Assembly (NCBI GenBank): GCA_017442825.1 | Contig: JAFRYZ010000035.1 | Span: forward strand, 19,809-83,808 | Length of the DNA: 64,000 bases | Direction of reading: 5' to 3' | From: Prevotella sp. | GTDB taxonomy: Bacteria; Bacteroidota; Bacteroidia; Bacteroidales; Bacteroidaceae | Shown: positions 1 to 64,000 of the stretch, in pieces | Layout of the letters: every line of letters begins with the position of its first letter | How positions within the stretch are numbered: the stretch's first letter is position 1 | Program-made: the position numbers and the translations under genes | Notes under the pieces: generated by a model | Databases searched by the model: none | Seen by the model: only the letters and a program-made list of their open reading frames with translations | Told to the model about the DNA's origin: nothing

Positions 1-1
1 C

Positions 2-361
2 AACTGCCGCTCACTCTGCGACGTGCCGCGCAACCTCACCGACGACCAGCTGCGCGCCCTGGCATCCAAAGGCGGTGTAGCCCATACCACCCTCTACCAC
101 GGCTTCCTCCGTCAAGCTGGCGAAGCCACCATCCTCGACGCCATCAGCCATCTCGAACACGCCATCGACATCATGGGCATCGACCATGTCGGCATCGGAA
201 CCGACTTCGACGGCGACGGTGGCGTCCCCGGCTGTGCCGACGCCTCCGAAGCCATCAACTTCACCCTCCACCTGCTCCGTCGCCGCTACTCCGCTGCCGA
301 CATCCGCAAAATCTGGGGTGGCAACTGGCTCCGCGTGTGGCAAGAAACATTAAAATTATGA
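2..361 (+). CDS. Membrane dipeptidase (peptidase M19), C-terminal part
   Basis: The frame is open from the window edge, so the start and most of the metal-binding domain are missing. The first residues, NCRSLCDVPRNLTDD, match the stretch that follows the zinc-binding His in M19 renal-type dipeptidases, and HVGIGTDFDGDGG is the family's conserved GxGxDFDG segment. Family members hydrolyse dipeptides with two zinc ions in a TIM-like barrel; in Bacteroidota they are usually exported or periplasmic. The end, IRKIWGGNWLRVWQ, is the usual C-terminal helix, so the 3' end looks intact. The stop codon lies 4 bp into the downstream lipoprotein gene, suggesting a translationally coupled peptidase pair. 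Confidence 0.85.
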   Translation, partial: NCRSLCDVPRNLTDDQLRALASKGGVAHTTLYHGFLRQAGEATILDAISHLEHAIDIMGIDHVGIGTDFDGDGGVPGCADASEAINFTLHLLRRRYSAADIRKIWGGNWLRVWQETLKL

Positions 362-1377
362 AGAAAACAACCCTACTATTGCTCACCCTCCTCGCGTTGT
401 TCTCCTGCAAGAGCAGCAAGAACAACGTCGATGACACAGCCCAGCCCGTCGGCCCCGCTTTCAATGCCGACTCCGCCTTCGCCTTCTGTCAGGCACAGTG
501 CGACTTCGGTCCGCGCACCATGAACTCCGACGCCCACGAGCGCTGCGGCGAATGGATCGCCGACAAGTTCCGCCAGTACGGCTGCACCGTCAAGTTGCAG
601 AAAGCCGACCTCAAAGGCTACGACGGCACCCTCCTCAAGTCCACCAACATCATCGCCTCCTACCAGCCCGAGGCAACCACCCGCATCCTCCTCTGCGCCC
701 ATTGGGACAGCCGTCCGTGGGCAGACAACGACCCCGACTCCACCAACCATAAGACCCCCGTCATGGCAGCCAACGACGGAGCCAGTGGAGTCGCCGTCAT
801 GCTCGAAGTCGCCCGCCTCCTCCGCGACTCCCTCAAAACATCACCCTCCCTCAACAGGGAGGGTCAGGGAGGGTCTCTCCCCATCGGCATCGACTTCGTC
901 TGTTTCGACGCCGAAGACTGGGGCTTCCCCATGTGGGAGACAGACCGTGAAGACCCCGGCGACACCTGGGCACTCGGCGCCCAGCATTTCGCTGCCAACC
1001 TGCCCCAAGGCTACGAAGCCCGCTACGGCATCCTCCTCGACATGGTCGGAGGCGAAGGCGCCCAGTTCTTCAAAGAAGGCATGTCCATGCAGTACGCCAA
1101 TGCCATCGTCAACAAAGTGTGGGCTGCCGCCAAGGCAGCCGGCTATGCCAGCTACTTCCCCGACCGTGAAGGCGGCTATGTCACCGACGACCACGTGCCG
1201 CTCAACAAGACCGCCGGCATCCCCACCATCGACATCATCCCCTTCTATCCCGACTGCACCGCCAGCAGCTTCGGACCCACATGGCACACCATCAACGACG
1301 ACATGCAGCACATCGACAAAAACACGCTGAAAGCCGTCGGACAAACCATCATCCAAGTCCTGTTCTCCGAAGAGTAA
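358..1377 (+). CDS. M28-family glutaminyl-cyclase-like lipoprotein
   Basis: I start at 358 because MKKTTLLLLTLLALFSCKSS is a lipoprotein signal peptide with a lipobox Cys (residue about 17); an in-frame ATG at 337 would only add residues in front of it. The body has the M28 zinc site: CAHWDSRPWAD (His, about residue 113), AANDGASG (Asp), DAEDWG (Glu) and a late TWHTINDD (His). The CAHWDSRPWAD form is typical of glutaminyl-peptide cyclotransferases, which convert N-terminal Gln to pyroglutamate; aminopeptidase activity is the alternative. Pyroglutamate formation on exported proteins is common in Bacteroidota. Residues about 161-175 (SPSLNREGQGGSLP) are encoded by a G/C-rich repeat and are probably an in-frame insertion in a surface loop. 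Confidence 0.85.
   Translation: MKKTTLLLLTLLALFSCKSSKNNVDDTAQPVGPAFNADSAFAFCQAQCDFGPRTMNSDAHERCGEWIADKFRQYGCTVKLQKADLKGYDGTLLKSTNIIASYQPEATTRILLCAHWDSRPWADNDPDSTNHKTPVMAANDGASGVAVMLEVARLLRDSLKTSPSLNREGQGGSLPIGIDFVCFDAEDWGFPMWETDREDPGDTWALGAQHFAANLPQGYEARYGILLDMVGGEGAQFFKEGMSMQYANAIVNKVWAAAKAAGYASYFPDREGGYVTDDHVPLNKTAGIPTIDIIPFYPDCTASSFGPTWHTINDDMQHIDKNTLKAVGQTIIQVLFSEE
841..882 (+). repeat. G-rich repeat inserted in frame in the M28 gene
   Basis: CTCCCTCAACAGGGAGGGT followed by CAGGGAGGGT forms a short inverted repeat and resembles segments inside the LTA-synthase-like gene near 12,731-12,758 and, on the other strand, inside the GT11 gene near 18,821-18,851. It contributes SLNREGQGG to the protein, comparable to LNKEGRG in the GT11 protein. 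Confidence 0.6.
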
Positions 1378-1689
1378 AAAAGTTGAGAGTCTAGAGTTCT
1401 TGCTCTGGCAAGCGCTTCGCGATTAGAGAGTCTAGAGATGATTACCATCCTTGGTCTAAAGTCTAAAGCTTAAAGTCAAAGGTCAAAGGCCCCCATTAGG
1501 GGGCTTTAATTGTCTAATCGCGCAGCGCTTTGCTTGCAAAGAATTGTGAATTGTGAATTGTCAATTGTGAATTATTAATTGTCAATTGTCTAATCGCGCA
1601 GCGCTTTGCTTGCAAAGAATTGTGAATTGTCAATTGTCAATTATTAATTGTCAATTGTCAATTTGTAATAATTGAACACCGTTCAATTA
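1378..1689. repeat. Gene-free repeat region with heptad arrays and hairpin
   Basis: This 312-bp gap between convergent genes holds no gene. It contains tandem arrays with a 7-nt period: GAGAGTC/TAGAGTT-like units directly after the stop codon, GGTCTAA/AGTCTAA/AGTCAAA units at about 1453-1486, and AATTGTG/AATTGTC units at about 1545-1590 and 1617-1672. The GCGAAGCGCTT-type element is present once forward (about 1399-1434) and twice in reverse (about 1513-1543 and 1591-1620). A GCCCCC-ATTA-GGGGGC hairpin followed by TTTAATT at about 1488-1511 could act as a bidirectional terminator. Confidence 0.75.
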
Positions 1690-2340
1690 TTACAGTTGCC
1701 CTGCCTCCACCTGCAGCACCACCCTCTCCGTCAGTCTGTCCACCCCGTTCGGGTCATACTGTTTCGTCAGGCTTGCCCCGAAGGCCCAGGCGAAAGCCTG
1801 CCAGAAGCCAGCGCGCACCGGTCCCAGAAACGCCTTTATCGTCGTATAAGCCGACGAGTTACACTCGCGGTAGATCAGTTTTATCAGCAGCTTCCCCTGT
1901 TGGTACGTCAGTTTCTTCATCCTCGGACCATAACGCGCCTTGATATCCTTCTCCACCAGTTTCATGTGTGCATCCTTCGCCTTCTTGTCCGGCAGCGTCT
2001 GCAAGTATTCATACGTCTCAATGATAATCTGGTTCGCCTCCTTCGCTATCGGCAGCACCTTCTTCACGTTAAACACCAGGCGGTTATACGCCTGTTTCTG
2101 TTTAGCGTTTTTAAACTCCGGTTCCGGAAACACATACACGTTATTCGTCTGCACATACGGGATAGAGTCCCCCTCATACATCGCCTTGCCAATCTTCACC
2201 ATCGGCACGAACGTCGGATTGTCCATGTCCACCTCCCTGTCCTCAGGACTCACCCGCACAGCCTGTGCCCCTGCCGTCATACTTGCCGCCAGCAGCACCG
2301 CCACACACCCCATCCTAGTCAATACACCCATGAACCACAT
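1690..2340 (-). CDS. DUF4294 family exported protein
   Basis: The start at 2340 (MWFMGVLTRMGC...) gives a hydrophobic signal peptide ending near AGAQA; the frame continues upstream but a promoter motif at 2365-2372 lies only 25 bp before this ATG, so longer starts are unlikely. The mature part contains YNRLVFNVKKVLPIAKEA, characteristic of DUF4294, a Bacteroidota family of about 200 residues with no assigned reaction. It is rich in Lys and Tyr and has no transmembrane segment after the signal. It is divergent from the next gene, with both promoters in a 238-bp gap. Periplasmic location is inferred. Confidence 0.75.
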   Translation of the reverse strand: MWFMGVLTRMGCVAVLLAASMTAGAQAVRVSPEDREVDMDNPTFVPMVKIGKAMYEGDSIPYVQTNNVYVFPEPEFKNAKQKQAYNRLVFNVKKVLPIAKEANQIIIETYEYLQTLPDKKAKDAHMKLVEKDIKARYGPRMKKLTYQQGKLLIKLIYRECNSSAYTTIKAFLGPVRAGFWQAFAWAFGASLTKQYDPNGVDRLTERVVLQVEAGQL

Positions 2341-2364
2341 CCTATCTTTCTTTTTTTCTCGCTG

Positions 2365-2372
2365 CAAAGATA
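2365..2372 (-). promoter_or_regulatory. -7 box (TATCTTTG) for the DUF4294 gene
   Basis: TATCTTTG on the minus strand matches the Bacteroidota TAnnTTTG element. It lies 25 bp upstream of the chosen ATG with a purine-rich leader (AAAAAAAGAAAG). Confidence 0.6.
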
Positions 2373-2489
2373 ATGCAAAGCCCCCACAATCCAAAACATT
2401 TCTCCTCATTATGCCACCTCCCCCGCTGTTTTTTTCTCTCTCGCGTGTGTGAAGACATTATTATATTGTCATAAAAAAACACTCAAATC

Positions 2490-2521
2490 TTTGGCAGAAT
2501 ACATATAGTGTTGTACCTTTG
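2490..2521 (+). promoter_or_regulatory. Promoter (TTTG-20-TACCTTTG) for the HHH protein gene
   Basis: TTTG at 2490-2493 and TACCTTTG at 2514-2521 are separated by 20 bp, the expected -33/-7 arrangement of Bacteroidota promoters. Transcription would begin near 2528, before the ATG at 2579. Confidence 0.65.
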
Positions 2522-2578
2522 CAATGAACATATTGTCCCATGTCGAAGAATCACTGCTCACAACATTTACTCCCTGCC

Positions 2579-4570
2579 ATGAAAAAACTATTAGCCGTAC
2601 TTCTTTTCTCGCTTTTCTGCTACCCGCTCGCAGCACAACAGGAGGAATGGGAAAGTGTGTTCAGTCAACTCATCAACGAAGAAGAAGGTGAAAACTGGGA
2701 AACGAGTTATGATGTGCTCAGCGACTTGGAACAGCATCCTATCAACCTGAATACTGCCACACGTGAAGACTTTGAGCGCATTCCATTCTTAACCGATCAG
2801 CAGATAGAAGAACTTTGTGCTTACCTATATCAATATGGCGGTATGCGCTCGTTTGGCGAACTTGCCATGATAGAATCCTTAGATCCTGTACGCCAACAGC
2901 TGCTCCCCTTTTTCACATATATCGACAACGAACAAAAGGACAAAACATTCCCTTCATGGAAAGACATTGCCAAATATGGAAAACACAACGTTATCGTGAC
3001 GGCAAAAATACCCTTCTACAAACGTCATGGTGACGAGAAAGGCTATTTAGGCTATCCCTATCGCCATTCCTTACGGTACACTTTCAACTATGGGGATTAC
3101 CTGCAAGCTGGTCTTATCGGGGCACAAGATGCAGGAGAACCTTTCTTTGCTAGAGAAAACAAGATGGGGTACGACCACTATTCGTTCTATCTGGTTATTA
3201 GAAAACTCGGGCGACTGAAGGCTTTGGCTGTCGGACGTTATAAATTAAAGTTCGGTATGGGGTTGGTGATGAACACTGACTTTAGTTTTGGAAAGACTGC
3301 CACACTTGCTACCTTGGGAAGAAGCAGTAATGCCATACGCGCCTATTCATCACGGTCGGCAGCCAACTACCTGCAGGGGGCTGCTGCTACAGTAACGTTA
3401 GCGAAAGGTCTCGACTTGACTGCATTCATCTCCTATCGTAAAATTGACGCAACCTTAAACACCGACAAGGCATCTATTGCCACCCTGTTAACTTCTGGTT
3501 ACCACCGAACAGAAAGTGAAATGAATAGGAAGGAGAATGCTTCTGAAACCTGCGGAGGAGGCAATTTGAACTATTTCAAGAATGGATTTCATATCGGCAT
3601 AACGGGTGTCTTCAATCGTTTCGACAAGCCTTTGCAACCAAAGACTACACAGGCGTTTCGCCAATATTATCCTGCAGGAAAGTCTTTTTGGAATGCCAGC
3701 GTTAATTATGGTTATACATCGCGGCGCTTCTCCATCGCTGGCGAAACGGCAACCGGTGACAGTCACGCCCTTGCCACTATCAACCGCGTAAACTGGATGC
3801 CTGTTTCATCCTTGCAACTGCTGTTGTTGCAACGTTTCTACTCTTACAAATACCATGCTCTGCACAGCCAGAGTTTCGGTGAAGGGAGTAGCGTTCAAAA
3901 CGAGAGCGGCATCTACCTTGGAGCGACATGGCAGCCCTTGCGTCGACTAACTTTAATGGTTTATACAGACTACGCCTACTTCCCTTGGGCGAAATATCAA
4001 GCAGCAACAGCATCTAAATCTTGGGATAACTATGTTTCTGCCACTTACTCTGGAAAGAAAGTCACAATATTTGCCCGTTATCAATTTAAAGTTCGCGAAA
4101 AAGACAACAAACAGAAAACCCGTTTAGTGAACGACCAAACCCATCGGGGCAGACTCGCCGCAACACTTCTCTATAACCAATGGACGATGAAGACACAAGC
4201 CGACTGTGCATGGAACCAATACAAACAACAGTCGTTCGGATGGATGGTAAGTGAAAACGTTAGTTGGAAAGGCTGTAAAAACAAACTGCAAGTAGCAGCA
4301 ACCTTTGGCTATTTTCATACAGACGACTACCAATCGCGTATCTTTTGTTACGAACGAGGACCGTTATACCAATTCTCTTTCCCCTCCTACTACGGCAAAG
4401 GAATCCATTATAGCTTATTCGTACGTGCGGATGTGTTACCCTGTATGATGGTGATTGGTAAGATTTCTACGACGAACTACTTCGACCGTGACCACATCTC
4501 CAGCGGACTGCAACAGATTGACCATTCGGCAATGACGGATATGGAGGTGCAGGTGAAATGGAAATTTTAA
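2579..4570 (+). CDS. Helix-hairpin-helix plus beta-barrel-like envelope protein
   Basis: MKKLLAVLLFSLFCYPLAAQ is a clear signal peptide, so I start at 2579 rather than at the in-frame ATG at 2540. After a short acidic segment, residues about 45-100 form ComEA-like helix-hairpin-helix repeats (INLNTATREDFERIPFL and a following GGMRSFGELAMI). The remaining ~550 residues alternate aromatic and polar residues and end in VQVKWKF, as outer-membrane beta-barrels do. This HHH-barrel fusion recurs in Bacteroidota under 'helix-hairpin-helix domain-containing protein'; no function is established. A DNA-uptake role can only be guessed from the ComEA-like domain. Confidence 0.75.
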   Translation: MKKLLAVLLFSLFCYPLAAQQEEWESVFSQLINEEEGENWETSYDVLSDLEQHPINLNTATREDFERIPFLTDQQIEELCAYLYQYGGMRSFGELAMIESLDPVRQQLLPFFTYIDNEQKDKTFPSWKDIAKYGKHNVIVTAKIPFYKRHGDEKGYLGYPYRHSLRYTFNYGDYLQAGLIGAQDAGEPFFARENKMGYDHYSFYLVIRKLGRLKALAVGRYKLKFGMGLVMNTDFSFGKTATLATLGRSSNAIRAYSSRSAANYLQGAAATVTLAKGLDLTAFISYRKIDATLNTDKASIATLLTSGYHRTESEMNRKENASETCGGGNLNYFKNGFHIGITGVFNRFDKPLQPKTTQAFRQYYPAGKSFWNASVNYGYTSRRFSIAGETATGDSHALATINRVNWMPVSSLQLLLLQRFYSYKYHALHSQSFGEGSSVQNESGIYLGATWQPLRRLTLMVYTDYAYFPWAKYQAATASKSWDNYVSATYSGKKVTIFARYQFKVREKDNKQKTRLVNDQTHRGRLAATLLYNQWTMKTQADCAWNQYKQQSFGWMVSENVSWKGCKNKLQVAATFGYFHTDDYQSRIFCYERGPLYQFSFPSYYGKGIHYSLFVRADVLPCMMVIGKISTTNYFDRDHISSGLQQIDHSAMTDMEVQVKWKF

Positions 4571-4855
4571 GCGAAGTGCAGTACATGCGCTTCGCTAATG
4601 GACAATGGATAATGGACAATTCTTGCGCCGCTGCGCTCTGCAAGCGCTTCGCGATTAGACAATTAAAAGCCCCAGGGAGCCTTTAGACCTTTCTTTTAGT
4701 CCTTAGACCTTAGACTTTTAACCTTAGACCTTACTTCGCCCGAGGATGGTAATCATCTCTAAACTCTAGACTCTCATCTCTAGTCTCTAAACTTTCATCT
4801 CTAAACTCTAAACTCTAGACTCTCATCTCTAGTCTCTAAACTCTAAACTTTTCTA
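4571..4855. repeat. Heptad arrays between convergent genes
   Basis: After the HHH gene come AATGGAC/AATGGAT/AATGGAC heptads (about 4598-4620), a GCGAAGCGCTT-type element (4620-4659), a short GCCCC..GGGAGC hairpin-like block, CCTTAGA heptads (about 4683-4733) and a long run of CTCTAAA/CTCTAGA/CTCTCAT/CTCTAGT heptads (about 4756-4853). The last run extends into the end of the GT4 gene and encodes its final residues and stop codon. No gene is seen. Confidence 0.75.
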
Positions 4856-5990
4856 CCACTCTTTCATACACGTCGGCGACTTGTTGGGCTACGTTGTTGC
4901 CGGCGAAGCGGCGGACATAGTCGCGGCTGAGGTCGATGCGCTGCTGGCGTCCGGGAGCTCCTTTCAAGGTCTGGCGGAGGGCGGCGGCAAGAGCTTCGGC
5001 GTCGTCGGGGGAGACGTAGAGGCTGTGGGGACCACCTGCTTCTTCGAGGCAGGAGCCGGTGCAGGCAACGACGGGGAGTCCACTGTTGATGGCTTCGATG
5101 ATGGGGATGCCGAAGCCTTCGTAGCGGGAGGGATAGACGAAGGTGTCTGCCAGGGCATAGAGGACGGAGAGGTCGGCATCGCTGACGCCATGGAGGATGA
5201 CGACGCGCTGCTGCAGGTCGTGGCGACGGATGAAGGTGCGGATGCGGTCGGTATAGGGGGTGCGCTTGCCGACGAGGACAAGGTGGATGTTGTCGGGGAG
5301 GTGCTGCAGGGCTTTGACGGCGAGGAGGGTGTTCTTGCGCTCTTCGATGGAGCCGACACTGAGGATGAAGGGGGAGTACAGACCGAAACGACGGCGCACG
5401 CTGGCGACGGCATCGGGGGTGGCTTCGCCAGAGAAACGGGGAGCGCAGCTCTGGTAGATGACGTCGATGGAATCGGGGGAAATGCCGCCGAACTCGACGA
5501 TATCGCGCTTGGTGCACTCGCTGATGGCGATGATGCGGTGGGCTTCGCGACAGGTCTGACGAAACTTGTAGGCGTAGATCTTGGCATCGAGCCAATGGTA
5601 GTATTCGGGATGGCGCAGGAAGATGAGGTCGTGGATGGTGACGACGGAGGGGATGGCTGCCTGACGGATGCCGCGGGGCAACTCACCGGAGAGACCATGG
5701 AAGAGGCTGACGCCGTCGCGACGGAGGTCGCTGACGATGCTGTGCATGCGCCAGAGGTCGCGCTGCAGGCGCAGGGGTCTGCCGTGGGGATAGACGAGTT
5801 GCACGTTGGGCAGCTGCTCGACGGGCTGCCGCAGGTCGTCGCTGCCTGCGTCGGGAGCATAGAGCAGCAGCTGACTGTCGGGAAGGAGGGCGGAGAGGTC
5901 GGTGACGAGGGTGCGCCCGTAGTTGCCGAGTCCGGTGCGGTTGCGCACGACTCGCTTGGCGTCGAATGCTATTTTCAATTCACAATTCAT
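4836..5990 (-). CDS. Glycosyltransferase family 4 (GT-B fold)
   Basis: The 384-residue protein begins KIAFDAKRVVRNRTGLGNYGRTL, the glycine-rich N-terminal loop of GT4 enzymes, and its C-terminal domain has GSIEERKNTLLAVKAL, the donor-site motif EGFGIPIIEAINSGLPVV and the acidic EGFG glutamate. Such retaining enzymes add mannose, glucose or galactose to cell-envelope glycans at the cytoplasmic face; the sugar cannot be read from sequence. Both ends are made by heptad repeats: the ATG and first residues (MNCEL) fall in an ATTCACA/ATTCATA array, and the last residues KFRV plus stop fall in the CTCTAAA array. The next plausible start inside the family domain is not obvious, so I keep 5990. It probably works with the neighbouring GtrA and other glycosyltransferases. 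Confidence 0.8.
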   Translation of the reverse strand: MNCELKIAFDAKRVVRNRTGLGNYGRTLVTDLSALLPDSQLLLYAPDAGSDDLRQPVEQLPNVQLVYPHGRPLRLQRDLWRMHSIVSDLRRDGVSLFHGLSGELPRGIRQAAIPSVVTIHDLIFLRHPEYYHWLDAKIYAYKFRQTCREAHRIIAISECTKRDIVEFGGISPDSIDVIYQSCAPRFSGEATPDAVASVRRRFGLYSPFILSVGSIEERKNTLLAVKALQHLPDNIHLVLVGKRTPYTDRIRTFIRRHDLQQRVVILHGVSDADLSVLYALADTFVYPSRYEGFGIPIIEAINSGLPVVACTGSCLEEAGGPHSLYVSPDDAEALAAALRQTLKGAPGRQQRIDLSRDYVRRFAGNNVAQQVADVYERVVEKFRV

Positions 5991-6026
5991 AATTCTCTAG
6001 TCTCTAGACTCTCATCTCTAAACTTT
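5966..6026. repeat. Heptad array joining GtrA stop and GT4 start
   Basis: Units ATTTTCA, ATTCACA, ATTCATA, ATTCTCT, AGTCTCT, AGACTCT and CATCTCT run without interruption. The GT4 ATG lies in the array at one end and the GtrA stop codon at the other, so the whole 27-bp intergenic gap is repeat. Confidence 0.75.
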
Positions 6027-6389
6027 TTTAAATACGAACCGGACGAGGAGGAAGTTGGTGGGGACGGCGATGGCATAGACACCGAGGGGTGCCACCTCGC
6101 GGCTGAGTCCTACCCAGAGCCAGAAGTTGAGGAGGGCGATCTGCAGGCAGTAGTTGAAGAGGTGGGCTCCGCCGAAGCCGACTCCGTTGCGCTTGGTGGC
6201 TTTCTCGTGGAAGGTGAAATGGGCGGTGAGGTAGTAGTTGACGAGGAAGCTGAGGACATAGCCTATGGTATAGGCGACATTGACGTTGAGCCAGTGTTGC
6301 AACAGCCAGTAGAGGGCGTAGTGGATGGCGGTGGAGATGACACCGACGATTCCGAAGCGCAGGATTTCGCCCAGGGTTTCTTTCTTCAT
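6018..6389 (-). CDS. GtrA-like membrane protein
   Basis: MKKETLGEILRFGIVGVISTAIHY opens a 123-residue protein with four predicted membrane helices and the GtrA motifs (FGIVGxxxTxxxY; GYVLSFLVNYYLTAHFTF). GtrA-family proteins are thought to flip or present polyprenyl-linked sugars during glycan modification, usually beside a GtrB-like GT2 enzyme; one lies at 9175-10101. I place the start at 6389 because TATCTTTG at 6395-6402 leaves only 5 bp to the ATG, implying a leaderless or near-leaderless mRNA. The open frame upstream consists of repeat sequence. Its stop codon lies in a heptad array. Confidence 0.85.
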   Translation of the reverse strand: MKKETLGEILRFGIVGVISTAIHYALYWLLQHWLNVNVAYTIGYVLSFLVNYYLTAHFTFHEKATKRNGVGFGGAHLFNYCLQIALLNFWLWVGLSREVAPLGVYAIAVPTNFLLVRFVFKKV

Positions 6390-6394
6390 GGATG

Positions 6395-6402
6395 CAAAGA
6401 TA
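6395..6402 (-). promoter_or_regulatory. -7 box 5 bp from the gtrA-like ATG
   Basis: TATCTTTG on the minus strand followed by 5 bp and ATG. Transcription would begin at about the start codon, so the mRNA would be leaderless. Confidence 0.55.
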
Positions 6403-6655
6403 CTATAAATAATTGACAATTGACAATTCTTTGCAAGCAAAGCGCTGCGCGATTAGACAATTGACAATTCTTGCGCCGCTACGCTCTGCAAGCGCTACGC
6501 GGTTAGAGAGTTGAGAGACTAGAATTCTTGCTTTGGCAAGCGCTTCTCGATTAGAGAGATGAGAGTATAAAGTTCCCCCTTTAGGGGGTTAGGGGGCTTT
6601 AATTGTGAATTGAAAATTGTGAATTGTGAATTAAAAGAATTACTTTTGCACCGAG
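6403..6655. repeat. Divergent intergenic region made of repeats
   Basis: From the gtrA promoter to the wecE-like gene: AATTGAC heptads (about 6409-6427), three GCGAAGCGCTT-type elements (about 6426-6456, 6466-6505, 6521-6554), a hairpin block with GGGGGTTAGGGGGC followed by TTTAATTG (about 6574-6603), and AATTGTG/AATTGAA heptads to about 6632. A TACTTTTG-like -7 box at about 6641-6648 could serve the downstream gene. Confidence 0.7.
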
Positions 6656-6669
6656 AAAAAGAATGAACG

Positions 6670-7806
6670 ATGATGATTCCCTTTAACAAACCTTATTGTT
6701 CTGGTCGTGAACTGGACTATATAAAAGAGGTGTGCGGCTCGATGACGATGTCGGGCAACGGTGATTTCACGAAGCGCTGCCATGCGTTTTTCGAACAGCG
6801 TTACGGATTCAGGAAGTGCCTGCTGTGTACGTCGGGTACGGATGCTCTGGAGATGTGTGCGATGTTGTGCGAGCTGCAGCCCGGCGACGAGGTGATTGTT
6901 CCTTCGTACACGTTTGTGTCGTCTGCCATCGCTTTCCTGCGCGAGGGTGCGAGGGTGGTGTTTGCCGACAGCGGTAAGGAGAATCCGAACATGACGGTGG
7001 AAACGATAGCACCGCTGATAACGGAGCGCACGAAGGTGATCGTGGTGGTGCACTATGCGGGCATAGCCTGCGACATGGACGGCATCATGGCTCTGGCGGA
7101 GCGCTACGGGCTGCTGGTGGTGGAGGATGCGGCGCACTCGATAGACTCTTTCTACCGCGGCAAGCCGCTGGGGGGCATCGGGCATCTGGGTGCCTTCTCG
7201 TTTCACGAGACGAAGAACATCAACTGCGGCGAAGGCGGTATGCTGGTGGTGAACGACGAACGATTTGTGCGCCGGTCGGAGATTCTCTGGGAGAAGGGTA
7301 CGAACCGTGCTGAATTCTACCGAGGGATGGTGAACAAGTATGGCTGGTGCGATATTGGTTCGTCGTTCCTGCCGTCGGAGTTTAATGCTGCCTTCCTGTG
7401 GGCTCAGCTGGAACAGCTGGACGACATCCAGGGCAAGCGCAAGCGCATCTGGGACATCTACGACAAGGCGCTACGGGGAAAGGTGGAGGAGATGGGCATA
7501 CAGCTGCCCATGATTCCGGACTATGCCACGAACAACGGACACATGTACTACCTGGTTTGTCCGTCGCTGGACTTCCGTACGAAGCTGATGGGATGGCTGA
7601 AGGAGCAGGGGGTGCAGACGACGTTCCACTATCTGCCGCTGCACTCGAGTGCGTACTACAAGGATTTGTTCAAGGGTGAGCCGCTGGTGAACTGCGACCA
7701 CTATGGTGACTGCCTGGTGCGACTGCCGTTATACTACGAGCTGACGGACGAACAGGCGGAGAAGATAGCACAGCTAGTGGTGGAAGGTGTAAGGTGTATG
7801 GTCTAA
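6670..7806 (+). CDS. wecE: dTDP-4-oxo-6-deoxy-D-glucose transaminase (WecE-like)
   Basis: The protein follows E. coli WecE/RffA nearly end to end: MIPFNKP start, QPGDEVIVPSYTFVSSA, VVHYAGIACDMD, VVEDAAHS, SFHETKN with the PLP lysine (about residue 184), EKGTNRAEFYRG and DIGSSFLPSE. Members are DegT/DnrJ/EryC1/StrS aminotransferases that make dTDP-4-amino-4,6-dideoxygalactose from the 4-keto sugar with glutamate. In this cluster it would supply an amino-deoxy sugar for a surface glycan. The start could be 6670 or 6673 (MM). The last residues, VRCMV, and the stop codon come from a GGTCTAA heptad array. No dTDP-glucose dehydratase is in the window. Confidence 0.9.
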   Translation: MMIPFNKPYCSGRELDYIKEVCGSMTMSGNGDFTKRCHAFFEQRYGFRKCLLCTSGTDALEMCAMLCELQPGDEVIVPSYTFVSSAIAFLREGARVVFADSGKENPNMTVETIAPLITERTKVIVVVHYAGIACDMDGIMALAERYGLLVVEDAAHSIDSFYRGKPLGGIGHLGAFSFHETKNINCGEGGMLVVNDERFVRRSEILWEKGTNRAEFYRGMVNKYGWCDIGSSFLPSEFNAAFLWAQLEQLDDIQGKRKRIWDIYDKALRGKVEEMGIQLPMIPDYATNNGHMYYLVCPSLDFRTKLMGWLKEQGVQTTFHYLPLHSSAYYKDLFKGEPLVNCDHYGDCLVRLPLYYELTDEQAEKIAQLVVEGVRCMV

Positions 7807-7890
7807 GGTCTAAGGACAAAGGTCTAAGGCCCCCATTAGGGGGCTTTAATTGTTAATTGTCAATTATGAATTGTTAATTGTCAATTGCGA
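7800..7890. repeat. Heptad array plus GC hairpin between convergent genes
   Basis: GGTCTAA heptads overlap the end of the WecE-like gene. A GCCCCC-ATTA-GGGGGC hairpin with TTTAATTG (about 7829-7850) follows, then AATTGTT/AATTGTC heptads that encode the C-terminal tail of the convergent GT-C protein. The hairpin is a plausible shared terminator. Confidence 0.7.
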
Positions 7891-9051
7891 AGCATACTCT
7901 CTTGTCATCATCTCCCAGCATAGTTTCAGCCATACGACGGTGATGGGCAGTGCCTTCAGGGCGTAGGGACGGATGATGGTGTCGCGGACGACACGGGGGA
8001 AGAGGAGGTCGGAATGGGCAAAGCTGCAACAAATCATGACGAAGACCATGAGGGCGATATCCCACTTGCCACGCTTCCAGGGGGCTGCGACATACCAGAT
8101 GACGACGCCAATCATGGGGGTGATGTAACCGCTGTTTTCGGAACCGGTGCTGAAGAGGATGATGAACATGAGGACGGAGGCGAGGATGGTCTGGCGGAAC
8201 GCCTCATGCTTATACTGTGAGAAACGCAGATAGGGAGCTGCAAAGAGCAGCATGCCGGGGACGATGAGCCACAGGTCGCTATAGGTGGCGCAACCGCTGA
8301 TTTTCCTCACCATTCCCAACAACGATATGTTTTGTGCTATGGCAAACTGATTGTCGCCGTTCTTGGTGACAAGACTGTTGTACCATTCGCCGTACTGGCT
8401 GACGATGTAGTCCCACCCGTGGAAGAAGGGCATGGGGGCTACGAACATGATGACTGCCCAGAAGAGCATGGAGGCTACGAGCTTGCCCTTGTGCTTGGAG
8501 AAAAGGAAGAAGGCGAGGCCGACGATGCTGTAGAGCTTGACGAAGGTGCCGAGCATGATGAAGAAGGCTGCCCAGAAGTCTTTCTCTTTCTCTATCAGAC
8601 AGAATGCCAGCAGGATGGTGGCACAGGTGACGATGTTGAACTGCTGCATGAAGAGGGCGTTGAGCATCTCGTTGGCACAGAACCACAGGATGAACAGCTG
8701 CTGGGGTTTCGTGAAGGACGACTTGCGGATGGTCCAATAGAGGAACAGCGACAATGCCAGGCTCCACAACAGCAGTCCGAGCCAATAGGGACCGATGGAG
8801 AAGGGAGCAAAGAGCAGGGAGAAGAACGGTCCGTAATGGTGGCAGTCTTCATACTCGGCTGGGTTCAGCATATACAGATTCCAACCGCGAACGGCATTCC
8901 AAAAGGAACCGCGATAGATGAAATAGTTGTTGCAATGGTGTAACTTCACCAGCCATGCCACGATGGGCAACAGCATCCACAAACCGAACAGCGTGCGATA
9001 GTCGCTGAAGAAGGGCTTGCTGAAAAAGGCTTTTAATTTGTTCATAAGCAT
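7864..9051 (-). CDS. GT87-like polyprenol-dependent glycosyltransferase (GT-C)
   Basis: The 395 residues contain about nine to ten hydrophobic segments, with an aromatic, charged loop after the first helix (YRGSFWNAVRGWNLY) and HHYGPFFSLLFAPF, as in DUF2029/GT87 mannosyltransferase-like proteins. Such enzymes move a sugar from a polyprenyl phosphate to an acceptor on the outer face of the inner membrane. The acceptor is unknown; the setting suggests surface glycan assembly with the GtrA and GtrB-like proteins. The start could be 9051 or 9045. The last ten residues (YASQLTINNS) are translated from an AATTGTC heptad array, so the tail is probably acquired. Confidence 0.75.
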   Translation of the reverse strand: MLMNKLKAFFSKPFFSDYRTLFGLWMLLPIVAWLVKLHHCNNYFIYRGSFWNAVRGWNLYMLNPAEYEDCHHYGPFFSLLFAPFSIGPYWLGLLLWSLALSLFLYWTIRKSSFTKPQQLFILWFCANEMLNALFMQQFNIVTCATILLAFCLIEKEKDFWAAFFIMLGTFVKLYSIVGLAFFLFSKHKGKLVASMLFWAVIMFVAPMPFFHGWDYIVSQYGEWYNSLVTKNGDNQFAIAQNISLLGMVRKISGCATYSDLWLIVPGMLLFAAPYLRFSQYKHEAFRQTILASVLMFIILFSTGSENSGYITPMIGVVIWYVAAPWKRGKWDIALMVFVMICCSFAHSDLLFPRVVRDTIIRPYALKALPITVVWLKLCWEMMTREYASQLTINNS

Positions 9052-9094
9052 TCAAGGGAGTTTGCCACAAGCCGTGTGGCTCCATTTTCCGATG

Positions 9095-9102
9095 CAAAGG
9101 TA
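9095..9102 (-). promoter_or_regulatory. -7 box (TACCTTTG) for the GT87-like gene
   Basis: TACCTTTG on the minus strand, 43 bp before the ATG at 9051. The adjacent segment 9103-9140 consists of AATTATG/AATTGTG heptads. Confidence 0.55.
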
Positions 9103-9143
9103 ATACTTTTAATTATGAATTATGAATTGTGAATTATTTATTG

Positions 9144-9151
9144 TATTTTTG
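9144..9151 (+). promoter_or_regulatory. -7 box (TATTTTTG) for the GT2 pair
   Basis: TATTTTTG lies 23 bp before the ATG at 9175; the leader AAACGAGAAAGAG is purine-rich. The promoter sits directly after a heptad array. Confidence 0.55.
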
Positions 9152-9174
9152 CAAACGAAATAAACGAGAAAGAG

Positions 9175-10101
9175 ATGGAAATATCTGTCATCAGTCCTTG
9201 TTATGGCGCACCGACTCTCTTGCGTGAACTGGTGCAGCAGATAGAGGAAACGGTCAGCAAACTGACGAAGGACTATGAGATTATCTTAGTGGAAGACTAC
9301 AGTCCGGACAACAGCCGCGAGATTATCACCGACATCTGTCGGGAGAACAAGCGGGTGAAGGGGGTGTTTCTGAGCCGTAACTTCGGACAGCAGTATGCGC
9401 TGAATGCGGGCTTCGACTGTGCAAAGGGGGAATATGTGGTGACGCTGGACTGCGACCTGCAGAATCCGCCGGCACAGATAAAAGACCTCTACGAGAAGGC
9501 GAAGGAGGGCTACGACATCGTGTTTGCCAGTCGCCAGAACCGTCCGGACAACTTCTTCATGACACAGGGCTCGCACCTTTTCAACAAACTGATGGGTTTT
9601 CTGACGGATACCCGACAGGATGAGTCGCTGGCGGAGTTTGCTATCTATCGGCGCAAAGTGGTGGACGCCATGGCGCAGATGGGGGACTTCCGTCGCTACT
9701 ATCCGCTGATGAACCAATGGGTGGGCTTCAAGACTGCTAAGGTGATTGTGGATCACAACGAGCGCACAGACGGCAAAAAGTCGTCGTACTCGATGAGCAA
9801 GCGCATCAACCTTGCCGTGACTACTGCCGTGGCTTTCTCTACCAAGTCGCTGCGACTGATTGCCTACTTCGGGTTCATCGTCACGTTCATTGCCATACTG
9901 TTTGCTCTCTTCCTCGTCGTCAAGACACTCATCACGGGCATCGACGTCAGTGGTTGGACGACGCTGTTCGTCTCGATGTGGTTCATTGCCGGCATCATGA
10001 TCTCCATCATGGGCATCATTGCCGTCTATATCGGCAACATCTTCGACGAGGTGAAACACCGGCCGTCATACATCATCGACGAGAAACTTAACTTCGAATA
10101 A
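9175..10101 (+). CDS. GtrB/DPM1-like family 2 glycosyltransferase
   Basis: The 308-residue protein has a GT2 catalytic domain (SVISPCYGAPTLLRELV; LVEDYSPDNS; LDCDLQNPP as the DxD-type motif; GSHLFNKLMGFL) followed by two membrane helices (about residues 228-250 and 265-290) and a cytoplasmic tail. This is the layout of bactoprenol glucosyltransferases (GtrB, YfdH) and ArnC, which charge undecaprenyl phosphate with a sugar on the cytoplasmic side. With a GtrA-like flippase candidate and GT-C enzymes nearby, it likely provides the lipid-linked donor. The next gene starts 12 bp downstream, so the two GT2 genes are probably cotranscribed. Confidence 0.88.
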   Translation: MEISVISPCYGAPTLLRELVQQIEETVSKLTKDYEIILVEDYSPDNSREIITDICRENKRVKGVFLSRNFGQQYALNAGFDCAKGEYVVTLDCDLQNPPAQIKDLYEKAKEGYDIVFASRQNRPDNFFMTQGSHLFNKLMGFLTDTRQDESLAEFAIYRRKVVDAMAQMGDFRRYYPLMNQWVGFKTAKVIVDHNERTDGKKSSYSMSKRINLAVTTAVAFSTKSLRLIAYFGFIVTFIAILFALFLVVKTLITGIDVSGWTTLFVSMWFIAGIMISIMGIIAVYIGNIFDEVKHRPSYIIDEKLNFE

Positions 10102-10113
10102 CGATTATCCGAC

Positions 10114-10878
10114 ATGGAAGAGAAAGGGAAAATTTCGGTGGTCATCAACACCTACAATGCCGAAAAGCATCTGAAGGTGATCGTAGAGGCGGTGAAGGAC
10201 TTCGACGAGGTGCTCGTCTGCGACATGGAGAGCACCGACAGCACGCTGGCAATAGCACGGGAGATGGGCTGCCGCATCGTCACCTTCCCCAAAAACGGCG
10301 TTTCCATCGTGGAACCGGCACGCGAATTTGCCATCCATGAGGCGGCTAACGAATGGGTGCTGGTGGTGGATGCCGACGAGATTGTGACTCCGCAACTGAA
10401 AGACTATCTCTACCGGCGCATCAAGGAGGCTGACTGTCCGGACGGCATCGCCATTCCCCGCAAAAACTATTTCATGGGGAGGTTCATGCACAGCTGCTAT
10501 CCGGACTATATCCTGCGCTTCTTCCGCAAGGAGGTGACACACTGGCCGCCCGTCATCCATACTTCGCCAGTCGTAGAAGGCAGGGTGGAACGTATTCCGA
10601 AAACACACAAAGAACTGGCTTTTGAACATCTTGCCAACGACAGCGTGGCTGACATTCTGCGCAAGAACAACACCTACAGCGACTATGAGGTGGTACGACG
10701 CCGACACAAACGCTACGGCATAGGGGCGCTCATCGGTAAACCGCTCTTCCGATTCTTCAAATCTTATTTCCTGAAAGGTGGATGCCTAGACGGCATACCT
10801 GGACTGATTCATGCCAAATTGGACAGCATGTACCAGTTTACGATTGTTTCAAAACTGATGGAAGAGCGGCGAAAATAG
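10114..10878 (+). CDS. Family 2 glycosyltransferase, WaaE/KdtX-like
   Basis: The 254-residue protein starts ISVVINTYNAEKHLKVIVEAVKDFDEVLVCDMESTDST and has DADEIVTP as its metal-binding DxD motif, with a lysine/arginine-rich C-terminus, as in the WaaE/KdtX family that adds glucose to lipopolysaccharide core heptose. It lacks membrane helices and would act at the cytoplasmic membrane face. The substrate in this organism cannot be assigned. It follows the GtrB-like gene by 12 bp and is convergent with the acyltransferase gene at 10912. Confidence 0.82.
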   Translation: MEEKGKISVVINTYNAEKHLKVIVEAVKDFDEVLVCDMESTDSTLAIAREMGCRIVTFPKNGVSIVEPAREFAIHEAANEWVLVVDADEIVTPQLKDYLYRRIKEADCPDGIAIPRKNYFMGRFMHSCYPDYILRFFRKEVTHWPPVIHTSPVVEGRVERIPKTHKELAFEHLANDSVADILRKNNTYSDYEVVRRRHKRYGIGALIGKPLFRFFKSYFLKGGCLDGIPGLIHAKLDSMYQFTIVSKLMEERRK

Positions 10879-10911
10879 TGCGTTTTCCATGCGATAAGCA
10901 GCGGAAATGGG

Positions 10912-11844
10912 CTACAGCTTGCTCAGAATGCGTTTGCGTTCGTGTTCATCGGGGAAATACTCCACAAATTCTTTCCATCCCCTCTTCCACCGGTTGTGGC
11001 TCCACAGCCAGAACTCCGGTGCACGCTTGATGCTGTCTTCCAACAGGCGGTAGTATTTTTCGGTGATGGCAAACTTGGGTTCTTGTTTCGGTTGGTCGCA
11101 CATCTTGATGACCTTTCCCACATAATAACCACGGCGTGGACGATGCATGTCGAAATAATAGACTACGGTGTCCATGATGCGGGCTATGCGTTCGCCACCG
11201 GTATAGGCGGGTGTCTGATGGTTAAGGAACTGCGGCCAGTAGTGCATGCTGCTGAAGCCCGGCGACTGGTCGGCAATGAAGCCGGTAACGGGTTGGATGC
11301 CTGCCTTCTGCCAATCTACCAACACCTTGAAGGCTTCTTTCATGTCGATAGACGTGGAACCATACTGCCCGCGTGAGTGCAGGAACAGCTTGTCTATCAT
11401 GGGATTCTCGATGGGATGGTAGAGCTGTGCCGTCTTGCCCTGGTCGATGATGCTCAGCTGCAACGAAGCTATCCACTCCCAGTTGCAATAGTGTCCGAGC
11501 ATGATGGTGACGCTGCGCCCTTTACGCAAGTCTTCGTTCATCTCTTCTATGCCGTCGAAGACCATGCGGCGACGCATCTGCTTGGGCGACATGGAGAACA
11601 TCTTCACGGTCTCTACGATGTAGTCGCAGAACCAATGGTGGAACTTGCGCTCTATCTCACGCAACTCGTCCTCACTTTTTTCGGGAAAAGACTCGGTCAG
11701 GTTTTTCCAAATCACCTTGTGGCGGTATTTCATCAGCTTGCCCACGATGAGGTAGAGTCCGTCGGAGATGACGTAATGTACCCGCAGAGGCAGCAATGAC
11801 AACAGATACCAGATGCCAAAGAGGATGTAATACAATACATTCAT
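10912..11844 (-). CDS. LpxL/HtrB-like lipid acyltransferase, copy 1
   Basis: MNVLYYILFGIWYLLSLLPLRVHY gives an N-terminal anchor, followed by GHYCNWEW (the HX4E/D acyltransferase motif, about residue 130) and other LpxL/HtrB-family blocks (NLTESFPEKS, HHWFCDYIVETVKMF, RAPEFWLWSHNRWKR). The family attaches secondary acyl chains to lipid A in the inner membrane; 310 residues is the usual size. I start at 11844 because TACCTTTG at 11850-11857 stands 5 bp before it; the open frame upstream is repeat sequence. A paralogue lies at 16022-17002, and each is next to an LTA-synthase-like gene. Confidence 0.85.
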   Translation of the reverse strand: MNVLYYILFGIWYLLSLLPLRVHYVISDGLYLIVGKLMKYRHKVIWKNLTESFPEKSEDELREIERKFHHWFCDYIVETVKMFSMSPKQMRRRMVFDGIEEMNEDLRKGRSVTIMLGHYCNWEWIASLQLSIIDQGKTAQLYHPIENPMIDKLFLHSRGQYGSTSIDMKEAFKVLVDWQKAGIQPVTGFIADQSPGFSSMHYWPQFLNHQTPAYTGGERIARIMDTVVYYFDMHRPRRGYYVGKVIKMCDQPKQEPKFAITEKYYRLLEDSIKRAPEFWLWSHNRWKRGWKEFVEYFPDEHERKRILSKL

Positions 11845-11849
11845 GGGGG

Positions 11850-11857
11850 CAAAGGTA
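11850..11857 (-). promoter_or_regulatory. -7 box 5 bp from the acyltransferase ATG
   Basis: TACCTTTG on the minus strand, then CCCCC and ATG at 11844. This implies a leaderless transcript and fixes the start codon. Confidence 0.55.
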
Positions 11858-11960
11858 CGATAAATAATTGATAATTGATAATTGACAATTGACAATTCTT
11901 TGCAAGCAAAAAACTCTAGGCAAAAAACTCTCAACTCTAAACTCTCATCTCTCAACTTTT
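11858..11960. repeat. Heptad arrays in divergent promoter region
   Basis: AATTGAT/AATTGAC heptads (about 11867-11896), a GCAAGCAAAAAACTC fragment of the second element, and CTCTAAA/CTCTCAT-type heptads (about 11932-11957) fill the space between the divergent acyltransferase and LTA-synthase-like promoters. Confidence 0.7.
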
Positions 11961-11963
11961 TCG

Positions 11964-11971
11964 TATCTTTG
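11964..11971 (+). promoter_or_regulatory. -7 box 5 bp from the LTA-synthase-like ATG
   Basis: TATCTTTG followed by CCGCC and ATG at 11977. It argues that translation begins at 11977, directly before repeat-derived codons. Confidence 0.55.
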
Positions 11972-11976
11972 CCGCC

Positions 11977-14220
11977 ATGAATTGTATAACCGCGAAGCGC
12001 TTTGCTTGCAAAGAATTAAACAGGTCCGTCATGTCACCGTTGATGGCGGTCGGATGGAATCTTTTCTTGGTATATCTTACGTATTCCATTGCCCGTGTGG
12101 AGTATTTCTTGGAGAACTACGAGTACTTCAAGCACATTCTGCACGAAGGTCATCTGGGAAAACTGTTTTATGGCAGTTTGTTTCTCGACACGCCAGGCAT
12201 TCTCTATACCAACCTGCTGTGGATAGTGCTGATGATTCTCCCGCTACACTGGAAGGAGAACGCCGTCTATCACAAAGTTTGCAAGTGGCTGTTTGTCGTG
12301 GTCAACACGCTGGCGTTTGTCATGAACATGGCAGACTCCGTCTATTTCAAGTTTACGCTGAAACGTACTACAACTTCTGTCTTCGATGAGTTCAGCAACG
12401 AGGACAACCTCGGCAGCATCTTCGGCGTCGAACTGCTGCGCCATTGGTATCTCGTCGTGTTGACCATCGTTGTCGTATGGGGATTGTGGAAACTCTATTT
12501 CACTCCTCGCATCGCCATCAAACGGCAACCGCTGGGCAGATACTACTTGCTGCAAACGTTGTCGCTGGCGGTGGTGGCGCTGATGACGGTCAGCGGCATA
12601 CGCGGCGGATTCCTCAACCACTGGTATCAATATCTGCTGGCGATTCCGCTGCTGTATGTGGCATATAAAAAAAGACACCTCCTAACCTCCCCTATTCAGG
12701 GGAGAAACTCTGATAGCGAGGTTGGGTTCACTCCCTTAACAGGGAGGGTTGGGGTTGGATTCCTGCTCCTCCTTGCACTTCTCCTTCTTGCCACTGCACC
12801 CATCGGCGGCTGGCGCCACCGTGACATCCGTCCTACGGCTGTCAGCAATGCCAACCAATACACGGAGCATCCACAGGAGGCGCCGCTGATTCTCAACACG
12901 CCGTTCACGATGATACGCACCGTCGGCAAGAGTGTCTTCTTCGATCCGGGCTACTATCCCGACAAGGCGGAATTGGCGCGTATCTACTCCCCATTACACG
13001 GTCAAAGGGCGGAGGTCGAAGGGCTAAGGTCTAAGGTCGAGGGGCAAAGGTTGAAGAAAAACGTTGTCATCCTCATCGTTGAGAGCTTCGGACGCGAATA
13101 TATCGGCGGTTTCAACAAAGAGGTGCTCGGCGGGAAATACAAGGGTTACACTCCCTTTACCGACTCGCTAATGCAACATGCCGTCACCTTCCGTTACTCT
13201 TTCTGCAACAGTCAGCAGAGCATCGACGGTATGCCTTCCATCCTCTGTGGCATTCCGCGTTTCATCAAACCTTTCGTGCTCACGCCGCAAGCCATGAACA
13301 GGCTCGGGGGCATCGCCAACAGTCTAAGGGGTGAAGGTTACCAAACGGCTTTCTTCCACGGTGCCCGCGACGGCAGCATGGGCTTCAACGGCTTTGCCAA
13401 CTCCATTGGCTATCAGGCTTATTATGGACGGGAAGAGTTCGACGAAGACAAACGATTTGGCGGCGACAACGACTTCGACGGATATTGGGCTATCTGGGAT
13501 GAACCGTTCCTGCAATATTTCGCCTTGAAGATGACGGAGATGAAGCAGCCGTTCCTCACGACTGTCTTCACGGCTTCCAGTCATCATCCTTTCCAGATTC
13601 CGAAGAAATACGAAGGCAAGTTCCCCGAAGGCACCATGCCTATACATAAGTGCATCGGATATACTGACAATGCCCTGCGCCAGTTTTTCAATACTGCCCG
13701 CAAACAACCATGGTTCAACAACACCATCTTCGTCATGACCAGCGACCATACCAACATGCGTGAACATGACGAATACAAATCGGACATCGGTGTCTTCTGT
13801 TCTCCTATTATTATATACGATCCCAGCGGCGATCTGAAACCCGGCATGCGCGATGCTGTGGCACAACACATCGACATCGTACCCACCATCCTCGGCTTCT
13901 TAGGCTACACCAAACCCTATGTAGCCTTCGGCATCGACCTCTTCAACACACCTGCTGAAGACACATGGGCTGTCAGCGAAATCAACGGCATCTACCAGTA
14001 CACCAAGTACGGCTATATCCTGCAGTTCGACGGACAGCGAACACGTGCCCTCTACCGCCTCACCGACCAGGCAATGCGCCACAACCTCTTAGGCAAAGTG
14101 AAACAACAGGTCGTGGTCAATGGCAAAAGCGTGGACATGCAAACACAGATGGAACGCGAACTGAAAGCCATCATCCAATCCTATATGGACCGCATGCTCA
14201 ACGACCAACTCGTGCCGTAA
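11977..14220 (+). CDS. LTA-synthase-like sulfatase-fold membrane enzyme, copy 1
   Basis: Several N-terminal membrane helices (within about residues 20-280) precede an alkaline-phosphatase-superfamily domain with NVVILIVESFGREY (metal-binding Glu), a nucleophile region NSQQSIDGMPSIL, TVFTASSHHPF and TSDHTN. LTA-synthase-like enzymes transfer phosphoglycerol or phosphoethanolamine groups from phospholipids on the periplasmic side; in a Gram-negative the target may be a lipid or glycan. Three repeat-derived segments lie in frame: residues 2-14 (ITAKRFACKEL region), about 232-261, and eight GG-starting heptads at about 341-360. If the first is discounted, MSPLMAVGW at 12031 is the ancestral start. 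It ends inside the convergent second copy (23-bp overlap). Confidence 0.8.
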   Translation: MNCITAKRFACKELNRSVMSPLMAVGWNLFLVYLTYSIARVEYFLENYEYFKHILHEGHLGKLFYGSLFLDTPGILYTNLLWIVLMILPLHWKENAVYHKVCKWLFVVVNTLAFVMNMADSVYFKFTLKRTTTSVFDEFSNEDNLGSIFGVELLRHWYLVVLTIVVVWGLWKLYFTPRIAIKRQPLGRYYLLQTLSLAVVALMTVSGIRGGFLNHWYQYLLAIPLLYVAYKKRHLLTSPIQGRNSDSEVGFTPLTGRVGVGFLLLLALLLLATAPIGGWRHRDIRPTAVSNANQYTEHPQEAPLILNTPFTMIRTVGKSVFFDPGYYPDKAELARIYSPLHGQRAEVEGLRSKVEGQRLKKNVVILIVESFGREYIGGFNKEVLGGKYKGYTPFTDSLMQHAVTFRYSFCNSQQSIDGMPSILCGIPRFIKPFVLTPQAMNRLGGIANSLRGEGYQTAFFHGARDGSMGFNGFANSIGYQAYYGREEFDEDKRFGGDNDFDGYWAIWDEPFLQYFALKMTEMKQPFLTTVFTASSHHPFQIPKKYEGKFPEGTMPIHKCIGYTDNALRQFFNTARKQPWFNNTIFVMTSDHTNMREHDEYKSDIGVFCSPIIIYDPSGDLKPGMRDAVAQHIDIVPTILGFLGYTKPYVAFGIDLFNTPAEDTWAVSEINGIYQYTKYGYILQFDGQRTRALYRLTDQAMRHNLLGKVKQQVVVNGKSVDMQTQMERELKAIIQSYMDRMLNDQLVP
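12674..12760 (+). repeat. G-rich repeat inserted in the LTA-synthase-like gene
   Basis: The block contains CTCCCCTATTCAGGGGAG and CTCCCTTAACAGGGAGGGT, both inverted repeats, followed by TGGGGTTGG. The protein segment (SPIQGRNSDSEVGFTPLTGR) interrupts a loop between membrane helices. It resembles the elements at 841-882 and 18,821-18,851. Confidence 0.6.
13000..13055 (+). repeat. Eight in-frame heptads in the LTA-synthase-like gene
   Basis: Units GGTCAAA, GGGCGGA, GGTCGAA, GGGCTAA, GGTCTAA, GGTCGAG, GGGCAAA and GGTTGAA run without a gap. They match the intergenic GGTCTAA arrays at about 1453 and 7800 and encode GQRAEVEGLRSKVEGQRL just before the sulfatase domain. Confidence 0.75.
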
Positions 14221-15970
14221 AATAATCATATCTGATAATCATATCAGAAATAGTATAGGCATTTTGCAGGTGTTTTATCATATCATTAGTGATACCCCTT
14301 GGATTTCCTTCAACCTTATAATCAGGACTTATAGCAACTGGCAAAGGTTTAGAATCAACAATACTTCTCCCTATTCCCTTCCACTTGTAATTGTCTAGTT
14401 GTAATAGTTGAAGCAGCGTCGGATAGATATCAATCTGTCCCATCACTGACTCATAGCGCATTGACTTCGGAGAGTTGATGATTATCAATGGGACAAAAGG
14501 TTTTTCAGATACCAATCCCTTTCCTTCCCGAGTTGAGCAAAGACTCTCTCTGTCACCAGCCAATCCTTCATGATCTCCCATAATAACAATCATTGTTTCT
14601 TTATAATCTGGACGTGTTTTAATATAATTAATCAAAATGCCAAGTGCATAGTCAGTATAGTTAGCCGTAACAAGATAATCGCGCAGCATATCGGGATAAT
14701 CCTTTCGAAGATGAATCCGATGTAGATGTTCAGACAATTTAAAAGGGTGATGACCAGAGTATGTAACAAACTGTATAAAGGTATGAGTTCCATGTGGCCA
14801 TGTTTTTCCTTTTCTCATAAGATTGACAGCTTGACGCATAAGTGCAGCATCACCGATATTGTTTCTTGGACCACTCGTTTCTTCTAATTTCCAATCTTGG
14901 CGATACATAGCATTTTTAATACCGAAAGCCAAAGCTACAGCCTGTTGGTTCCATATCGTTGGTCTGTCTGCCGTCAACAACCAGCTATGAGCACTCCAAC
15001 GTTCCTTCATAGCTTGGTTAATTGTAAAAAAGCGATTCTTGGGATAGAGCAGCGACCACGCACCACTTTCAACAGGCAACAATCCGGCATTGACTATCAG
15101 TTGGCAGTCGATGCTGCGCCCGCCCTTCACTTGTGACAGCACATAAGGCGCATATAGGGTTGATTGATTGCGGATGACGCTATTAAGATTCGGCGTTATC
15201 TCCATCCCCTCCACACGCCTTTCCAATACCCATGACTCCAATGATTCACAAAGAACAAGAACTAAATTCTTTCTTACTCCAAAGGTGTCTGCCGACGATG
15301 ATATTGCTATATGTTGACGAAGATAGTCCGCTATCTCTGCAGCTTCTTCTTCACTGATATGCGTTCCACTTGTAAATACATCGTATAGCATACCTCCGAA
15401 TATGGTGTATTCTGGTGTTACACACATATAATCATTAATTGTTTTCCGTGATTTGATAGCATTTACCAGTCCTCCCATAACAAAAATGAGACATGAAGAA
15501 AGCGTTACAGACATGACTAACACATATCTATAGCCTTTCCGCCAATTATCTTCAGTACGCTTTCGCCTCACAAAAAAGAAAGGAAGTATCAACAACAGCA
15601 AAAGGAAGTCGAACCATCGTATAGATGAAATGACACTAGGAAGGAAATCCGTCAGGTTGTCTGCTATCAGATAACTTTGCAAAGGTATAGCACTGTTGTA
15701 TGTGCGATTATACATTAAATTTGCAATCAACAAAATATCAAGAATGAAGACTATTGGAAGAAAGAACTGGTCTTTACGCGTAAAAATATATGGAAGCAAC
15801 AGTATCAGACTGACTGTCAAGGCATTGATATATGTCTCTGGATACGAAAAAGCACGAAATGTTGTCTGAATGCACCAAAACAAATCAAACAATAAGAACG
15901 TCAGCAAGAGTAACAAAAGACGTACACCTACCTCGTAAGACAACTTGAACTTTTCGAATATTCTTTTCAT
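14198..15970 (-). CDS. LTA-synthase-like sulfatase-fold membrane enzyme, copy 2
   Basis: MKRIFEKFKLSYEVGVRLLLLLLTFLLFDLFW begins a protein with about five membrane helices in the first 180 residues and a periplasmic sulfatase-fold domain (LVLVLCESLESW, GGRSIDCQLIVNAG, FVTYSGHHPF, MIVIMGDHEGLAGDR). The reaction should resemble that of copy 1, but the two differ in sequence and length (590 versus 747 residues), so the donor or acceptor may differ. It is the last gene of a minus-strand run with an acyltransferase and DUF5672. Codons are visibly more AT-rich than in the GT genes to the left, suggesting separate acquisition. Confidence 0.8.
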   Translation of the reverse strand: MKRIFEKFKLSYEVGVRLLLLLLTFLLFDLFWCIQTTFRAFSYPETYINALTVSLILLLPYIFTRKDQFFLPIVFILDILLIANLMYNRTYNSAIPLQSYLIADNLTDFLPSVISSIRWFDFLLLLLILPFFFVRRKRTEDNWRKGYRYVLVMSVTLSSCLIFVMGGLVNAIKSRKTINDYMCVTPEYTIFGGMLYDVFTSGTHISEEEAAEIADYLRQHIAISSSADTFGVRKNLVLVLCESLESWVLERRVEGMEITPNLNSVIRNQSTLYAPYVLSQVKGGRSIDCQLIVNAGLLPVESGAWSLLYPKNRFFTINQAMKERWSAHSWLLTADRPTIWNQQAVALAFGIKNAMYRQDWKLEETSGPRNNIGDAALMRQAVNLMRKGKTWPHGTHTFIQFVTYSGHHPFKLSEHLHRIHLRKDYPDMLRDYLVTANYTDYALGILINYIKTRPDYKETMIVIMGDHEGLAGDRESLCSTREGKGLVSEKPFVPLIIINSPKSMRYESVMGQIDIYPTLLQLLQLDNYKWKGIGRSIVDSKPLPVAISPDYKVEGNPRGITNDMIKHLQNAYTISDMIIRYDYFTARVGR

Positions 15971-16021
15971 AATATTCTTGTTTTTCTGATAATTTCAATA
16001 ATAGTAGAGATATCACCTTTT

Positions 16022-17002
16022 TTAACGATGCCAATAACTTTTCCATCCCTTAGTTTTGGCATATTCCTCTTCCGTCATTTTCTCAAACACCTTTCCGTCT
16101 TTATCGTAAAAGCGGATGTCAAACTCTTCCTTGGTACGCGACCAACGGTCGTGACTCCACAGCCAATAAGCAGGTGCTCGCTGGATAGTCTTTTCCAACT
16201 CCTGCATATAGCACTCTGTCAACTGATAATCAGGAAGTGTTTCAGGATGATCCTCTATCAGTTGCAAGTGACATTCATAATATCCTCGGCGTATCCGGTG
16301 GACATCTCCATAGAAAACAACTTGCCGAGTACGTTTTATTATTCGTTCTGTTCCCGTAAAAACAGGAGTATTATGATTCAGAAAATTCAACCATAAATGA
16401 ATATTTTTCCAATTTGGTTTCTGATCTGCTATATATCCGACAACCAAAGGATAGCCTGCATGTTGATACCTTACAATATGTCGCAACGTTTCGTTCATTG
16501 GAATACAGACACTGCCAAACCGCTGGCGAATATCAAGAAACCATTGGTTCAACCAGGAGTTTTCCAATGGGTGATAAAGCTCTGCACAAACAGCCTTTGA
16601 AGAAACAGCAAGAGAAATCGTACTAATCCACTCCCAATTACAATAATGTCCCAACAGAATAGCACACGAGACTCCTTTGTTGATATAACTATCCATCACA
16701 TCTATTCCCCTGAATACCATCCGTCGCTGGATTTCGTCTTGGCTAATTGTCATCAGTTTTAATGTCTCTACCATATAGTCGCAAAACCAATGATAAAAAC
16801 TCCGCTCTATCTGCTTGATACCTCTCTCATTTTTTTCTGGAAAAGCCGTCATTAAATTCTTTCGCACTACTTTTCTGCGATATGCAGCAACACGATAGAC
16901 GAAAAAATAGATGACATCTGAAAAGATATACAGTATGCAAAATGGAAGAGAAGATATAAACCAAAGAAAATGATAACAAAAAAATTTAACGATGGTCTTC
17001 AT
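16022..17002 (-). CDS. LpxL/HtrB-like lipid acyltransferase, copy 2
   Basis: The 326-residue protein parallels copy 1: an N-terminal hydrophobic segment, RKNLMTAFPEKN, HWFCDYMVETLKL, the HX4E motif in GHYCNWEW, an AELYHPLEN block and RAPAYWLWSHDRW. It should acylate a lipid A-like or other glycolipid substrate at the inner membrane. It carries an extra C-terminal stretch (FEKMTEEEYAKTKGWKSYW) absent from copy 1. The gap to the LTA-synthase-like gene is 51 bp and to DUF5672 14 bp, so the three are likely one operon. Confidence 0.85.
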   Translation of the reverse strand: MKTIVKFFCYHFLWFISSLPFCILYIFSDVIYFFVYRVAAYRRKVVRKNLMTAFPEKNERGIKQIERSFYHWFCDYMVETLKLMTISQDEIQRRMVFRGIDVMDSYINKGVSCAILLGHYCNWEWISTISLAVSSKAVCAELYHPLENSWLNQWFLDIRQRFGSVCIPMNETLRHIVRYQHAGYPLVVGYIADQKPNWKNIHLWLNFLNHNTPVFTGTERIIKRTRQVVFYGDVHRIRRGYYECHLQLIEDHPETLPDYQLTECYMQELEKTIQRAPAYWLWSHDRWSRTKEEFDIRFYDKDGKVFEKMTEEEYAKTKGWKSYWHR

Positions 17003-17016
17003 GATTTTGAATGTAA

Positions 17017-17922
17017 TTATGGCTCAAGAGGTATATAATATTTCCAAAAACTATCCCAGTAACGATTATTGGTGTCATGACATCCGAACGGAAAGACACC
17101 ATGAGTCAGTTCCAAGCACCAAGCAGGTGACTTTTCAAAAGAAAAATATAGCGCAAGACGCCAACTAGGGATCTTCAAATGTTCTCTCTCTTTCAAAAGA
17201 ATTGAAATCATTACATCTTCTTGATGACTATGTTTTCCGTGAACGGAAGAAATAAAATCCTGATTTCTTTCCATTATTTCTTTCATCTTAGAAACCCTTC
17301 GAAGGCTAAATCCCCCGTTCCCAACACGCTGAAACAAATGGGCAGAATGAACATCATTATTACGGATAGGACGACGTTGCAATAAGCGCATCACCCGTTG
17401 GCCTATCAAGCGTTCATATGGCTTGTCATTCAACATCCATGGGGCTCCTATATAGTCATAGTCTAACATGGTCCAATAGTCCAATTGGTCATTGAAGACA
17501 TAAGCATCTATCTGATAGATAAGCATGTATTCGTATTCTGTGAAAAGGGCATAAAACCAAGAACTCAACATCATCTTGTTATAAGCCTCAATACCACAAA
17601 AATGCTCGTCTGGCAATTCTATTGAGGTTATTTCTGGGTACAACTGTTTGAGGAGTTCTATTGAATAACTTTGTGGATGTACTACGACAAAAGGATGCTT
17701 TCCTAATACTTTCACTCCTTGGTGAAAAGAACATTTCTCCTTTTGATTCATGTCACGCCACACAAAAGTGACAACAACAGACGATTTAACGCGCTGGTTA
17801 TACCATTCTGCATAACCATCCCCTCCCACCTCGTTACAGATACGTTGGTGGGATTTCTTAGCGCAGAAGTCTTTATTACTCATTATTTGGTCGTTTTTAG
17901 AGTTTAAATCAGCTTCTGTCAA
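17017..17922 (-). CDS. DUF5672 protein, probable glycosyltransferase
   Basis: The core (YEYMLIYQIDAYVF, YDYIGAPWM, RVGNGGFSLRRVSKM, EDVMISILL) matches DUF5672, a family found in bacterial polysaccharide loci and predicted to have a GT-A fold with an xDxD-like QIDAYVF motif. The substrate is unknown; location suggests decoration of the product of the neighbouring acyltransferase and sulfatase-fold enzymes. The start may be 17922 or, with better spacing to the conserved part, the ATG at 17883 (MSNKDFCAKK). The mRNA leader from the promoter near 18165 is about 240 nt. Confidence 0.7.
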   Translation of the reverse strand: MTEADLNSKNDQIMSNKDFCAKKSHQRICNEVGGDGYAEWYNQRVKSSVVVTFVWRDMNQKEKCSFHQGVKVLGKHPFVVVHPQSYSIELLKQLYPEITSIELPDEHFCGIEAYNKMMLSSWFYALFTEYEYMLIYQIDAYVFNDQLDYWTMLDYDYIGAPWMLNDKPYERLIGQRVMRLLQRRPIRNNDVHSAHLFQRVGNGGFSLRRVSKMKEIMERNQDFISSVHGKHSHQEDVMISILLKEREHLKIPSWRLALYFSFEKSPAWCLELTHGVFPFGCHDTNNRYWDSFWKYYIPLEP

Positions 17923-18161
17923 GACATAAAAAAAGCAGGCATATCCTTCGCTTTTGCTCTACCAACTCAAGGAAACGACCAAGTAACCTACAACAGATAA
18001 AACAAGGCAAAGCACACGCCCACATAACGGACGTACCTGAACCCAGTTTCTCTGTTGTGTTCTCAGCAATTTGGTCGTTTTCTGAGTAGAGAAACAAGAA
18101 CGCGACACGCTTGTCTCGCATATATGTCTTTTATTCTTGCCATTTGGCTAAGAATATTGTG
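17923..18161 (-). promoter_or_regulatory. Long leader of the DUF5672 operon with a direct repeat
   Basis: No convincing gene is present. The motif AAAACGACCAAAT occurs twice on the minus strand, at about 18,066-18,078 and again just before the 17883 ATG, each preceded by a CTCTA/CTACTC-like stretch. The frame from 18121 (MRDKRVAFLFLYSENDQI) mirrors the later NSKNDQI and may be a duplicated 5' end. Function unknown. Confidence 0.35.
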
Positions 18162-18169
18162 CAAAGATA
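18162..18169 (-). promoter_or_regulatory. -7 box (TATCTTTG) for the DUF5672 operon
   Basis: TATCTTTG on the minus strand, preceded by a T-rich stretch and located beside the 118-bp module. Confidence 0.5.
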
Positions 18170-18242
18170 AAAAATATCCATAAAAGAAAAACCTTACTTT
18201 CTCTTATTTAACTTTATTTTTTTATTCCTGTATGCCTTTATT

Positions 18243-18360
18243 CTGATAGCAACAGAAATAAAAAGTAAACAAAAAGAGAGTCAACAGAAAGTTAAACTAA
18301 GTATTAACCAAAGTCAACCACAACTACAAATAAGATTCAAATTCGTCAACTAAAATCGTT
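18243..18360 (-). repeat. 118-bp conserved module, copy A
   Basis: Read on the minus strand from 18360, the module starts AACGATTTTAGTTGAC and ends GTTGCTATCAG. It matches copy B (33,924-34,041, plus strand) at roughly nine positions in ten by eye. It holds no open reading frame. Each copy has a 22-nt palindromic array on its AACGATTTT side. Confidence 0.8.
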
Positions 18361-18381
18361 ATGCTGTCTTGAGAACAGATG

Positions 18382-18513
18382 ACCAAAGCTTGGTATGAAG
18401 GCGACCAAAGCTTGGTACGGCGGCTACCAAGCTTTGGTATCTGGGCTACCACGTTGTGGTCACAGAACTACCAAAAAGCGGTATTGGGACTACCACAAAT
18501 CGGTAATCCCACC
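18382..18513 (-). repeat. 22-nt palindromic tandem array, copy A
   Basis: Six units of exactly 22 nt each contain a 13-nt palindrome-like core (ACCAAAGCTTGGT twice, ACCAAGCTTTGGT, ACCACGTTGTGGT, ACCAAAAAGCGGT, ACCACAAATCGGT) and a 9-nt linker. The outer ACC..GGT is constant while the centre varies. The array begins 4 bp after the GT11 stop codon and ends 21 bp before the 118-bp module. The 22-nt period is about two helical turns. Confidence 0.85.
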
Positions 18514-18517
18514 ATCA

Positions 18518-19438
18518 TCAGATAATGTGCCGGAAGAGGTAGTCGAAGTGGTTGAAGGAATCGAAGGTGATGGGTTCGTTGATGTCTATAAGCCAACAGA
18601 GGGGGGTGTCGTGGTACATGGAGGCAACAAGGGTGAAGGTGCTGGGCGGTCCGATGAGATAGTCACACTGGGACAGGAGGCAGAGGTCTTCACCTGGATT
18701 GCCGTCGGGGAAAGAAAGGGAAGGTGTTTCTATAGACAATGGACCATTGAGGGTTGACAATTGCTGACGGTAATAGTCTTTGTCTAATGTGGGGTCATTG
18801 CCACAGATGTAAATGGCGACGGAAGAATCACCCCTACCCTCTTTGTTAAGGTTTGTCTGTATGAGGTTGAGGAAGTTTTTGATGACTTTCACATACTGTT
18901 CGTCGGTGTAGAAGAACTTACCGCCGTTGAAAGTCTTATAGTCGCCACGGCGGATATGAACACCCACACGCAAAACCATATCTCGTCTCTCAGAGGGGGA
19001 AAGAACGGCAACCCCATCCCCTTCGTTTTCTCGTTCTGATTTTGCGAAGCGCTCAGCTACGGAGGTTTTCACTTCTGGCAGGAAATCGAAGAGTTGAAGG
19101 ATTTCCGGCTTATATTTCAGGAACAAATCGAAATAGCATACATACCAGCCTTCAGCCATGACGAGAGGGCGGTGGAGCATCACCTGTTCCTGTTGGTCGG
19201 TGGGTGCTCCCTCTTCGTTGAACGTTACGGTGGGGATGAGTTTCAACTTTGCAGCATATTTGGCAAAGGCATAGTTCAAGAAGCGGTGATAAGGGGTGTG
19301 GCAGATATGGAAATACTGATACTTGTAAGCAAAGCGCATAGACATCGTCGTACGATGATGCTCCCTTCCCCATGCATACAGATGTGCATACTGGAGAATG
19401 TTGTTACACATGCGGCCTTTATCGTGGACAAATATCAT
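18518..19438 (-). CDS. GT11-like alpha-1,2-fucosyltransferase
   Basis: The enzyme has the GT11 motif HIRRGDY (about residue 162), a following FFYTDEQYVKVI and the C-terminal GEDLCLLSQCDYLIGPPSTFTLVASMY segment typical of inverting alpha-1,2-fucosyltransferases that use GDP-fucose. It probably fucosylates a surface glycan. The first residues (MIFVHDKGRMCNNILQYAHLYAWGR) fit the family's N-terminus. Three segments look inserted: residues about 135-152 (SERENEGDGVAVLSPSERR), about 196-206 (NLNKEGRGDSS) and about 224-235 (QLSTLNGPLSIE, encoded by heptads). Motif residues are kept, so activity is plausible. The ATG overlaps the exporter's stop codon (ATGA), implying coupling. Confidence 0.8.
   Translation of the reverse strand: MIFVHDKGRMCNNILQYAHLYAWGREHHRTTMSMRFAYKYQYFHICHTPYHRFLNYAFAKYAAKLKLIPTVTFNEEGAPTDQQEQVMLHRPLVMAEGWYVCYFDLFLKYKPEILQLFDFLPEVKTSVAERFAKSERENEGDGVAVLSPSERRDMVLRVGVHIRRGDYKTFNGGKFFYTDEQYVKVIKNFLNLIQTNLNKEGRGDSSVAIYICGNDPTLDKDYYRQQLSTLNGPLSIETPSLSFPDGNPGEDLCLLSQCDYLIGPPSTFTLVASMYHDTPLCWLIDINEPITFDSFNHFDYLFRHII
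18733..18767 (-). repeat. Five heptads inside the GT11 gene
   Basis: Plus-strand units TAGACAA, TGGACCA, TTGAGGG, TTGACAA and TTGCTGA give the protein segment QQLSTLNGPLSI. They resemble the AATTGTC and AATGGAC arrays in intergenic regions. Confidence 0.6.
18821..18851 (-). repeat. G-rich element inside the GT11 gene
   Basis: On the minus strand, CCTTAACAAAGAGGGTAGG followed by GGTGATTC parallels the LTA-synthase-like gene's CCCTTAACAGGGAGGGTT followed by GGGGTTGGATTC. It encodes LNKEGRGDSS. Confidence 0.55.
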
Positions 19439-21279
19439 ACCTGTTGCATATCATGGAGTTTCTTGAAGAAGCCATCCATTGCCAACAGTTGCTCATGAGT
19501 ACCGCGTTCCACGATGCGTCCTTCGTGTAAAACGCAGATTTCATCGGCATTTTTAATGGTTGACAGGCGGTGGGCAATGGCAACAGTAGTGCGCGTCTTC
19601 ATCAACCGCTCCAATGCATCCTGTACCAATCGTTCGCTCTCGGTGTCAAGTGCCGATGTAGCCTCATCAAGTATCAATATCGGCGGATTCTTCAAGATAG
19701 CACGTGCAATGCTGACACGCTGACGCTGTCCGCCACTGAGTCGTCCGCCACGATCGCCGATATTGGTCTCGTAGCCGTTTTCAGAAGCGGTAATGAAGTC
19801 ATGGGCATTGGCAATCTTTGCTGCATGTTCAATCTCTTCCTGCGTAGCATTTTCCACTCCAAAGGCGATATTGTTGCGGAACGTGTCGTTGAAGAGGATG
19901 GCCTCCTGGTTGACGTTGCCAATGAGCTGTCGCAAATCGTGGATGCCCAAATCTTTGACGTTGATGCCGTCGATGAGCACTTCACCCTCCTGCACGTCGT
20001 AGTAACGAGGGATGAGATCGACAAGTGTCGATTTTCCGCTACCGCTTTGTCCGACTATGGCGATGGTCTTGCCTTTAGGAATAACGAGGTTGATATCCTT
20101 CAGCACGTAGTGGAGATCCTTTTCCTTCTTGTAAGCAAAAGAGACATGGCGGAACTCTATGCTCTTCTCAAACGATGTGATAGGTTTCGGATGTTCCGGC
20201 TCTTTGATATTGTTTTCAGCCATCAGTATCTTATCGACACGCTCCATAGAAGCCAGTCCCTTCGGGATGTTGTAGCCTGCCTTGGAAAATTCTTTCAGGG
20301 GGTTGATGATGCTGTAGAGGATGACCAGATAATAAATAAAGGTGGAACCGCTAATGGTTGCGTTGTTCAACACCAGTACTCCACCAAACCAAAGGACAAC
20401 GATAATCATGACCGTGCCGAGGAACTCACTCATGGGATGAGCCAGTTGCTGACGGGTGTTCACCCAAAGAATGTTCTCGCGATATTCGGAGTTGATACGA
20501 TCATACTTGTCGTTCATCTTCTTCTCAGCATTGAATGCCTTGATGATGCGCAGTCCACCCAGCGTTTCTTCCACCACGCTCATGGTATCACTCCACAACG
20601 CCTGTGCCTTGACGGAATTCTGTTTCAGCTTGCGTCCGATGAAGCCCATAAACCAGCCCATCAACGGTACGAAGATGATGGTGAAGAGGGTGAGCTGCCA
20701 CGAGATAAATACCAGCGTGGTGAAATAGGCAATAATCAGGATGGGATTCTTGAAAAGCATGTCGAGACTCGACATGATGGAATTTTCAATCTCTTGTACG
20801 TCACCACTCATACGAGCGATGATGTCACCCTTGCGCTCTTCTGAGAAGAAGCCTAAGGGCAGATCCGTAATCTTCTGATAAAGTTGGTTACGGATGTCAC
20901 GAACAACACCGGTACGAATCGGGATAATTGATGCAGAGGAAAGGAAATAGGCACCCGTCTTCAAGAAAGTGGTAACAGCCAAGAAAAGTCCTATCAGCAG
21001 CAAGGTTGTCGTCGCACCGAAATCGAGTATCCACCCCTGAACATAATAGTTCATGTTGTTGCTCAGCACATCTTTGATGTTGCCGCTGTCCCACGGCATC
21101 AGCGACACTTCGCGTAACGACTCCTCGGTCTTAAACAGGATGTTCAAGATTGGAATGAGTGCTGCAAACGAGAAGATGTTCAGCACAGCAGACAGGATGT
21201 TGAAGACTACCGCCCATACAAGATATTTCTTGTAAGGAGGAATGAAACGCTTCAATACTTGCAAAAACTCTTTCATCAA
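19435..21279 (-). CDS. MsbA-like ABC exporter (transmembrane plus ATPase)
   Basis: This half-transporter has about six membrane helices in residues 20-310 and an ATPase domain with Walker A GQSGSGKST (about residue 398), signature LSGGQRQR and Walker B ILILDEATSA. Its 614 residues fit the lipid A/lipid-linked glycan exporter group (MsbA, PglK-like). Homodimers flip lipids across the inner membrane. Overlap with the GT11 gene and the nearby lipid acyltransferases suggest export of a glycolipid. MMKEFL gives two adjacent starts. The mRNA may continue from miaB, 69 bp upstream. Confidence 0.88.
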   Translation of the reverse strand: MMKEFLQVLKRFIPPYKKYLVWAVVFNILSAVLNIFSFAALIPILNILFKTEESLREVSLMPWDSGNIKDVLSNNMNYYVQGWILDFGATTTLLLIGLFLAVTTFLKTGAYFLSSASIIPIRTGVVRDIRNQLYQKITDLPLGFFSEERKGDIIARMSGDVQEIENSIMSSLDMLFKNPILIIAYFTTLVFISWQLTLFTIIFVPLMGWFMGFIGRKLKQNSVKAQALWSDTMSVVEETLGGLRIIKAFNAEKKMNDKYDRINSEYRENILWVNTRQQLAHPMSEFLGTVMIIVVLWFGGVLVLNNATISGSTFIYYLVILYSIINPLKEFSKAGYNIPKGLASMERVDKILMAENNIKEPEHPKPITSFEKSIEFRHVSFAYKKEKDLHYVLKDINLVIPKGKTIAIVGQSGSGKSTLVDLIPRYYDVQEGEVLIDGINVKDLGIHDLRQLIGNVNQEAILFNDTFRNNIAFGVENATQEEIEHAAKIANAHDFITASENGYETNIGDRGGRLSGGQRQRVSIARAILKNPPILILDEATSALDTESERLVQDALERLMKTRTTVAIAHRLSTIKNADEICVLHEGRIVERGTHEQLLAMDGFFKKLHDMQQV

Positions 21280-21348
21280 TTATCTATTTTAGTTTCGCTT
21301 ATCGCTCAACTTAGGAATGGAAAGGAATTTAACTTCCGAAAAGTTGAG

Positions 21349-22683
21349 TTATCTATTGTCATTTATCACTTCACCCAAGAGGGTGGCACTGGTAGAACCC
21401 GTGATGCGCACACATACGCGTTCACCGATATGGTGGTTGCCTTTGTCGAACACTACCATCTTGTTTTGCTCCGTACGACCGCAGAGCTGCTGACGGCTAC
21501 GTTTGCTGAAGTTCTCTATGAGTACTTCAAACGCCTTGCCCTCGTCTTTCTTGTTTTGTTGTGCAGAGATTTCGGTCTGCAAAGCTATTAACTCATTCAG
21601 ACGACGAATCTTCTCTTCTTCAGGAACATTGTCGGGAAGGTGCTTCGAGGCATAGGTACCAGGTCGTTCACTATACTTGAACATGAAAGCCGAATCATAG
21701 CCCACCTCACGCATCAAAGAAAGGGAAAGCTGGTGATCTTCCTCGGTTTCATCGTGATAACCGACAAAAATATCGGTAGAAAGTCCACAGTCGGGAATAA
21801 TGCTCCTGATGGCAGCCACACGGTCCAAATACCACTCACGGGTATATTTGCGGTTCATCAGCTTCAGTATCTTGTTGGAACCAGACTGCACGGGCAGGTG
21901 GATATGTTTACAGACATTCGGCATCTCGGCGATAACACGTAAGGTTTCGTCGCTCATATCTTTGGGATGAGATGTCGTAAAACGAACGCGCATCTCAGGC
22001 ACAGTCTCAGCGACACGACGCAGAAGGTCGGGGAAAGAGTCATGCCAACTGTTGACATTCTGTCCTAACAGCGTCACCTCTTTATAGCCACGGTCGCGCA
22101 GGTCACAACATTCACGCAGGATACTCTCCATGTCTCGTGAACGCTCTCGTCCACGAGTATAGGGAACGATGCAGTAATGACAGAAGTTGTTACAACCACG
22201 CATAATGCTGACAAAGCCTCCGATATGAGCACCATGCAGACGCTGGGGCACAATGTCGCGGTAGGTCTCCGAGGTAGATAACTCTATGTTGATGGCTTTA
22301 TGACCTATCTCTGCCTGTGCTATCAGGTCGGGCAGAGAGAGGTAGGCGTCAGGACCTGCCACCAAATCACAATGGTGGTTGTTCAACAGGTCGTCCTTCA
22401 CACGTTCAGCCATACAGCCCAGAACACCAATGATGAGGGTGGATGGAGTTCCTTCCATTCTCTCCCCTTCCCTCCTCTTCTTGATGGCATAGAGAGCCTC
22501 TAAACGATTGTATATCTTGTTTTCGGCATTCTCACGAACAGAGCACGTATTCAGGAAGACGGCATCAGCCTCATCGACAGACTCACACACATCGTAACCC
22601 GCCATCTTCATGACCGAAGCGACGACCTCTGAGTCTGCCACATTCATCTGGCAACCGTAAGTCTCTATATAGAGTTTCTTCAT
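21349..22683 (-). CDS. miaB: tRNA-2-methylthio-N6-dimethylallyladenosine synthase MiaB
   Basis: The protein starts KKLYIETYGCQMNVADSEVV (first Cys of the N-terminal iron-sulfur cluster; others in NTCSVRENAE and GCMAERVK), has the radical-SAM motif GCNNFCHYCIVPYTRGRE and ends with a TRAM-type domain (VLIENFSKRSRQQLCGRTEQNKMVVF). It methylthiolates i6A37 of tRNAs with S-adenosylmethionine. At 444 residues it is of normal length. Residues RREGERMEGTPS, just before LIIGVLGCMAE, are purine-rich at DNA level and may be a small insertion. It is followed by the exporter gene after 69 bp and lies 15 bp from the DUF3108 gene. Confidence 0.95.
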   Translation of the reverse strand: MKKLYIETYGCQMNVADSEVVASVMKMAGYDVCESVDEADAVFLNTCSVRENAENKIYNRLEALYAIKKRREGERMEGTPSTLIIGVLGCMAERVKDDLLNNHHCDLVAGPDAYLSLPDLIAQAEIGHKAINIELSTSETYRDIVPQRLHGAHIGGFVSIMRGCNNFCHYCIVPYTRGRERSRDMESILRECCDLRDRGYKEVTLLGQNVNSWHDSFPDLLRRVAETVPEMRVRFTTSHPKDMSDETLRVIAEMPNVCKHIHLPVQSGSNKILKLMNRKYTREWYLDRVAAIRSIIPDCGLSTDIFVGYHDETEEDHQLSLSLMREVGYDSAFMFKYSERPGTYASKHLPDNVPEEEKIRRLNELIALQTEISAQQNKKDEGKAFEVLIENFSKRSRQQLCGRTEQNKMVVFDKGNHHIGERVCVRITGSTSATLLGEVINDNR

Positions 22684-22698
22684 CCTCGGTAGTATCTA

Positions 22699-23520
22699 TT
22701 ATTGGATTTCTGCAGTAATCGGATGTTTGTTGCCACGCATCGACACCAGGAATGCCTTGGCGGAACCGAATTTCAGGAACATATCCAGACGAATGGGAAT
22801 ATGATTGTCGTCGTCAGTGACATAGAAACGAACGATTTCTTTCAGTTTACCATCTTTCTGCTCCAAATAAGAGAGTTCAAGACAACGGTATTTCCTATCG
22901 TTATCAGCCTTAATGGTAGATTTTCCGCGGAACTTCAACATGGCATTCTGTCGGCTGTCGCCATCGACAATAGGGAACTGAACCACATGTCCCTTTTGCC
23001 AGTTGACGGGATTGAAAGAACGGGCACGGAGGAAGATGCTCAACATATCATAGACACAGTCGTTGTAGGTATGCTGCTGCCATGCATGCGTGCCGTCAGT
23101 ACGCTGGAAATGCTGCTTGATAAAGGTTTTTCCGCCTGGATAGTTATAGAAAACCTCATCCACGGTGTAGCGCTTACCCTCTTTGGCACCCTTTCGGAAA
23201 TACAGTGGAGCAAGATTTGTTGTGGTGTAGCACAGCAGGGTGTCACGCATGACAAACATCTTGTCTGCCCTGCCATTGCCACGAGTTGTCAACGAGGCAC
23301 GGAATGCTTGTTTTCCCTGATAGATACTATTGACGGTGTACATGGTTGCATTTCCTGCTTTCACCCATACAAACTTCCAATTGTAATAAAGGTTGTAAGT
23401 AAGAAACTCACCACCATTGAATGCTGTGTTTCGAAAAGCACATTGAGCCGATGACTGCATGGTTGCTGTCAACAAAACCATCATCAACGAGCAACGAAAG
23501 ATAAACCTATACATTTTCAT
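22699..23520 (-). CDS. DUF3108 exported protein
   Basis: MKMYRFIFRCSLMMVLLTATMQSSAQC is a signal peptide; the mature region (FNGGEFLTYNLYYNWKFVWVKAGNATM, YDMLSIFLRARSF, REIVRFYVTDD-like end) has the DUF3108 pattern. Family members are periplasmic or outer-membrane-linked proteins of about 250-280 residues with no proven reaction. Its place directly before miaB in what may be one transcript does not reveal a role. The start could be 23520 or 23514. Confidence 0.78.
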   Translation of the reverse strand: MKMYRFIFRCSLMMVLLTATMQSSAQCAFRNTAFNGGEFLTYNLYYNWKFVWVKAGNATMYTVNSIYQGKQAFRASLTTRGNGRADKMFVMRDTLLCYTTTNLAPLYFRKGAKEGKRYTVDEVFYNYPGGKTFIKQHFQRTDGTHAWQQHTYNDCVYDMLSIFLRARSFNPVNWQKGHVVQFPIVDGDSRQNAMLKFRGKSTIKADNDRKYRCLELSYLEQKDGKLKEIVRFYVTDDDNHIPIRLDMFLKFGSAKAFLVSMRGNKHPITAEIQ

Positions 23521-23548
23521 TTCAACTATAAACTTAAAACTTTAATAC

Positions 23549-23556
23549 CAAAATTA
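23549..23556 (-). promoter_or_regulatory. -7 box (TAATTTTG) for DUF3108-miaB
   Basis: TAATTTTG on the minus strand, 28 bp before the 23520 ATG; fits TAnnTTTG. Confidence 0.45.
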
Positions 23557-23602
23557 TAACAGAAAACCGTTTATTAGATAGACGAAACGTCACCGCCACC
23601 GT

Positions 23603-25564
23603 TTAACGAGGCGCATATTCTATCCCCAGGCTGCGTGCACGCTCAATATTGCGTCCTTTGGTAGTCTGTTTCTTCTGCTTCTGTTGCTTTATCAAAGCTG
23701 CGGGCTTTTGCTGTGCCAGCGGTTTTGCCGTCGGATTCCACGTTTGTTGAACATCCCATTTCGCCTTACACTCGAATGATTCGGGATAATAATAAACCGC
23801 TTCTGCCTGTTTCTGCTCAGCATAGTTACCAGTGTCCCAGATACCGTTGTCGTTCTCATCGACAAACAGCCGCGCGTAGTAGATTCCCGGCTTCACATAG
23901 TACAAGGTAGCCACCGCGTTTTGTGTTTCCACCTCTTTCTCAACAGCATCTTTATTGTTCAGTAGCTGGACGACAACATGCTTGTCTTCCATACCTGTCA
24001 GCGTGAAGATGACCGTACTGAATTCGTCTAGCGTCTTCACCTTGAAACCTTGTTTATAGGCTTTCGAAGCCTTACCATAGATATCTACGAAAGCAGCAGA
24101 ATCTATCTCAAGACTATATTCAGCACCCGGCTGCCATTCTCCTATCAGCTGCCACACACGCGGATGACCTGTCTGTTCACTAAGTAGGTATCGGGCAGGT
24201 TGCCAAAGCGTATCGACTTTGGTATAGAGATGTATGGCTGCCGTATCAGCCTTTTGTATCGGAGATTTCATCTTAATCAACAGATTCTGGTCAGGGGCAA
24301 TGGATGAAGGCACATAATAATCGGGTTCCAACGCTACGCTAGGCATCACCGTCTCAAACGACTCTCCACGTTTTTTCTTACGTTCCTGTTGCTTGCTCCA
24401 TTTCTCTGCCGCTTCTTTCATTTGCTTCAGGCGCTTGGCATAAGGCTGTCGCGAAATGAGTTCCAAAGTATCAGTATTCTGATGCAAGACACCCAACGTG
24501 TCTGTAGCAAGATATTGCATTTCTAATTGGAGTGTGTCCTGATTGACCAAAGCCGTGTCGCGCAACCAGTAGGTAATGGTGTCTTGATTGACAGAAGGTT
24601 CAACGACAAAAGCGTTCGTTTCATCGAAGTTCAAACCTTTTATCTTCGGCAGTTCAGCATTGCCATAGCTGAAAAAGACCATAAAGTTGTCTGCCTGCTG
24701 ACGGGTGGCTTTTAAAAAAGCACGGTCGGTTTGTTTCTCTTGAAAAGCCGTCAGCGTAATGTCATCGGGCAGAAAATGGGTGTACCCCACCCGATTGATG
24801 TTTAAGATATGCAGCGAATCGCGCCAGAGGGTATCTTGTCTGATGTCTGGCTTGCAAGTCGGCACAACAATGTCATGATTGAAAGCCAACTTCTCTGCTT
24901 TCTGCGTAAACCGATAATCTCCGTCCATATCTTGCAAGGCAAACACACGGTAACGACCTTCTGATACACCTTTGATCACAAAATGACCTTTCTCATCGGT
25001 AGATGAAACGCGAAGCATCGGCACTTTCAGCAAAAGCGTATCCGTTGCCTTAAACGTTTCTGAATCGGTATCGGAAACGGAACCGATATCATACAGTCCC
25101 ACATGAATGCCTTTTATGGGTTCCAGGTTCTCGGCATTCAGCACATGGCCTGCTATCTCCAACGTATCAATAGCATTACCCGTTGAAAAAGTATAGGTGA
25201 AGTTTCCTAATGGATTTCCTTCATTATTATCGGAAATAGCATCGGAAAAATCTATCGTATAAGTTGTATTAGGCTTCAGGTCGTCTTGAAGTTTGACCAC
25301 GATATTTCTACCTTGTTCTTTGATTTCGGGCTGTTCCAGTTGAGGTGGCGACACGACGACTTTCTCCGACGGATTGTCCAACTTGACATATTCGTCGAAA
25401 TAGATGGTGATTTTCTTGCTGTTCACATTCGTTGCACCGTTGGCAGGAAAAGCCCCCAACACCTTCGGCGGATCTTCGTCATACCACCCACCATCTGGTG
25501 CACCCATTTTGGCACACGATGCCAAAAGCATGATAAAACCTATGAAACCTATCGTCTTCTTCAT
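23603..25564 (-). CDS. Big_5/SbsA Ig-like lipoprotein
   Basis: The N-terminus MKKTIGFIGFIMLLASCAKMG carries a lipobox (LASC). Residues about 30-135 form a bacterial Ig-like domain of the Big_5 type (PKVLGAFPANGATNVNSKKITIYFDEYV ... LKPNTTYTIDFSDAISDNNEGNPL), and later parts look like further beta-sandwiches, including a DENDNGIWDTGNY calcium-type loop near residue 580. Bacteroidota carry one such large lipoprotein in many genomes; the role is unknown, possibly envelope-structural. The end is rich in Lys/Gln and contains no sorting tail. It is preceded by a tandem repeat rather than an obvious promoter. Confidence 0.8.
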   Translation of the reverse strand: MKKTIGFIGFIMLLASCAKMGAPDGGWYDEDPPKVLGAFPANGATNVNSKKITIYFDEYVKLDNPSEKVVVSPPQLEQPEIKEQGRNIVVKLQDDLKPNTTYTIDFSDAISDNNEGNPLGNFTYTFSTGNAIDTLEIAGHVLNAENLEPIKGIHVGLYDIGSVSDTDSETFKATDTLLLKVPMLRVSSTDEKGHFVIKGVSEGRYRVFALQDMDGDYRFTQKAEKLAFNHDIVVPTCKPDIRQDTLWRDSLHILNINRVGYTHFLPDDITLTAFQEKQTDRAFLKATRQQADNFMVFFSYGNAELPKIKGLNFDETNAFVVEPSVNQDTITYWLRDTALVNQDTLQLEMQYLATDTLGVLHQNTDTLELISRQPYAKRLKQMKEAAEKWSKQQERKKKRGESFETVMPSVALEPDYYVPSSIAPDQNLLIKMKSPIQKADTAAIHLYTKVDTLWQPARYLLSEQTGHPRVWQLIGEWQPGAEYSLEIDSAAFVDIYGKASKAYKQGFKVKTLDEFSTVIFTLTGMEDKHVVVQLLNNKDAVEKEVETQNAVATLYYVKPGIYYARLFVDENDNGIWDTGNYAEQKQAEAVYYYPESFECKAKWDVQQTWNPTAKPLAQQKPAALIKQQKQKKQTTKGRNIERARSLGIEYAPR

Positions 25565-25634
25565 TTTAACTCCTCTTTAACTCCCCTTCTCACTCCCCTT
25601 TAACTCCTTTTTAACTCCCTTTTAACTCCCCTTC
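25565..25634. repeat. 10-13-nt tandem repeat between GH3-type and Ig-like genes
   Basis: About six imperfect copies of GGGGAGTTAAAA (minus-strand reading) fill the gap; the first copy provides the last Gly-Ser and the TAA stop of the GH3-family gene. The repeated GGGGAG is purine-rich and could resemble multiple ribosome-binding sequences before the Ig-like ATG. Confidence 0.7.
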
Positions 25635-27142
25635 CCATTCATCGCCAACATCTCTTCAATGTTCTTACGACTGTTCGACAAACGAGGAACCTTATGTTGT
25701 CCGCCCAGTTTTCCTTTCGATTTCAACCAGTCGTTGAAAAGATGTGGTCGTGCCTTGATAATCTCCAACTGCTGCAGCGTCACGTCATGGAAGCGCTTGG
25801 CTTCATAGTCGCTGTTGATTTCCTGCAACTTGTTATCGAGAATCAGAGCAAACTCCTTCATATCTTCCGGTTCTTTAGCAAACTCTATGAGCCACTGATG
25901 GCGACATTTCGCCTTTTCGTTCATATATATCGGAGCTGCCGTATATTCCAATATCACGGCACCCGTCTGTTTGCAAGTTGCTTCCAATGCTTTTTCTGCG
26001 TTGTCCTGAATCAGTTCTTCGCCGAAAGCATTGATAAAATATTTGGTTCTGCCAGTGATGACGAACTTATAAGGGTTCTTCGAGGTAAAGCGTATGGTGT
26101 CACCAATCTGATAGCGCCACAGTCCGCAAGAAGTGGAAATCAACATGACATAGTTCTTTCCCACTTCCACTCCACTGAGTGGTACCACCGTCGGGTGTTC
26201 ACTTTCAAACTCGTCCATCGGAATGAATTCATAGAACACACCATAGTCGAGCATCAGCAACATGGCAGAGTCGGCAGGATCATTCTGAATGCCGAAGAAG
26301 CCTTCGCTGGCATTATAGGTTTCCATATAGTGCATGTCCGACTTGGTAATAAGCTGCTCGTACTGTTTCCGATAGGGAGTGAAAGCAATACCGCCGTGGA
26401 AGAATACTTCCAGGTTGGGCCATACCTCCTCCAGATGCTGCTTGCCAGAGAGTTCCATCACGCGCACCAAAACAGACAACATCCACGAAGGTACACCCGA
26501 GAGGTTGGTCACGTTTTTGTTTAACGTTTCTCTTGCTATGCGGTCGCGCTTCAACTCAAAGTCTGACAATAAAGCCGTCTGCTTCTTCGGAACGCGAACC
26601 AGATTTGCCAGAGGATTGATGTTTTCTATCAAGATGGCACTCAGGTCGCCCACCAGCGAGCCTGCCATATTATAATTCGGAGAATGACTGCCGCCTAGTA
26701 TCAAACCCTTGCCGTCGAGCATTCTACTTAGGGGATAGTTGGCAAGATAGAATGCCACCACATCTGTTCCTCCTTGATAATGTATGCGTTGCAATCCTTC
26801 TGCCGAAACAGGAATAAACTTCGACTTGTCGTTCGTCGTACCAGATGACTTTGCAAACCATTTCACCATTCCTGGCCACAGCACATTTCGCTCACCGTGG
26901 CGCATGCGGTCGATGTCGTCTTTCAGTTCCTCGTAAGTATTAACAGGAACGTTTTGTGCAAAGTCCTCATAAGTTCTGATGGTATTAAAAAGATGATTTC
27001 TGCCATATTCCGTTTCTTTTCCACGCTCCACCAGATAGGAAAACACCTCGTTTTGCATTTGCAATGCATCCTTCTCATGGCGTTCCAATTCTACCTGACG
27101 TCGATGGAAATATAAGCGATTGGCTATCTTTGTCAAACTCAT
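25622..27142 (-). CDS. GH3-family acyl-adenylate-forming protein
   Basis: The 506-residue protein has GH3/auxin-responsive-promoter family features: WFAKSSGTTNDKSKFIPVS (ATP-binding motif 1, about residue 95), PSWMLSVLVRVME, METYNASEGFFGIQND (motif 2) and GRTKYFINAFGEEL with LWRYQIGDTIRF (motif 3). Plant GH3 enzymes join amino acids to carboxylic hormones; bacterial members in Bacteroidota are common but uncharacterised and probably ligate an unknown acid. It begins 6 bp after rnc ends and is likely in the acpP-fabF-rnc transcript. Confidence 0.88.
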   Translation of the reverse strand: MSLTKIANRLYFHRRQVELERHEKDALQMQNEVFSYLVERGKETEYGRNHLFNTIRTYEDFAQNVPVNTYEELKDDIDRMRHGERNVLWPGMVKWFAKSSGTTNDKSKFIPVSAEGLQRIHYQGGTDVVAFYLANYPLSRMLDGKGLILGGSHSPNYNMAGSLVGDLSAILIENINPLANLVRVPKKQTALLSDFELKRDRIARETLNKNVTNLSGVPSWMLSVLVRVMELSGKQHLEEVWPNLEVFFHGGIAFTPYRKQYEQLITKSDMHYMETYNASEGFFGIQNDPADSAMLLMLDYGVFYEFIPMDEFESEHPTVVPLSGVEVGKNYVMLISTSCGLWRYQIGDTIRFTSKNPYKFVITGRTKYFINAFGEELIQDNAEKALEATCKQTGAVILEYTAAPIYMNEKAKCRHQWLIEFAKEPEDMKEFALILDNKLQEINSDYEAKRFHDVTLQQLEIIKARPHLFNDWLKSKGKLGGQHKVPRLSNSRKNIEEMLAMNGKGS

Positions 27143-27148
27143 CGTTTT

Positions 27149-28021
27149 CTATGGATTAGTTATGTTGTTCGAATTCACTTCTTCCAGCTGTTCTGCCTCC
27201 TCGTTGAAAGTTTCTTCCTTCATTTCCTCTTGAACTTGAAATGCTTCTTTCTCTGCTTTAGCAGCAAACACGCTATCGATGAATTCGGGTGATTTCTTCA
27301 GTAATTTCAATGTTTCTCTGGCAGCAAGCTGTTGAGCCTCCTTTTTGGAGAAACCCTCTCCTTCGCTACCAGCCACCTCTTCCAACAGCACCTGAAAGCG
27401 GAAAACCGGACTGTTGTTCTCGTCTGTTTTCTCGTCAATCAGTTGAAAATCTACACTGATGCGGTTCTTCTGTCCCCACTCTATCAGCTTCGACTTGAAA
27501 TTGACCTCTTTATAAGCTACCTTGTCCAGGTTTATCAACTCACCGAGAATTCGTTTTTCAACGAACTTCGTACAGGCTTTATAGCCCTGATCCAAGTAAA
27601 TGGCTCCTATCATTGCCTCAAAAGCATTGCCAGCCAAATAGTTGTTGTGCGAACCGTTAGACCTGCCATTGGTCATGATGAGCCTGTTGATACCCATTTC
27701 TTTTGACAGGCGGTTCAAAGTGGCACGCTGAACAATTTTCGAACGGGTGTTGGTCAGAAATCCCTCACGCTTCCCTGGAAAATGTTTGTAAACAATACCA
27801 CCTACGATAGCCCCCAGCACAGCATCACCCAAAAACTCCAACCTTTCGTTGTTGATGGGCTTACCCTTCTCGTTGCGATGCGCCACACTCTTGTGCATCA
27901 GTGCCAACTTGTAGTACCTGATGTCATTAGGGTAAAAGCCGAGGATTTCGTATAAAGACAAATAAAGCTCCTTCTCCTTGCGGAAAGGGAGCTTTATTCT
28001 GTTGATGATATTATTCAGCAT
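27149..28021 (-). CDS. rnc: Ribonuclease III
   Basis: NNERLEFLGDAVLGAIVG (about residues 58-75) is the RNase III signature with catalytic Glu and Asp, and NAFEAMIGAIYLDQG carries the second acidic pair. A double-stranded-RNA-binding domain spans about residues 175-245 (FKSKLIEWGQKNRISVDF ... SKKEAQQLAARETLKLL). The acidic tail beyond residue 250 (KEETFNEEAEQLEEVN) is an extra feature. The enzyme matures rRNA and cleaves duplex RNA. Its start overlaps fabF by 11 bp; the acpP-fabF-rnc order is conserved in Bacteroidota. Confidence 0.95.
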   Translation of the reverse strand: MLNNIINRIKLPFRKEKELYLSLYEILGFYPNDIRYYKLALMHKSVAHRNEKGKPINNERLEFLGDAVLGAIVGGIVYKHFPGKREGFLTNTRSKIVQRATLNRLSKEMGINRLIMTNGRSNGSHNNYLAGNAFEAMIGAIYLDQGYKACTKFVEKRILGELINLDKVAYKEVNFKSKLIEWGQKNRISVDFQLIDEKTDENNSPVFRFQVLLEEVAGSEGEGFSKKEAQQLAARETLKLLKKSPEFIDSVFAAKAEKEAFQVQEEMKEETFNEEAEQLEEVNSNNITNP

Positions 28022-29273
28022 ATTTTTTGAATATCACACAGGCGTTATGACCACCAAATCCGAACGTGTTACTCATGGCAGCACGTACCTCACGCTTCTG
28101 TGCTTTGTTGAAGGTGAAGTTGAGATTGTAGTCAATTTCTGGATCCTTATCATCCTCGTCGTGGTTGATGGTAGGCGGTACAATGTCGTTCTGAACAGAC
28201 AAGACAGCTACCATAGCCTCAACTGCACCAGCTGCACCGAGCAGGTGACCCGTCATAGACTTCGTAGAAGAGATATTCAGCTTGTAAGCAGCATCTCCGA
28301 ACACATCCTTGATGGCTTTAGCTTCAGAAATATCACCCACGTGTGTCGATGTTCCGTGTACGTTGATGTAGTCGATATCCTCTGGTTTCAAACCTGCATC
28401 ATCCAACGCGTTCTGCATCACGAGCTTTGCTCCAAGACCTTCGGGGTGGCTGGCAGTGATGTGATAAGCGTCAGCACTCTCACCATCACCTACCATCTCG
28501 GCATAGATCTTAGCGCCACGTGCCTTGGCATGTTCCAACTCTTCCAGAATCAGACAGCCTGCACCTTCAGCCATCACGAAGCCATCGCGGCTTGCACTGA
28601 ACGGACGGCTTGCCTTCTCAGGCTCGTCGTTGCGGGTAGAGAGTGCCTTCATGGCATTGAATCCTCCGATACCACACATACAGATTGCACTTTCTGCACC
28701 ACCTGCAACAATCACGTTTGCCTTGCCCAAGCGAATCAGGTTAAAGGCATCAGCCAGAGCATTGCTTGAAGAAGCACATGCACTTGTCGTCGTATAGTTA
28801 GGTCCGTGGAAGCCGAAGTGGATAGAGATGTGACCCGAAGCAATATCGGCAATCATCTTAGGAATGAAGAACGGTGAAAACTTAGGACCGTCTTCCATGT
28901 GCTGACCATAATAGACCACCTCGTCCTGGAAAGTCTTGATACCACCAATACCTACGCCATAGACGACGCCGATGCGGTTCTTGTCTTCCTTTTCCAAGTC
29001 AAGTCCTGAATCTTTCACGCCCTGAATGGCAGAAACCATAGCCAACTGAGTGTAGCGGTCCAGTTTTCTTGATTCTTTACGGTCAATATATTCATTGATG
29101 TCAAGTCCTTTTACCTCACAAGCGAAAGTTGTTTTACAAAGGGAAGCATCAAATTGAGTCACAGGTGCAGCACCACTTTTGCCGGCAAGCAGGTTTTTCC
29201 AAGTCTCCTCGGGTGAATTTCCTACAGGCGTAACGGCACCAAGACCTGTTACTACTACTCTTTTTAATTCCAT
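28011..29273 (-). CDS. fabF: Beta-ketoacyl-ACP synthase II
   Basis: MELKRVVVTGLGAVTPVGNSPEETW starts a 420-residue condensing enzyme. The active-site Cys is in TTTSACASSSNAL (about residue 164), and the two His are in VHGTSTHVGD and SMTGHLLGAAGAVE. It elongates acyl-ACP with malonyl-ACP and controls unsaturated chain length. It follows acpP by 113 bp and overlaps rnc, so ACP, FabF and RNase III are made from one region. Confidence 0.95.
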   Translation of the reverse strand: MELKRVVVTGLGAVTPVGNSPEETWKNLLAGKSGAAPVTQFDASLCKTTFACEVKGLDINEYIDRKESRKLDRYTQLAMVSAIQGVKDSGLDLEKEDKNRIGVVYGVGIGGIKTFQDEVVYYGQHMEDGPKFSPFFIPKMIADIASGHISIHFGFHGPNYTTTSACASSSNALADAFNLIRLGKANVIVAGGAESAICMCGIGGFNAMKALSTRNDEPEKASRPFSASRDGFVMAEGAGCLILEELEHAKARGAKIYAEMVGDGESADAYHITASHPEGLGAKLVMQNALDDAGLKPEDIDYINVHGTSTHVGDISEAKAIKDVFGDAAYKLNISSTKSMTGHLLGAAGAVEAMVAVLSVQNDIVPPTINHDEDDKDPEIDYNLNFTFNKAQKREVRAAMSNTFGFGGHNACVIFKKYAE

Positions 29274-29310
29274 AAAAACGTTTTATTTATAGCGTCTTTT
29301 TAACATAGAT

Positions 29311-29379
29311 TTAGCGTTTAGCGTAAGCTGTCGTCTTAGAAACGAACTCCACGCTAAACGCCAAACGCTGTACGCAAAA
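29311..29379. repeat. Inverted heptads forming a hairpin between acpP and fabF
   Basis: TTAGCGT twice (about 29,311-29,324) faces CGCTAAA, CGCCAAA, CGCTGTA, CGCAAAA (29,352-29,379). GCGTTTAGCGT at 29,314-29,324 can pair over 11 bp with ACGCTAAACGC at 29,351-29,361. In the mRNA this hairpin could protect acpP or reduce read-through into fabF. Confidence 0.6.
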
Positions 29380-29386
29380 CCAATAA

Positions 29387-29623
29387 TTATTTTGCGTTTT
29401 CCTCGATATAAGCGATAGCATCGCCAACGGTAGCAATCTTCTCAGCCTTATCGTCTGGAATAGAGATACCAAATTCTTTCTCAAACTCCATGATGAGCTC
29501 TACAGTGTCCAGAGAATCTGCACCAAGGTCGTTAGTGAAGCTTGCCTCAGGCTTTACTTCTGCATCGTCAACACCCAGTTTCTCTACGATAATAGCTTTT
29601 ACTTTGCTTTCAATTTCTGACAT
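29387..29623 (-). CDS. acpP: Acyl carrier protein
   Basis: The 78-residue protein [20 protein letters not shown] ... has the phosphopantetheine serine in [11 protein letters not shown] (about residue 37) and the usual acidic helix II. It carries growing acyl chains in fatty-acid synthesis. I use the ATG at 29623; the upstream open frame holds the promoter. It stands first in the acpP-fabF-rnc group. Confidence 0.96.
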
Positions 29624-29677
29624 AGTTGTAAGTTTTAAAATGTTAAATAATTGATTTCTTTTCAAAATTTTCGGGTG

Positions 29678-29685
29678 CAAAGGAA
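29678..29685 (-). promoter_or_regulatory. Promoter -7 box (TTCCTTTG) for acpP
   Basis: TTCCTTTG on the minus strand departs by one base from TAnnTTTG and has TTTG 20 bp upstream. The leader of about 45 nt is AT-rich. Confidence 0.4.
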
Positions 29686-29799
29686 CAAACTTAAATCGAA
29701 ACGTGCAAATATTTCGAAGAAAAAAACACCTTTCTTTGCACATACACCCCCCTATTGTGCAAAAAAGAAGCCGTTTTCTCAAAAAAAGGCTACTTATTG

Positions 29800-29830
29800 T
29801 TTGCCCTTTTTCAATTTTCAATTATATTTG
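29800..29830 (+). promoter_or_regulatory. Promoter (TTTG-19-TATATTTG) for DUF4254 gene
   Basis: TTTG at 29,800-29,803 and TATATTTG at 29,823-29,830 are 19 bp apart. A second -7-like TAACTTTG follows at 29,844-29,851. Confidence 0.6.
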
Positions 29831-29877
29831 CACACAACTTCGCTAACTTTGAAAGTACTCAATAAAAACATAAAGAT

Positions 29878-30486
29878 ATGTCATTTACACAACATTGTAA
29901 CGAAATTTTCAACCAAGCTATCCGCGACTATCACGTGAAAGATAACGTTGATACGCCCATCAATAATCCCTATGACGAGGGTACCATCGAGAACCGTCTC
30001 TACCTGAAGTGTTGGATAGACACCGTTCAGTGGCATTTCGAAGACATCATCCGCGACCCGAACATCGATCCGGCAGAAGCCCTCATACTGAAACGCCGTA
30101 TCGACCGTTCCAATCAAGATCGTACCGACCTGGTTGAGCAGATAGATTCCTATTTCCGTCAAGTATATAGTGAGGTGAAGCCGTTGCCCGAAGCTACTAT
30201 CAATACCGAGAGTCCGGCTTGGGCTGTTGACCGTCTCTCTATCCTCGCTCTAAAAATTTGGCACATGCGCGAACAGGCAGAACGCCAAGATGCTTCGGCT
30301 GAACACCGACAGAAATGTCAGCAGAAACTTGATGTGCTGCTCGAACAGCAGGTTGATCTCGGCACCGCCATCAACCAGTTGCTCGACGACATTCAAGCTG
30401 GTCGCAAATACATGAAGGTGTATCGGCAGATGAAAATGTACAACGACCCTGCCACCAATCCCATTCTTTATCAAAAGAAGGGTTGA
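29878..30486 (+). CDS. DUF4254 family protein
   Basis: The 202-residue soluble protein begins MSFTQHCNEIFNQAIRDYHV and contains IENRLYLKCWIDTVQWHFEDIIRDP, VDRLSILALKIWHMREQ and QAGRKYMKVYRQMKMYND, diagnostic of DUF4254. The family is largely alpha-helical and in Bacteroidota regularly precedes a GT9 glycosyltransferase gene, as here (75 bp downstream). A regulatory or scaffolding role in glycan synthesis is a guess. The intervening 75 bp are heptads and one GCGAAGCGCTT-type element. Confidence 0.85.
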   Translation: MSFTQHCNEIFNQAIRDYHVKDNVDTPINNPYDEGTIENRLYLKCWIDTVQWHFEDIIRDPNIDPAEALILKRRIDRSNQDRTDLVEQIDSYFRQVYSEVKPLPEATINTESPAWAVDRLSILALKIWHMREQAERQDASAEHRQKCQQKLDVLLEQQVDLGTAINQLLDDIQAGRKYMKVYRQMKMYNDPATNPILYQKKG

Positions 30487-30560
30487 AAGATGAGAGTTGA
30501 GGGATGAGAGTTGAAAGATGAGAGTTCTTGCTTTGGCAAGCGCTTTGCGATTAGAGAGAG
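30487..30560. repeat. Heptads and second element between DUF4254 and GT9
   Basis: AGATGAG/AGTTGAG/GGATGAG-like heptads (30,488-30,527) are followed by TTCTTGCTTTGGCAAGCGCTT and CGATTAGAGAG; the ATG of the GT9 gene lies immediately after this element. Confidence 0.7.
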
Positions 30561-31646
30561 ATGAAGACAGAACACTTGCTTGTTATCCGCTTCTCCGCTA
30601 TGGGAGATGTTGCTATGATGGTTCCCGTCATAGCTTCTTTGGCGAGACAGTATCCGAACATGAGGATAACGGTATTAAGCCGTCCTTTCGCGCGTACATT
30701 ATTTAATAATATAGCACCTAATGTCAGCTTTATGGGTGCCGAGGTCAGGAAAGAGTACAAGGGAGTCCACGGACTCAATGCCCTTTACCGGCGGTTACAA
30801 GCCAAACACTTCACAGCCGTTGCCGACCTACACGATGTGCTGCGCACCAAATATCTGCGCATGCGGTTCAACGTCGATGGCAAACGGGTGGAACACATCA
30901 ACAAGCATCGCAAGGAGAAACGACAGTTGTGTGCTGAGAAAAATAAGGTTCTCCAACAACTGCCTACCTCTTTCGACAACTATGCCGACGTTTTCAGTCG
31001 CTTGGGCTATCCCGTCACGTTGAACTTCACTTCCATCTTCCATGAAGGACGGGGAGACCTTTCATCACTCCCCATCACCATCCCCGAAAAGAAAGGGGAC
31101 GAACGGTGGATAGGTATTGCGCCCTTTGCTGCTCATCATGGTAAAATCTACCCCATCGACAAAATGGACTTCATCATCCGTACGTTGGCAACTCAACACC
31201 CCGACTGGCGCATTTTCCTTTTTGGAGGAGGCAACCAGGAAGAAGATACCACCTTGAAGACGTGGGATGCTGAACTTTCACCATGTTCCTTCATCTCACG
31301 ACAGCTGAAAGGACTCGACCAAGAACTCATCGTCATGAGCCACCTCGACCTTATGCTCTCTATGGACTCAGCCAACATGCACCTCGCCTCCCTCGTCGGC
31401 ATTCCCGTCATCAGCATCTGGGGAGCCACACACCCCTATGCCGGCTTCATGGGCTTTGGACAAAACCCCGACAACGCCATACAGACCGACTTGCCCTGCC
31501 GCCCCTGTAGCATCTACGGCAAAAAACCTTGCATACGACAAGACTACGCCTGTCTGCACGACATCAAACCAGAAACCATCCTTGAAAAGATTCAATTCAT
31601 AATTTATAATTCTTCGACAAGCGAAGCGACTTCGTCGATTACATAA
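30561..31646 (+). CDS. Family 9 glycosyltransferase (heptosyltransferase-like)
   Basis: LLVIRFSAMGDVAMMVPVIASLARQYP is the GT9 N-terminal motif, and the C-terminal domain has IGIAPFAAHHGKIYP, LMLSMDSANMHLASLVGIPVISIWGATHP and CRPCSIYGKKPC. Such GT-B enzymes add heptose (or another sugar) to the inner core of lipopolysaccharide. Residues after ILEKIQF (IIYNSSTSEATSSIT) are encoded by repeat sequence and are probably an acquired tail. The start codon abuts a repeat element. No nearby heptose-synthesis gene. Confidence 0.87.
   Translation: MKTEHLLVIRFSAMGDVAMMVPVIASLARQYPNMRITVLSRPFARTLFNNIAPNVSFMGAEVRKEYKGVHGLNALYRRLQAKHFTAVADLHDVLRTKYLRMRFNVDGKRVEHINKHRKEKRQLCAEKNKVLQQLPTSFDNYADVFSRLGYPVTLNFTSIFHEGRGDLSSLPITIPEKKGDERWIGIAPFAAHHGKIYPIDKMDFIIRTLATQHPDWRIFLFGGGNQEEDTTLKTWDAELSPCSFISRQLKGLDQELIVMSHLDLMLSMDSANMHLASLVGIPVISIWGATHPYAGFMGFGQNPDNAIQTDLPCRPCSIYGKKPCIRQDYACLHDIKPETILEKIQFIIYNSSTSEATSSIT
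31594..31640. repeat. Heptads at the 3' end of the GT9 gene
   Basis: ATTCAATTCATAATTTATA then ATTCTTCGACAAGCGAAGCG form the last codons of the GT9 gene. The heptads are degenerate and the second element is reduced to AAGCGAAGCGACTTCG. Confidence 0.5.
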
Positions 31647-31666
31647 ACCATTAAAACAAAAGCATT

Positions 31667-31828
31667 ATGAAAAAGTACATTTGCGACACTTGCGGGTACG
31701 TTTACGATCCCGAAGTAGGAGATCCTGACAACGGTATCGAACCCGGAACAGCATTCGAAGACCTGCCCGAAGATTGGGTATGCCCACTCTGCGGCGTCGG
31801 CAAGGAAGACTTCAGCGTAGAAGAGTAA
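31667..31828 (+). CDS. Rubredoxin
   Basis: A 53-residue protein starting [20 protein letters not shown] and ending [18 protein letters not shown]. It has the two CxxC(G) iron-binding knuckles (CDTCGY and CPLCGV) of rubredoxin, a small one-electron carrier in anaerobes involved in oxygen and peroxide detoxification. Length and spacing are normal. It lies 20 bp after the GT9 gene and has its own terminator-like hairpin. Confidence 0.95.
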
Positions 31829-31851
31829 CAAAAACCATCCTAAACATCATC

Positions 31852-31885
31852 CCCGAACAGCGATAATAACTGTTCGGGAATGATT
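31852..31885 (+). terminator. Intrinsic terminator after rubredoxin
   Basis: CCCGAACAG (31,852-31,860) pairs with CTGTTCGGG (31,870-31,878) over a 9-nt loop, followed by AATGATTGTTTTT. Confidence 0.75.
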
Positions 31886-31954
31886 GTTTTTGTATGAAAG
31901 GAGTTTACTTAATCACGACCTTGAGCTTTGCTCGAACTCGTTTCCGTTCTTCAC

Positions 31955-33286
31955 TCACTTCATCACGACCTTTTTGCCGTTTTTGATATAAATGCCCTTC
32001 GACAATCCGCTATTCGAAACTTTGCGGCCGTCCAGCGAGTAGATGTTACTACTCTCCTCGCCCTTCGCAGAGGAGTCAGAGGTGAGGCTTTCAATACCTG
32101 CCGTCTCATCCATCTCGATAATATTCGTAAACTCTTTCCAACCATCTGCATTCTGATATTTTTCCTTTGTCCCATAAGGAACATACAAGGGGATGGATTT
32201 AGGAACAATATACCAACAATTAGATGTTGTAGCAAAAGGCTCTTGAATAAATGATGTAATGGAGGTAAGACCTGAGCAAATAGCGAACGCCCAATCACCG
32301 ATGGTCGTCACGCTGTTAGGGATAGTGACGGAGGTCATACCGCTGCAATTATAGAACGCATAACCGCCGATGCTCGTCACGCTGTTGGGGATGGTAACGG
32401 AGGTCAGACCGCTGCAATCACGGAACGCAGAACTGCCTATGCTCGTAACACTGTTGGGGATGGTGACGGAAGCAAGAGCTTTGCAACCATTGAACGCACC
32501 ATCGCCGATGTTCTTCACGCTGTTGCCGATGTTAACGGAAGCAAGAGCTTTGCAATAAGCGAACGCACCATCGATGCTCGTCACGCTGTTGCCAATGGTG
32601 ACGGAGGTAAGACCACTGCACTCCTCGAAAACATACTTGCCAATGCTCGTCACGTTATCAGGGATGCTAACGGAAGTCAGACCACTGCAGAACCCGAACG
32701 CTTCTTGGCCGATACTCGTTAAGTTTTCGTTGAATGTGATAGAGGTGAGACCAGTGCAACCATAGAACGCACGAAAACCGATGCTCGTCACATTATCGGG
32801 AATGGTGAATGAGGTCAAACCGATGCAATCCTTGAACATACGATCGCCGATGCTCGTCACGCTGTTGGGGATAGTAACGGAGGTAAGACTACTGCACTCC
32901 TCGAAAACATACTTGCCGATGCTCGTCACGCTGGCGGGGATTTCAATCGACGTCAGACCTGTACCATTGAAGGCCCATGCGCCGATTTTCGTCACGCTGT
33001 TGGGGATAGTAACGGAGGTAAGACCGCTGCAATAACGGAAAGCATCATCATCGATGCTCGTTACGGCGTAGGTCTTTCCATTATATATGACAGACGTAGG
33101 AATTGTAACATCCCCTGTATATTCATCCTTAACGGAAGAAGGATATGATCCTTGGTAAGTCACGGCGACAGTATAAGGTTCTGTCGATGAGGTGATGTTG
33201 TAATAGATTCCACCGACTTCGAAGTAATGGGCAAACGACAACAAGGCTGTCATGAGGCAAATTGATAGTGATAAAATTCTTTTCAT
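31955..33286 (-). CDS. BspA-like leucine-rich-repeat surface protein
   Basis: A signal peptide (MKRILSLSICLMTALLSFAHY) precedes about eleven 23-residue LRR_5 repeats (LTSVTIPNSVTSIGxxAFxxC type, about residues 75-345). BspA-type proteins of oral and gut Bacteroidales bind host or co-resident cell proteins and are exported. The end, NIYSLDGRKVSNSGLSKGIYI and GKKVVMK, is the T9SS-like C-terminal motif common in Prevotella. The DNA repeats (69 nt) are near-identical, inviting recombination. A PorZ gene in the window supports T9SS presence. About 50 bp beyond the stop, KLKVVIK and a stop codon occur, which may be a remnant of another such tail. Confidence 0.88.
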   Translation of the reverse strand: MKRILSLSICLMTALLSFAHYFEVGGIYYNITSSTEPYTVAVTYQGSYPSSVKDEYTGDVTIPTSVIYNGKTYAVTSIDDDAFRYCSGLTSVTIPNSVTKIGAWAFNGTGLTSIEIPASVTSIGKYVFEECSSLTSVTIPNSVTSIGDRMFKDCIGLTSFTIPDNVTSIGFRAFYGCTGLTSITFNENLTSIGQEAFGFCSGLTSVSIPDNVTSIGKYVFEECSGLTSVTIGNSVTSIDGAFAYCKALASVNIGNSVKNIGDGAFNGCKALASVTIPNSVTSIGSSAFRDCSGLTSVTIPNSVTSIGGYAFYNCSGMTSVTIPNSVTTIGDWAFAICSGLTSITSFIQEPFATTSNCWYIVPKSIPLYVPYGTKEKYQNADGWKEFTNIIEMDETAGIESLTSDSSAKGEESSNIYSLDGRKVSNSGLSKGIYIKNGKKVVMK

Positions 33287-33344
33287 GTTGTTTTTGGTTT
33301 TAAGTTAATAATCAAAATAGTCCAAAAGCTATTATTGAGAGAGA

Positions 33345-33352
33345 CAAAAATA
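33345..33352 (-). promoter_or_regulatory. -7 box (TATTTTTG) for the BspA-like gene
   Basis: TATTTTTG on the minus strand, 58 bp before the start at 33,286. Confidence 0.5.
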
Positions 33353-33377
33353 AAACGTGGACTAAAACTTCGTCTAC

Positions 33378-33500
33378 GTCTCCTGCGGTATCGCCAAACA
33401 CCTCACGACCATATTACGAGTAAAAGCCCACGCCTTGCGACGTGAGCATCCTGACTTTACTCTTGGTCGTCTCTTTTAAATTTGGCGAATTTCAGGAGAC
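33378..33500 (-). ncRNA. Rod-like structured RNA candidate (6S-like?)
   Basis: Five segments pair with their counterparts in nested order: GTCTCCTG/CAGGAGAC (33,378/33,493), GCCAAA/TTTGGC (33,393/33,481), ACGACC/GGTCGT (33,405/33,465), GAGTAAA/TTTACTC (33,418/33,456) and an apical CACG/CGTG (33,429/33,441). Such a rod with unpaired bulges resembles 6S-type regulatory RNAs. The only promoter-like box oriented toward it (TATTTTTG at 33,612-33,619) is on the minus strand, so I assign that strand. A leader element of the bspA-like gene is the alternative. Not folded computationally. Confidence 0.5.
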
Positions 33501-33611
33501 AAGATTCAAGCGGACGCTTCTTATCTTAATGTCTTGTTGTTCTATCCTATCCCATAGGCTTCACAATTATTTAATGGTTTAACATTTCGATATATAAATG
33601 CTATCTGTTTG

Positions 33612-33619
33612 CAAAAATA
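33612..33619 (-). promoter_or_regulatory. -7 box (TATTTTTG) upstream of structured RNA candidate
   Basis: TATTTTTG on the minus strand reads toward the structured element, about 110 bp away. Confidence 0.4.
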
Positions 33620-33809
33620 GGGAATATCTTTTAAACGACAAAATAATGTGCGCTGAATTTCAAACAAGCCCTTCGGGCGATTGAAACGATTCAACGGATT
33701 TAATTCAGAATTCTTGCGCCGCTTCGCGATTACACAATTGACAATTCTTGTCCCGGCAAACGCTAAGCGATTTGACTATAAATAAACTCTTCGGGTTATG
33801 ATTATGGCA

Positions 33810-33919
33810 GTACGACATCAGTACGAAGCGTTCGTACTGGTAGTTTTAAGTCTTCGAACTAGCAGTTTTAATATCTCGTACTGACAGTTCGGAGCGTTCG
33901 TACTGGTACGTACTGTGTA
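33810..33919 (+). repeat. 22-nt palindromic tandem array, copy B
   Basis: Four clear 22-nt units start at 33,832, 33,854, 33,876 and 33,898 (TCGTACTGGTAG..., TCGAACTAGCAG..., TCGTACTGACAG..., TCGTACTGGTAC...), with a diverged unit at 33,810-33,831. Neighbouring units combine into palindromes such as GTACGAAGCGTTCGTAC. It has the same period and the same position relative to the 118-bp module as copy A, but a different core sequence. Confidence 0.75.
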
Positions 33920-33923
33920 GTTT

Positions 33924-34041
33924 AACGATTTTAGTTGACTACTTTGAGTCTTATTTGTAGTTGTGGTTGACTTGGGTTAATACTTAGTTTTACTTTCTAT
34001 TGACTCTCTTTTGGTTTACTTTTAATTTCAGTTGCTATCAG
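33924..34041 (+). repeat. 118-bp conserved module, copy B
   Basis: It starts AACGATTTTAGTTGAC and ends GTTGCTATCAG and matches copy A (18,243-18,360, minus strand) nearly throughout. It lies about 110 bp from the first DnaA box. No open reading frame. Confidence 0.8.
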
Positions 34042-34046
34042 TTTCC

Positions 34047-34140
34047 ATGTAAAAGAGGCGTTTTTTGCATCGAAAAGTGCGCTTTTTATTGTAAAAGACT
34101 GTTTTATGTAGAAACTTAATATGGTTTGTGGAAAACGATG
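34047..34140. repeat. Degenerate AAAAG/CTTTT palindromes next to copy B
   Basis: GTAAAAGAGGCGTTTTTT, GAAAAGTGCGCTTTTT, GTAAAAGACTGTTTTA and weaker GAAAC.../GAAAAC... units recur every 19-22 nt. No counterpart is obvious on this side of copy A. Confidence 0.45.
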
Positions 34141-34150
34141 TGAATAACCT

Positions 34151-34525
34151 TGTGGATAAAGTTTTGTTATCCACAGGATGAAGGAGGCGAGGTATTGATG
34201 GTGTGGAAATGAACAGAGAAATACAAGTGTTATCAGAAACTTTTCCACGCTTTTGACAGAGAAAAAGATATAAACTTATTAACTTTGCAGGCGAAGAAGA
34301 AAATGGTGGATAAAAGTCTTAAAGTTGAGAGTCTAGAGTTTAAAGTTGATAGCTCTTACTTCGTTCTATCAGCGAGATGAGCTATAACAAGTGATAAGAA
34401 TAATTAAAGTAAGAAGATCTCGAAGCTGTGTGGATAAACCTACGTTGATGTGTGGAAATCTTTATATAAAATGTGGATAAACGAAAAACCAAATAAAAAG
34501 GAAAGAAGTTATACACATATCCACG
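34151..34525. other. oriC: Candidate replication origin: DnaA-box cluster
   Basis: Five exact TTATNCACA boxes lie within 370 bp: 34,151-34,159 (-), 34,167-34,175 (+), 34,429-34,437 (-), 34,472-34,480 (-) and 34,509-34,517 (+), plus several one-mismatch sites (about 34,202, 34,243, 34,306, 34,451, 34,518). The stretch is intergenic and followed by an AT-rich segment (about 34,556-34,625) suited to unwinding. Genes immediately to the left read leftward and those immediately to the right read rightward. A heptad array interrupts it near 34,320-34,345. An accessory DnaA-binding region is the alternative. Confidence 0.6.
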
Positions 34526-34630
34526 TCACATCATACCATTCATTTTCTTTTTCTTCTTTTTAAAAATAAAAAAGAGAATATATAAAAGTGTTGTTGATAA
34601 AAAGACGACACTAAAAAAAATAAAAGTAAT

Positions 34631-35671
34631 ATGCAGCAGAAAAAGATAACCGCAAAGCGCTTGCCCAAGCAAGAATGGATTAAACAGGGTTTTATTGATG
34701 AAAAAGTAGATGTTCCTGCTGGAATGACAGAAAAGGAATATCTGAAGTCGGAAATCAGAAGACTCTGCAAGGAGAAAGATGCTATCATCTTGGCTCACTA
34801 TTATACTATAGGTGATATTCAGGAGGTAGCCGACTTTGTTGGCGACTCTCTTGCGTTGGCTCGTAAGGCTGCAGACACGGAAGCAAAGGTGATGGTGATG
34901 TGTGGTGTTCACTTCATGGCAGAAACCTGTAAGATTCTCTCTCCTGACAAGTTGGTGCTTTCGCCAGACTTGAATGCCGGCTGTTCGTTGGCTGATAGTT
35001 GCAAGGCAGAAGACTTGAAGAAATTTAAGGATGAGCATCCAGGTTATCAGGTGGTGAGCTATGTCAACACAACAGCTGCTGTCAAAGCTTTGACTGATGT
35101 GGTAGTGACCAGCGGTAATGCCAAGAAAGTAGTTGATGCGCTGCCGAAGGATGCAAAGCTGATATTTGGTCCTGACTACAATCTGGGCAACTACATCAAC
35201 AGCGTTACCGGCAGGGATATGCTGTTGTGGAATGGTGGTTGTCATGTACACGAACGTTTCTCCGTAGATGAAATATTGAAACTGAAGAAGCAATATCCTG
35301 AAGCTGTCGTAATGGCTCATCTGGAGTGTAAAGCTCCTATTCTTGCTGTAGCTGATGTGAAAGGAAGTACGGCAACCATGTTGACGTATGCTCAGGAACA
35401 TCCCGAAATAAAAGAGTTTATCGTGGCTACAGAGTCGGGAATATTGCACGAAATGGAAAGAACCTGTCCTGACAGAAAGTTCTATCCTGTTCCGCCAGAG
35501 GTGAGCGAGGGTTCGTTGGGTTGTTCGTGCAACGAATGCGAATATATGAAGATGAACACGTTGCTGAAAATCTATAACTGTCTGAAATATGAATGGCCTG
35601 TGGTAGATGTAGATCCTGACGTTCAGAAAGAGGCATTAAAACCTATTCAACGGATGTTGGAGCTGAGTTAG
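34631..35671 (+). CDS. nadA: Quinolinate synthase A
   Basis: The protein condenses iminoaspartate with dihydroxyacetone phosphate to quinolinate for NAD synthesis, using a 4Fe-4S cluster. Signature parts are AIILAHYYTIGDIQEVADFVGDSLAL, VMCGVHFMAETCKIL (first cluster Cys), AHLECKAPI (second) and GSLGCSCNECEYMKMNTL (third). The N-terminal ITAKRLPKQEW is encoded by the GCAAAGCGCTT element (34,645-34,678), so the original start may have been elsewhere; family alignment resumes at GFIDEKVD. No nadB or nadC is present. Confidence 0.93.
   Translation: MQQKKITAKRLPKQEWIKQGFIDEKVDVPAGMTEKEYLKSEIRRLCKEKDAIILAHYYTIGDIQEVADFVGDSLALARKAADTEAKVMVMCGVHFMAETCKILSPDKLVLSPDLNAGCSLADSCKAEDLKKFKDEHPGYQVVSYVNTTAAVKALTDVVVTSGNAKKVVDALPKDAKLIFGPDYNLGNYINSVTGRDMLLWNGGCHVHERFSVDEILKLKKQYPEAVVMAHLECKAPILAVADVKGSTATMLTYAQEHPEIKEFIVATESGILHEMERTCPDRKFYPVPPEVSEGSLGCSCNECEYMKMNTLLKIYNCLKYEWPVVDVDPDVQKEALKPIQRMLELS
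34645..34678 (+). repeat. GCGAAGCGCTT-type element inside nadA 5' end
   Basis: ATAACCGCAAAGCGCTTGCC followed by CAAGCAAGAATGG matches the reverse complement of the intergenic element (for example 30,528-30,558) in most positions and gives ITAKRLPKQEW. The first LTA-synthase-like gene has the same element in the same reading frame after its start (ITAKRFACKEL). Confidence 0.65.
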
Positions 35672-36052
35672 TTTATAGTTGAAAGTTGAGAGTCTAGAGT
35701 TGAGAGTCTAGAGTTTATAGTTCTTGCTCTGGCAAGCGCTTCGCGATTAGAGAGTCTAGAGTTCTTTCAGTCGCTTCGCTTGGTGTAACCGGCTCTGCCG
35801 CTTCGCTAGTCGAAGAAAGCGCTTCGCGGTTAGAGAGAAGAAGGTCTAAAGTCAAAAGTCAAAGGTCTAAGGCGGGCGGAGTGAATAACGTGAATTTAGA
35901 CTTACTTTAGCGGAAAAAAGTATAAAAACCTTTAAGGTAGATTGTGTGTGTGCGATAACAGAAACTTCGTAACTTACTGATTATGTGGGAGTAAGCTTCG
36001 AAATTCTTAAATTTAACATTTTATAGGGTGTCTGAATAGTTGTAAACTGTTT
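35672..36052. repeat. Gap after nadA: heptads, second elements, then AT-rich DNA
   Basis: The first 210 bp contain GAGAGTC/TAGAGTT heptads (about 35,688-35,720), a GCGAAGCGCTT-type element (35,721-35,755), further diverged copies (35,775-35,836), and GGTCTAA/AGTCAAA heptads (35,847-35,872). From about 35,880 to 36,050 I see AT-rich sequence without a gene or clear signal. Confidence 0.65.
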
Positions 36053-36084
36053 TTTGTATAAGTGCCTGATTTTAAATACCTTTG
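36053..36084 (+). promoter_or_regulatory. Promoter (TTTG-20-TACCTTTG) for the NlpC/P60 gene
   Basis: TTTG at 36,053-36,056 and TACCTTTG at 36,077-36,084, 20 bp apart; the leader is about 48 nt. Confidence 0.6.
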
Positions 36085-36137
36085 CATCGTTCAATAAATT
36101 TTCGGGTGTCTTTTGTCACCTAATAAATCTTTAGAAT

Positions 36138-36698
36138 ATGTTTTTTAAGAAGATAATTACATCTGTATTTGTAAGTACGTTTATGTTTCTGCCTGCAACG
36201 ATGATGGCAGAAAATAATCAGGAAGCATCAGAACCTATTCAGGAGGAAAGTGGAGAACCTATGGACTTTTATGATGAGAGTTCAGAATTTGAAGCACTTT
36301 TCAATGTTACCGGTGAAGATATTTTGAAGACAGCAGAACGCTATATGGGTACTCCCTATCGCATGGGAGCAACCGGTCCTACTCGTTTCGACTGTTCTGG
36401 CTTTACCAGTTATGTCTATAAGAAGCAGAACATTCAGTTGAACCGTACCAGCCGCGATCAATATACACAAGGTGTGAGCATCAACAAAGACGAAGTTCGT
36501 CCAGGCGACTTGGTATTCTTCGGCAGCCGTCGTTCAGGTAAAGGCGTAGGACATGTTGGTATAGTCTATTCCGTAGAAGACGACGGTTCGTTCAAATTCG
36601 TTCATGCCAGCTGCAAACATGGTGTTACCATTTCGCGCAGCACAGACGAATATTATACCCGCATGTATCGTGGAGCCCGCCGTATATTGGCTTATTGA
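36138..36698 (+). CDS. NlpC/P60 cell-wall hydrolase
   Basis: A signal peptide (MFFKKIITSVFVSTFMFLPATMMA) and an acidic linker lead to an NlpC/P60 domain (about residues 62-186). The catalytic Cys is in FDCSGFTSYVY, the His in GHVGIVY, and the third polar residue is the His of FVHAS. Members cut the D-Glu to diamino-acid bond of peptidoglycan stem peptides. At 186 residues it has no extra SH3 domains. It is followed 46 bp later by an acyltransferase gene, possibly cotranscribed. Confidence 0.9.
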   Translation: MFFKKIITSVFVSTFMFLPATMMAENNQEASEPIQEESGEPMDFYDESSEFEALFNVTGEDILKTAERYMGTPYRMGATGPTRFDCSGFTSYVYKKQNIQLNRTSRDQYTQGVSINKDEVRPGDLVFFGSRRSGKGVGHVGIVYSVEDDGSFKFVHASCKHGVTISRSTDEYYTRMYRGARRILAY

Positions 36699-36744
36699 TA
36701 CAGCGAAATAATCGTTTTTCTGAAATTATAAAGGTTTGTAGAAA

Positions 36745-37758
36745 ATGGTAAAAATCATATCCTTTCTGCAAACCTTTACTATTATACTGGTAGTAGTAGG
36801 TCATAGTTTTGTAGGAAAAGCCGCAGAAGAACCTTTTGTAGAGACACAGACATGGATATATTCGTTTCACATGCCCATGTTTATGTTGTTGTCTGGATGG
36901 TTGTTTTCCTATAAAAACAAGGATAATCTGTCTGGAATAAAGTGGTTTGGAAAAGAAGGTTTTGTGGTTGGAAAGATAAAACGACTGTTAGTTCCTTATT
37001 TTCTGTTGAGTACGGTTGCTTTTTTTGTCAAGGCGCAATTCAGTCAATATGCTGTCAGACCTATAGGTTTTACTTTCGACGACTATCTGCATCAGTTGAT
37101 TTATCCCTATGATAATGCGATGGGACATTTGTGGTTCCTCCCTACCCTCTTTTTCATTTTTATGATAGTCGTCTGCATCAATAAGCTACTGAAAAAGATT
37201 CCGATGCCTATATTGCAAGGAATAATGCTTGTGGTCTTTCTGATTGTTTCCTTATTTTTTAAGCCCTTACAGATAAAAATACTGAATGTATCGGGTATCT
37301 TGTACTATCTTTTTTATTTCCAGTTTGGAATAATAATTGAAAGGTATGGTATATTTGAACGCATAGGAAAGTCGAAAATACATGTAGAGGCTTTTGTTTT
37401 GTTTCTTCTCTCTATCCTTTTGCTGTTGGTACCGATGTTTTTTGGACAGAAACAAGTGGCAGCTTTGGTAGGAATAGGTTTTTCGGTGTGTCTGGGTTAC
37501 ATCTATCTACATCATAACAGCCATTTCTTAGACCATCTGAATGGAGCTTCCTATACGATATATTTGTTTTCGTGGTTTCCGCAAGTGTTCTGCTATCAGG
37601 TGTTGATGAAATTTTTTGAAGTTGATGGTTTGCTTTTGTTTCTGCTGTCTTGTATCACGGGTTTATATATTCCTTGGTTCATCTATCTATACGAAACAAA
37701 AGGCAAGAAAACAGCTCTACGCACATGTCTGCGCTTTATCAATGGCATGAAACTATAA
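36745..37758 (+). CDS. Acyltransferase family 3 (OafA-like) membrane protein
   Basis: About ten membrane helices and the Acyl_transf_3 hallmarks (an early VVVGHSF with conserved His, SFHMPMFMLLSGWLF, RLLVPYFLLS, GHLWFLPTLFF) identify an integral O-acyltransferase. Such proteins acetylate exopolysaccharide, O-antigen or peptidoglycan sugars. At 337 residues it is the short form without an SGNH domain. The start MVKIISFLQTF lacks an RBS-like sequence, usual here. Function beyond O-acylation cannot be set. Confidence 0.85.
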   Translation: MVKIISFLQTFTIILVVVGHSFVGKAAEEPFVETQTWIYSFHMPMFMLLSGWLFSYKNKDNLSGIKWFGKEGFVVGKIKRLLVPYFLLSTVAFFVKAQFSQYAVRPIGFTFDDYLHQLIYPYDNAMGHLWFLPTLFFIFMIVVCINKLLKKIPMPILQGIMLVVFLIVSLFFKPLQIKILNVSGILYYLFYFQFGIIIERYGIFERIGKSKIHVEAFVLFLLSILLLLVPMFFGQKQVAALVGIGFSVCLGYIYLHHNSHFLDHLNGASYTIYLFSWFPQVFCYQVLMKFFEVDGLLLFLLSCITGLYIPWFIYLYETKGKKTALRTCLRFINGMKL

Positions 37759-37799
37759 TGATATTTCTATACCGTACAAAAAACGTTTTGAAACTATGA

Positions 37800-39209
37800 T
37801 TATGGTGCTACTACATCAACAGTATCATGGTGTAGAATCCAGACTCTGTCGAAACCTTCCTGAAAAGCTTTGCGAGTAATTTTATCTATAACTACTCTAT
37901 CGTTTTCAACAAGATTGGTATCTCTCAGTTCCTTTGGCCATTTGTATTCCGTAACTAAACGTGTGGAATAACCCCAGGCAAAACAGTCTTTGGGCTGCAC
38001 ACAGAACATGGAATATTTATCGTTGCCGGACTCTATGGAGATGACGAATGCTTTCTGAATGGGTTTTCCTGTTTTCTGAATGGCTTCCATACTCATTCTG
38101 CGTCCTGTCAATCCCGATTCGTATGCTTTGAGCCAATGGTGAGCATCAATCAGTAAACAAGAAAAGAGGAAAAGCACGAAGGATATTTTCAGCCAACCAG
38201 TATGTTCTAATTGATGAAGGAGATAAGCAACGATGATGGCTGCAATAGCTAATGAGGCATAAGCATGCATAGCTGTCGAGAGAGTTACCAGATGGGGAGA
38301 GGTAGCAATGAATGTGCAGAGAAAGAGAAGAAGGAAGGTTTTATGGAATAACTCCTTTCTGTTTTTCCAGAAAAGCATGCACAAGAACGGACAAGTCATC
38401 AACAACGTATTGGCAGCCAAGAATAGGTTTCTTTCTGGTGCATAGAATACGGCAACATAATCAAACGGCACCCACGTCATCATCAGAATCAAACCGATAT
38501 TTCTCAGTTTGGTATGAAGAGAAAAATCCAAGTATTTTTCGTTGATAGTGATGTTTTCAGGAGTAAGCAGATACCTGACCATAAAATACAAAAAAACGGG
38601 TATCAGGGCAAGTATAAGGTCCTGAATGCAGTTTTTCAGTTTTATTCTATTCAGGGCAAACGCCATGATTGGTGGAAGAACAAACCACGTGATGCCGTTT
38701 TCCTTTGAAAAGGTGGCGATATAAGCGCAAACAAACCATAGAATGTAATCCGTACGCTTGCTCTTATTCAGATAAATCCACGTCGCTACAAGACCCCAGA
38801 ATTGAGCATATACCTGATTGATGGAATCGATGTCATAGACAGTTCCCAACATAGCGGGTGAGAAGAAGAAAAAGAGCAAGGCTATGTTGCAGGCATGTTG
38901 TCTGAATCCAATGGTTTTCAGAATGCGATATAGGACAAATGCTGAAGCCAGGTGACCTGTATAGATGCAAATATGATTGAGTGTGGGAAAGAGTCGATAG
39001 TTCAGTCCTAATATATGACCGAAAATTGCGTCGAACGGCCTCCAATAACTCTTATATGGAAGCAGACTATCTGCTGTGAAATCGTCGAAGCAGGGTGTGG
39101 TTAGGTATGTCCAGTCGTCAAAGGTGGGCAACAACAAAATGAGAAGCCACAAAAAGAGTGGTGAAAGGATAATGATCCAAAAGAAAGGATGACCGATAAC
39201 CCTTTTCAT
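37800..39209 (-). CDS. Multi-membrane GT-C-like protein
   Basis: The 469 residues carry about eleven hydrophobic segments in the first 380, an early acidic-aromatic loop (LPTFDDWTYLTTP and SYWRPFDAIFGH) and a soluble C-terminal domain. The layout recalls GT-C mannosyl/arabinosyltransferases of the GT39/GT83 kind, in which an Asp in the first extracellular loop is catalytic (FDDW here). No family can be named with confidence. It faces the acyltransferase gene and has no clear partner. Confidence 0.55.
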   Translation of the reverse strand: MKRVIGHPFFWIIILSPLFLWLLILLLPTFDDWTYLTTPCFDDFTADSLLPYKSYWRPFDAIFGHILGLNYRLFPTLNHICIYTGHLASAFVLYRILKTIGFRQHACNIALLFFFFSPAMLGTVYDIDSINQVYAQFWGLVATWIYLNKSKRTDYILWFVCAYIATFSKENGITWFVLPPIMAFALNRIKLKNCIQDLILALIPVFLYFMVRYLLTPENITINEKYLDFSLHTKLRNIGLILMMTWVPFDYVAVFYAPERNLFLAANTLLMTCPFLCMLFWKNRKELFHKTFLLLFLCTFIATSPHLVTLSTAMHAYASLAIAAIIVAYLLHQLEHTGWLKISFVLFLFSCLLIDAHHWLKAYESGLTGRRMSMEAIQKTGKPIQKAFVISIESGNDKYSMFCVQPKDCFAWGYSTRLVTEYKWPKELRDTNLVENDRVVIDKITRKAFQEGFDRVWILHHDTVDVVAP

Positions 39210-39264
39210 ATTCTTCTCAACTATAGTATCGTTTGAACTTTGCTGGCGAAGCGAGCAGAGAACT

Positions 39265-41316
39265 CTAATTCACAATAGCTATCTTGCAGACTGTTCCGCT
39301 TTCACCGGTCTGTGTTGCCGTCTGAACCATGTAAATGCCACTGGCCACACGTTGTCCTTTAAGGTCGGTTCCATTCCATGTAAAGGTTCCACCATTGCTC
39401 TTTCCTTCTGCAACGAGAACACCGTTGGTGGTGACAATCTTCACATCGGCATTATAAGAGAGTCCTGTCACGGTAATCAAGCCGTTGTAGTCAGGGCGTA
39501 CCGGATTGGGATATGCATAGACATTGTCTTTTGTCATCTCATCGTTGGTGGCGGTAGCATCGCTCATATAAGAACAGAGTCCTTCATCTGTTCCAAAGAA
39601 CACTTCACCTGTGCGGTCGTTGATAGCGATGGAATTGATGATATTTGACAGAAGATTACTGTTTTCTGTGGTGAAATGGTGGATTTCGCTCAAACCGTCA
39701 CTACTGATAAGATAGACACCAAGACCGTTGGTACCAAACCATTTTCTATTGCCTCCGTCAACAGCGATGCACCTGATATCGACATCGGCCAAGAGATAAT
39801 CTGCTAGATTGGTACCGTCATTACGCGGAACTTTCACTTGCTCGACGATAGTCGGAACAACAGGATTGTAGGCATCGTCCTGCTTGAGTCTGAAAGGTCC
39901 TACATTGGTTCCTACCCAGAAATTGTGGCTCTTGTCTTCAACGACACAGGAGATGTTGTAAATCGTGGACAGTTGTGTTCCGTCTTGGTTCGTCAACTCG
40001 GTATATTCCGTCACTTCATCGTTGGTGGCATTATACCGATAGAAAGCCTTACGCGTCCAACTGTTATTGGTAAACCAAAAATTGCCTCTGCTGTCGATAA
40101 TCATCTTGCTAAGGTCACCCAAGCTGCTGGTGCCCAACTTCATCAGTTCAGAATGAGGAAGAGAGACCCATTGTCTGTCTTTTGTAAACTTGATGATGGC
40201 TTGTGTTGGTGCCTGACTGTTGAGAATCCACAAGTTTCCTTCAGCATCGAACTTCAAGCCTGTGACCAAGTTATATTCTTTACCACCAGGGAAAGCGGGT
40301 TCTATAGGACTGTTGTCTTCATTGAAGAAATTGACGAACTTGCCGTTTTGAAATTCATACAGACCGTTTCTGCCGCATGCAAAAACGTGGTTGATGTCTT
40401 TGGGGTCGTAGTCAAGACAGACTATTTCCTCGTATCTAACGCCTGTTTTCTCGCTGATACCTTCGTCTTGATATATGGTCCAGTTGTCGTCTTTCAGCAG
40501 TTGGATGCAGGCAGGAATGGTGTTGTCGATAATCATGCCGCAGGTATATAACTGCTCGTTGGCAAACTTCATGAATCCGAAAAGATTATACTTCGGACCG
40601 CCGGGGTTCAACGTCTGGACTGTCGCCAAAAGTTCTGGGTCAACGGTCTTACTGCGGGCAACATAGTCCCCTACCCTCTTCCAGTTGTTTTTATCCAACA
40701 AGTTGTCTTTGACATATCCCCGATACAGTCCGTTAGTACTGGATGCAGCATAGATATAATCACCTTCTACATAGCTGTAGTCTACGCGGAAGCCCAAGTT
40801 GTAGGTGTTGGTGATTTCAGCATCCTTTGTATTCAGTTTGATTATACCGAAGCCTGTGGAAATGTAGGCATACTGACCACTCATGTCAATACTGTAGATG
40901 GTCTTGTCAACGGTCATCGATTTACTGTAGTAATCGGAGATGTTCGTGATGTTGCCCTTTTCGTCCAATAAGTCGATGTTGTAGTTTTGATAGGCTATCA
41001 GCAGCTGTTTCGTGCTGGTGTTCCAGGCGATATAGTTGATATGGCAATCGGAAAGTCCGTTTATCTTGTCATAGGTCTGCAGACTCTTGTCGTTGGTGTT
41101 ATAAGTATAAAGACTGTTAGACGCCAAAACATATAATGTATTGCCGCCTTTCTCTACCCAAGTGATATTGTGGTAAGACAAATAGTTTTTCCATGTACCG
41201 ATACTGGCAGCTTGTGCCGTAGGCGATTGACAATTGATAATTGACAATTGAAGATTTATCATGGAGCAAACAATGCCCCACATCAATAATGTTGTGGATA
41301 AAAACAGTCTTTTCAT
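39265..41316 (-). CDS. porZ: PorZ, T9SS A-LPS delivery protein
   Basis: The protein has an N-terminal signal, two beta-propeller-like domains rich in two-component-propeller repeats ([59 protein letters not shown]) and a C-terminal T9SS-type sorting domain ([15 protein letters not shown] ... ASGIYMVQ). In Porphyromonas PorZ sits on the cell surface in the attachment complex and hands anionic LPS to the sortase PorU. Residues about 19-31 ([11 protein letters not shown]) come from AATTGAC-type heptads and lengthen the signal region. Its ATG overlaps the rdgB stop by 4 bp. Confidence 0.85.
41224..41258 (-). repeat. Five heptads in the porZ signal-peptide region
   Basis: Plus-strand units CGATTGA, CAATTGA, TAATTGA, CAATTGA and AGATTTA encode [11 protein letters not shown]. 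The same units fill intergenic gaps at about 1545, 6409 and 11,867. Confidence 0.75.
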
Positions 41317-41918
41317 ATACTTGAATTAAAATATTCAGCCAACTTCTTAACGGCGCGGGCACGATGAGAAATCTGGTTTTTGATGTCGATGCCTAACTCG
41401 GCAAATGATTGATTGTAGCCGTCTGGTACAAAAATCGGGTCATATCCGAAACCTTCGGCACCACTTTTCTCATGAGCGATATGTCCTTCTACTATTCCTT
41501 CGAATGTTTCGCGTCTCTCGTCTCCCGTCCCCCGACTCTCATCTTTTAATATTAACGCAATAACTGTACGAAATCGTGCCTTTCGGTTGTTATTTTCTGC
41601 TAATTCACGAAGCAGTTTCTGCATATTGGCTTCCGAATCGTGTCCTTCACCACCGGCATAGCGGGCAGAAAAGACGCCAGGAGCACCATTGAGGGCATCG
41701 ACTTCCAATCCGGTATCATCGGCAAAACAGCTTAGTCCATATTTGTTGAAGATATAATTAGCTTTTTGCCATGCATTCTCTTCCAATGTCTTTCCTGTTT
41801 CAGGAATGTCTTCATGACAGCCAATTTCGTTCAGGGATACAATCTCAAAGTCTTTTCCGAGAATGTTCCTGATTTCATCGAGTTTATGTTGGTTGTTGGT
41901 GGCAAAAACAATTTTCAT
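41313..41918 (-). CDS. rdgB: Non-canonical purine NTP pyrophosphatase (RdgB/HAM1)
   Basis: [21 protein letters not shown] is the family start (ATG at 41918; the frame upstream is not family-like). Conserved blocks follow: [38 protein letters not shown] and [12 protein letters not shown]. The enzyme hydrolyses dITP/XTP to monophosphates and pyrophosphate. Residues about 124-135 ([11 protein letters not shown]) come from five heptads inserted in frame between beta-strands. It is in the leuS-yitT-rdgB-porZ run. Confidence 0.92.
41512..41546 (-). repeat. Five heptads inside rdgB
   Basis: Plus-strand units CGTCTCT, CGTCTCC, CGTCCCC, CGACTCT and CATCTTT (35 bp) have no counterpart expected in RdgB. 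They resemble CTCTCAT-type intergenic arrays. 35 is not a multiple of three, so flanking bases must also have changed to keep the frame. Confidence 0.65.
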
Positions 41919-41940
41919 AAGCTGGGGAACTTGTTTTTTT

Positions 41941-42903
41941 TTATTCTGAAACACTTACTTTTTGATGCTCGTCTTCCATATGCTTGGGTATCTTTACTTT
42001 CATTTCGTCGAATCCTTCGCCATAAACACCTATGACACTCGACTGACTGACAAAAGCATTGGGATCGATCATTTTGATGAGACGAAACATATTGATGCTT
42101 TCTCTTTTCTTGGCAAGGATACAGAGTACTTTCATCTTCTTACCCGTGTACCACCCATGACCATCAAGTATGGTGACGCCATGATTCATTTTGGTTCCGA
42201 TGGCATTGGCTATCTCCTGCCATTTGTGCGAGAAAATCATGAACTGTACCGATTGGCGTCTGGAATTCATGACATAGTCGAGTACATAGTTTTCCATCGC
42301 CATCACACAGAAACCGAACATGACTTTATGGGCTCGTTCCAGATAAGTGCCAAACTGCGGGAAGAACATACACGACCCGATGATACAGAAGTCAGCGACG
42401 ATGAGTACAGTACCCAACGAAACGTTATGATATTTGTTGACAGAAGCTGCAATGATATCCGTTCCACCGGTGGAACCGTTGTTCATAAACACCGTTGCCA
42501 AAGCAATACCCGTCAGCATACATCCGATAATCATGGACATGAAGTCCTGCCCCTCCCCCATCAGTTTAAAAGGTAGTCCGTTAGCTTGTTTGGGAATGAT
42601 TTCCTGTGCAAACATCAGCATGAAATAGAGGGTGAAGATGGCAAAGATGGTTTTCATCAGGAACTTCACGCCTAGTATTTTCAATGCTACAACAAGCAGA
42701 AGTCCGTTGATGATGATATAGGTGTTCTCCAGATGGAAGCCAGTGGCATAGTAGATGATGGCTGACAAACCAGTAACGCCTCCGGATACAATCTCATAGG
42801 GCATGAGGAATACCGTGAAGGCAATGGTATAGATAAGAAGACCAAGGGCTATGAACAAATAGTCCTTGATCTCATTCCAAACAAGTATGTTCTTTATTGT
42901 CAT
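41941..42903 (-). CDS. YitT family membrane protein (DUF2179 C-terminus)
   Basis: Five or six membrane helices (residues about 15-190, including [19 protein letters not shown] and [18 protein letters not shown]) precede a soluble DUF2179 domain (about 215-310; [35 protein letters not shown]). YitT proteins are widespread with no proven substrate. It ends 22 bp before rdgB and starts directly at the leuS stop codon, so it is cotranscribed with leuS. Confidence 0.88.
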
Positions 42904-45831
42904 TTATTTTTTGAAGACGATATTCACCATACGCTTAGGGACGATGATAACCTTAAGAATGTCTCCTTCGATATATTTGGCTGAGCGCTCATCGGAAAGC
43001 ACAGCATCTTGAATGGTCTTGTTGTCGGCATCAGCGGCAAACTCCATGTCGAAGCGGGTCTTACCGTTGAAGGCTACACCCAGTCGGACGCTGTTTTCAA
43101 CGAGATACTGCTCGTCCCACTTGGGCCATGCAGCATCGCAGACGCTACCTTCGCCGCCGAGCATCTCCCACAGTTCTTCAGCGATGTGTGGAGCAAACGG
43201 AGCAATAAGTGCAACGAGTGTCTTCATCACTTCCTTGTCCTTACACTTTTGCTGGCTTAGTTCGTTAACACAGATCATGAATGCTGAGATACTGGTGTTA
43301 TAGGAGAACTGCTCAATGTCGCCACTAACCTTCTTGATGAGTTTGTGTAGGCTCTTCAGGCTATTCTGAGAACTCTGAGTATTCTGATTAGTCTGAATAC
43401 TCTGAATAGCCAGGTTCCAGAACTTCTTCAGGAAGCGGTGGCAGCCGTCGATACCATTGGTGTCCCAAGGCTTGCTCTGTTCTACCGGACCGAGGAACAT
43501 CTCGTACAGGCGCAGCGTGTCGGCACCATATTTCTCGACTATCATATCGGGATTTACCACGTTGAACATCGACTTCGACATCTTCTCGATAGCCCATCCG
43601 CAAATGTATTTGCCATCTTCCAATACGAACTCAGCATCCTTGTATTCCGGGCGCCAAGCCTTGAATGCCTCAACATCAAGGATGTCGTTGCTGACGATAT
43701 TCACATCGACGTGGATTGGTGTCACGTCGTTGTAGTTGCCCTTGATGCCTAAGGATACAAACACGGGGTGCCCCTTCGCCTTACTTGCTTCGTTGTCACG
43801 GTAAACGAAGTTGGAGCGTCCCTGAATCATACCTTGGTTCACCAGCTTTTGGAAAGGTTCTTCCTTGCAGCTCACACCAAGGTCGAAGAGAAACTTGTTC
43901 CAGAAACGTGAGTAGATGAGGTGACCCGTAGCATGTTCTGTTCCACCAACGTAGAGGTCAACATTCTGCCAGTATTCATCGGCTTCCTTGCTGACAAGTG
44001 CTTCCGAGTTTTTCGGGTCCATATAGCGCAGGTAGTAGGCTGACGAACCGGCAAACCCCGGCATAGTATAGAGTTCCAGAGGGAATACTGTTGTGTGGTC
44101 GATATTGGCAATATCGACTACGGAACAAGTCTTGGTATCCCAAGCCCATTTCTTGGCCCGTCCCAATGGCGGTTCACCCGTCTCAGTCGGTTCGTACTTG
44201 TCTATCTCAGGCAGCTCCAGTGGCAGACACTTCTCTGGAATCATGTATGGCATGTTGTCTTTATAGAAGACAGGGAACGGTTCACCCCAGTAGCGCTGGC
44301 GTGAGAAAATGGCATCGCGTAGTCGATAGTTCACTTTCACGCGACCCAGTCCGTTCTCTTCAACAAATTTCTTTGTAGCGGCAATGGCTTCTTTCACGCT
44401 GAGTCCATTCAATGAAAAACCGTTCAAAGCCTTTGAACCCTCTGCTGGTGAGTTCATCACGATACCCTCTTTGGCATCGAAGCTCTCCTCGCTGACATCA
44501 GCTCCTTCAATGAGTGGGATAATAGGCAGGTTGAAATGCTTGGCAAAGGCATAGTCACGGCTGTCGTGAGCAGGCACAGCCATGATGGCACCGGTACCAT
44601 ATCCTGCAAGAACATATTCGCTGATCCATACTGGAATCTTGTCACCTGTGAACGGATTGATGGCGTAAGAACCAGAGAAAACTCCAGTCACTTTGTGGTC
44701 CATCTGACGCTCACGCTCGGTACGCTTCTTCACGTATGCCAGGTATTCTTCCACTTCAGCTTTCTGTTCTGCTGTTGTGAGCTGCTGAACAAGTTCACTC
44801 TCAGGAGCCAGAACCATGAAGGTAACACCGAAGATGGTATCGGCACGAGTGGTGAAAATGGTGAAGGTTACATCGCTGTCGGCAACCTTGAACTCCATCT
44901 CCGTTCCTTCCGAACGACCAATCCAGTTCTTCTGGGTTTCTTTCAGGGAGTCTGTCCAGTCGATGGTCTCCAGTCCGTCAAGCAGTCGCTGAGCGTAAGC
45001 ACTCACACGCAGACACCATTGGCGCATCTTTTTCTGTACCACGGGATAGCCGCCACGAACACTCACACCGTCGACAACCTCGTCGTTGGCAAGCACGGTA
45101 CCCAGTCCGGCACACCAGTTCACCATCGTCTCGCCAAGATAAGCAATACGATAGTTCATCAGTACCTCCTGCTGTTTCTTCTCATCCCATGAGTTCCATT
45201 CGTCGGCTGTGAATGACAGTTCCTCGCTCTGAGCCACACCGAATGTGTCCAGTCCTTTTGTTCCGTTCTTTTCAAAATAGGCTACCAGTTCCTCTATCGG
45301 ATGAGCTGATGCTTTCTCCCCTTCGCCCTTTGGGATGGCTACGGGGTGGCGACCAAAGGTCGGGAAGGAGGGGGTAAGGGGGGTGAGGCTATAATATGAT
45401 TGGAACATCTTTTGGAATGCCCACTGTGTCCAATGGTAGTAGCCGGGTTCGCAGGTGCGCACCTCGCGGTTCCAATCGAAGCAGAAGCCAATCTTGTCCA
45501 ACTGGCTGCGGTAGCGGTTAATGTTCTCGGTGGTCGTCTTCTCCGGGTGCTGTCCGGTCTGTATGGCATACTGTTCGGCCGGCAGCCCATAGGCATCATA
45601 CCCCATCGGGTTGAGTACATTGAAGCCTTGCAGCCGTTTGTATCGGGCATAGATGTCGCTGGCGATGTAGCCCAGCGGGTGTCCTACGTGCAGTCCGGCT
45701 CCCGATGGATAGGGGAACATGTTCAGTACGTAGAACTTCTTTTTGCTTTCGTCTTCTGTCACGCGGTAGGTCTGCATCTCTACCCATCGCTGTTGCCACT
45801 TCTGTTCAATCTCTCTGAAGTTGTATTCCAT
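42904..45831 (-). CDS. leuS: Leucyl-tRNA synthetase
   Basis: The class I signature HVGHPLGY (HIGH type, about residue 50) and KMSKS (about residue 750) frame a synthetase of 975 residues with an editing domain ([24 protein letters not shown]). It charges tRNA-Leu. Two unusual stretches occur: residues about 145-173 ([20 protein letters not shown]...) from a G/C-rich repeat, and about 808-823 ([15 protein letters not shown]) from five 9-bp repeats. Both sit in linker regions; catalytic parts are intact. First gene of a four-gene run. Confidence 0.96.
43363..43407 (-). repeat. Five 9-bp repeats in leuS
   Basis: Plus-strand units ATTCTGAGA, ACTCTGAGT, ATTCTGATT, AGTCTGAAT and ACTCTGAAT keep frame and give the tripeptide-like series [15 protein letters not shown] just before the anticodon-binding part. 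Confidence 0.75.
45310..45395 (-). repeat. G/C-rich repeat inserted in leuS
   Basis: The segment includes GACCAAAGGTC (palindrome), GGAAGGAGGGGGTAAGGGG and CCCTTTGGGATGG, resembling dispersed C-rich/G-rich elements. It adds about 29 residues near residue 145 that are not expected in LeuRS. Confidence 0.55.
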
Positions 45832-45865
45832 GTTGTTTCCTTCGATTATGTGTATTTAATGGGGA

Positions 45866-45873
45866 CAAAAGTA
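45866..45873 (-). promoter_or_regulatory. -7 box (TACTTTTG) for the leuS operon
   Basis: TACTTTTG on the minus strand, 34 bp before the leuS ATG. Confidence 0.5.
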
Positions 45874-45905
45874 CATAAAATTGTATGAATGACCAAACAC
45901 GCGGG

Positions 45906-45947
45906 TATAAAAAAGCCCGTCTCCGTGCCGCACGGCAAAGAGACGGG
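45906..45947 (-). terminator. Intrinsic terminator after the PL9 gene
   Basis: CCCGTCTC (45,916-45,923) pairs with GAGACGGG (45,940-45,947); on the minus strand the stem is followed by CTTTTTTAT. A smaller CCGTGC/GCACGG pairing lies in the loop. Confidence 0.8.
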
Positions 45948-46015
45948 TCTGTTTTTCATGGTGAATTGCTATATTACTTACATCATAACTTAGATTCTTT
46001 GAGGTTCAGTGGGGA

Positions 46016-49000
46016 TTACTTCATCATCACCTTGATGCTTTCGTCAACGTTGTTGCCGCTGACCTTCAGGATGATGATACCCTGTACGTTCGGCAGGAAG
46101 ATGCTGCCTGTAGCGTTGAACTTGTGCTGTCCGAGGGTTCTGCCGGTAGCATCGAACGCTGTTACCTGGAACTCGTCGGCAGCCTTGGCACCGTTCACAG
46201 CCAGGATAACCATACCGTTCTGGCACTGGATGAGACGTACAACCTTGCCGTTGCTCTCGACAGACTCGATGCGACCGATGCCTGTAGGCATGTTGCTCTC
46301 TGCTTCGTAAGCACCGAGACTCGGCACGTAGTCGGAAGTAATCTCATCGTAATAAACGCCGTCGAAATCAGCAAACCTTGCACGGATGGCAGGAACGTCA
46401 ATGCCGCGATATGCGCTCTCGGTATTCTTGGTACCTGCACCAATCAGCGGGTTGGTGGGGTCGTCCTTCAGGTGTGCGAATGTAGTCTCAGGTATGCTGC
46501 CGTCTTCGTTACGCTCAGCTTCCAGTTCGGTGTAGTTGGTCAAGTCAACGAACCATGACGGGTCAGCTTTCATGTTACATGTGGTCAGCGATGCGATACT
46601 TTCGTCTACGCGGATACCGCCATAGGCACTGCCGGTTTTAGAAGCTTTAATGTCCTTGCCACTTTCGTAGGCAGTAGTACCGATGGAGATACAGTTAATC
46701 AGTTGGCAAACACTACCCGACTGTAAAGCCTCGTAGATCTTGTAGGAATATGCTTCCTTGACATTCTTACCGCCGGTTTCATTTGTGATGGCGATACCGG
46801 TACAGTTCTTCATGATGATGTCACCGGAGTTGTGGTTCTGGTCGAAGCCTTTTGAGCCGTTAGCAGCAGCGACGCATCGGTTCAGATAGACATTCATACG
46901 TCCCTGGTCGCTACCCATCTTGAAACCGTTCGCATTGCCGTTTGAGGGAGAACCGTTCTCAAGTTTACCGTTGCGGGTTGCGTAACAATAGTCGAGGATG
47001 ATGGACTTGTTGTCTTCGAATCCACCCGTCTTCTTGAAGAATACGTCGTAGCCGTCGTCGCTGTTCAGCCATGCACGGCAGCCGTAGAAGTAGTTACCGT
47101 CGCCTACGGAGATCTTCGGTGCGAAGCCGTCGGCATCACCGTTATCCTCATCGCAGTTCAGATAGGAGTCGCAATTGATGATGTAGTTGTATTCTGCGAG
47201 GTTCTTCATCTGCAAGCCAGTGTCACCGTTCTTGTAGAAGTTACACAGTTCGATGATGTTGTCGTGACCGTCCTGCGTGCGGTTGATGATGTCGCTGGCA
47301 GAGCCGCCGGTCGGCTTGTTGCGTTCAATGAGCAGACCGTTGTCACTGGCGTTGGTGATGTCGATCTTGTAGTAGTGCCAGTATGAACTGGTGTGACGGA
47401 TACCCTGATAGGGATTGTCGCTGTGAGCGTGGTAAGGCATGCCTGAGAAGTCGAGCACAGCATGTTCCTTGGAATCCTTCGGATAGACGAACAGTTCGAT
47501 GTACTTGTCGGCTTCGCCGTTGCGGTCGTTGATGTTGATACGCTTGTCATAGACGTAAGTACCAGCCTTCATCCAGATGCGGTCGCCGGGCTGTGCAATG
47601 TCGACAGCCTTCTGCAGGTCGAAGAACGGCTTTTCAGCAGAACCGTCGGCAGTAGCGTCGTCACCGTCGGGTGAGCACCAGATTTCGTCGCCCTTGATTT
47701 CGTCTGGAACTTCAACAGCTGCATCGGTAGTGAAAGCTTTCTCCTCGCCGTAAGCCGGCTCGGTGCTGAAGGTAGTGATGGCGTATGCGCGTACATAGTA
47801 GGTTGTACCGGCTTCCAAGGAAACAGAGGTAGTGAACTTTGAGCTTGGGCGGTCAGCGGCAATCTTCGTACCATTGTTAATGTCGAGGCCCGGAGTTGTG
47901 CCGTAGATGACACCAACTTCAGTGATGTCGGCACCACCATCGTCGGTAACAACACCGCCGATGCGGAATCTGGAGCCGCTCTTGGTCAGGTCGCTGGTAG
48001 TAACAACAGCGGCTGTAGCGGGAGATGTCTCAAAGCTCTTGGTCTCACCGAAGGCATAGCCTGCGTTAGACAGGGCGAAAGCACAGTAGTAAACGGTCTG
48101 ACTTGCCTTCAGTCCGGTGATGGCAATGGTGATGTCGTTGGTGGTCAGGTCTTCGCTCTCTTCCTTGTTGTCGCTCAGCGAAGGCTGGGTGTTGGTCGTT
48201 GACCAGAGGATACCCTTCTCGGTGATGGGCTGGTCGCCGGCATCGACTATCTGTCCGAATACCACAGCTGAGTTCTTCGTAATGCTCTCCACACCGCCTG
48301 TAGTCACTGTTGCCGGAGTACCGAATGCCTGTGCATAGACAATGAGATTGTCGATGTCGGCATCGCCGCTGGCTTCGTTGGCAATCTTGATGCGGTTCAC
48401 CTGCAGGTCGTTCACCTCGACGATGCGAAGCGTAGCGTCGGTAGCATCTGTAGCAATCGTTGCAGATGTCCATGTCTTACCACCATCGGTAGAAGTATAG
48501 GCAACACAAGTCTTACGCATTTGGTTCCATGTCACTTTCTTCACACCGCTGTTCAGCACCGGAGTGATAACGTAAGTGCCGTTCTTCGGCAGACGGAGGT
48601 TCATGGTAGAACCATTGACGTTGTAGTCGGCATTGGTAGAAACGTAAGAGTTGTAGTAAATCCACTCGCCACCAAATGCCTGGAAAGTAAGTTCTATGTT
48701 GGCATCTTTACCTGTTGCATCGGGGAATGTGCTCTGATCTTCGAAGTCCTGAATGAAGTAGCGACCTTCGCCGTCAACAGTCTGCTGCTGTTCGCCAGCT
48801 TCAGTCTTGAAACTCATGATGGTTCCGTAGGTCTGAGTTTCGCCATACTTTGCATATGAGCGATAATAAACGGTCTTACCTTCAGCTAGGTCGTTCAGCG
48901 TTGCACTAAAGTCACTTCCTGTTACGGTAGCAACAATGGCATTGTCAGCAAGCGTCGGCTCTTTGTTGGTATTGCTCCAAACGAAGCCCACCTCAGAAAC

Positions 49001-49624
49001 AGTTTGTTCAGCCTTAACGATAGAACCACTGACATTAGCTGTAGTCTTGGTGATGTCGGTAGCAGCACCTGTAGAAACCTTTACTGGTTGGTCGAAGGTC
49101 TGAGCATAGACACACAGGTCGTCGATGTCGGCATCCTTTGACGCATCGTTGGTAATCTTGATGCGGTTGACGGTTTCGCTGTTGATGGTGGCGGTGACAA
49201 TTTTACCACTGGAGGAAGTCTCAGCTGCAGCCCATGAAGAGCCGCCGTCGGCAGAGGTATAAACCTTCACGGTTCCGCGACCAAGATAGAAGGTCACCTT
49301 GCTTACGCCATTATCTAAAACCGGAGTAATCACATACGAACCGACGCTTTTCGGCATACGCAGGTCCATACCTGTTCCGCCAGAAGTATAGCTTGCATTC
49401 GTGGCAGAGAACGAATTGTAATAAATCCATTCGCCGTCAGAGGTATTGTACTTCAACTCAGTGTTGGTTCCTTTACCTTCTGTATCAGTCGGAAACTGCG
49501 ACTGATCTTCAAAATTCTGGGTGAAGTACTTTCCTTCACCGTCAACAGCTGCCATTGTCGGTAACGACAATAAGGCAACAAGGGCTAACAAAAGCCACTT
49601 GAACGTTGTAGATGCTTGTTTCAT
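46016..49624 (-). CDS. Large PL9-like pectate lyase with duplicated N-terminal modules
   Basis: After a signal peptide come two similar modules starting GEGKYFTQNFEDQSQFP (about residue 29) and GEGRYFIQDFEDQSTFP (about 284), each followed by fibronectin-like segments. The C-terminal half (about 645-1110) is a parallel beta-helix of PL9 type: WCSPDGDDATADGSAEKPF, GIRHTSSYWHYYKIDI, DADGFAPK, WLNSDDGYDVFFKK and NGFKMGSDQGR. PL9 enzymes cleave polygalacturonan by beta-elimination with calcium. The last 80 residues (IGRIESVESNGKVVRLIQ ... ILKVSGNN) resemble a T9SS sorting domain. It is divergent from the PL11 gene; both act on pectin. Confidence 0.85.
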   Translation of the reverse strand: MKQASTTFKWLLLALVALLSLPTMAAVDGEGKYFTQNFEDQSQFPTDTEGKGTNTELKYNTSDGEWIYYNSFSATNASYTSGGTGMDLRMPKSVGSYVITPVLDNGVSKVTFYLGRGTVKVYTSADGGSSWAAAETSSSGKIVTATINSETVNRIKITNDASKDADIDDLCVYAQTFDQPVKVSTGAATDITKTTANVSGSIVKAEQTVSEVGFVWSNTNKEPTLADNAIVATVTGSDFSATLNDLAEGKTVYYRSYAKYGETQTYGTIMSFKTEAGEQQQTVDGEGRYFIQDFEDQSTFPDATGKDANIELTFQAFGGEWIYYNSYVSTNADYNVNGSTMNLRLPKNGTYVITPVLNSGVKKVTWNQMRKTCVAYTSTDGGKTWTSATIATDATDATLRIVEVNDLQVNRIKIANEASGDADIDNLIVYAQAFGTPATVTTGGVESITKNSAVVFGQIVDAGDQPITEKGILWSTTNTQPSLSDNKEESEDLTTNDITIAITGLKASQTVYYCAFALSNAGYAFGETKSFETSPATAAVVTTSDLTKSGSRFRIGGVVTDDGGADITEVGVIYGTTPGLDINNGTKIAADRPSSKFTTSVSLEAGTTYYVRAYAITTFSTEPAYGEEKAFTTDAAVEVPDEIKGDEIWCSPDGDDATADGSAEKPFFDLQKAVDIAQPGDRIWMKAGTYVYDKRININDRNGEADKYIELFVYPKDSKEHAVLDFSGMPYHAHSDNPYQGIRHTSSYWHYYKIDITNASDNGLLIERNKPTGGSASDIINRTQDGHDNIIELCNFYKNGDTGLQMKNLAEYNYIINCDSYLNCDEDNGDADGFAPKISVGDGNYFYGCRAWLNSDDGYDVFFKKTGGFEDNKSIILDYCYATRNGKLENGSPSNGNANGFKMGSDQGRMNVYLNRCVAAANGSKGFDQNHNSGDIIMKNCTGIAITNETGGKNVKEAYSYKIYEALQSGSVCQLINCISIGTTAYESGKDIKASKTGSAYGGIRVDESIASLTTCNMKADPSWFVDLTNYTELEAERNEDGSIPETTFAHLKDDPTNPLIGAGTKNTESAYRGIDVPAIRARFADFDGVYYDEITSDYVPSLGAYEAESNMPTGIGRIESVESNGKVVRLIQCQNGMVILAVNGAKAADEFQVTAFDATGRTLGQHKFNATGSIFLPNVQGIIILKVSGNNVDESIKVMMK

Positions 49625-49802
49625 TTTTAGGTTTTTTAGTTTGTTATTAAATTAGTATTGATGTAAATTCAAATATTTCAAATTTTTGTAGATTGTAGTC
49701 TATTCGCTCAACAGACGGTTTTTTGATTTTTTTGTTAGTAGGAAAAGTTTCAGTTAGTGCCCTTTGATTTTTGAGAACCGACTTTGAAATTTGATTTCGA
49801 TG

Positions 49803-49810
49803 CAAAGATA
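49803..49810 (-). promoter_or_regulatory. -7 box (TATCTTTG) for the PL9 gene
   Basis: TATCTTTG on the minus strand; the leader to the ATG at 49,624 is about 175 nt and AT-rich, without a clear structure. Confidence 0.55.
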
Positions 49811-49853
49811 CAGCAGTTATTTATAAGTTGTAGCGTTTTTATAAAAAAAAATA

Positions 49854-49869
49854 ACGTAAACGTTTGCGT
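49854..49869. promoter_or_regulatory. LacI-family-type operator palindrome
   Basis: ACGTAAACGTTTGCGT is a 16-bp palindrome with one mismatch pair and a central CG, the form bound by LacI/PurR-family repressors. It lies between the divergent PL9 and PL11 promoters, 44 bp upstream of the PL9 -7 box. Regulator not in the window. Confidence 0.45.
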
Positions 49870-49994
49870 ACACAATTTTAATAGAAAAGGTACTTACGCT
49901 CGGAAAAACAAAAAATTTTTGCTTTTCTCTTGCTAAATCGTACCTTTGGCTTCGCTGAAGGTAGGCTGCATCTCGGAAATAAAAGAATGAATTC

Positions 49995-50025
49995 TTTGTA
50001 TTTCACTCGATTTGCACTACCTTTG
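49995..50025 (+). promoter_or_regulatory. Promoter (TTTG-19-TACCTTTG) for the PL11 gene
   Basis: TTTG at 49,995-49,998 and TACCTTTG at 50,018-50,025 with a 19-bp spacer, 29 bp before the ATG. Another TACCTTTG at 49,941-49,948 lies within a small hairpin (TACCTT...AAGGTA). Confidence 0.65.
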
Positions 50026-50054
50026 TCCCCAAATAACATAAAACCAAAGAAGCT

Positions 50055-52709
50055 ATGAAGAAGTTTTTAAGCCTTTTCGTTGCCTGTTTCTCTGTATGGA
50101 CGATGCAGGCCCAAACCCCGCAAGCGGAGAATTTGAATCGTGCCCCTGTGGCAGTGAAGACCAGTAAGGGCGTGTTGGTGTCTTGGCGATCGTTGAAACG
50201 TGATGCCGTTGACCTTGGATTCGATGTCTATCGCGGATCGACAAAGCTCACCTCCTCCCCTGTCATTACCAAGACAAATTTCTTGGACGATGGAGGCGAA
50301 GCAGGTGCTACATACACCATCAAAGCTACCAATGGCGAAGAGTTTTCGGTGAAGGCATGGGATAATATGTATAAGACTATCTCTGTAAACCGTGTTCCAG
50401 CAACGAAGGATGCCAGCGGTGCACTGACGGGTCGCTATCGTCCTGATGAAATCAGCATTGGTGACGTGGATGGTGATGGTGAGTTGGAGATGGTGATCAA
50501 GTGGTTGCCTGACAACCAGCGTGACTCTGGTAAGGAAGGTAAGGCATCGCCTACTTATTTGACCTGCAACGAGATGGATGGAACGCAGAAATGGCGTATC
50601 AATCTTGGTCATAATATCCGTTCGGGTAACCACACCATGACATTCCTCGTTTATGACTTTGATGGCGATGGTAAGGCTGAAATGATTTGCCGAACAGCAG
50701 CCGGAAGTACCGATGGAACGGGTAAATACGTTAGTGAAGCGGGAGCTTCAGACATACAGGCAACGGACAACAGCAAGACTTATCAGAATTCAAAAGGATA
50801 TGTAACAGGAGGTGAGGAGTTTTTGACTGTCTTCAATGGAGAGACTGGTGCAGCCATGCATACCATTTGGTATTGCCCGAATCGCGTTGGTGGAGAAAAT
50901 GGTGGTGCTGCTACCATCAATGGTTTCTGGGGCGATAGCTACGGCGGTCGAGCAGAACGCTTTAATGCTGCCGTGGCATATCTCGACGGACTGAAGCCTA
51001 CTGCTATTCTGCAACGTGGATACTATACACAATGCTACATATGGGCAGTGGATTGGGACGGCACACGGTTGAAAACCCGTTGGTTGCACAAGGGCACATC
51101 AAAGACAGCATGGAGTGTTGTAGATGCTGCAGGCACAGAGTTAGCCAATGAGACCACTAATCCTGTATCATCGACAGGTAAATCAAGTTACGGACAGGGT
51201 GTTCATGGTATCTCTATTGGCGATGTTAACGGTGATGGATTCGACGATATTTGTATAGGAAGTGCTACAATCGGACATGATGGACGTCTGTTGTGTTCAA
51301 CAGGCTATGGACATGGTGATGCCATCCACCTGGGTGACCTTGTTCCCGACCGTCCTGGTCTAGAGGTGATGATTCCGCATGAGGAGAACTCCTTCGGCTA
51401 CGATGTACACGATGCAACTACAGGTGAGGTGCTGTTCTCTGGTACGGCAGATGCAGATACTGGTCGTGGACTTGCGTGCGACTTTATTCCTTCTCATAAG
51501 GGGTCGGAGTTTTGGTCGTCGGCGAAGGTGAACCAAGTAAACAATAATAATATATATGCCTGTGATAACGGAGAAATTTTGTGTAGCAGCAAACCAGATA
51601 CTAACTTCCGCATCTACTGGACGGGAGACCCCTTCGACCAAACCTTTGATGGTCGGTATGATAGTGATACGGGTATCAGTTATCCACGAATCCGTGCTTG
51701 GAATACCCAAAACAAAGGTATCACAACTGTTCAAGAGTTTGCAGACTATGGTAGTCCTCAGTCGAGTAACACCACGAAGGCAACACCTTGTCTGCAGGCT
51801 GATTTCCTCGGCGACTGGCGCGAGGAGCTGATCATGTGGCAATATGAGTCAGACTGGTCGAGTCCTACGGTGAAATTGATGATTTTCTCTACGCCTCAGG
51901 AGACGGAGTACAAAGTGCCGTGCTTGTTGGAGGACCACCAGTACCGCATGGCAATAGCTTGGCAGAATGCTTCTTACAACCAACCACCTCATCTCTCCTA
52001 CTCTTTGGCTGAAAGTCTTGGCATAGATCGAGCAACGTATAAGACCAACGTTGTCTCTACCGCCCCGGAAGCTACACCGATAGAGCCGTCGAAAACGGGT
52101 ACAGAGGACATCAAGACACCCGGAACAGACAAGGATGCGGTCAGTGGATTGAGCTATACGGCAGGTGCCAATGGTGAGTTGACGAATACGAAAGGTAAAA
52201 TTCGTACAGGCAATAACAACGAGATTGTAATTACCGTGAATGAAGGTTATGTGATTACGGGCATTGAGATTAGTGGTCATAGCAACAACTCCTCTACTTT
52301 GGCTGATCGTAGCATAACCCTGACGGGCATCTACATCGATGGCGACGCCACGAGTGTGCTCACCAGCCCCGTTGTCTTCCCTGGTGGAATGGCAGGAACG
52401 AGCGACGTAGAAGGCGGAGCCTCTGGCTTCCGCGCTGCTGAGAAAATTGTGCTCACGTTTGACAACAGCAACATTTCCACATGGGATGATACACAACCAA
52501 TCACAGTAGATAACGATAAAAACGGTAAAAACAAGCAGTTGGCTAATGCTGTTATTACCTTGACCTATGAGAAGACGGAAACTGGTATCAAGACAATCAA
52601 GACCATAACAATTCCTGCCGACGGCACTTTCTACAACCTGCAGGGTATGAAGGTGAAGAATCCAACAAAGGGAATCTATATCGTTAACGGTAGAAAAGTG
52701 GTTAAGTAA
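50055..52709 (+). CDS. PL11-type rhamnogalacturonan lyase
   Basis: MKKFLSLFVACFSVWTMQAQ is a signal peptide. The catalytic region (about residues 25-640) has PL11 features: ENLNRAPVAVKTSKGVLVSWRSL, RPDEISIGDVDGDGELEMVIKW, VYDFDGDGKAEMICRTAAGS, GGRAERFNAAVAYLDG and DFLGDWREELIMW, with repeated DxDGDG calcium loops. It cleaves the rhamnogalacturonan I backbone. Residues about 700-840 form an extra module, and the end (FYNLQGMKVKNPTKGIYIV) is a T9SS-like tail. It pairs with the divergent PL9 lyase as a small pectin-degradation locus without SusC/SusD genes here. Confidence 0.88.
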   Translation: MKKFLSLFVACFSVWTMQAQTPQAENLNRAPVAVKTSKGVLVSWRSLKRDAVDLGFDVYRGSTKLTSSPVITKTNFLDDGGEAGATYTIKATNGEEFSVKAWDNMYKTISVNRVPATKDASGALTGRYRPDEISIGDVDGDGELEMVIKWLPDNQRDSGKEGKASPTYLTCNEMDGTQKWRINLGHNIRSGNHTMTFLVYDFDGDGKAEMICRTAAGSTDGTGKYVSEAGASDIQATDNSKTYQNSKGYVTGGEEFLTVFNGETGAAMHTIWYCPNRVGGENGGAATINGFWGDSYGGRAERFNAAVAYLDGLKPTAILQRGYYTQCYIWAVDWDGTRLKTRWLHKGTSKTAWSVVDAAGTELANETTNPVSSTGKSSYGQGVHGISIGDVNGDGFDDICIGSATIGHDGRLLCSTGYGHGDAIHLGDLVPDRPGLEVMIPHEENSFGYDVHDATTGEVLFSGTADADTGRGLACDFIPSHKGSEFWSSAKVNQVNNNNIYACDNGEILCSSKPDTNFRIYWTGDPFDQTFDGRYDSDTGISYPRIRAWNTQNKGITTVQEFADYGSPQSSNTTKATPCLQADFLGDWREELIMWQYESDWSSPTVKLMIFSTPQETEYKVPCLLEDHQYRMAIAWQNASYNQPPHLSYSLAESLGIDRATYKTNVVSTAPEATPIEPSKTGTEDIKTPGTDKDAVSGLSYTAGANGELTNTKGKIRTGNNNEIVITVNEGYVITGIEISGHSNNSSTLADRSITLTGIYIDGDATSVLTSPVVFPGGMAGTSDVEGGASGFRAAEKIVLTFDNSNISTWDDTQPITVDNDKNGKNKQLANAVITLTYEKTETGIKTIKTITIPADGTFYNLQGMKVKNPTKGIYIVNGRKVVK

Positions 52710-52721
52710 TTATTAATTAGC

Positions 52722-52760
52722 AAAGGAGTGCTGTCTCTTACGAGGTAGCACTCCTTTTTC
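52722..52760 (+). terminator. Intrinsic terminator after the PL11 gene
   Basis: AAAGGAGTGCT (52,722-52,732) pairs with AGCACTCCTTT (52,747-52,757), followed by TT on the plus strand. It stands between convergent genes and could work both ways. Confidence 0.8.
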
Positions 52761-52783
52761 ATTGGAGGAATCATTTCTGTTTT

Positions 52784-53914
52784 TCAGAATTTATATTCCT
52801 TGATGTTTCCCTTGTTATGCTGCTTGAAAAGATTGCGGATGCTAGTGGCAAAAGAGTTGCGGCGCTCGCGCTCACGGGCATTGAGCATGCTGTCGGGGGT
52901 GTTAATGGAATAGATGCGGAAGTTCTTTCGTCCACTTTCTGCAGGACGTGATACAAAGTAGAGGCAATAGCCGGCATTGTCCAGTTTTGCCTTATTGCCT
53001 TTTTTGCTTAGTTCCATGCGTACCATTACTCCGCCGTAGGTGTTGGGGCGGGTCTGGTTGCTGATGTAGTTACCTAGCGAGTAGGCCACCAGTGTGTTTC
53101 CGTTGTTACGAAGTTCTATGGGCTGGGGAACGTGTGGATGACCACCGATGATGTGGTCGACACCTTGTTTCAGCAGCCAATCGGCCAGCTGTTTCTGTTC
53201 TGCAGAGGGCAGCAGCTGGTATTCAATTCCCCAGTGGGGGATGGCGATGATAAAGTCAGGATTCATCTTGCGTGCCTTGGCAATGTCTGCCTTGATTTCA
53301 GCAGTGTCGATATAATTCACAATGTTTGGAGGCGTCACCTTCAGTCCGTTGGTTCCATAGGTGAAGTTGAGCAGTACGATGCGGAAACCGTTCTTTTCGA
53401 GCAGGAAAGGATACTGTTGTCGGCGTGCCTCGGCATTGACATAGGTACCTAGATGCGGGACGGGTAATTTGTCCATCAGTTCTATGGTGCGCTCCAGTCC
53501 TTTCTGATAGGTATCCAAACAGTGGTTGTTGGCAGTCAGTAGGATATCGAAACCGGCATTAACTGTTGCCTTTAAGAACTCGTCTGGTGCGCTGAATTGT
53601 GGGTAAGCCTTATAGGGTTTGCCGCCCAAGGTGACTTCAAAATTGGCAATGGCCACGTCGGCACGTTCTATTTCAGGTTTTACAAACTGGAAGCATTCCT
53701 CGTAGCTGTAGGTTCCGTCGGCTTGTAATGCACTCTTCAGCTGTCCACCGTGCTGCATTAGGTCGCCGGCAATGAGCAGACTCAGGTGGTGCTCTTCAGA
53801 TTCTTGTTCCGTTGTGTCAATTTGTGGTCCGTTTCCATTCACTTTTCCGTTGTTGCACGAGAAGGCCGTAATGACCAGTGTGCTCAATGTGAGAGTTGTA
53901 ATCAGCTTTTTCAT
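52784..53914 (-). CDS. CapA-family metallophosphatase-fold lipoprotein
   Basis: MKKLITTLTLSTLVITAFSCNN is a lipoprotein signal, which sets the start at 53914. The domain shows the CapA/PGA_cap motifs LLIAGDLMQH, IANFEVTLGG, LLTANNHCLD, PHWGIEYQ and IIGGHPHVPQP. CapA is needed for poly-gamma-glutamate capsule handling in Bacillus; most relatives are uncharacterised hydrolases on the envelope. There are no CapB/C genes nearby, so the substrate is open. Confidence 0.87.
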   Translation of the reverse strand: MKKLITTLTLSTLVITAFSCNNGKVNGNGPQIDTTEQESEEHHLSLLIAGDLMQHGGQLKSALQADGTYSYEECFQFVKPEIERADVAIANFEVTLGGKPYKAYPQFSAPDEFLKATVNAGFDILLTANNHCLDTYQKGLERTIELMDKLPVPHLGTYVNAEARRQQYPFLLEKNGFRIVLLNFTYGTNGLKVTPPNIVNYIDTAEIKADIAKARKMNPDFIIAIPHWGIEYQLLPSAEQKQLADWLLKQGVDHIIGGHPHVPQPIELRNNGNTLVAYSLGNYISNQTRPNTYGGVMVRMELSKKGNKAKLDNAGYCLYFVSRPAESGRKNFRIYSINTPDSMLNARERERRNSFATSIRNLFKQHNKGNIKEYKF

Positions 53915-53944
53915 AATTGATGGGTTTTGTTTTCTTTTTGCTTG

Positions 53945-53952
53945 CAAAATTA
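53945..53952 (-). promoter_or_regulatory. -7 box (TAATTTTG) for the capA-like gene
   Basis: TAATTTTG on the minus strand, about 30 bp before the ATG. Confidence 0.45.
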
Positions 53953-53970
53953 GCAAATATATCACTGATA

Positions 53971-54002
53971 TTTGGCAAAGTGAGTGAAAAACCTTATCTT
54001 TG
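53971..54002 (+). promoter_or_regulatory. Promoter (TTTG-20-TATCTTTG) for mutS
   Basis: TTTG at 53,971-53,974 and TATCTTTG at 53,995-54,002. It excludes the in-frame ATG at 53,984 and supports 54,023. Confidence 0.65.
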
Positions 54003-54022
54003 CATTTGATTTTATAGAACTT

Positions 54023-56644
54023 ATGGTCAAGAAAGAAAAGGGACTGACACCGATGATGCAGCAGTTCTTCTCGTTTAAAGAGAAGTATCCTGATGCGGTA
54101 TTGCTGTTCAGGTGCGGTGACTTTTACGAAACTTACTGCGATGATGCTGTCACGGCAGCAAAAATTCTCGGTATCACCTTGACTCGGCGCAACAACGGCG
54201 GGTCGGGTGATGTGACGGAAATGGCAGGATTTCCTCACCACGCACTGGACACCTATCTGCCTAAATTGATACGTGCAGGGCGGCGTGTTGCCATCTGTGA
54301 CCAATTGGAAGACCCGAAACTGACAAAGAAGCTTGTAAAACGCGGAATCACCGAACTAGTGACACCTGGTGTTGCGATGACCGACAACGTGCTGAACTAC
54401 AAGGAAAACAACTTTCTGGCTGCCTTACATTTCGGGAAAGGTTCTTGTGGCGTGGCTTTTCTAGACATTTCTACAGGTGAGTTCCTTACTGGAGAAGGAA
54501 CATACGACTATGTAGAGAAACTTTTGGGTAACTTTCAGCCGAAGGAGGTGCTTTACAACCGCGAACGCAAACAAGACTTCCTGCGCTATTTTGGTAGCCG
54601 CTTTACGACATTTGAGTTGGATGACTGGGTGTTTACAGACAACACGGCACGACAAAAGTTGTTGAAACATTTTCATGTGAAATCTCTGAAAGGGTTTGGT
54701 GTTGATCATCTTAGGAATGGCGTTGTTGCCAGTGGTGCAATACTTTGCTATCTGGAGCAGACTTTGCACACTCAGATTGGACATATCACATCACTCTCGC
54801 GTATCGAGGAAGAACGCTATGTACGCTTGGATAAGTTTACGATCCGTTCTCTTGAACTGATTCAGCCGATGCAGGAGGATGGTTCATCCTTGTTGAATGT
54901 TATCGACCATACCGTTACGCCGATGGGTGGACGTATGCTCCGGCGCTGGCTCATCTTCCCATTAAAAGACGAAAAGCCTATCAACGAGCGGTTGGACGTA
55001 GTAGAATACTTTTTCCGACAGCCAGACTTCCGTCAGTTGGTAGATGAACAGTTTCAGCATATAGGTGATTTGGAGCGTATTATTTCTCGTGTTGCTTCAG
55101 GACGTGTGTCGCCTCGCGAGGTGGTACAGCTGAAGGTGGCATTGCTGGCTTTAAAGCCAGTAAAAGAGGCTTGTCTGGTCGCTGACAATGACGCTTTACG
55201 GAGAGTAGGAGAGCGGTTGTCACTCTGTGAACCTCTTTGTGAACGCATAGCATTGGAAATGCAACCAGATCCACCGCAGTTGGTAGCGAAAGGCAATGTG
55301 ATTGCCGAAGGATTCTCGAATGAACTCGATGAGTTGCGACATATCTCACGCAGCGGAAAGGACTATCTGTTGGAGTTGCAACAGCGGGAGAGTGAACAAA
55401 CTGGCATTGCTTCTCTGAAGGTAGGGTACAACAATGTGTTCGGTTACTATCTTGAAGTGCGAAATACCTATAAGGACAAGGTGCCAGCTGAATGGATAAG
55501 AAAACAGACGTTGGCGCAGGCTGAACGCTATATTACTTCGGAACTAAAGGAATACGAAGAGAAAATAATGGGAGCGGAAGAGCGCATTCTTGCGCTTGAA
55601 GAACGGTTGTTTGCAGAACTTGTTGCTGCCATGCAAGAATATATTCCGCAGATTCAGACTGATGCCAATGTTGTGGCGCATATCGATTGTTTGCTGTCTT
55701 TTGCACAGGCTGCCGAAGAAAACCAGTATATCCGTCCGCAGATAGATAATTCTGATGTGCTAGACATCAAGCAAGGGCGGCATGCTGTCATTGAACAGCA
55801 AATGCCGGTAGGGGAGAGGTATGTGCCCAATGACATCTATCTGGATAATGAAAAACAGCAGATTGTTATCATAACAGGTCCGAATATGGCTGGAAAATCC
55901 GCTCTGTTGCGTCAAACGGCTTTAATAGTACTGATGGCGCAGATTGGGTGTTTCGTGCCCGCAGAGAGCGCTAAAATAGGTCTGGTAGATAAAATCTTTA
56001 CCCGTGTGGGTGCCAGTGATAACATTTCACTTGGGGAATCGACCTTTATGGTTGAGATGACGGAGGCTTCCAACATTCTGAATAATGTGTCGCCTCATTC
56101 TTTGGTTTTGTTCGATGAATTGGGACGTGGGACATCTACCTACGACGGCATCAGCATAGCATGGGCAATTGTAGAATATCTGCATGAAACGAAACGTGCC
56201 CAAGCTCGCACTTTGTTCGCTACGCACTACCATGAACTGAATGAAATGGAGAAAAACTTCTCTCGTGTGAAGAACTATAACGTTAGTGTGAAGGAGGTTG
56301 ACGGAAAGGTTATCTTCCTGCGCAAGTTGGAACGAGGTGGCTCGGAACACTCCTTTGGTATTCATGTGGCTGAAATTTCTGGTATGCCGAAGAGCATAGT
56401 GAAACGTGCAAACGTCATCTTGAAACAGTTGGAGAATGATAATGCACAGGTGGGTACGGTGGGGAAGCCGTCGGCAGAAAAATTGGAACGGAGTAGGGAA
56501 GGGGTTCAGCTCTCTTTCTTTCAACTTGACGATCCTGTACTTTGCCAGATTCGCGATGAAATCTTAGGTCTTGACATTGACAACCTAACGCCAATGGAGG
56601 CGCTTAATAAGCTTAATGACATCAAACGAATTGTAAAGGGGTAG
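54023..56644 (+). CDS. mutS: DNA mismatch repair protein MutS
   Basis: [32 protein letters not shown] carries the mismatch-binding Phe-x-Glu region near the N-terminus. The ATPase domain has Walker [14 protein letters not shown] (about residue 622), [14 protein letters not shown] and ATHYHELN. It recognises mismatches as a dimer and recruits MutL. I start at 54,023 (MVKKEKGL) because the promoter overlaps any longer version; this gives 873 residues, typical of the family. Confidence 0.96.
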
Positions 56645-56692
56645 TAGAACATGATTCCACGCCCCCCAAAATTTCTTTATACGAAGGGTATA

Positions 56693-57529
56693 TTAAGCAT
56701 TAGCTTTTCTTTTCCGCAACATACTCCAAACCCCCACTGCAATCAGTGGAATGCTTAGGATTTGTCCCATATCAATGGGCAGTCCGGCTTCAAAAGCTTC
56801 CTGTATTTCCTTGGTGTATTCTATGAAGAAACGGAAGGTAAAAATAAGAGTCAGGCAAAGTCCAAAATAAAAACCTGTACCGACTTTCTCTGGTTTCTTA
56901 TGATAGATATAGAGTATCACGATGAAGAACAGCAGATAAGCGATGGCTTCATATAGTTGTCCGGGATGACGCGGAAGCGTATCTACACGCTCGAAGATGA
57001 AAGCCCAGGAAACGTCGGTGACTTTGCCGATAATCTCAGAATTCATCAGGTTGCCAAGACGGATAAAACAGGCGGTAATGCAGGAACAGATACCGAAATT
57101 GTCGAGAACAACCCAACCGGGCATCTTCATCTGGCGGCAATATAACCACAAAGCAAAAAGCAGTCCGGCAACACCACCATGGGAAGCCAGCCCTTGGTAA
57201 CCCACAAACTTCCAATCTCCGTCTGCCATGTGGCGGATAGGGATAAACATCTCAACGACATGTTCCCATGAAGTTAGGAAATATTGCGGTTCGTAAAAGA
57301 TACAATGTCCCAAGCGAGCACCAATAAGAATACCGAGGAAAACATAGATGAACAAGGGCTCAAACTTGCTATCTGCAATCTTTTGTTGGCGGTAAAGCCA
57401 ACGCATGAGCAAATATCCTATTGTCAGTCCGATAAGCCAACACAAGGAATACCATCGCAACTCGAAATGACCGAGCCGAAAAGCAACCTCATCTGGATTC
57501 CAAAGGATGTATAATAGTTCATAGTTCAT
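56693..57529 (-). CDS. lgt: Prolipoprotein diacylglyceryl transferase
   Basis: About seven membrane helices and the Lgt motifs (RWYSLCWLIGLTIGYLLMRW; GARLGHCIFYEP; ASHGGVAGLL with the catalytic-site His; RLGNLMNSEIIG, the Lgt signature) identify the enzyme that adds diacylglycerol to lipobox cysteines. The ATG and codons for MNYELL come from AGTTCAT heptads, so the usual N-terminus has been overwritten by the array. Several lipoproteins in the window depend on this step. Confidence 0.94.
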   Translation of the reverse strand: MNYELLYILWNPDEVAFRLGHFELRWYSLCWLIGLTIGYLLMRWLYRQQKIADSKFEPLFIYVFLGILIGARLGHCIFYEPQYFLTSWEHVVEMFIPIRHMADGDWKFVGYQGLASHGGVAGLLFALWLYCRQMKMPGWVVLDNFGICSCITACFIRLGNLMNSEIIGKVTDVSWAFIFERVDTLPRHPGQLYEAIAYLLFFIVILYIYHKKPEKVGTGFYFGLCLTLIFTFRFFIEYTKEIQEAFEAGLPIDMGQILSIPLIAVGVWSMLRKRKANA

Positions 57530-57548
57530 AGTTCATAATTCTTAGTTA
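57514..57548. repeat. Heptad array, left flank of the four-helix gene
   Basis: Units ATAGTTC three times, ATAATTC, TTAGTTA. The array holds the lgt ATG (57,527-57,529) and the stop codon of the four-helix-bundle gene (57,546-57,548). It is the inverted counterpart of the array at 57,906-57,940. Confidence 0.85.
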
Positions 57549-57902
57549 TGATTGATCTGTACTTTTGACAATATTTGTTAGTATTTTTATCAGTTCAATA
57601 TTATCTTCAATGATAGATTGGAATGAAGCATCGTCAATATAATCTGATTCATGTAGCAATTCAAGCCAGTATTCAGTTTCACTTGCTTCTTTAAGGGCTA
57701 TGTTCATCTTTGCTCTGAAATCCGGACGGCTCTGGCCGCGTAATGCTTCCTTAACATTGGCGCCAATACTGGTACCACTTCTTAGTATCTGTTTAGATAG
57801 TATATATTCTCTGGTCTCTGCTGTAGTTGTTAGATATTTGTATAACTTGATGATGCGCAATGCGAAATCCTTGCTTTTATTTTTTATAATGCTCTCCTTC
57901 AT
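57546..57902 (-). CDS. Four-helix-bundle protein (S23/IVS family)
   Basis: The 118-residue protein contains SKQILRSGTSIGANVKEALRGQSRPDFRAKMNIALKEASETEYWLELL in pieces matching the four-helix-bundle (TIGR02436) family, related to proteins of 23S rRNA intervening sequences and to Avd of diversity-generating retroelements. Members form basic pentamers that may bind nucleic acid; no biochemical role is established. It sits between ychF and lgt and is flanked at both ends by inverted heptad arrays that provide its own stop, the lgt start and the ychF stop, as an inserted cassette would. No reverse transcriptase is in the window. Confidence 0.9.
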   Translation of the reverse strand: MKESIIKNKSKDFALRIIKLYKYLTTTAETREYILSKQILRSGTSIGANVKEALRGQSRPDFRAKMNIALKEASETEYWLELLHESDYIDDASFQSIIEDNIELIKILTNIVKSTDQS

Positions 57903-57905
57903 ACT

Positions 57906-57940
57906 GAAAACTATGAACTATGAACTATGAACTATTTAAA
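57906..57940. repeat. Heptad array, right flank of the four-helix gene
   Basis: Units GAAAACT, ATGAACT three times, ATTTAAA. The ychF stop codon (57,936-57,938) lies in the last unit and the four-helix ATG is 4 bp to the left. Confidence 0.85.
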
Positions 57941-59036
57941 CATTAAACCGGAAGTGCATGATATCGCCGTCTTGAACAACGTAGTCTTTGCCTTCTATAC
58001 CCATTTTGCCTGCTTCGCGAACGGTTGCTTCACTGCCATATTGAATGTAATCATCGTATTTGATGACTTCTGCACGAATGAAACCTTTTTCGAAGTCGGT
58101 ATGGATAACACCAGCACACTGTGGAGCTTTCCAACCTTTTTTGTAGGTCCATGCTTTCACTTCCATTTCACCGGCTGTGATAAAGGTCTGCAGATTTAGC
58201 AGGGCATAAGCTTTCTTAATGAGTCGGTTGACACCACTCTCTTCCAATCCTAATTCATCCAGGAACAGTTGCTTGTCTTCATAGGTTTCCAAAGAGGCAA
58301 TGTCTTCTTCTGTCTTAGCAGCGATAATCATGGTTTCGGCACCTTCTTCAGCTGCGATGGATTCTACTTTTTTTGAGTATTCATTTCCATTTTTGGCACT
58401 GGCTTCATCTACATTGCAGACGTATAATACGGGTTTTGCCGTCAGTAGGAAAAGGTTGCGGGCAGCTTCTTGCTCTTCCTTGGAGTCGAATTCTACGATG
58501 CGTGCATTCTTGCCCTGTTCCAATACGTCTTTATATGCTTCCAACACACCTAACAAAACTTTTGCGTCCTTATTGCCGGCAGCAGCGGTCTTCTGAGTCT
58601 TTGCTAGTTGTCCTTCGATGGTTTCAAGATCTTTTAACTGCAATTCGGTATCAATAATCTCTTTGTCTCGGATAGGATCGATGCTACCATCTACATGGGT
58701 GATATTGTCATCATCGAAGCATCGTAATACATGGATTATAGCATCGGTCTCACGAATGTTTCCAAGAAACTTATTGCCTAATCCTTCACCCTTGCTTGCA
58801 CCTTTTACCAGTCCGGCAATGTCAACAATTTCACATGTTGCTGGAACAATCCTGCCAGGATGTACCAGTTCTGCCAGCTTTGTCAATCGCTCGTCGGGAA
58901 CGGTAATCATACCGACATTCGGTTCTATTGTACAAAAAGGAAAATTCGCTGCCTGTGCTTTTGCACTTGACAGGCAGTTAAACAATGTGGACTTACCTAC
59001 ATTCGGCAGTCCTACTATACCACATTTTAATGCCAT
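57936..59036 (-). CDS. ychF: Redox-regulated ATPase YchF
   Basis: G1 motif GLPNVGKSTLF (about residues 8-18), ANFPFCTIEPNVG, DIAGLVKGASKGEGLGN and a C-terminal TGS domain (about 280-366; FITAGEMEVKAWTY, HTDFEKGFIRAEV) define YchF, an OBG-family protein that binds ATP and the ribosome. The 366 residues are of standard size. It has its own promoter at 59,099-59,106. Confidence 0.95.
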   Translation of the reverse strand: MALKCGIVGLPNVGKSTLFNCLSSAKAQAANFPFCTIEPNVGMITVPDERLTKLAELVHPGRIVPATCEIVDIAGLVKGASKGEGLGNKFLGNIRETDAIIHVLRCFDDDNITHVDGSIDPIRDKEIIDTELQLKDLETIEGQLAKTQKTAAAGNKDAKVLLGVLEAYKDVLEQGKNARIVEFDSKEEQEAARNLFLLTAKPVLYVCNVDEASAKNGNEYSKKVESIAAEEGAETMIIAAKTEEDIASLETYEDKQLFLDELGLEESGVNRLIKKAYALLNLQTFITAGEMEVKAWTYKKGWKAPQCAGVIHTDFEKGFIRAEVIKYDDYIQYGSEATVREAGKMGIEGKDYVVQDGDIMHFRFNV

Positions 59037-59098
59037 TTATCTCTTTTATATTAGTCTTTTAACTTGCCCTTAAAGCAGGTTTATTCGTAATTTGGTTG

Positions 59099-59106
59099 CA
59101 AAAGTA
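59099..59106 (-). promoter_or_regulatory. -7 box (TACTTTTG) for ychF
   Basis: TACTTTTG on the minus strand, 62 bp before the ATG. Confidence 0.5.
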
Positions 59107-59149
59107 CACAAATTCTTCTATATAAAGAGTGTTATTGCAATGAAAAGAT

Positions 59150-59629
59150 TTATCCTTTGCAGATTCTGGCAGCGATATCATTCAGTTGCAAGCATCGCTG
59201 ACGCATGTTTTCAATACGTTCTGATTGGTAGGGAAAAGGTGTGAGTATGAGTAATATACCATTGGCGCAAGCTTCAAAATAACGAGTTTCCGGTTCGAAG
59301 TCGGGTGGAAGACCATTAATTCGCAATACAATCAGTGGGATATTAACATGCATTGCTGCAGTGGCAATCTGTTGTTCGCCAGGACTGATAAATGGAGAAA
59401 CGATGACGGCTCCAGCCTTTCCTCTTTGCAAGCAATCTTCTTTGATAGCGTCTATCTCGTTTTGATAAAGGTGACGCGAACATTGCACTTGCAGTTTTGT
59501 AGGGTTATTGAGAAGAGAAAGGTTTCCCATTGCTTGCATAGGGATTCCAACAACGGTATTGTCAGACAGAGTAAAGAACTCTGGATGCTGTTGCTTGAGA
59601 AGTTGGCGTTGCGTGTTGTCTATGGTCAT
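59150..59629 (-). CDS. SLOG/DprA-like small protein
   Basis: The 159-residue protein has GKAGAVIVSPFISPGEQQIATAAMHVNIPLIVLRINGL followed by CANGILLILTPF, a Rossmann-like pattern similar to the C-terminal part of DprA/Smf and other SLOG nucleotide-binding proteins. It lacks DprA's N-terminal domain and the SGxARGID motif. Members are common before or near polA in Bacteroidales but I cannot state a function. It lies 70 bp after polA and may share its transcript. Confidence 0.5.
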   Translation of the reverse strand: MTIDNTQRQLLKQQHPEFFTLSDNTVVGIPMQAMGNLSLLNNPTKLQVQCSRHLYQNEIDAIKEDCLQRGKAGAVIVSPFISPGEQQIATAAMHVNIPLIVLRINGLPPDFEPETRYFEACANGILLILTPFPYQSERIENMRQRCLQLNDIAARICKG

Positions 59630-59699
59630 GGCTTTTATATGTGTCGTGGTGGCAGAATCGGGTATAGAATGATAAGATGTGTAGGATAGGGTAGAGGTC

Positions 59700-62462
59700 T
59701 TAATGGGCTTCTAACCAGTTTGTACCCCATCCACAGTCGGCAACAAGAGGAACACAGAGCTGGTAAGCGTTTTGCATCTCTTCCATGACAATTGATTCCA
59801 CTCGCTCCTTCTCATCGGGATAGACGGAAAAATTAAGTTCGTCGTGTACTTGCAGTATCATCTTTGAGCGGATGTTTTCAGCTTTGAATCGGTTGTAGAT
59901 GCGTACCATAGCTACTTTGATGATATCCGCTGCAGAACCCTGTATGGGTGCATTAATGGCATTTCGTTCGGCAAAGCCTCTGACGGTAGCATTGCGTGAT
60001 AATATATCGGGCAGATAGCGGCGTCGGTGATATACGGTTTCAGCATATCCTTTCTCTCTGACCAGTTTTTTCGACTGTTCCATGTAGTCGTGTACATGTG
60101 GGAAAGTCTCAAAGAAACCTTCAATCAGTTGTCGAGCTTCAGCCCTTTCTATATCCAAGCGTTCAGCTAGTCCGAAGACTGTGATGCCGTAGATGATACC
60201 GAAGTTTGCACGCTTCGATTTAGTTCGTTCATCACGAGTAACTTCGTTGATATCTTTTTTATAGATGGTAGCCGCCGTAGCCGCATGGATGTCATACCCT
60301 TCTTGGAAGGCATGAATCATGTGTTCGTCTTTGGAGAGGTGTGCCATCACACGCAGTTCAATCTGACTATAGTCTGCCGAAAAGAATAAACAATTGGGTT
60401 CAGGAATAAAGCATTTGCGTATTTCCTTACCGTCTTCTCCCCGAACGGGGATGTTCTGCAGATTCGGATCACTGCTGGAGAGTCGTCCAGTAGCTGTTAC
60501 CGTTTGGTTGAACGAAGTATGTATGTGTCCAGTCTTCGGATTTATCAACTTTGGAAGCGCATCGACATATGTTCCGAGAAGTTTCTTTAATCCTCTGAAA
60601 TTCAATATGTCATCAACAATTTTGTGTTTGGTTCGCAGCTGTTGTAACACCTCTTCGCTGGTGACGTATTGTCCCGTCTTTGTCTTCTTCGGTTTTTCAA
60701 TGATTTGCATCTTTCCAAACAAGATATCACCGACTTGTTTCGGTGACGAGATATTGAACTCCTCCCCAGCTAGTTCGTAGATATGTTGCTCCAATTGTAT
60801 CATTCTTTCGGTGAAAAGTCTTGACGTTTCTTGGAGAGATTCGGTATCAATTCTTACACCATTCATCTCCATCGAAGCTAAAACCGGCACCAATGGCATT
60901 TCGATTTCCCAAAAGAGAGACTCCACTTCTGCCTCTTTCAGTTTCGGTTCCAGCACATTTTTCAACCTTAGAGTGATGTCAGCATCTTCACAGGCATATT
61001 CATAAACGTCGTTAGGCGGCAGGCTTCTCATTGATCGTTGATTCTTTCCTTTTGGCCCAATCAGTTCATCAATATGTATAGTTTGGTAGTTCAAATAAAC
61101 CTCTGCCATATAGTCCATGTTATGACGAAGCTCGGGTTGTATGAGGTAATGGGCTATCATCGTGTCGAACATTCTTCCTTTCAATTCAACACCATAGTTT
61201 GCCAACACCTCCAAATCGTACTTGATATTTTGTCCGACCTTTAAAATCGTCTCCTCTTCATAGACAAGTCGAAAAATTTCGACTACCCTTTGAGCTTCTT
61301 CCCGATTTTCCGGCAGAGGAACATAAAATGCCTTCGATTCTTCAACAGCAAAGCTCAAACCTACCAATTCTGCCTCAATAGGGTTGGTAGAAGTTGTTTC
61401 TGTATCTAAACTCAAAATTTGCTTTGTCATAAAAAAATCACAAAGCGAACGCATATCATCTTCATTATCAACAAGTTTGTAATCGTGAGGGGTGGTTTTT
61501 AGCGTTTCATAATTTGAAAAATTCTGTGTACCTGACTCCTCGGTTGTGAAATTTACAAATAAATCGAGCTGTCCGTTAACGGGTTTTTGTACGGATTCAC
61601 TTTTCTTAAGAAATTTGCTGGCAAGACTGCGAAATTCTAGTTCGTTAAAAAGTGATGTGAGTTTTGTTTCATCCGGTTCCACTCTTTGTAATTTTTCCAA
61701 ATGCAATTCAATCGGAACATCAGTTCGTATCGTAGCAAGGAATTTTGACATGCGAATATCCTCGACTGCATTTTCCACTTTCTCTTTCAACTTCCCTTTT
61801 ATTTGGTCTGTATGGTTGAGTAAGTTTTCAATGTCTCCAAATTCCTCGATGAGTTTAACCGCCGTTTTCTCACCTACACCAGGACAGCCAGGAAAGTTAT
61901 CGGAAGAGTCACCCATCAATGCCAAAAGGTCGATGACTTGGCTTGTTTTTGCAATACCATATTTATGGCAAACCTCCTCTGGTCCCATCTTCTCGTAACC
62001 GCCACCATGGCGTGGGCGGAACTGAAAAACATTGTTTCTTACCAATTGTCCATAGTCTTTGTCTGGAGTCAGCATATATGTCTCCACCCCTTCACTACCC
62101 GCTTTTAAAGCTAAAGTGCCGATTACATCGTCAGCCTCGAAACCATCCACCTGCAGTACAGGAATCTTGAATGCTTCCAGCAGTTGTTTGATAATGGGGA
62201 CAGCAACCTTGATGTCCTCTGGTGTCTCCTGTCGTTGAGCCTTATATTCCGGAAAAACATCATGGCGGAATGTCTTACCGTGATCGAATGCTACTCCTAT
62301 ATGTGTAGGATTCTCTTTTGTTATGACCTCGTTAAGTGTGTTGCAGAAGCCCAGAATAGCCGATGTATTCAGTCCTTTCGAATTGATTCTTGGATTCTTG
62401 ATGAAGGCGTAATAAGCGCGGTAGATGAGTGCATAAGCATCTAAAAGAAACAGTTTTGCCAT
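59700..62462 (-). CDS. polA: DNA polymerase I
   Basis: An N-terminal 5'-3' exonuclease (LFLLDAYALIYRAYYAF; GFEADDVIGTLA; PDKDYGQLV), a 3'-5' exonuclease with SLDTETTSTNPIEAELVGLSF (acidic pair kept) and a polymerase domain (FSADYSQIELRVMAHLS; KRANFGIIYGITVFGLAERL; LQVHDELNF) span 920 residues. It fills gaps in repair and lagging-strand synthesis. The proofreading residues appear present, unlike in many Gram-positives. Confidence 0.97.
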   Translation of the reverse strand: MAKLFLLDAYALIYRAYYAFIKNPRINSKGLNTSAILGFCNTLNEVITKENPTHIGVAFDHGKTFRHDVFPEYKAQRQETPEDIKVAVPIIKQLLEAFKIPVLQVDGFEADDVIGTLALKAGSEGVETYMLTPDKDYGQLVRNNVFQFRPRHGGGYEKMGPEEVCHKYGIAKTSQVIDLLALMGDSSDNFPGCPGVGEKTAVKLIEEFGDIENLLNHTDQIKGKLKEKVENAVEDIRMSKFLATIRTDVPIELHLEKLQRVEPDETKLTSLFNELEFRSLASKFLKKSESVQKPVNGQLDLFVNFTTEESGTQNFSNYETLKTTPHDYKLVDNEDDMRSLCDFFMTKQILSLDTETTSTNPIEAELVGLSFAVEESKAFYVPLPENREEAQRVVEIFRLVYEEETILKVGQNIKYDLEVLANYGVELKGRMFDTMIAHYLIQPELRHNMDYMAEVYLNYQTIHIDELIGPKGKNQRSMRSLPPNDVYEYACEDADITLRLKNVLEPKLKEAEVESLFWEIEMPLVPVLASMEMNGVRIDTESLQETSRLFTERMIQLEQHIYELAGEEFNISSPKQVGDILFGKMQIIEKPKKTKTGQYVTSEEVLQQLRTKHKIVDDILNFRGLKKLLGTYVDALPKLINPKTGHIHTSFNQTVTATGRLSSSDPNLQNIPVRGEDGKEIRKCFIPEPNCLFFSADYSQIELRVMAHLSKDEHMIHAFQEGYDIHAATAATIYKKDINEVTRDERTKSKRANFGIIYGITVFGLAERLDIERAEARQLIEGFFETFPHVHDYMEQSKKLVREKGYAETVYHRRRYLPDILSRNATVRGFAERNAINAPIQGSAADIIKVAMVRIYNRFKAENIRSKMILQVHDELNFSVYPDEKERVESIVMEEMQNAYQLCVPLVADCGWGTNWLEAH

Positions 62463-62569
62463 GGGAATACTTACTTTTTATTGTGTAAAAGTACAACTTT
62501 TTTGGCATAAATCCCGATAATTTTCGTAACTTTGTAAGATTTCGCATTCTTTCTTTATCTAAAGGCATT

Positions 62570-62704
62570 CTGGGGAATTGAAAGAAAATGGGGTTACGAT
62601 TTGGAGACCGTTTTCAATTCCACATTCTGCTATGAAATGCATTCAAAGAACCCATGACGCTGAGCCACCAGCCGTTTTATGGCTCATCATCAAATGCAAA
62701 GGTA
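62570..62704 (-). ncRNA. Two-hairpin leader or small RNA upstream of polA
   Basis: A -7 box TACCTTTG (minus strand, 62,697-62,704) is followed by a hairpin TGAGCCA/TGGCTCA (62,661-62,667 with 62,680-62,686) and a longer one GGAATTGAAA/TTTTCAATTCC (62,574-62,583 with 62,611-62,621). The region has no gene. It may be the polA leader (about 230 nt) or a separate RNA at the 3' end of the Abi gene. Confidence 0.4.
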
Positions 62705-62749
62705 CTAAGAATAGTTGAAATCACCAAATCTTATTAGACTTTTTTCGCA

Positions 62750-63673
62750 TTATTTCCAAATAAGGTCAGAGCGCCAGTTACCTGTAAAGTCTAATTTGCC
62801 GTAGGGAATATCTTTGCTGTTATCCAAAAGGAAAAGAATCTTAGCCTTGATTTGGTTCTCAGGATATACGGCATTGCAGAGATATAGCATAGCCGTAATA
62901 ACTCCATAAGGTTTCTTTTTCTGATTGTCTGTAAATGGGTTGTTCAACCACTTGTCACAATGCCCCTTAATGTTCATTGGCTGTTTGGCAAGGCTTCTGT
63001 TCCAAAGACGTGAATGATGGGCAATGATGTTTCGGAGAACGGATATTGCCTCTAACCAACTTGAAAGTTCCTTTGCAGAATATAGTCCAAACTCATTAGC
63101 AATGGTGGCGCGTTGGGGTAACTGGCTCTTCAGGTTCTTATACATCTTCGAGAGTGTGCCGAATGTGGCAACCTCAAGAATCATCCATGCATCTGGATTG
63201 TCACCTTCCATTGACTCGCTATCCCAATCTGTATGCTTGGCTATGTATTCTTTGGCAAAGGGCTCTGTACTACGTTCAAACTCATTTTTAAGGTCGAGCA
63301 GAAAATCCTCGTAGTACTCTATCTTTTCAAAGAGAGATTCGTCGAGATACCAAAGCCCACTATCCTTAGCCTGTGACAGATGGTTGATAATTTTCGCCCT
63401 CAGTGCCACCTCTATAATCTCAATAGCATCAAAGAGAATCAGACGGAGACTGCGGTCAAAGTTATATCAGGCTATCACGTCATCAAAAGAAGCATCTTCA
63501 AGGAAGTCATGTTCTGTTTCTTCGTCAATCATATCCGTCCAATAGTATTTCAGACGGAAATAACTAATATGCGACAAGCATTCCTTCGCATACTCTTCAC
63601 TGCTAAACTGCATCCCTCTTGAACGGAGCAACTTGATTTGCTCATCTATCGTGCGTGGCTTTTGATTGCTCAT
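62750..63673 (-). pseudogene. Abi_2/AbiD-F HEPN abortive-infection gene with in-frame TGA
   Basis: Reading through, 307 codons encode an Abi_2 protein: MSNQKPRTIDEQIKLLRSRGM, YFRLKYYW, ...DDVIA, stop, YNFDRSLRLILFDAIEIIEVALRAKI, and a C-terminal HEPN motif RNIIAHHS (RX4H). The only defect is TGA at 63,467-63,469, where relatives have a Leu-type codon (IALYNFDR), consistent with TTA to TGA. Abi_2 proteins abort phage infection as RNases. The C-terminal part could be retranslated from 63,409 (MALRAK, if the ATG-like start is used) but would lack the N-terminal domain. I call it a pseudogene, possibly recent. Confidence 0.8.
63467..63469 (-). other. In-frame TGA in the Abi_2 gene
   Basis: The frame before and after the codon is identical and both sides match the family, so this is a nonsense change rather than a frameshift. 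Confidence 0.8.
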
Positions 63674-63685
63674 TGCTGTCTATAT

Positions 63686-63776
63686 AAAAAGGTGACCCGC
63701 CAGCAGATCTACGGGATGCCGACGGGTTCTGTTATCGTTTATTTTAGACACTTTATCCGAGAATCTTCATACTTTC
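63686..63776 (-). ncRNA. Small RNA candidate with terminator before the Abi_2 gene
   Basis: From the -7 box TATATTTG (63,783-63,790) a transcript would run about 90 nt to a hairpin, ACCCGTC (63,721-63,727) with GGCGGGT (63,695-63,701) on the minus strand, followed by CACCTTTTTATAT. This terminator lies 13 bp before the Abi_2 ATG. AbiF-type Abi genes have been reported to pair with an RNA antitoxin, which this arrangement would suit; a leader attenuator is the alternative. Confidence 0.45.
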
Positions 63777-63782
63777 GGCTGG

Positions 63783-63790
63783 CAAATATA
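63783..63790 (-). promoter_or_regulatory. -7 box (TATATTTG) for the Abi_2 leader
   Basis: TATATTTG on the minus strand, 110 bp before the Abi_2 start. Confidence 0.5.
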
Positions 63791-63958
63791 ATGATTATTT
63801 GTTAATTATGCAACTTTTTCTTCAAATTTCTTTCCAAAGGTACTGTCATTTGCCAATTTTTCATTATCTTATGGGATGAACTGCGTTCGCTCGACCTAAA
63901 AGGACGCTTTGCTTGCAAAGAATTTCCAAAATCGCTTTCCTAATTCAGCATTATTTTG
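63791..63958. other. Intergenic region with one repeat element
   Basis: No gene is seen. AGGACGCTTTGCTTGCAAAG (63,901-63,920) is a reduced copy of the GCGAAGCGCTT-type element; the rest is AT-rich without recognisable signal. Confidence 0.5.
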
Positions 63959-63966
63959 TAACTTTG
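63959..63966 (+). promoter_or_regulatory. -7 box (TAACTTTG) at the right edge
   Basis: TAACTTTG lies 21 bp before an ATG at 63,988 (MLQI...), likely the start of a gene running out of the window. Confidence 0.45.
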
Positions 63967-63987
63967 CAGTCAAAATACCAATAACGA

Positions 63988-64000
63988 TGTTACAAATTCG
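63988..64000 (+). CDS. Start of an unidentified gene (partial)
   Basis: Only ATGTTACAAATTCG-type sequence (M-L-Q-I) is visible. It follows a promoter-like TAACTTTG box. Nothing can be said about the product. Confidence 0.3.

Follow-up and report, generated by a model that had tools for sequence, protein, structure and literature searches.

Introduction

Dispersed palindromes of the REP/RAYT and MITE type are short hairpins that are repeated in the gaps between genes. Intergenic heptamers, which repeat with a period of seven nucleotides, are found across the prokaryotes, and represent a known pattern without an explanation in the relevant part of the SPADE survey (PMC6344855). These repeats include GGGNATC in Xanthomonas and Nostoc (PMC4692102), and TAACTGA in the Beggiatoaceae, Cyanobacteria, and Bacteroidetes (PMC4679880), as set out in the sections of the two papers that treat them. 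In the same sections of their study, Rehm and others found no general association of the Xanthomonas and Nostoc heptamers with mobile elements, and in one Xanthomonas, 83% of the repeats lie at the same place in a relative (PMC4692102). A mechanism based on slippage, in which the polymerase contacts approximately 7 bp, was proposed by Mrazek and others in 2007, as summarized in PMC4692102 and PMC4679880. The 23S rRNA intervening sequence (IVS) of Coxiella burnetii, as characterized in the corresponding part of PMC4990558, is a “selfish element” of 428 nt, with a single S23p/IVP ORF and a stem of 28 bp.

The heptad pattern itself is thus already known, and is not new. What is new is that one PF05635 gene in the window analyzed here (the whole 64,000-nt stretch of Prevotella sp. 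DNA) has inverted arms, namely the arrays at 57.5 and 57.9 kb.

Heptad Arrays in the Window

The initial annotation listed 12 ranges that shared a period of 7 nt, and this period is borne out in all of them, with lag 7 ranking first among lags 4-13 (z = 3.4 to 9.0, relative to 300 first-order Markov resamplings of each range). Each of the 12 also has period-7 rows from Tandem Repeats Finder, either inside the range or next to it. When a 12-of-14 rule is applied, the window contains 22 period-7 stretches, against a mean of 0.05 in 20 window resamplings, and 0, 3, 0, 3, 0, and 2 stretches at periods 5, 6, 8, 9, 10, and 11, respectively. Three of these stretches were absent from the earlier list, that is, AGGTCTA heptads within an ORF (13017-13040), ATTGACA heptads (41224-41252), and CGTCTCC heptads (41509-41534).

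Four of the listed ranges (1378-1672, 4598-4853, 6409-6632, and 35,688-35,872) do contain arrays, but are mosaics, in which short arrays are combined with GC-rich hairpins. The first (1378-1672) includes AATTGTC/AATTGTG, GTCTAAA, and AGAGTCT heptads and three hairpin cores (1413 on the minus strand, 1515 and 1591 on the plus strand), and the second (4596-4849) includes AATGGAC, TTAGACC, and CTCTAAA heptads and a minus-strand core at 4645. The divergent gtrA/degT gap (about 6408-6632) has AATTGAC and AATTGTG heptads, with minus-strand cores at 6443 and 6493, and the fourth mosaic (35669-35872) has AGAGTCT/AGAGTTG and AAGGTCA heptads, with minus-strand cores at 35737 and 35820.

Other arrays include the CAATTCA and CTCTAGT heptads (5975-6012) at the junction of a glycosyltransferase gene (4836-5990, minus strand) and a GtrA gene (6018-6440, minus strand), AAGGTCT and AATTGTT heptads (7778-7887), AATTATG heptads flanked by divergent promoter-like sites (9107-9137), AATTGAT/AATTGAC and AACTCTC heptads (11860-11954), and TGAGAGT/TGAAAGA heptads (30484-30524), in which the period-14 signal is stronger. 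The genes were predicted by a home-made caller, which miscalled at least one of them, placing a plus-strand gene at 4881-6416, over the real glycosyltransferase and GtrA genes.

The range described as an array at 29,311-29,379 is actually an inverted pair (29310-29379, z = 3.6), in which TTTAGCG is opposed to CGCTAAA across a short loop that contains no ORF, and only its two-copy TTTAGCG arm (29310-29324) passes the Tandem Repeats Finder threshold. Similarly, the two arrays listed at 57.5 and 57.9 kb represent a single unit in opposite orientations (GTTCATA and TATGAAC).

The IVP Gene and Its Inverted Arms

The left arm of this pair is an array of 4-5 GTTCATA heptads (57511-57544, plus strand), and the right arm consists of four TATGAAC heptads (57907-57938, plus strand), 362 nt apart, each being the inverted copy of the other. 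Between them lies a minus-strand gene (57546-57902), whose product is a four helix bundle protein of 118 aa that matches both Pfam PF05635 (“23S rRNA-intervening sequence”/four-helix-bundle protein; E = 5e-28) and NCBIfam TIGR02436 (E = 1.3e-31), while a profile of 16 relatives matches the solved structure 2rld (E = 2e-46). In the predicted fold of the minus-strand RNA, the two arms form a stem of approximately 30 bp (z = -5.0). The element is located between lgt and ychF, and not within a 23S rRNA gene, and a search of the whole window returned no Rfam match at the gathering threshold.

Occupied and empty sites are found among relatives at two places. At the lgt-ychF site, both the gene and the arms are present in the window and in genome G032, while inspection by eye revealed neither gene nor arms in G011 and G075, and a period-9 array with no ORF in G028 and G069. 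In G060 and G080, which were assessed from the alignment coordinates alone, the alignment enters the left array and picks up again at ychF, with the gene missing. The second place is a methyltransferase gene, which the element interrupts in Nostoc plasmids and which two other plasmids carry in intact form; about 314 nt of the host gene is also missing from the interrupted copy. The intact Nostoc copy contains the arm unit, CAATTCG, once, at the left junction; this match represents a single event, and the Trichormus copy differs at that position. No clean target-site duplication was seen at either of the two sites, and no movement of the element was seen.

Arms Around Other PF05635 Genes

Inverted flanks are found around 26 of a set of 32 IVP genes, and arrays on both sides around 20 of the 32, whereas only one of 112 control genes from the same loci has inverted flanks and none has arrays on both sides. 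The pattern is found in 22 (inverted flanks) and 19 (arrays on both sides) of the 25 plasmid genes, in three and none of the four genus loci, in neither of the two genes from phage scaffolds, and, on both counts, in the window gene itself. In this set, the ends of L342, L355, and L356 were taken from the protein match, and the start of L328 was placed too early. The arms of L328 are visible by eye, although this locus was scored as a miss. The loci are not independent, given that L344-L346 are one insertion and L339, L352, and L353 look like one.

A second set of 16 viral_contigs loci, selected by protein alone, has inverted flanks at 11 and arrays on both sides at seven, in comparison with inversion in 8 of 240 mispaired flanks and in none of 146 random window pairs. 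A scan of viral_contigs with a single-sequence query recovered no relative, while an alignment query did detect relatives. One of these loci, L364, has inverted AATTGAC/AATGGAC arms, which belong to the commonest heptad family of the window. Armed PF05635 genes are found in plasmids of the Bacteroidota, Cyanobacteriota, Chloroflexota, Spirochaetota, and Bacillota, where the annotation of the proteins goes no further than “four helix bundle” or hypothetical. The step is not always of 7 nt, and the best arm period is 8 in four of the five scored genus genes, while it is 7 in the window gene and in G032.

Among the 28 solo arrays located more than 400 nt from an IVP gene, 21 have a unit that differs from the arm unit by at most one base, against a fraction of 0.113 when the arms are those of other loci. 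The number of IVP genes was rejected as the driver of the number of arrays, as there is no clean match across the genus: G010 has arrays without any PF05635 hit, G027 has 15 hits (weak ones included) yet only two intergenic heptad segments in 100 kb, and G069 has four (weak ones included) and no heptad segment in 57 kb.

Period 7 Across the Genome, Genus, and Phyla

A sample of the window and 400 kb from elsewhere in the genome contains 55 period-7 segments. Of these, 46 are intergenic, against none in resampled intergenic DNA, which confirms the genome-wide enrichment. In the whole assembly, three consecutive copies of AATTGTC (with at most two mismatches) are found 79 + 92 times, and the pattern in reversed reading is never found. 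The intergenic DNA sampled from 25 genomes of the genus (331 kb) contains 128 arrays of at least four units at period 7, where none is expected, 0 at 6, 20 at 8, and 8 at 9. The counts of intergenic segments at periods 4 to 11 are 2, 4, 0, 138, 39, 29, 14, and 10, and those of 118 named loci from several phyla, counted after masking of the search hit, are 3, 3, 2, 140, 31, 17, 5, and 2, excluding segments that are also periodic at 1-3 nt.

The initial reading of one period with unlike units thus extends to the whole genus, and this shared period without shared units indicates that something sets the step at 7. The further proposal, that ordinary copying is not involved, is not supported in that form. 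Exact units are shared by 8.7% of the pairs of arrays within a genome and 1.06% of those between genomes, against 0.36% when the units are shuffled, and the array flanks recur elsewhere in their own sample more often (49 of 165) than control windows do (188 of 1452). Given this sharing, which is far above chance, and the repeated flanks, copying may have contributed. A common degenerate consensus, NTCAMYT, was rejected following a leave-one-genome-out analysis of 22 collapsed units (KS p = 0.36); its information over 65 units is 4.5 bits, against 4.0 +/- 0.1. Most arrays stand single. Period-7 pairs less than 150 nt apart are inverted rather than direct by 16 to 5, and at distances above 600 nt, the pairs that share a unit include 21 direct and 14 inverted ones.

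Origin of the Arrays

We give an even chance to the interpretation that the heptad arrays belong to IVS-like selfish elements, either as their arms or as relatives that lack the ORF. In complete form, such an element would be a small PF05635 gene flanked by oppositely oriented arrays of one short unit, mostly of 7 nt, whose arms would pair in the transcript to form a stem-loop that, by analogy, resembles the 23S rRNA intervening sequences. Given this stem-loop, the insert would be tolerated inside operons, and would probably be excised by RNase III. The sequence of the unit would be free, with conservation limited to the step length and to arms that remain complementary, and the solo arrays and ORF-less inverted pairs would be incomplete or decayed forms, derived from such elements and sharing the unit of the complete forms on the same replicon.

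Replication slippage is a strong rival, plausible if short of probable, in which the arrays would be long simple-sequence repeats of the ordinary kind, a step of 7 nt is favored by the polymerase contact, and the IVP genes merely sit in, or exploit, the arrays. This would account for the hard lower edge of the period spectrum, with no segments at 6 nt and 138 at 7 nt, and for the two-copy 7-nt duplications found outside the arrays in array-rich genomes (24, against 7.4 expected). In the array-poor genomes of the genus, however, such an excess is lacking (5 duplications in 89 kb, against 4.2 expected), which argues that a conserved polymerase is insufficient, and these genomes have, in small numbers, an excess at 8 nt (8 against 0.6); the labels array-rich and array-poor are based on 40-464 kb per genome. 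Slippage also fails to predict the inverted arms around one gene family, and is at odds with the units that are common to unlinked gaps within a genome. The arrays may otherwise be retained for regulation, through promoter spacing or mRNA binding, where the period would matter and the sequence would not, and inspection by eye does place some arrays in the space separating divergent promoter-like sites, or in short intercistronic gaps, which they fill. In the degT gap, heptads of other sequence are present in three of six relatives, a striking case of conserved heptads at orthologous gaps that is not upheld by the comparison the initial annotation had called for. In 211 gap pairs, an array is present in both members in 7, in one in 55, and in none in 149, with the 7 comparing with about 5.5 expected under independence (Fisher p = 0.45, the pairs not being independent), which indicates that arrays turn over fast, with no fixed places. 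Nor is there a clear strand preference relative to transcription, as the AATT family was oriented 17 to 4 in one count, yet the overall ratio is 103 to 88 pairs, a value reached by 18 of 200 random assignments. Stop codons were also rejected as the purpose of the units, given that the excess (129 of 138, against 116 +/- 3.5) arises because the arrays overlap gene ends, with the ORF stopping inside the array. Regulation is thus improbable as the general cause.

It is even harder to credit a REP-like spread by a Y1 (RAYT) transposase, a reverse transcriptase, or an error-prone polymerase, which we consider very improbable. The hairpin core is found 107 times in the genome of the window, often beside heptads, and a period-7 stretch lies no more than 45 nt from 12 of the 28 cores sampled, but each of the 59 other genomes of the genus has only 0-4 copies, including several with heptads of their own. 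Y1_Tnp has no hit in the 79%-complete assembly of the window, and its presence in 34 of 60 genus genomes has no clear fit to array density. Reverse transcriptases (RVT_1, present in 6 of the 13 genomes that are rich in arrays and in 5 of the 9 that are poor in them, with none in the genome of the window) and IMS polymerases (in 22 of 22 genomes) also fail to match this density. The 7 nt preceding the core recur exactly downstream in 8 of 28 cases, against 1.6 with the flanks of other copies, although a 7-nt target duplication was rejected, since in-phase insertion inside arrays would explain the recurrence.

If the arrays do derive from IVS-like elements, a broader and more doubtful proposal is that the heptamer repeats littering many bacterial genomes are traces left by a single class of selfish element, in which a four-helix-bundle protein, together with a polymerase or ligase, would act on a stem-loop intermediate in 7-nt steps, with arms seeded from the host target. 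An enzyme that steps in this way, and seeding from the host, would leave the period fixed and the sequence free. The heptad arms of one gene family, found here across bacterial phyla, provide a testable gene for a repeat pattern that has long been known and is unexplained. The PF05635 proteins, familiar from the intervening sequences of 23S rRNA, would gain a setting, and IVS-like elements would be shown to live in protein operons, including defence operons.

Comparison with Known Systems

The repetition of the hairpin core (TAAYCGCG) in the gaps of this genome recalls the REP/RAYT and MITE palindromes, although, unlike REP/RAYT, there is no Y1 transposase in this assembly, and the core is nearly confined to this species. 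The arrays resemble the known intergenic heptamers in their period of 7 nt, their largely intergenic location, and their genome-wide distribution, and the Xanthomonas repeats, in the section that describes them, include many inverted pairs. They differ in that no gene is named as carrying array arms in the relevant parts of PMC6344855, PMC4692102, and PMC4679880 (the terms “four helix” and “S23” are absent from the text of the latter), and the fast turnover in this genus contrasts with the positions kept in Xanthomonas, as reported in that part of PMC4692102. In relation to the 23S rRNA IVS, the element of the window lies outside the rRNA gene, and its arms are built of tandem heptads whose sequence is free. 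The resemblance to the Coxiella burnetii IVS, as far as its published description is drawn on here, is nevertheless close, given that both have a single S23p/IVP ORF, both have inverted ends that form a stem, of 28 bp there and approximately 30 bp (predicted) here, and the element of the window (57511-57938) is also 428 nt long.

Heptad Arrays in the Window and Beyond

The twelve ranges that the initial annotation had singled out as seven-nucleotide tandem arrays (heptads) of unlike units are real, given that lag 7 was the strongest of lags 4–13 in 12 of 12 (z 3.4–9.0), and period-7 rows were returned by TRF in or beside each range. Under a 12-of-14 rule, the window holds 22 period-7 stretches, compared with an average of 0.05 over 20 resamplings. 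In the long ranges, arrays are interspersed with GC-rich hairpins in a mosaic. The hairpin core (TAAYCGCGNAGCG...) is nearly species-specific and often lies in phase inside the heptad arrays, with window copies at 1413, 1515, 1591, 4645, 6443, 6493, 11987, 33720, 35737, and 35820. The core TAAYCGCGNAGCGCTT (up to one mismatch) is present in 107 copies in the assembly containing the window (2.31 Mb, 69 contigs, 79% complete), and in 0–4 copies in each of 59 other genomes. The window also encodes a BspA-type leucine-rich repeat protein (31955–33286, minus strand), the gene of which contains 11.8 copies of a 69-nt repeat.

The enrichment of period 7 extends beyond the window, with 55 segments in 464 kb of the same genome, 46 of them intergenic, and 0 in resampled intergenic DNA. 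Sampling of the genus (24 genomes, between 40 and 464 kb from each) gave 2, 4, 0, 138, 39, 29, 14, 10, 4, and 3 intergenic segments of periods 4–13, respectively, and a fixed copy number of four or more units (25 genomes) gave 128 for period 7, 0 for period 6, 20 for period 8, and 8 for period 9, with 0 expected at each. Seven of the sampled genomes (G003, G024, G026, G028, G065, G069, and G081; 40 to 60 kb each) yielded no intergenic period-7 segment, and the trait is therefore patchy. A second repeat class, of periods 11 and 22 (window 18381–18440, 25565–25633, and 33831–33889; 76–78 segments of period 22 across the 24 genomes), has no obvious sequence kinship with the heptads. Two of the most frequent 10-mers in the intergenic DNA of the genome sample, TACCTTTGCA and TATCTTTGCA, often face one another and resemble the -7 promoter box of the Bacteroidota.

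In other families (259 kb, 20 genomes), 3 period-7 and 8 period-10 segments were found, five of the latter in one genome. The exact 21-mer AATTGTC x3, for which about 0.1 random matches would be expected at that size by our own estimate, occurs in at least 118 stretches from the Bacteroidota, Cyanobacteria, Anaerolineae, Clostridia, Patescibacteria, and Planctomycetota. The 118 named loci of several phyla (L068–L185), selected by this match, which was masked beforehand, have a period spectrum of the same shape as that of the genus.

Inverted Arms Around PF05635 Genes

The arrays at 57.5 kb (GTTCATA, 57511–57544) and 57.9 kb (TATGAAC, 57907–57938) share a single unit in opposite orientations, lie 362 nt from each other, and enclose an ORF (57546–57902, minus strand, between lgt and ychF) assigned to PF05635, the 23S rRNA-intervening sequence protein, and to TIGR02436, the four helix bundle protein (hereafter, the IVP gene). 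In the predicted folding of the minus-strand RNA, the ORF is enclosed by a stem of approximately 30 bp that these arms form (z -5.0 relative to 100 shuffled sequences).

The PF05635 genes tend toward such inverted heptad arms in two samples. The first comprised 32 IVP genes, that is, the window gene, four genus genes picked from the PF05635 match listing, both phage scaffold matches, and all 25 plasmid records found with the window protein as the sole query. A tandem array lies within 180 nt upstream of 21 genes, downstream of 25, and on both sides of 20, and the flanks are inverted in 26, compared with 6, 7, 0, and 1, respectively, of 112 control genes from the same loci. The arm period is 7 wherever the plasmid arrays reach the threshold, and 8 in the four genus loci besides the window; neither phage scaffold gene has arms. 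Among individual loci, L348 shows a long inverted repeat but no arrays, the array signal of L349 and L350 comes without inversion, L332 has arrays on both sides with an inversion score of 13, just below the threshold of 14, and L328 was scored as a miss because its gene start was set wrongly. The 24 elements contain 17 distinct units; many loci are related, with L344–L346 being one insertion, and L339, L352, and L353 apparently one.

The second sample, 16 loci returned by a scan of viral contigs with a 16-protein alignment (including the near-copy pairs L370/L371 and L378/L379), showed inverted flanks in 11, arrays on both sides in 7, and any signal in 13, compared with 8 of 240 mispaired flanks and 0 of 146 random window pairs. 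In L364 and L368, the arrays at the IVP gene are AATTGAC/AATGGAC, the commonest family in the window; the two gene-side arrays of L368 are in direct orientation.

According to the record annotation, IVP elements are flanked by hsdS and hsdR, by DUF1156 and Swt1-HEPN genes, by cas2 and cas1, and by helicase and methylase genes, and in L330, L337, L338, L343, L349, L351, and L352, the IVP genes lie amid restriction, CRISPR, DISARM/BREX-like, and HEPN genes.

Occupied and Empty Sites

Among the matches listed for lgt–ychF, only G032 aligns across the IVP region, and its sequence has the same arms as the window element. In eight genomes (G068, G075, G010, G017, G011, G061, G069, and G028), the gap between the ends of the lgt and ychF alignments measures 64–164 nt; by eye, neither arms nor gene were found in G011 and G075, while G028 and G069 (L358 and L359) have a period-9 array, TTATTGGGC, without an ORF, which is less regular in G069. 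The lgt alignments of G060 and G080 extend into the left array (to query positions 834 and 851, respectively), directly followed by those of ychF, and these two genomes seem, from such coordinates, to carry the array but no IVP gene.

In three Nostoc plasmids (L344, L345, and L346, approximately 3925–4390), a DNA cytosine methyltransferase gene is disrupted by the IVP element; Nostoc C052 and Trichormus carry plasmids with an intact copy of this gene. The intact Nostoc copy contains a single CAATTCG, the arm unit, which lies at the left junction; the Trichormus copy differs at this point, and approximately 314 nt of the gene are gone to the right of the element.

Origin of the Solo Arrays

The assignment of the solo arrays, those away from an IVP gene, to the same class as the armed PF05635 elements is supported by the sharing of units and by inverted pairs without an ORF. 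At least one array lies beside the IVP gene in 38 of 41 plasmid and viral-contig loci (12-of-14 rule), and of the 28 arrays in those 38 loci that are over 400 nt away from the gene, 21 match the arm unit within one base, compared with 11.3% for the arms of other loci. One Dolichospermum plasmid supplies six of these 21, and local copying inside the few kb examined may also produce solo arrays with the arm unit. Inverted pairs of arrays outnumber direct pairs by 16 to 5 below 150 nt, compared with 14 to 21 beyond 600 nt. Against a common class, the density of arrays is not tracked by the PF05635 counts, the majority of the arrays are single, and the heptamers of Xanthomonas and Nostoc are described, in the portion of the source available, without a general link to mobile elements, those of Xanthomonas being at conserved places (PMC4692102).

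A serious alternative is replication slippage, in which the footprint of the polymerase would favor the 7-nt step. The absence of a 7-nt excess in the array-poor genomes (5 observed against 4.2 in 89 kb, which are few events) counts against a purely polymerase-borne cause.

The units vary by genome, with AATTGAC types in that of the window, AACTGTC in G009, AAATGAG in G034, and AACTATT and AACATTC in G068. An exact unit is common to 144 of 1649 array pairs at unlinked places within one genome, and to 127 of 11986 pairs between genomes (0.36% with shuffled units); within one base, the sharing inside genomes is 0.281, against a maximum of 0.141 in 100 permutations of the genome labels. Array flanks recur elsewhere in the same sample in 49 of 165 cases, compared with 188 of 1452 control windows, and 43 of the 49 come from G000, G009, and G082. 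Recurrence is low in G022 (0/10), G034 (0/8), G068 (1/16), and G008 (1/11), and some genomes therefore share units across gaps with unique flanks.

In 211 orthologous gap pairs, an array is present in both members of 7, one of 55, and none of 149. The array-bearing gap is the longer in 39 of the 55 (median +41 nt), although two empty gaps already differ by a median absolute 40 nt. Arrays therefore turn over rapidly. The degT gap, with other heptads in G034, G032, and G001, and none in G008, G078, and G007, is an example rather than the rule.

Comparison with Known Systems

Heptamer repeats are already known, and their cause is unexplained in the parts of the reports available (PMC6344855, PMC4692102, PMC4679880). 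No link between the four helix bundle/IVS/S23 gene and such arrays was found among the open-licence papers listed, as judged by title and abstract, and the gene is simply listed in the accessible part of a Flavobacterium genome paper. A parallel is the published IVS of Coxiella, which is 428 nt long, forms a 28-bp stem, carries an S23p ORF, and is cleaved in vitro by RNase III (PMC4990558); the window element (57511–57938) is likewise 428 nt long, with a predicted stem of approximately 30 bp and a PF05635 ORF.
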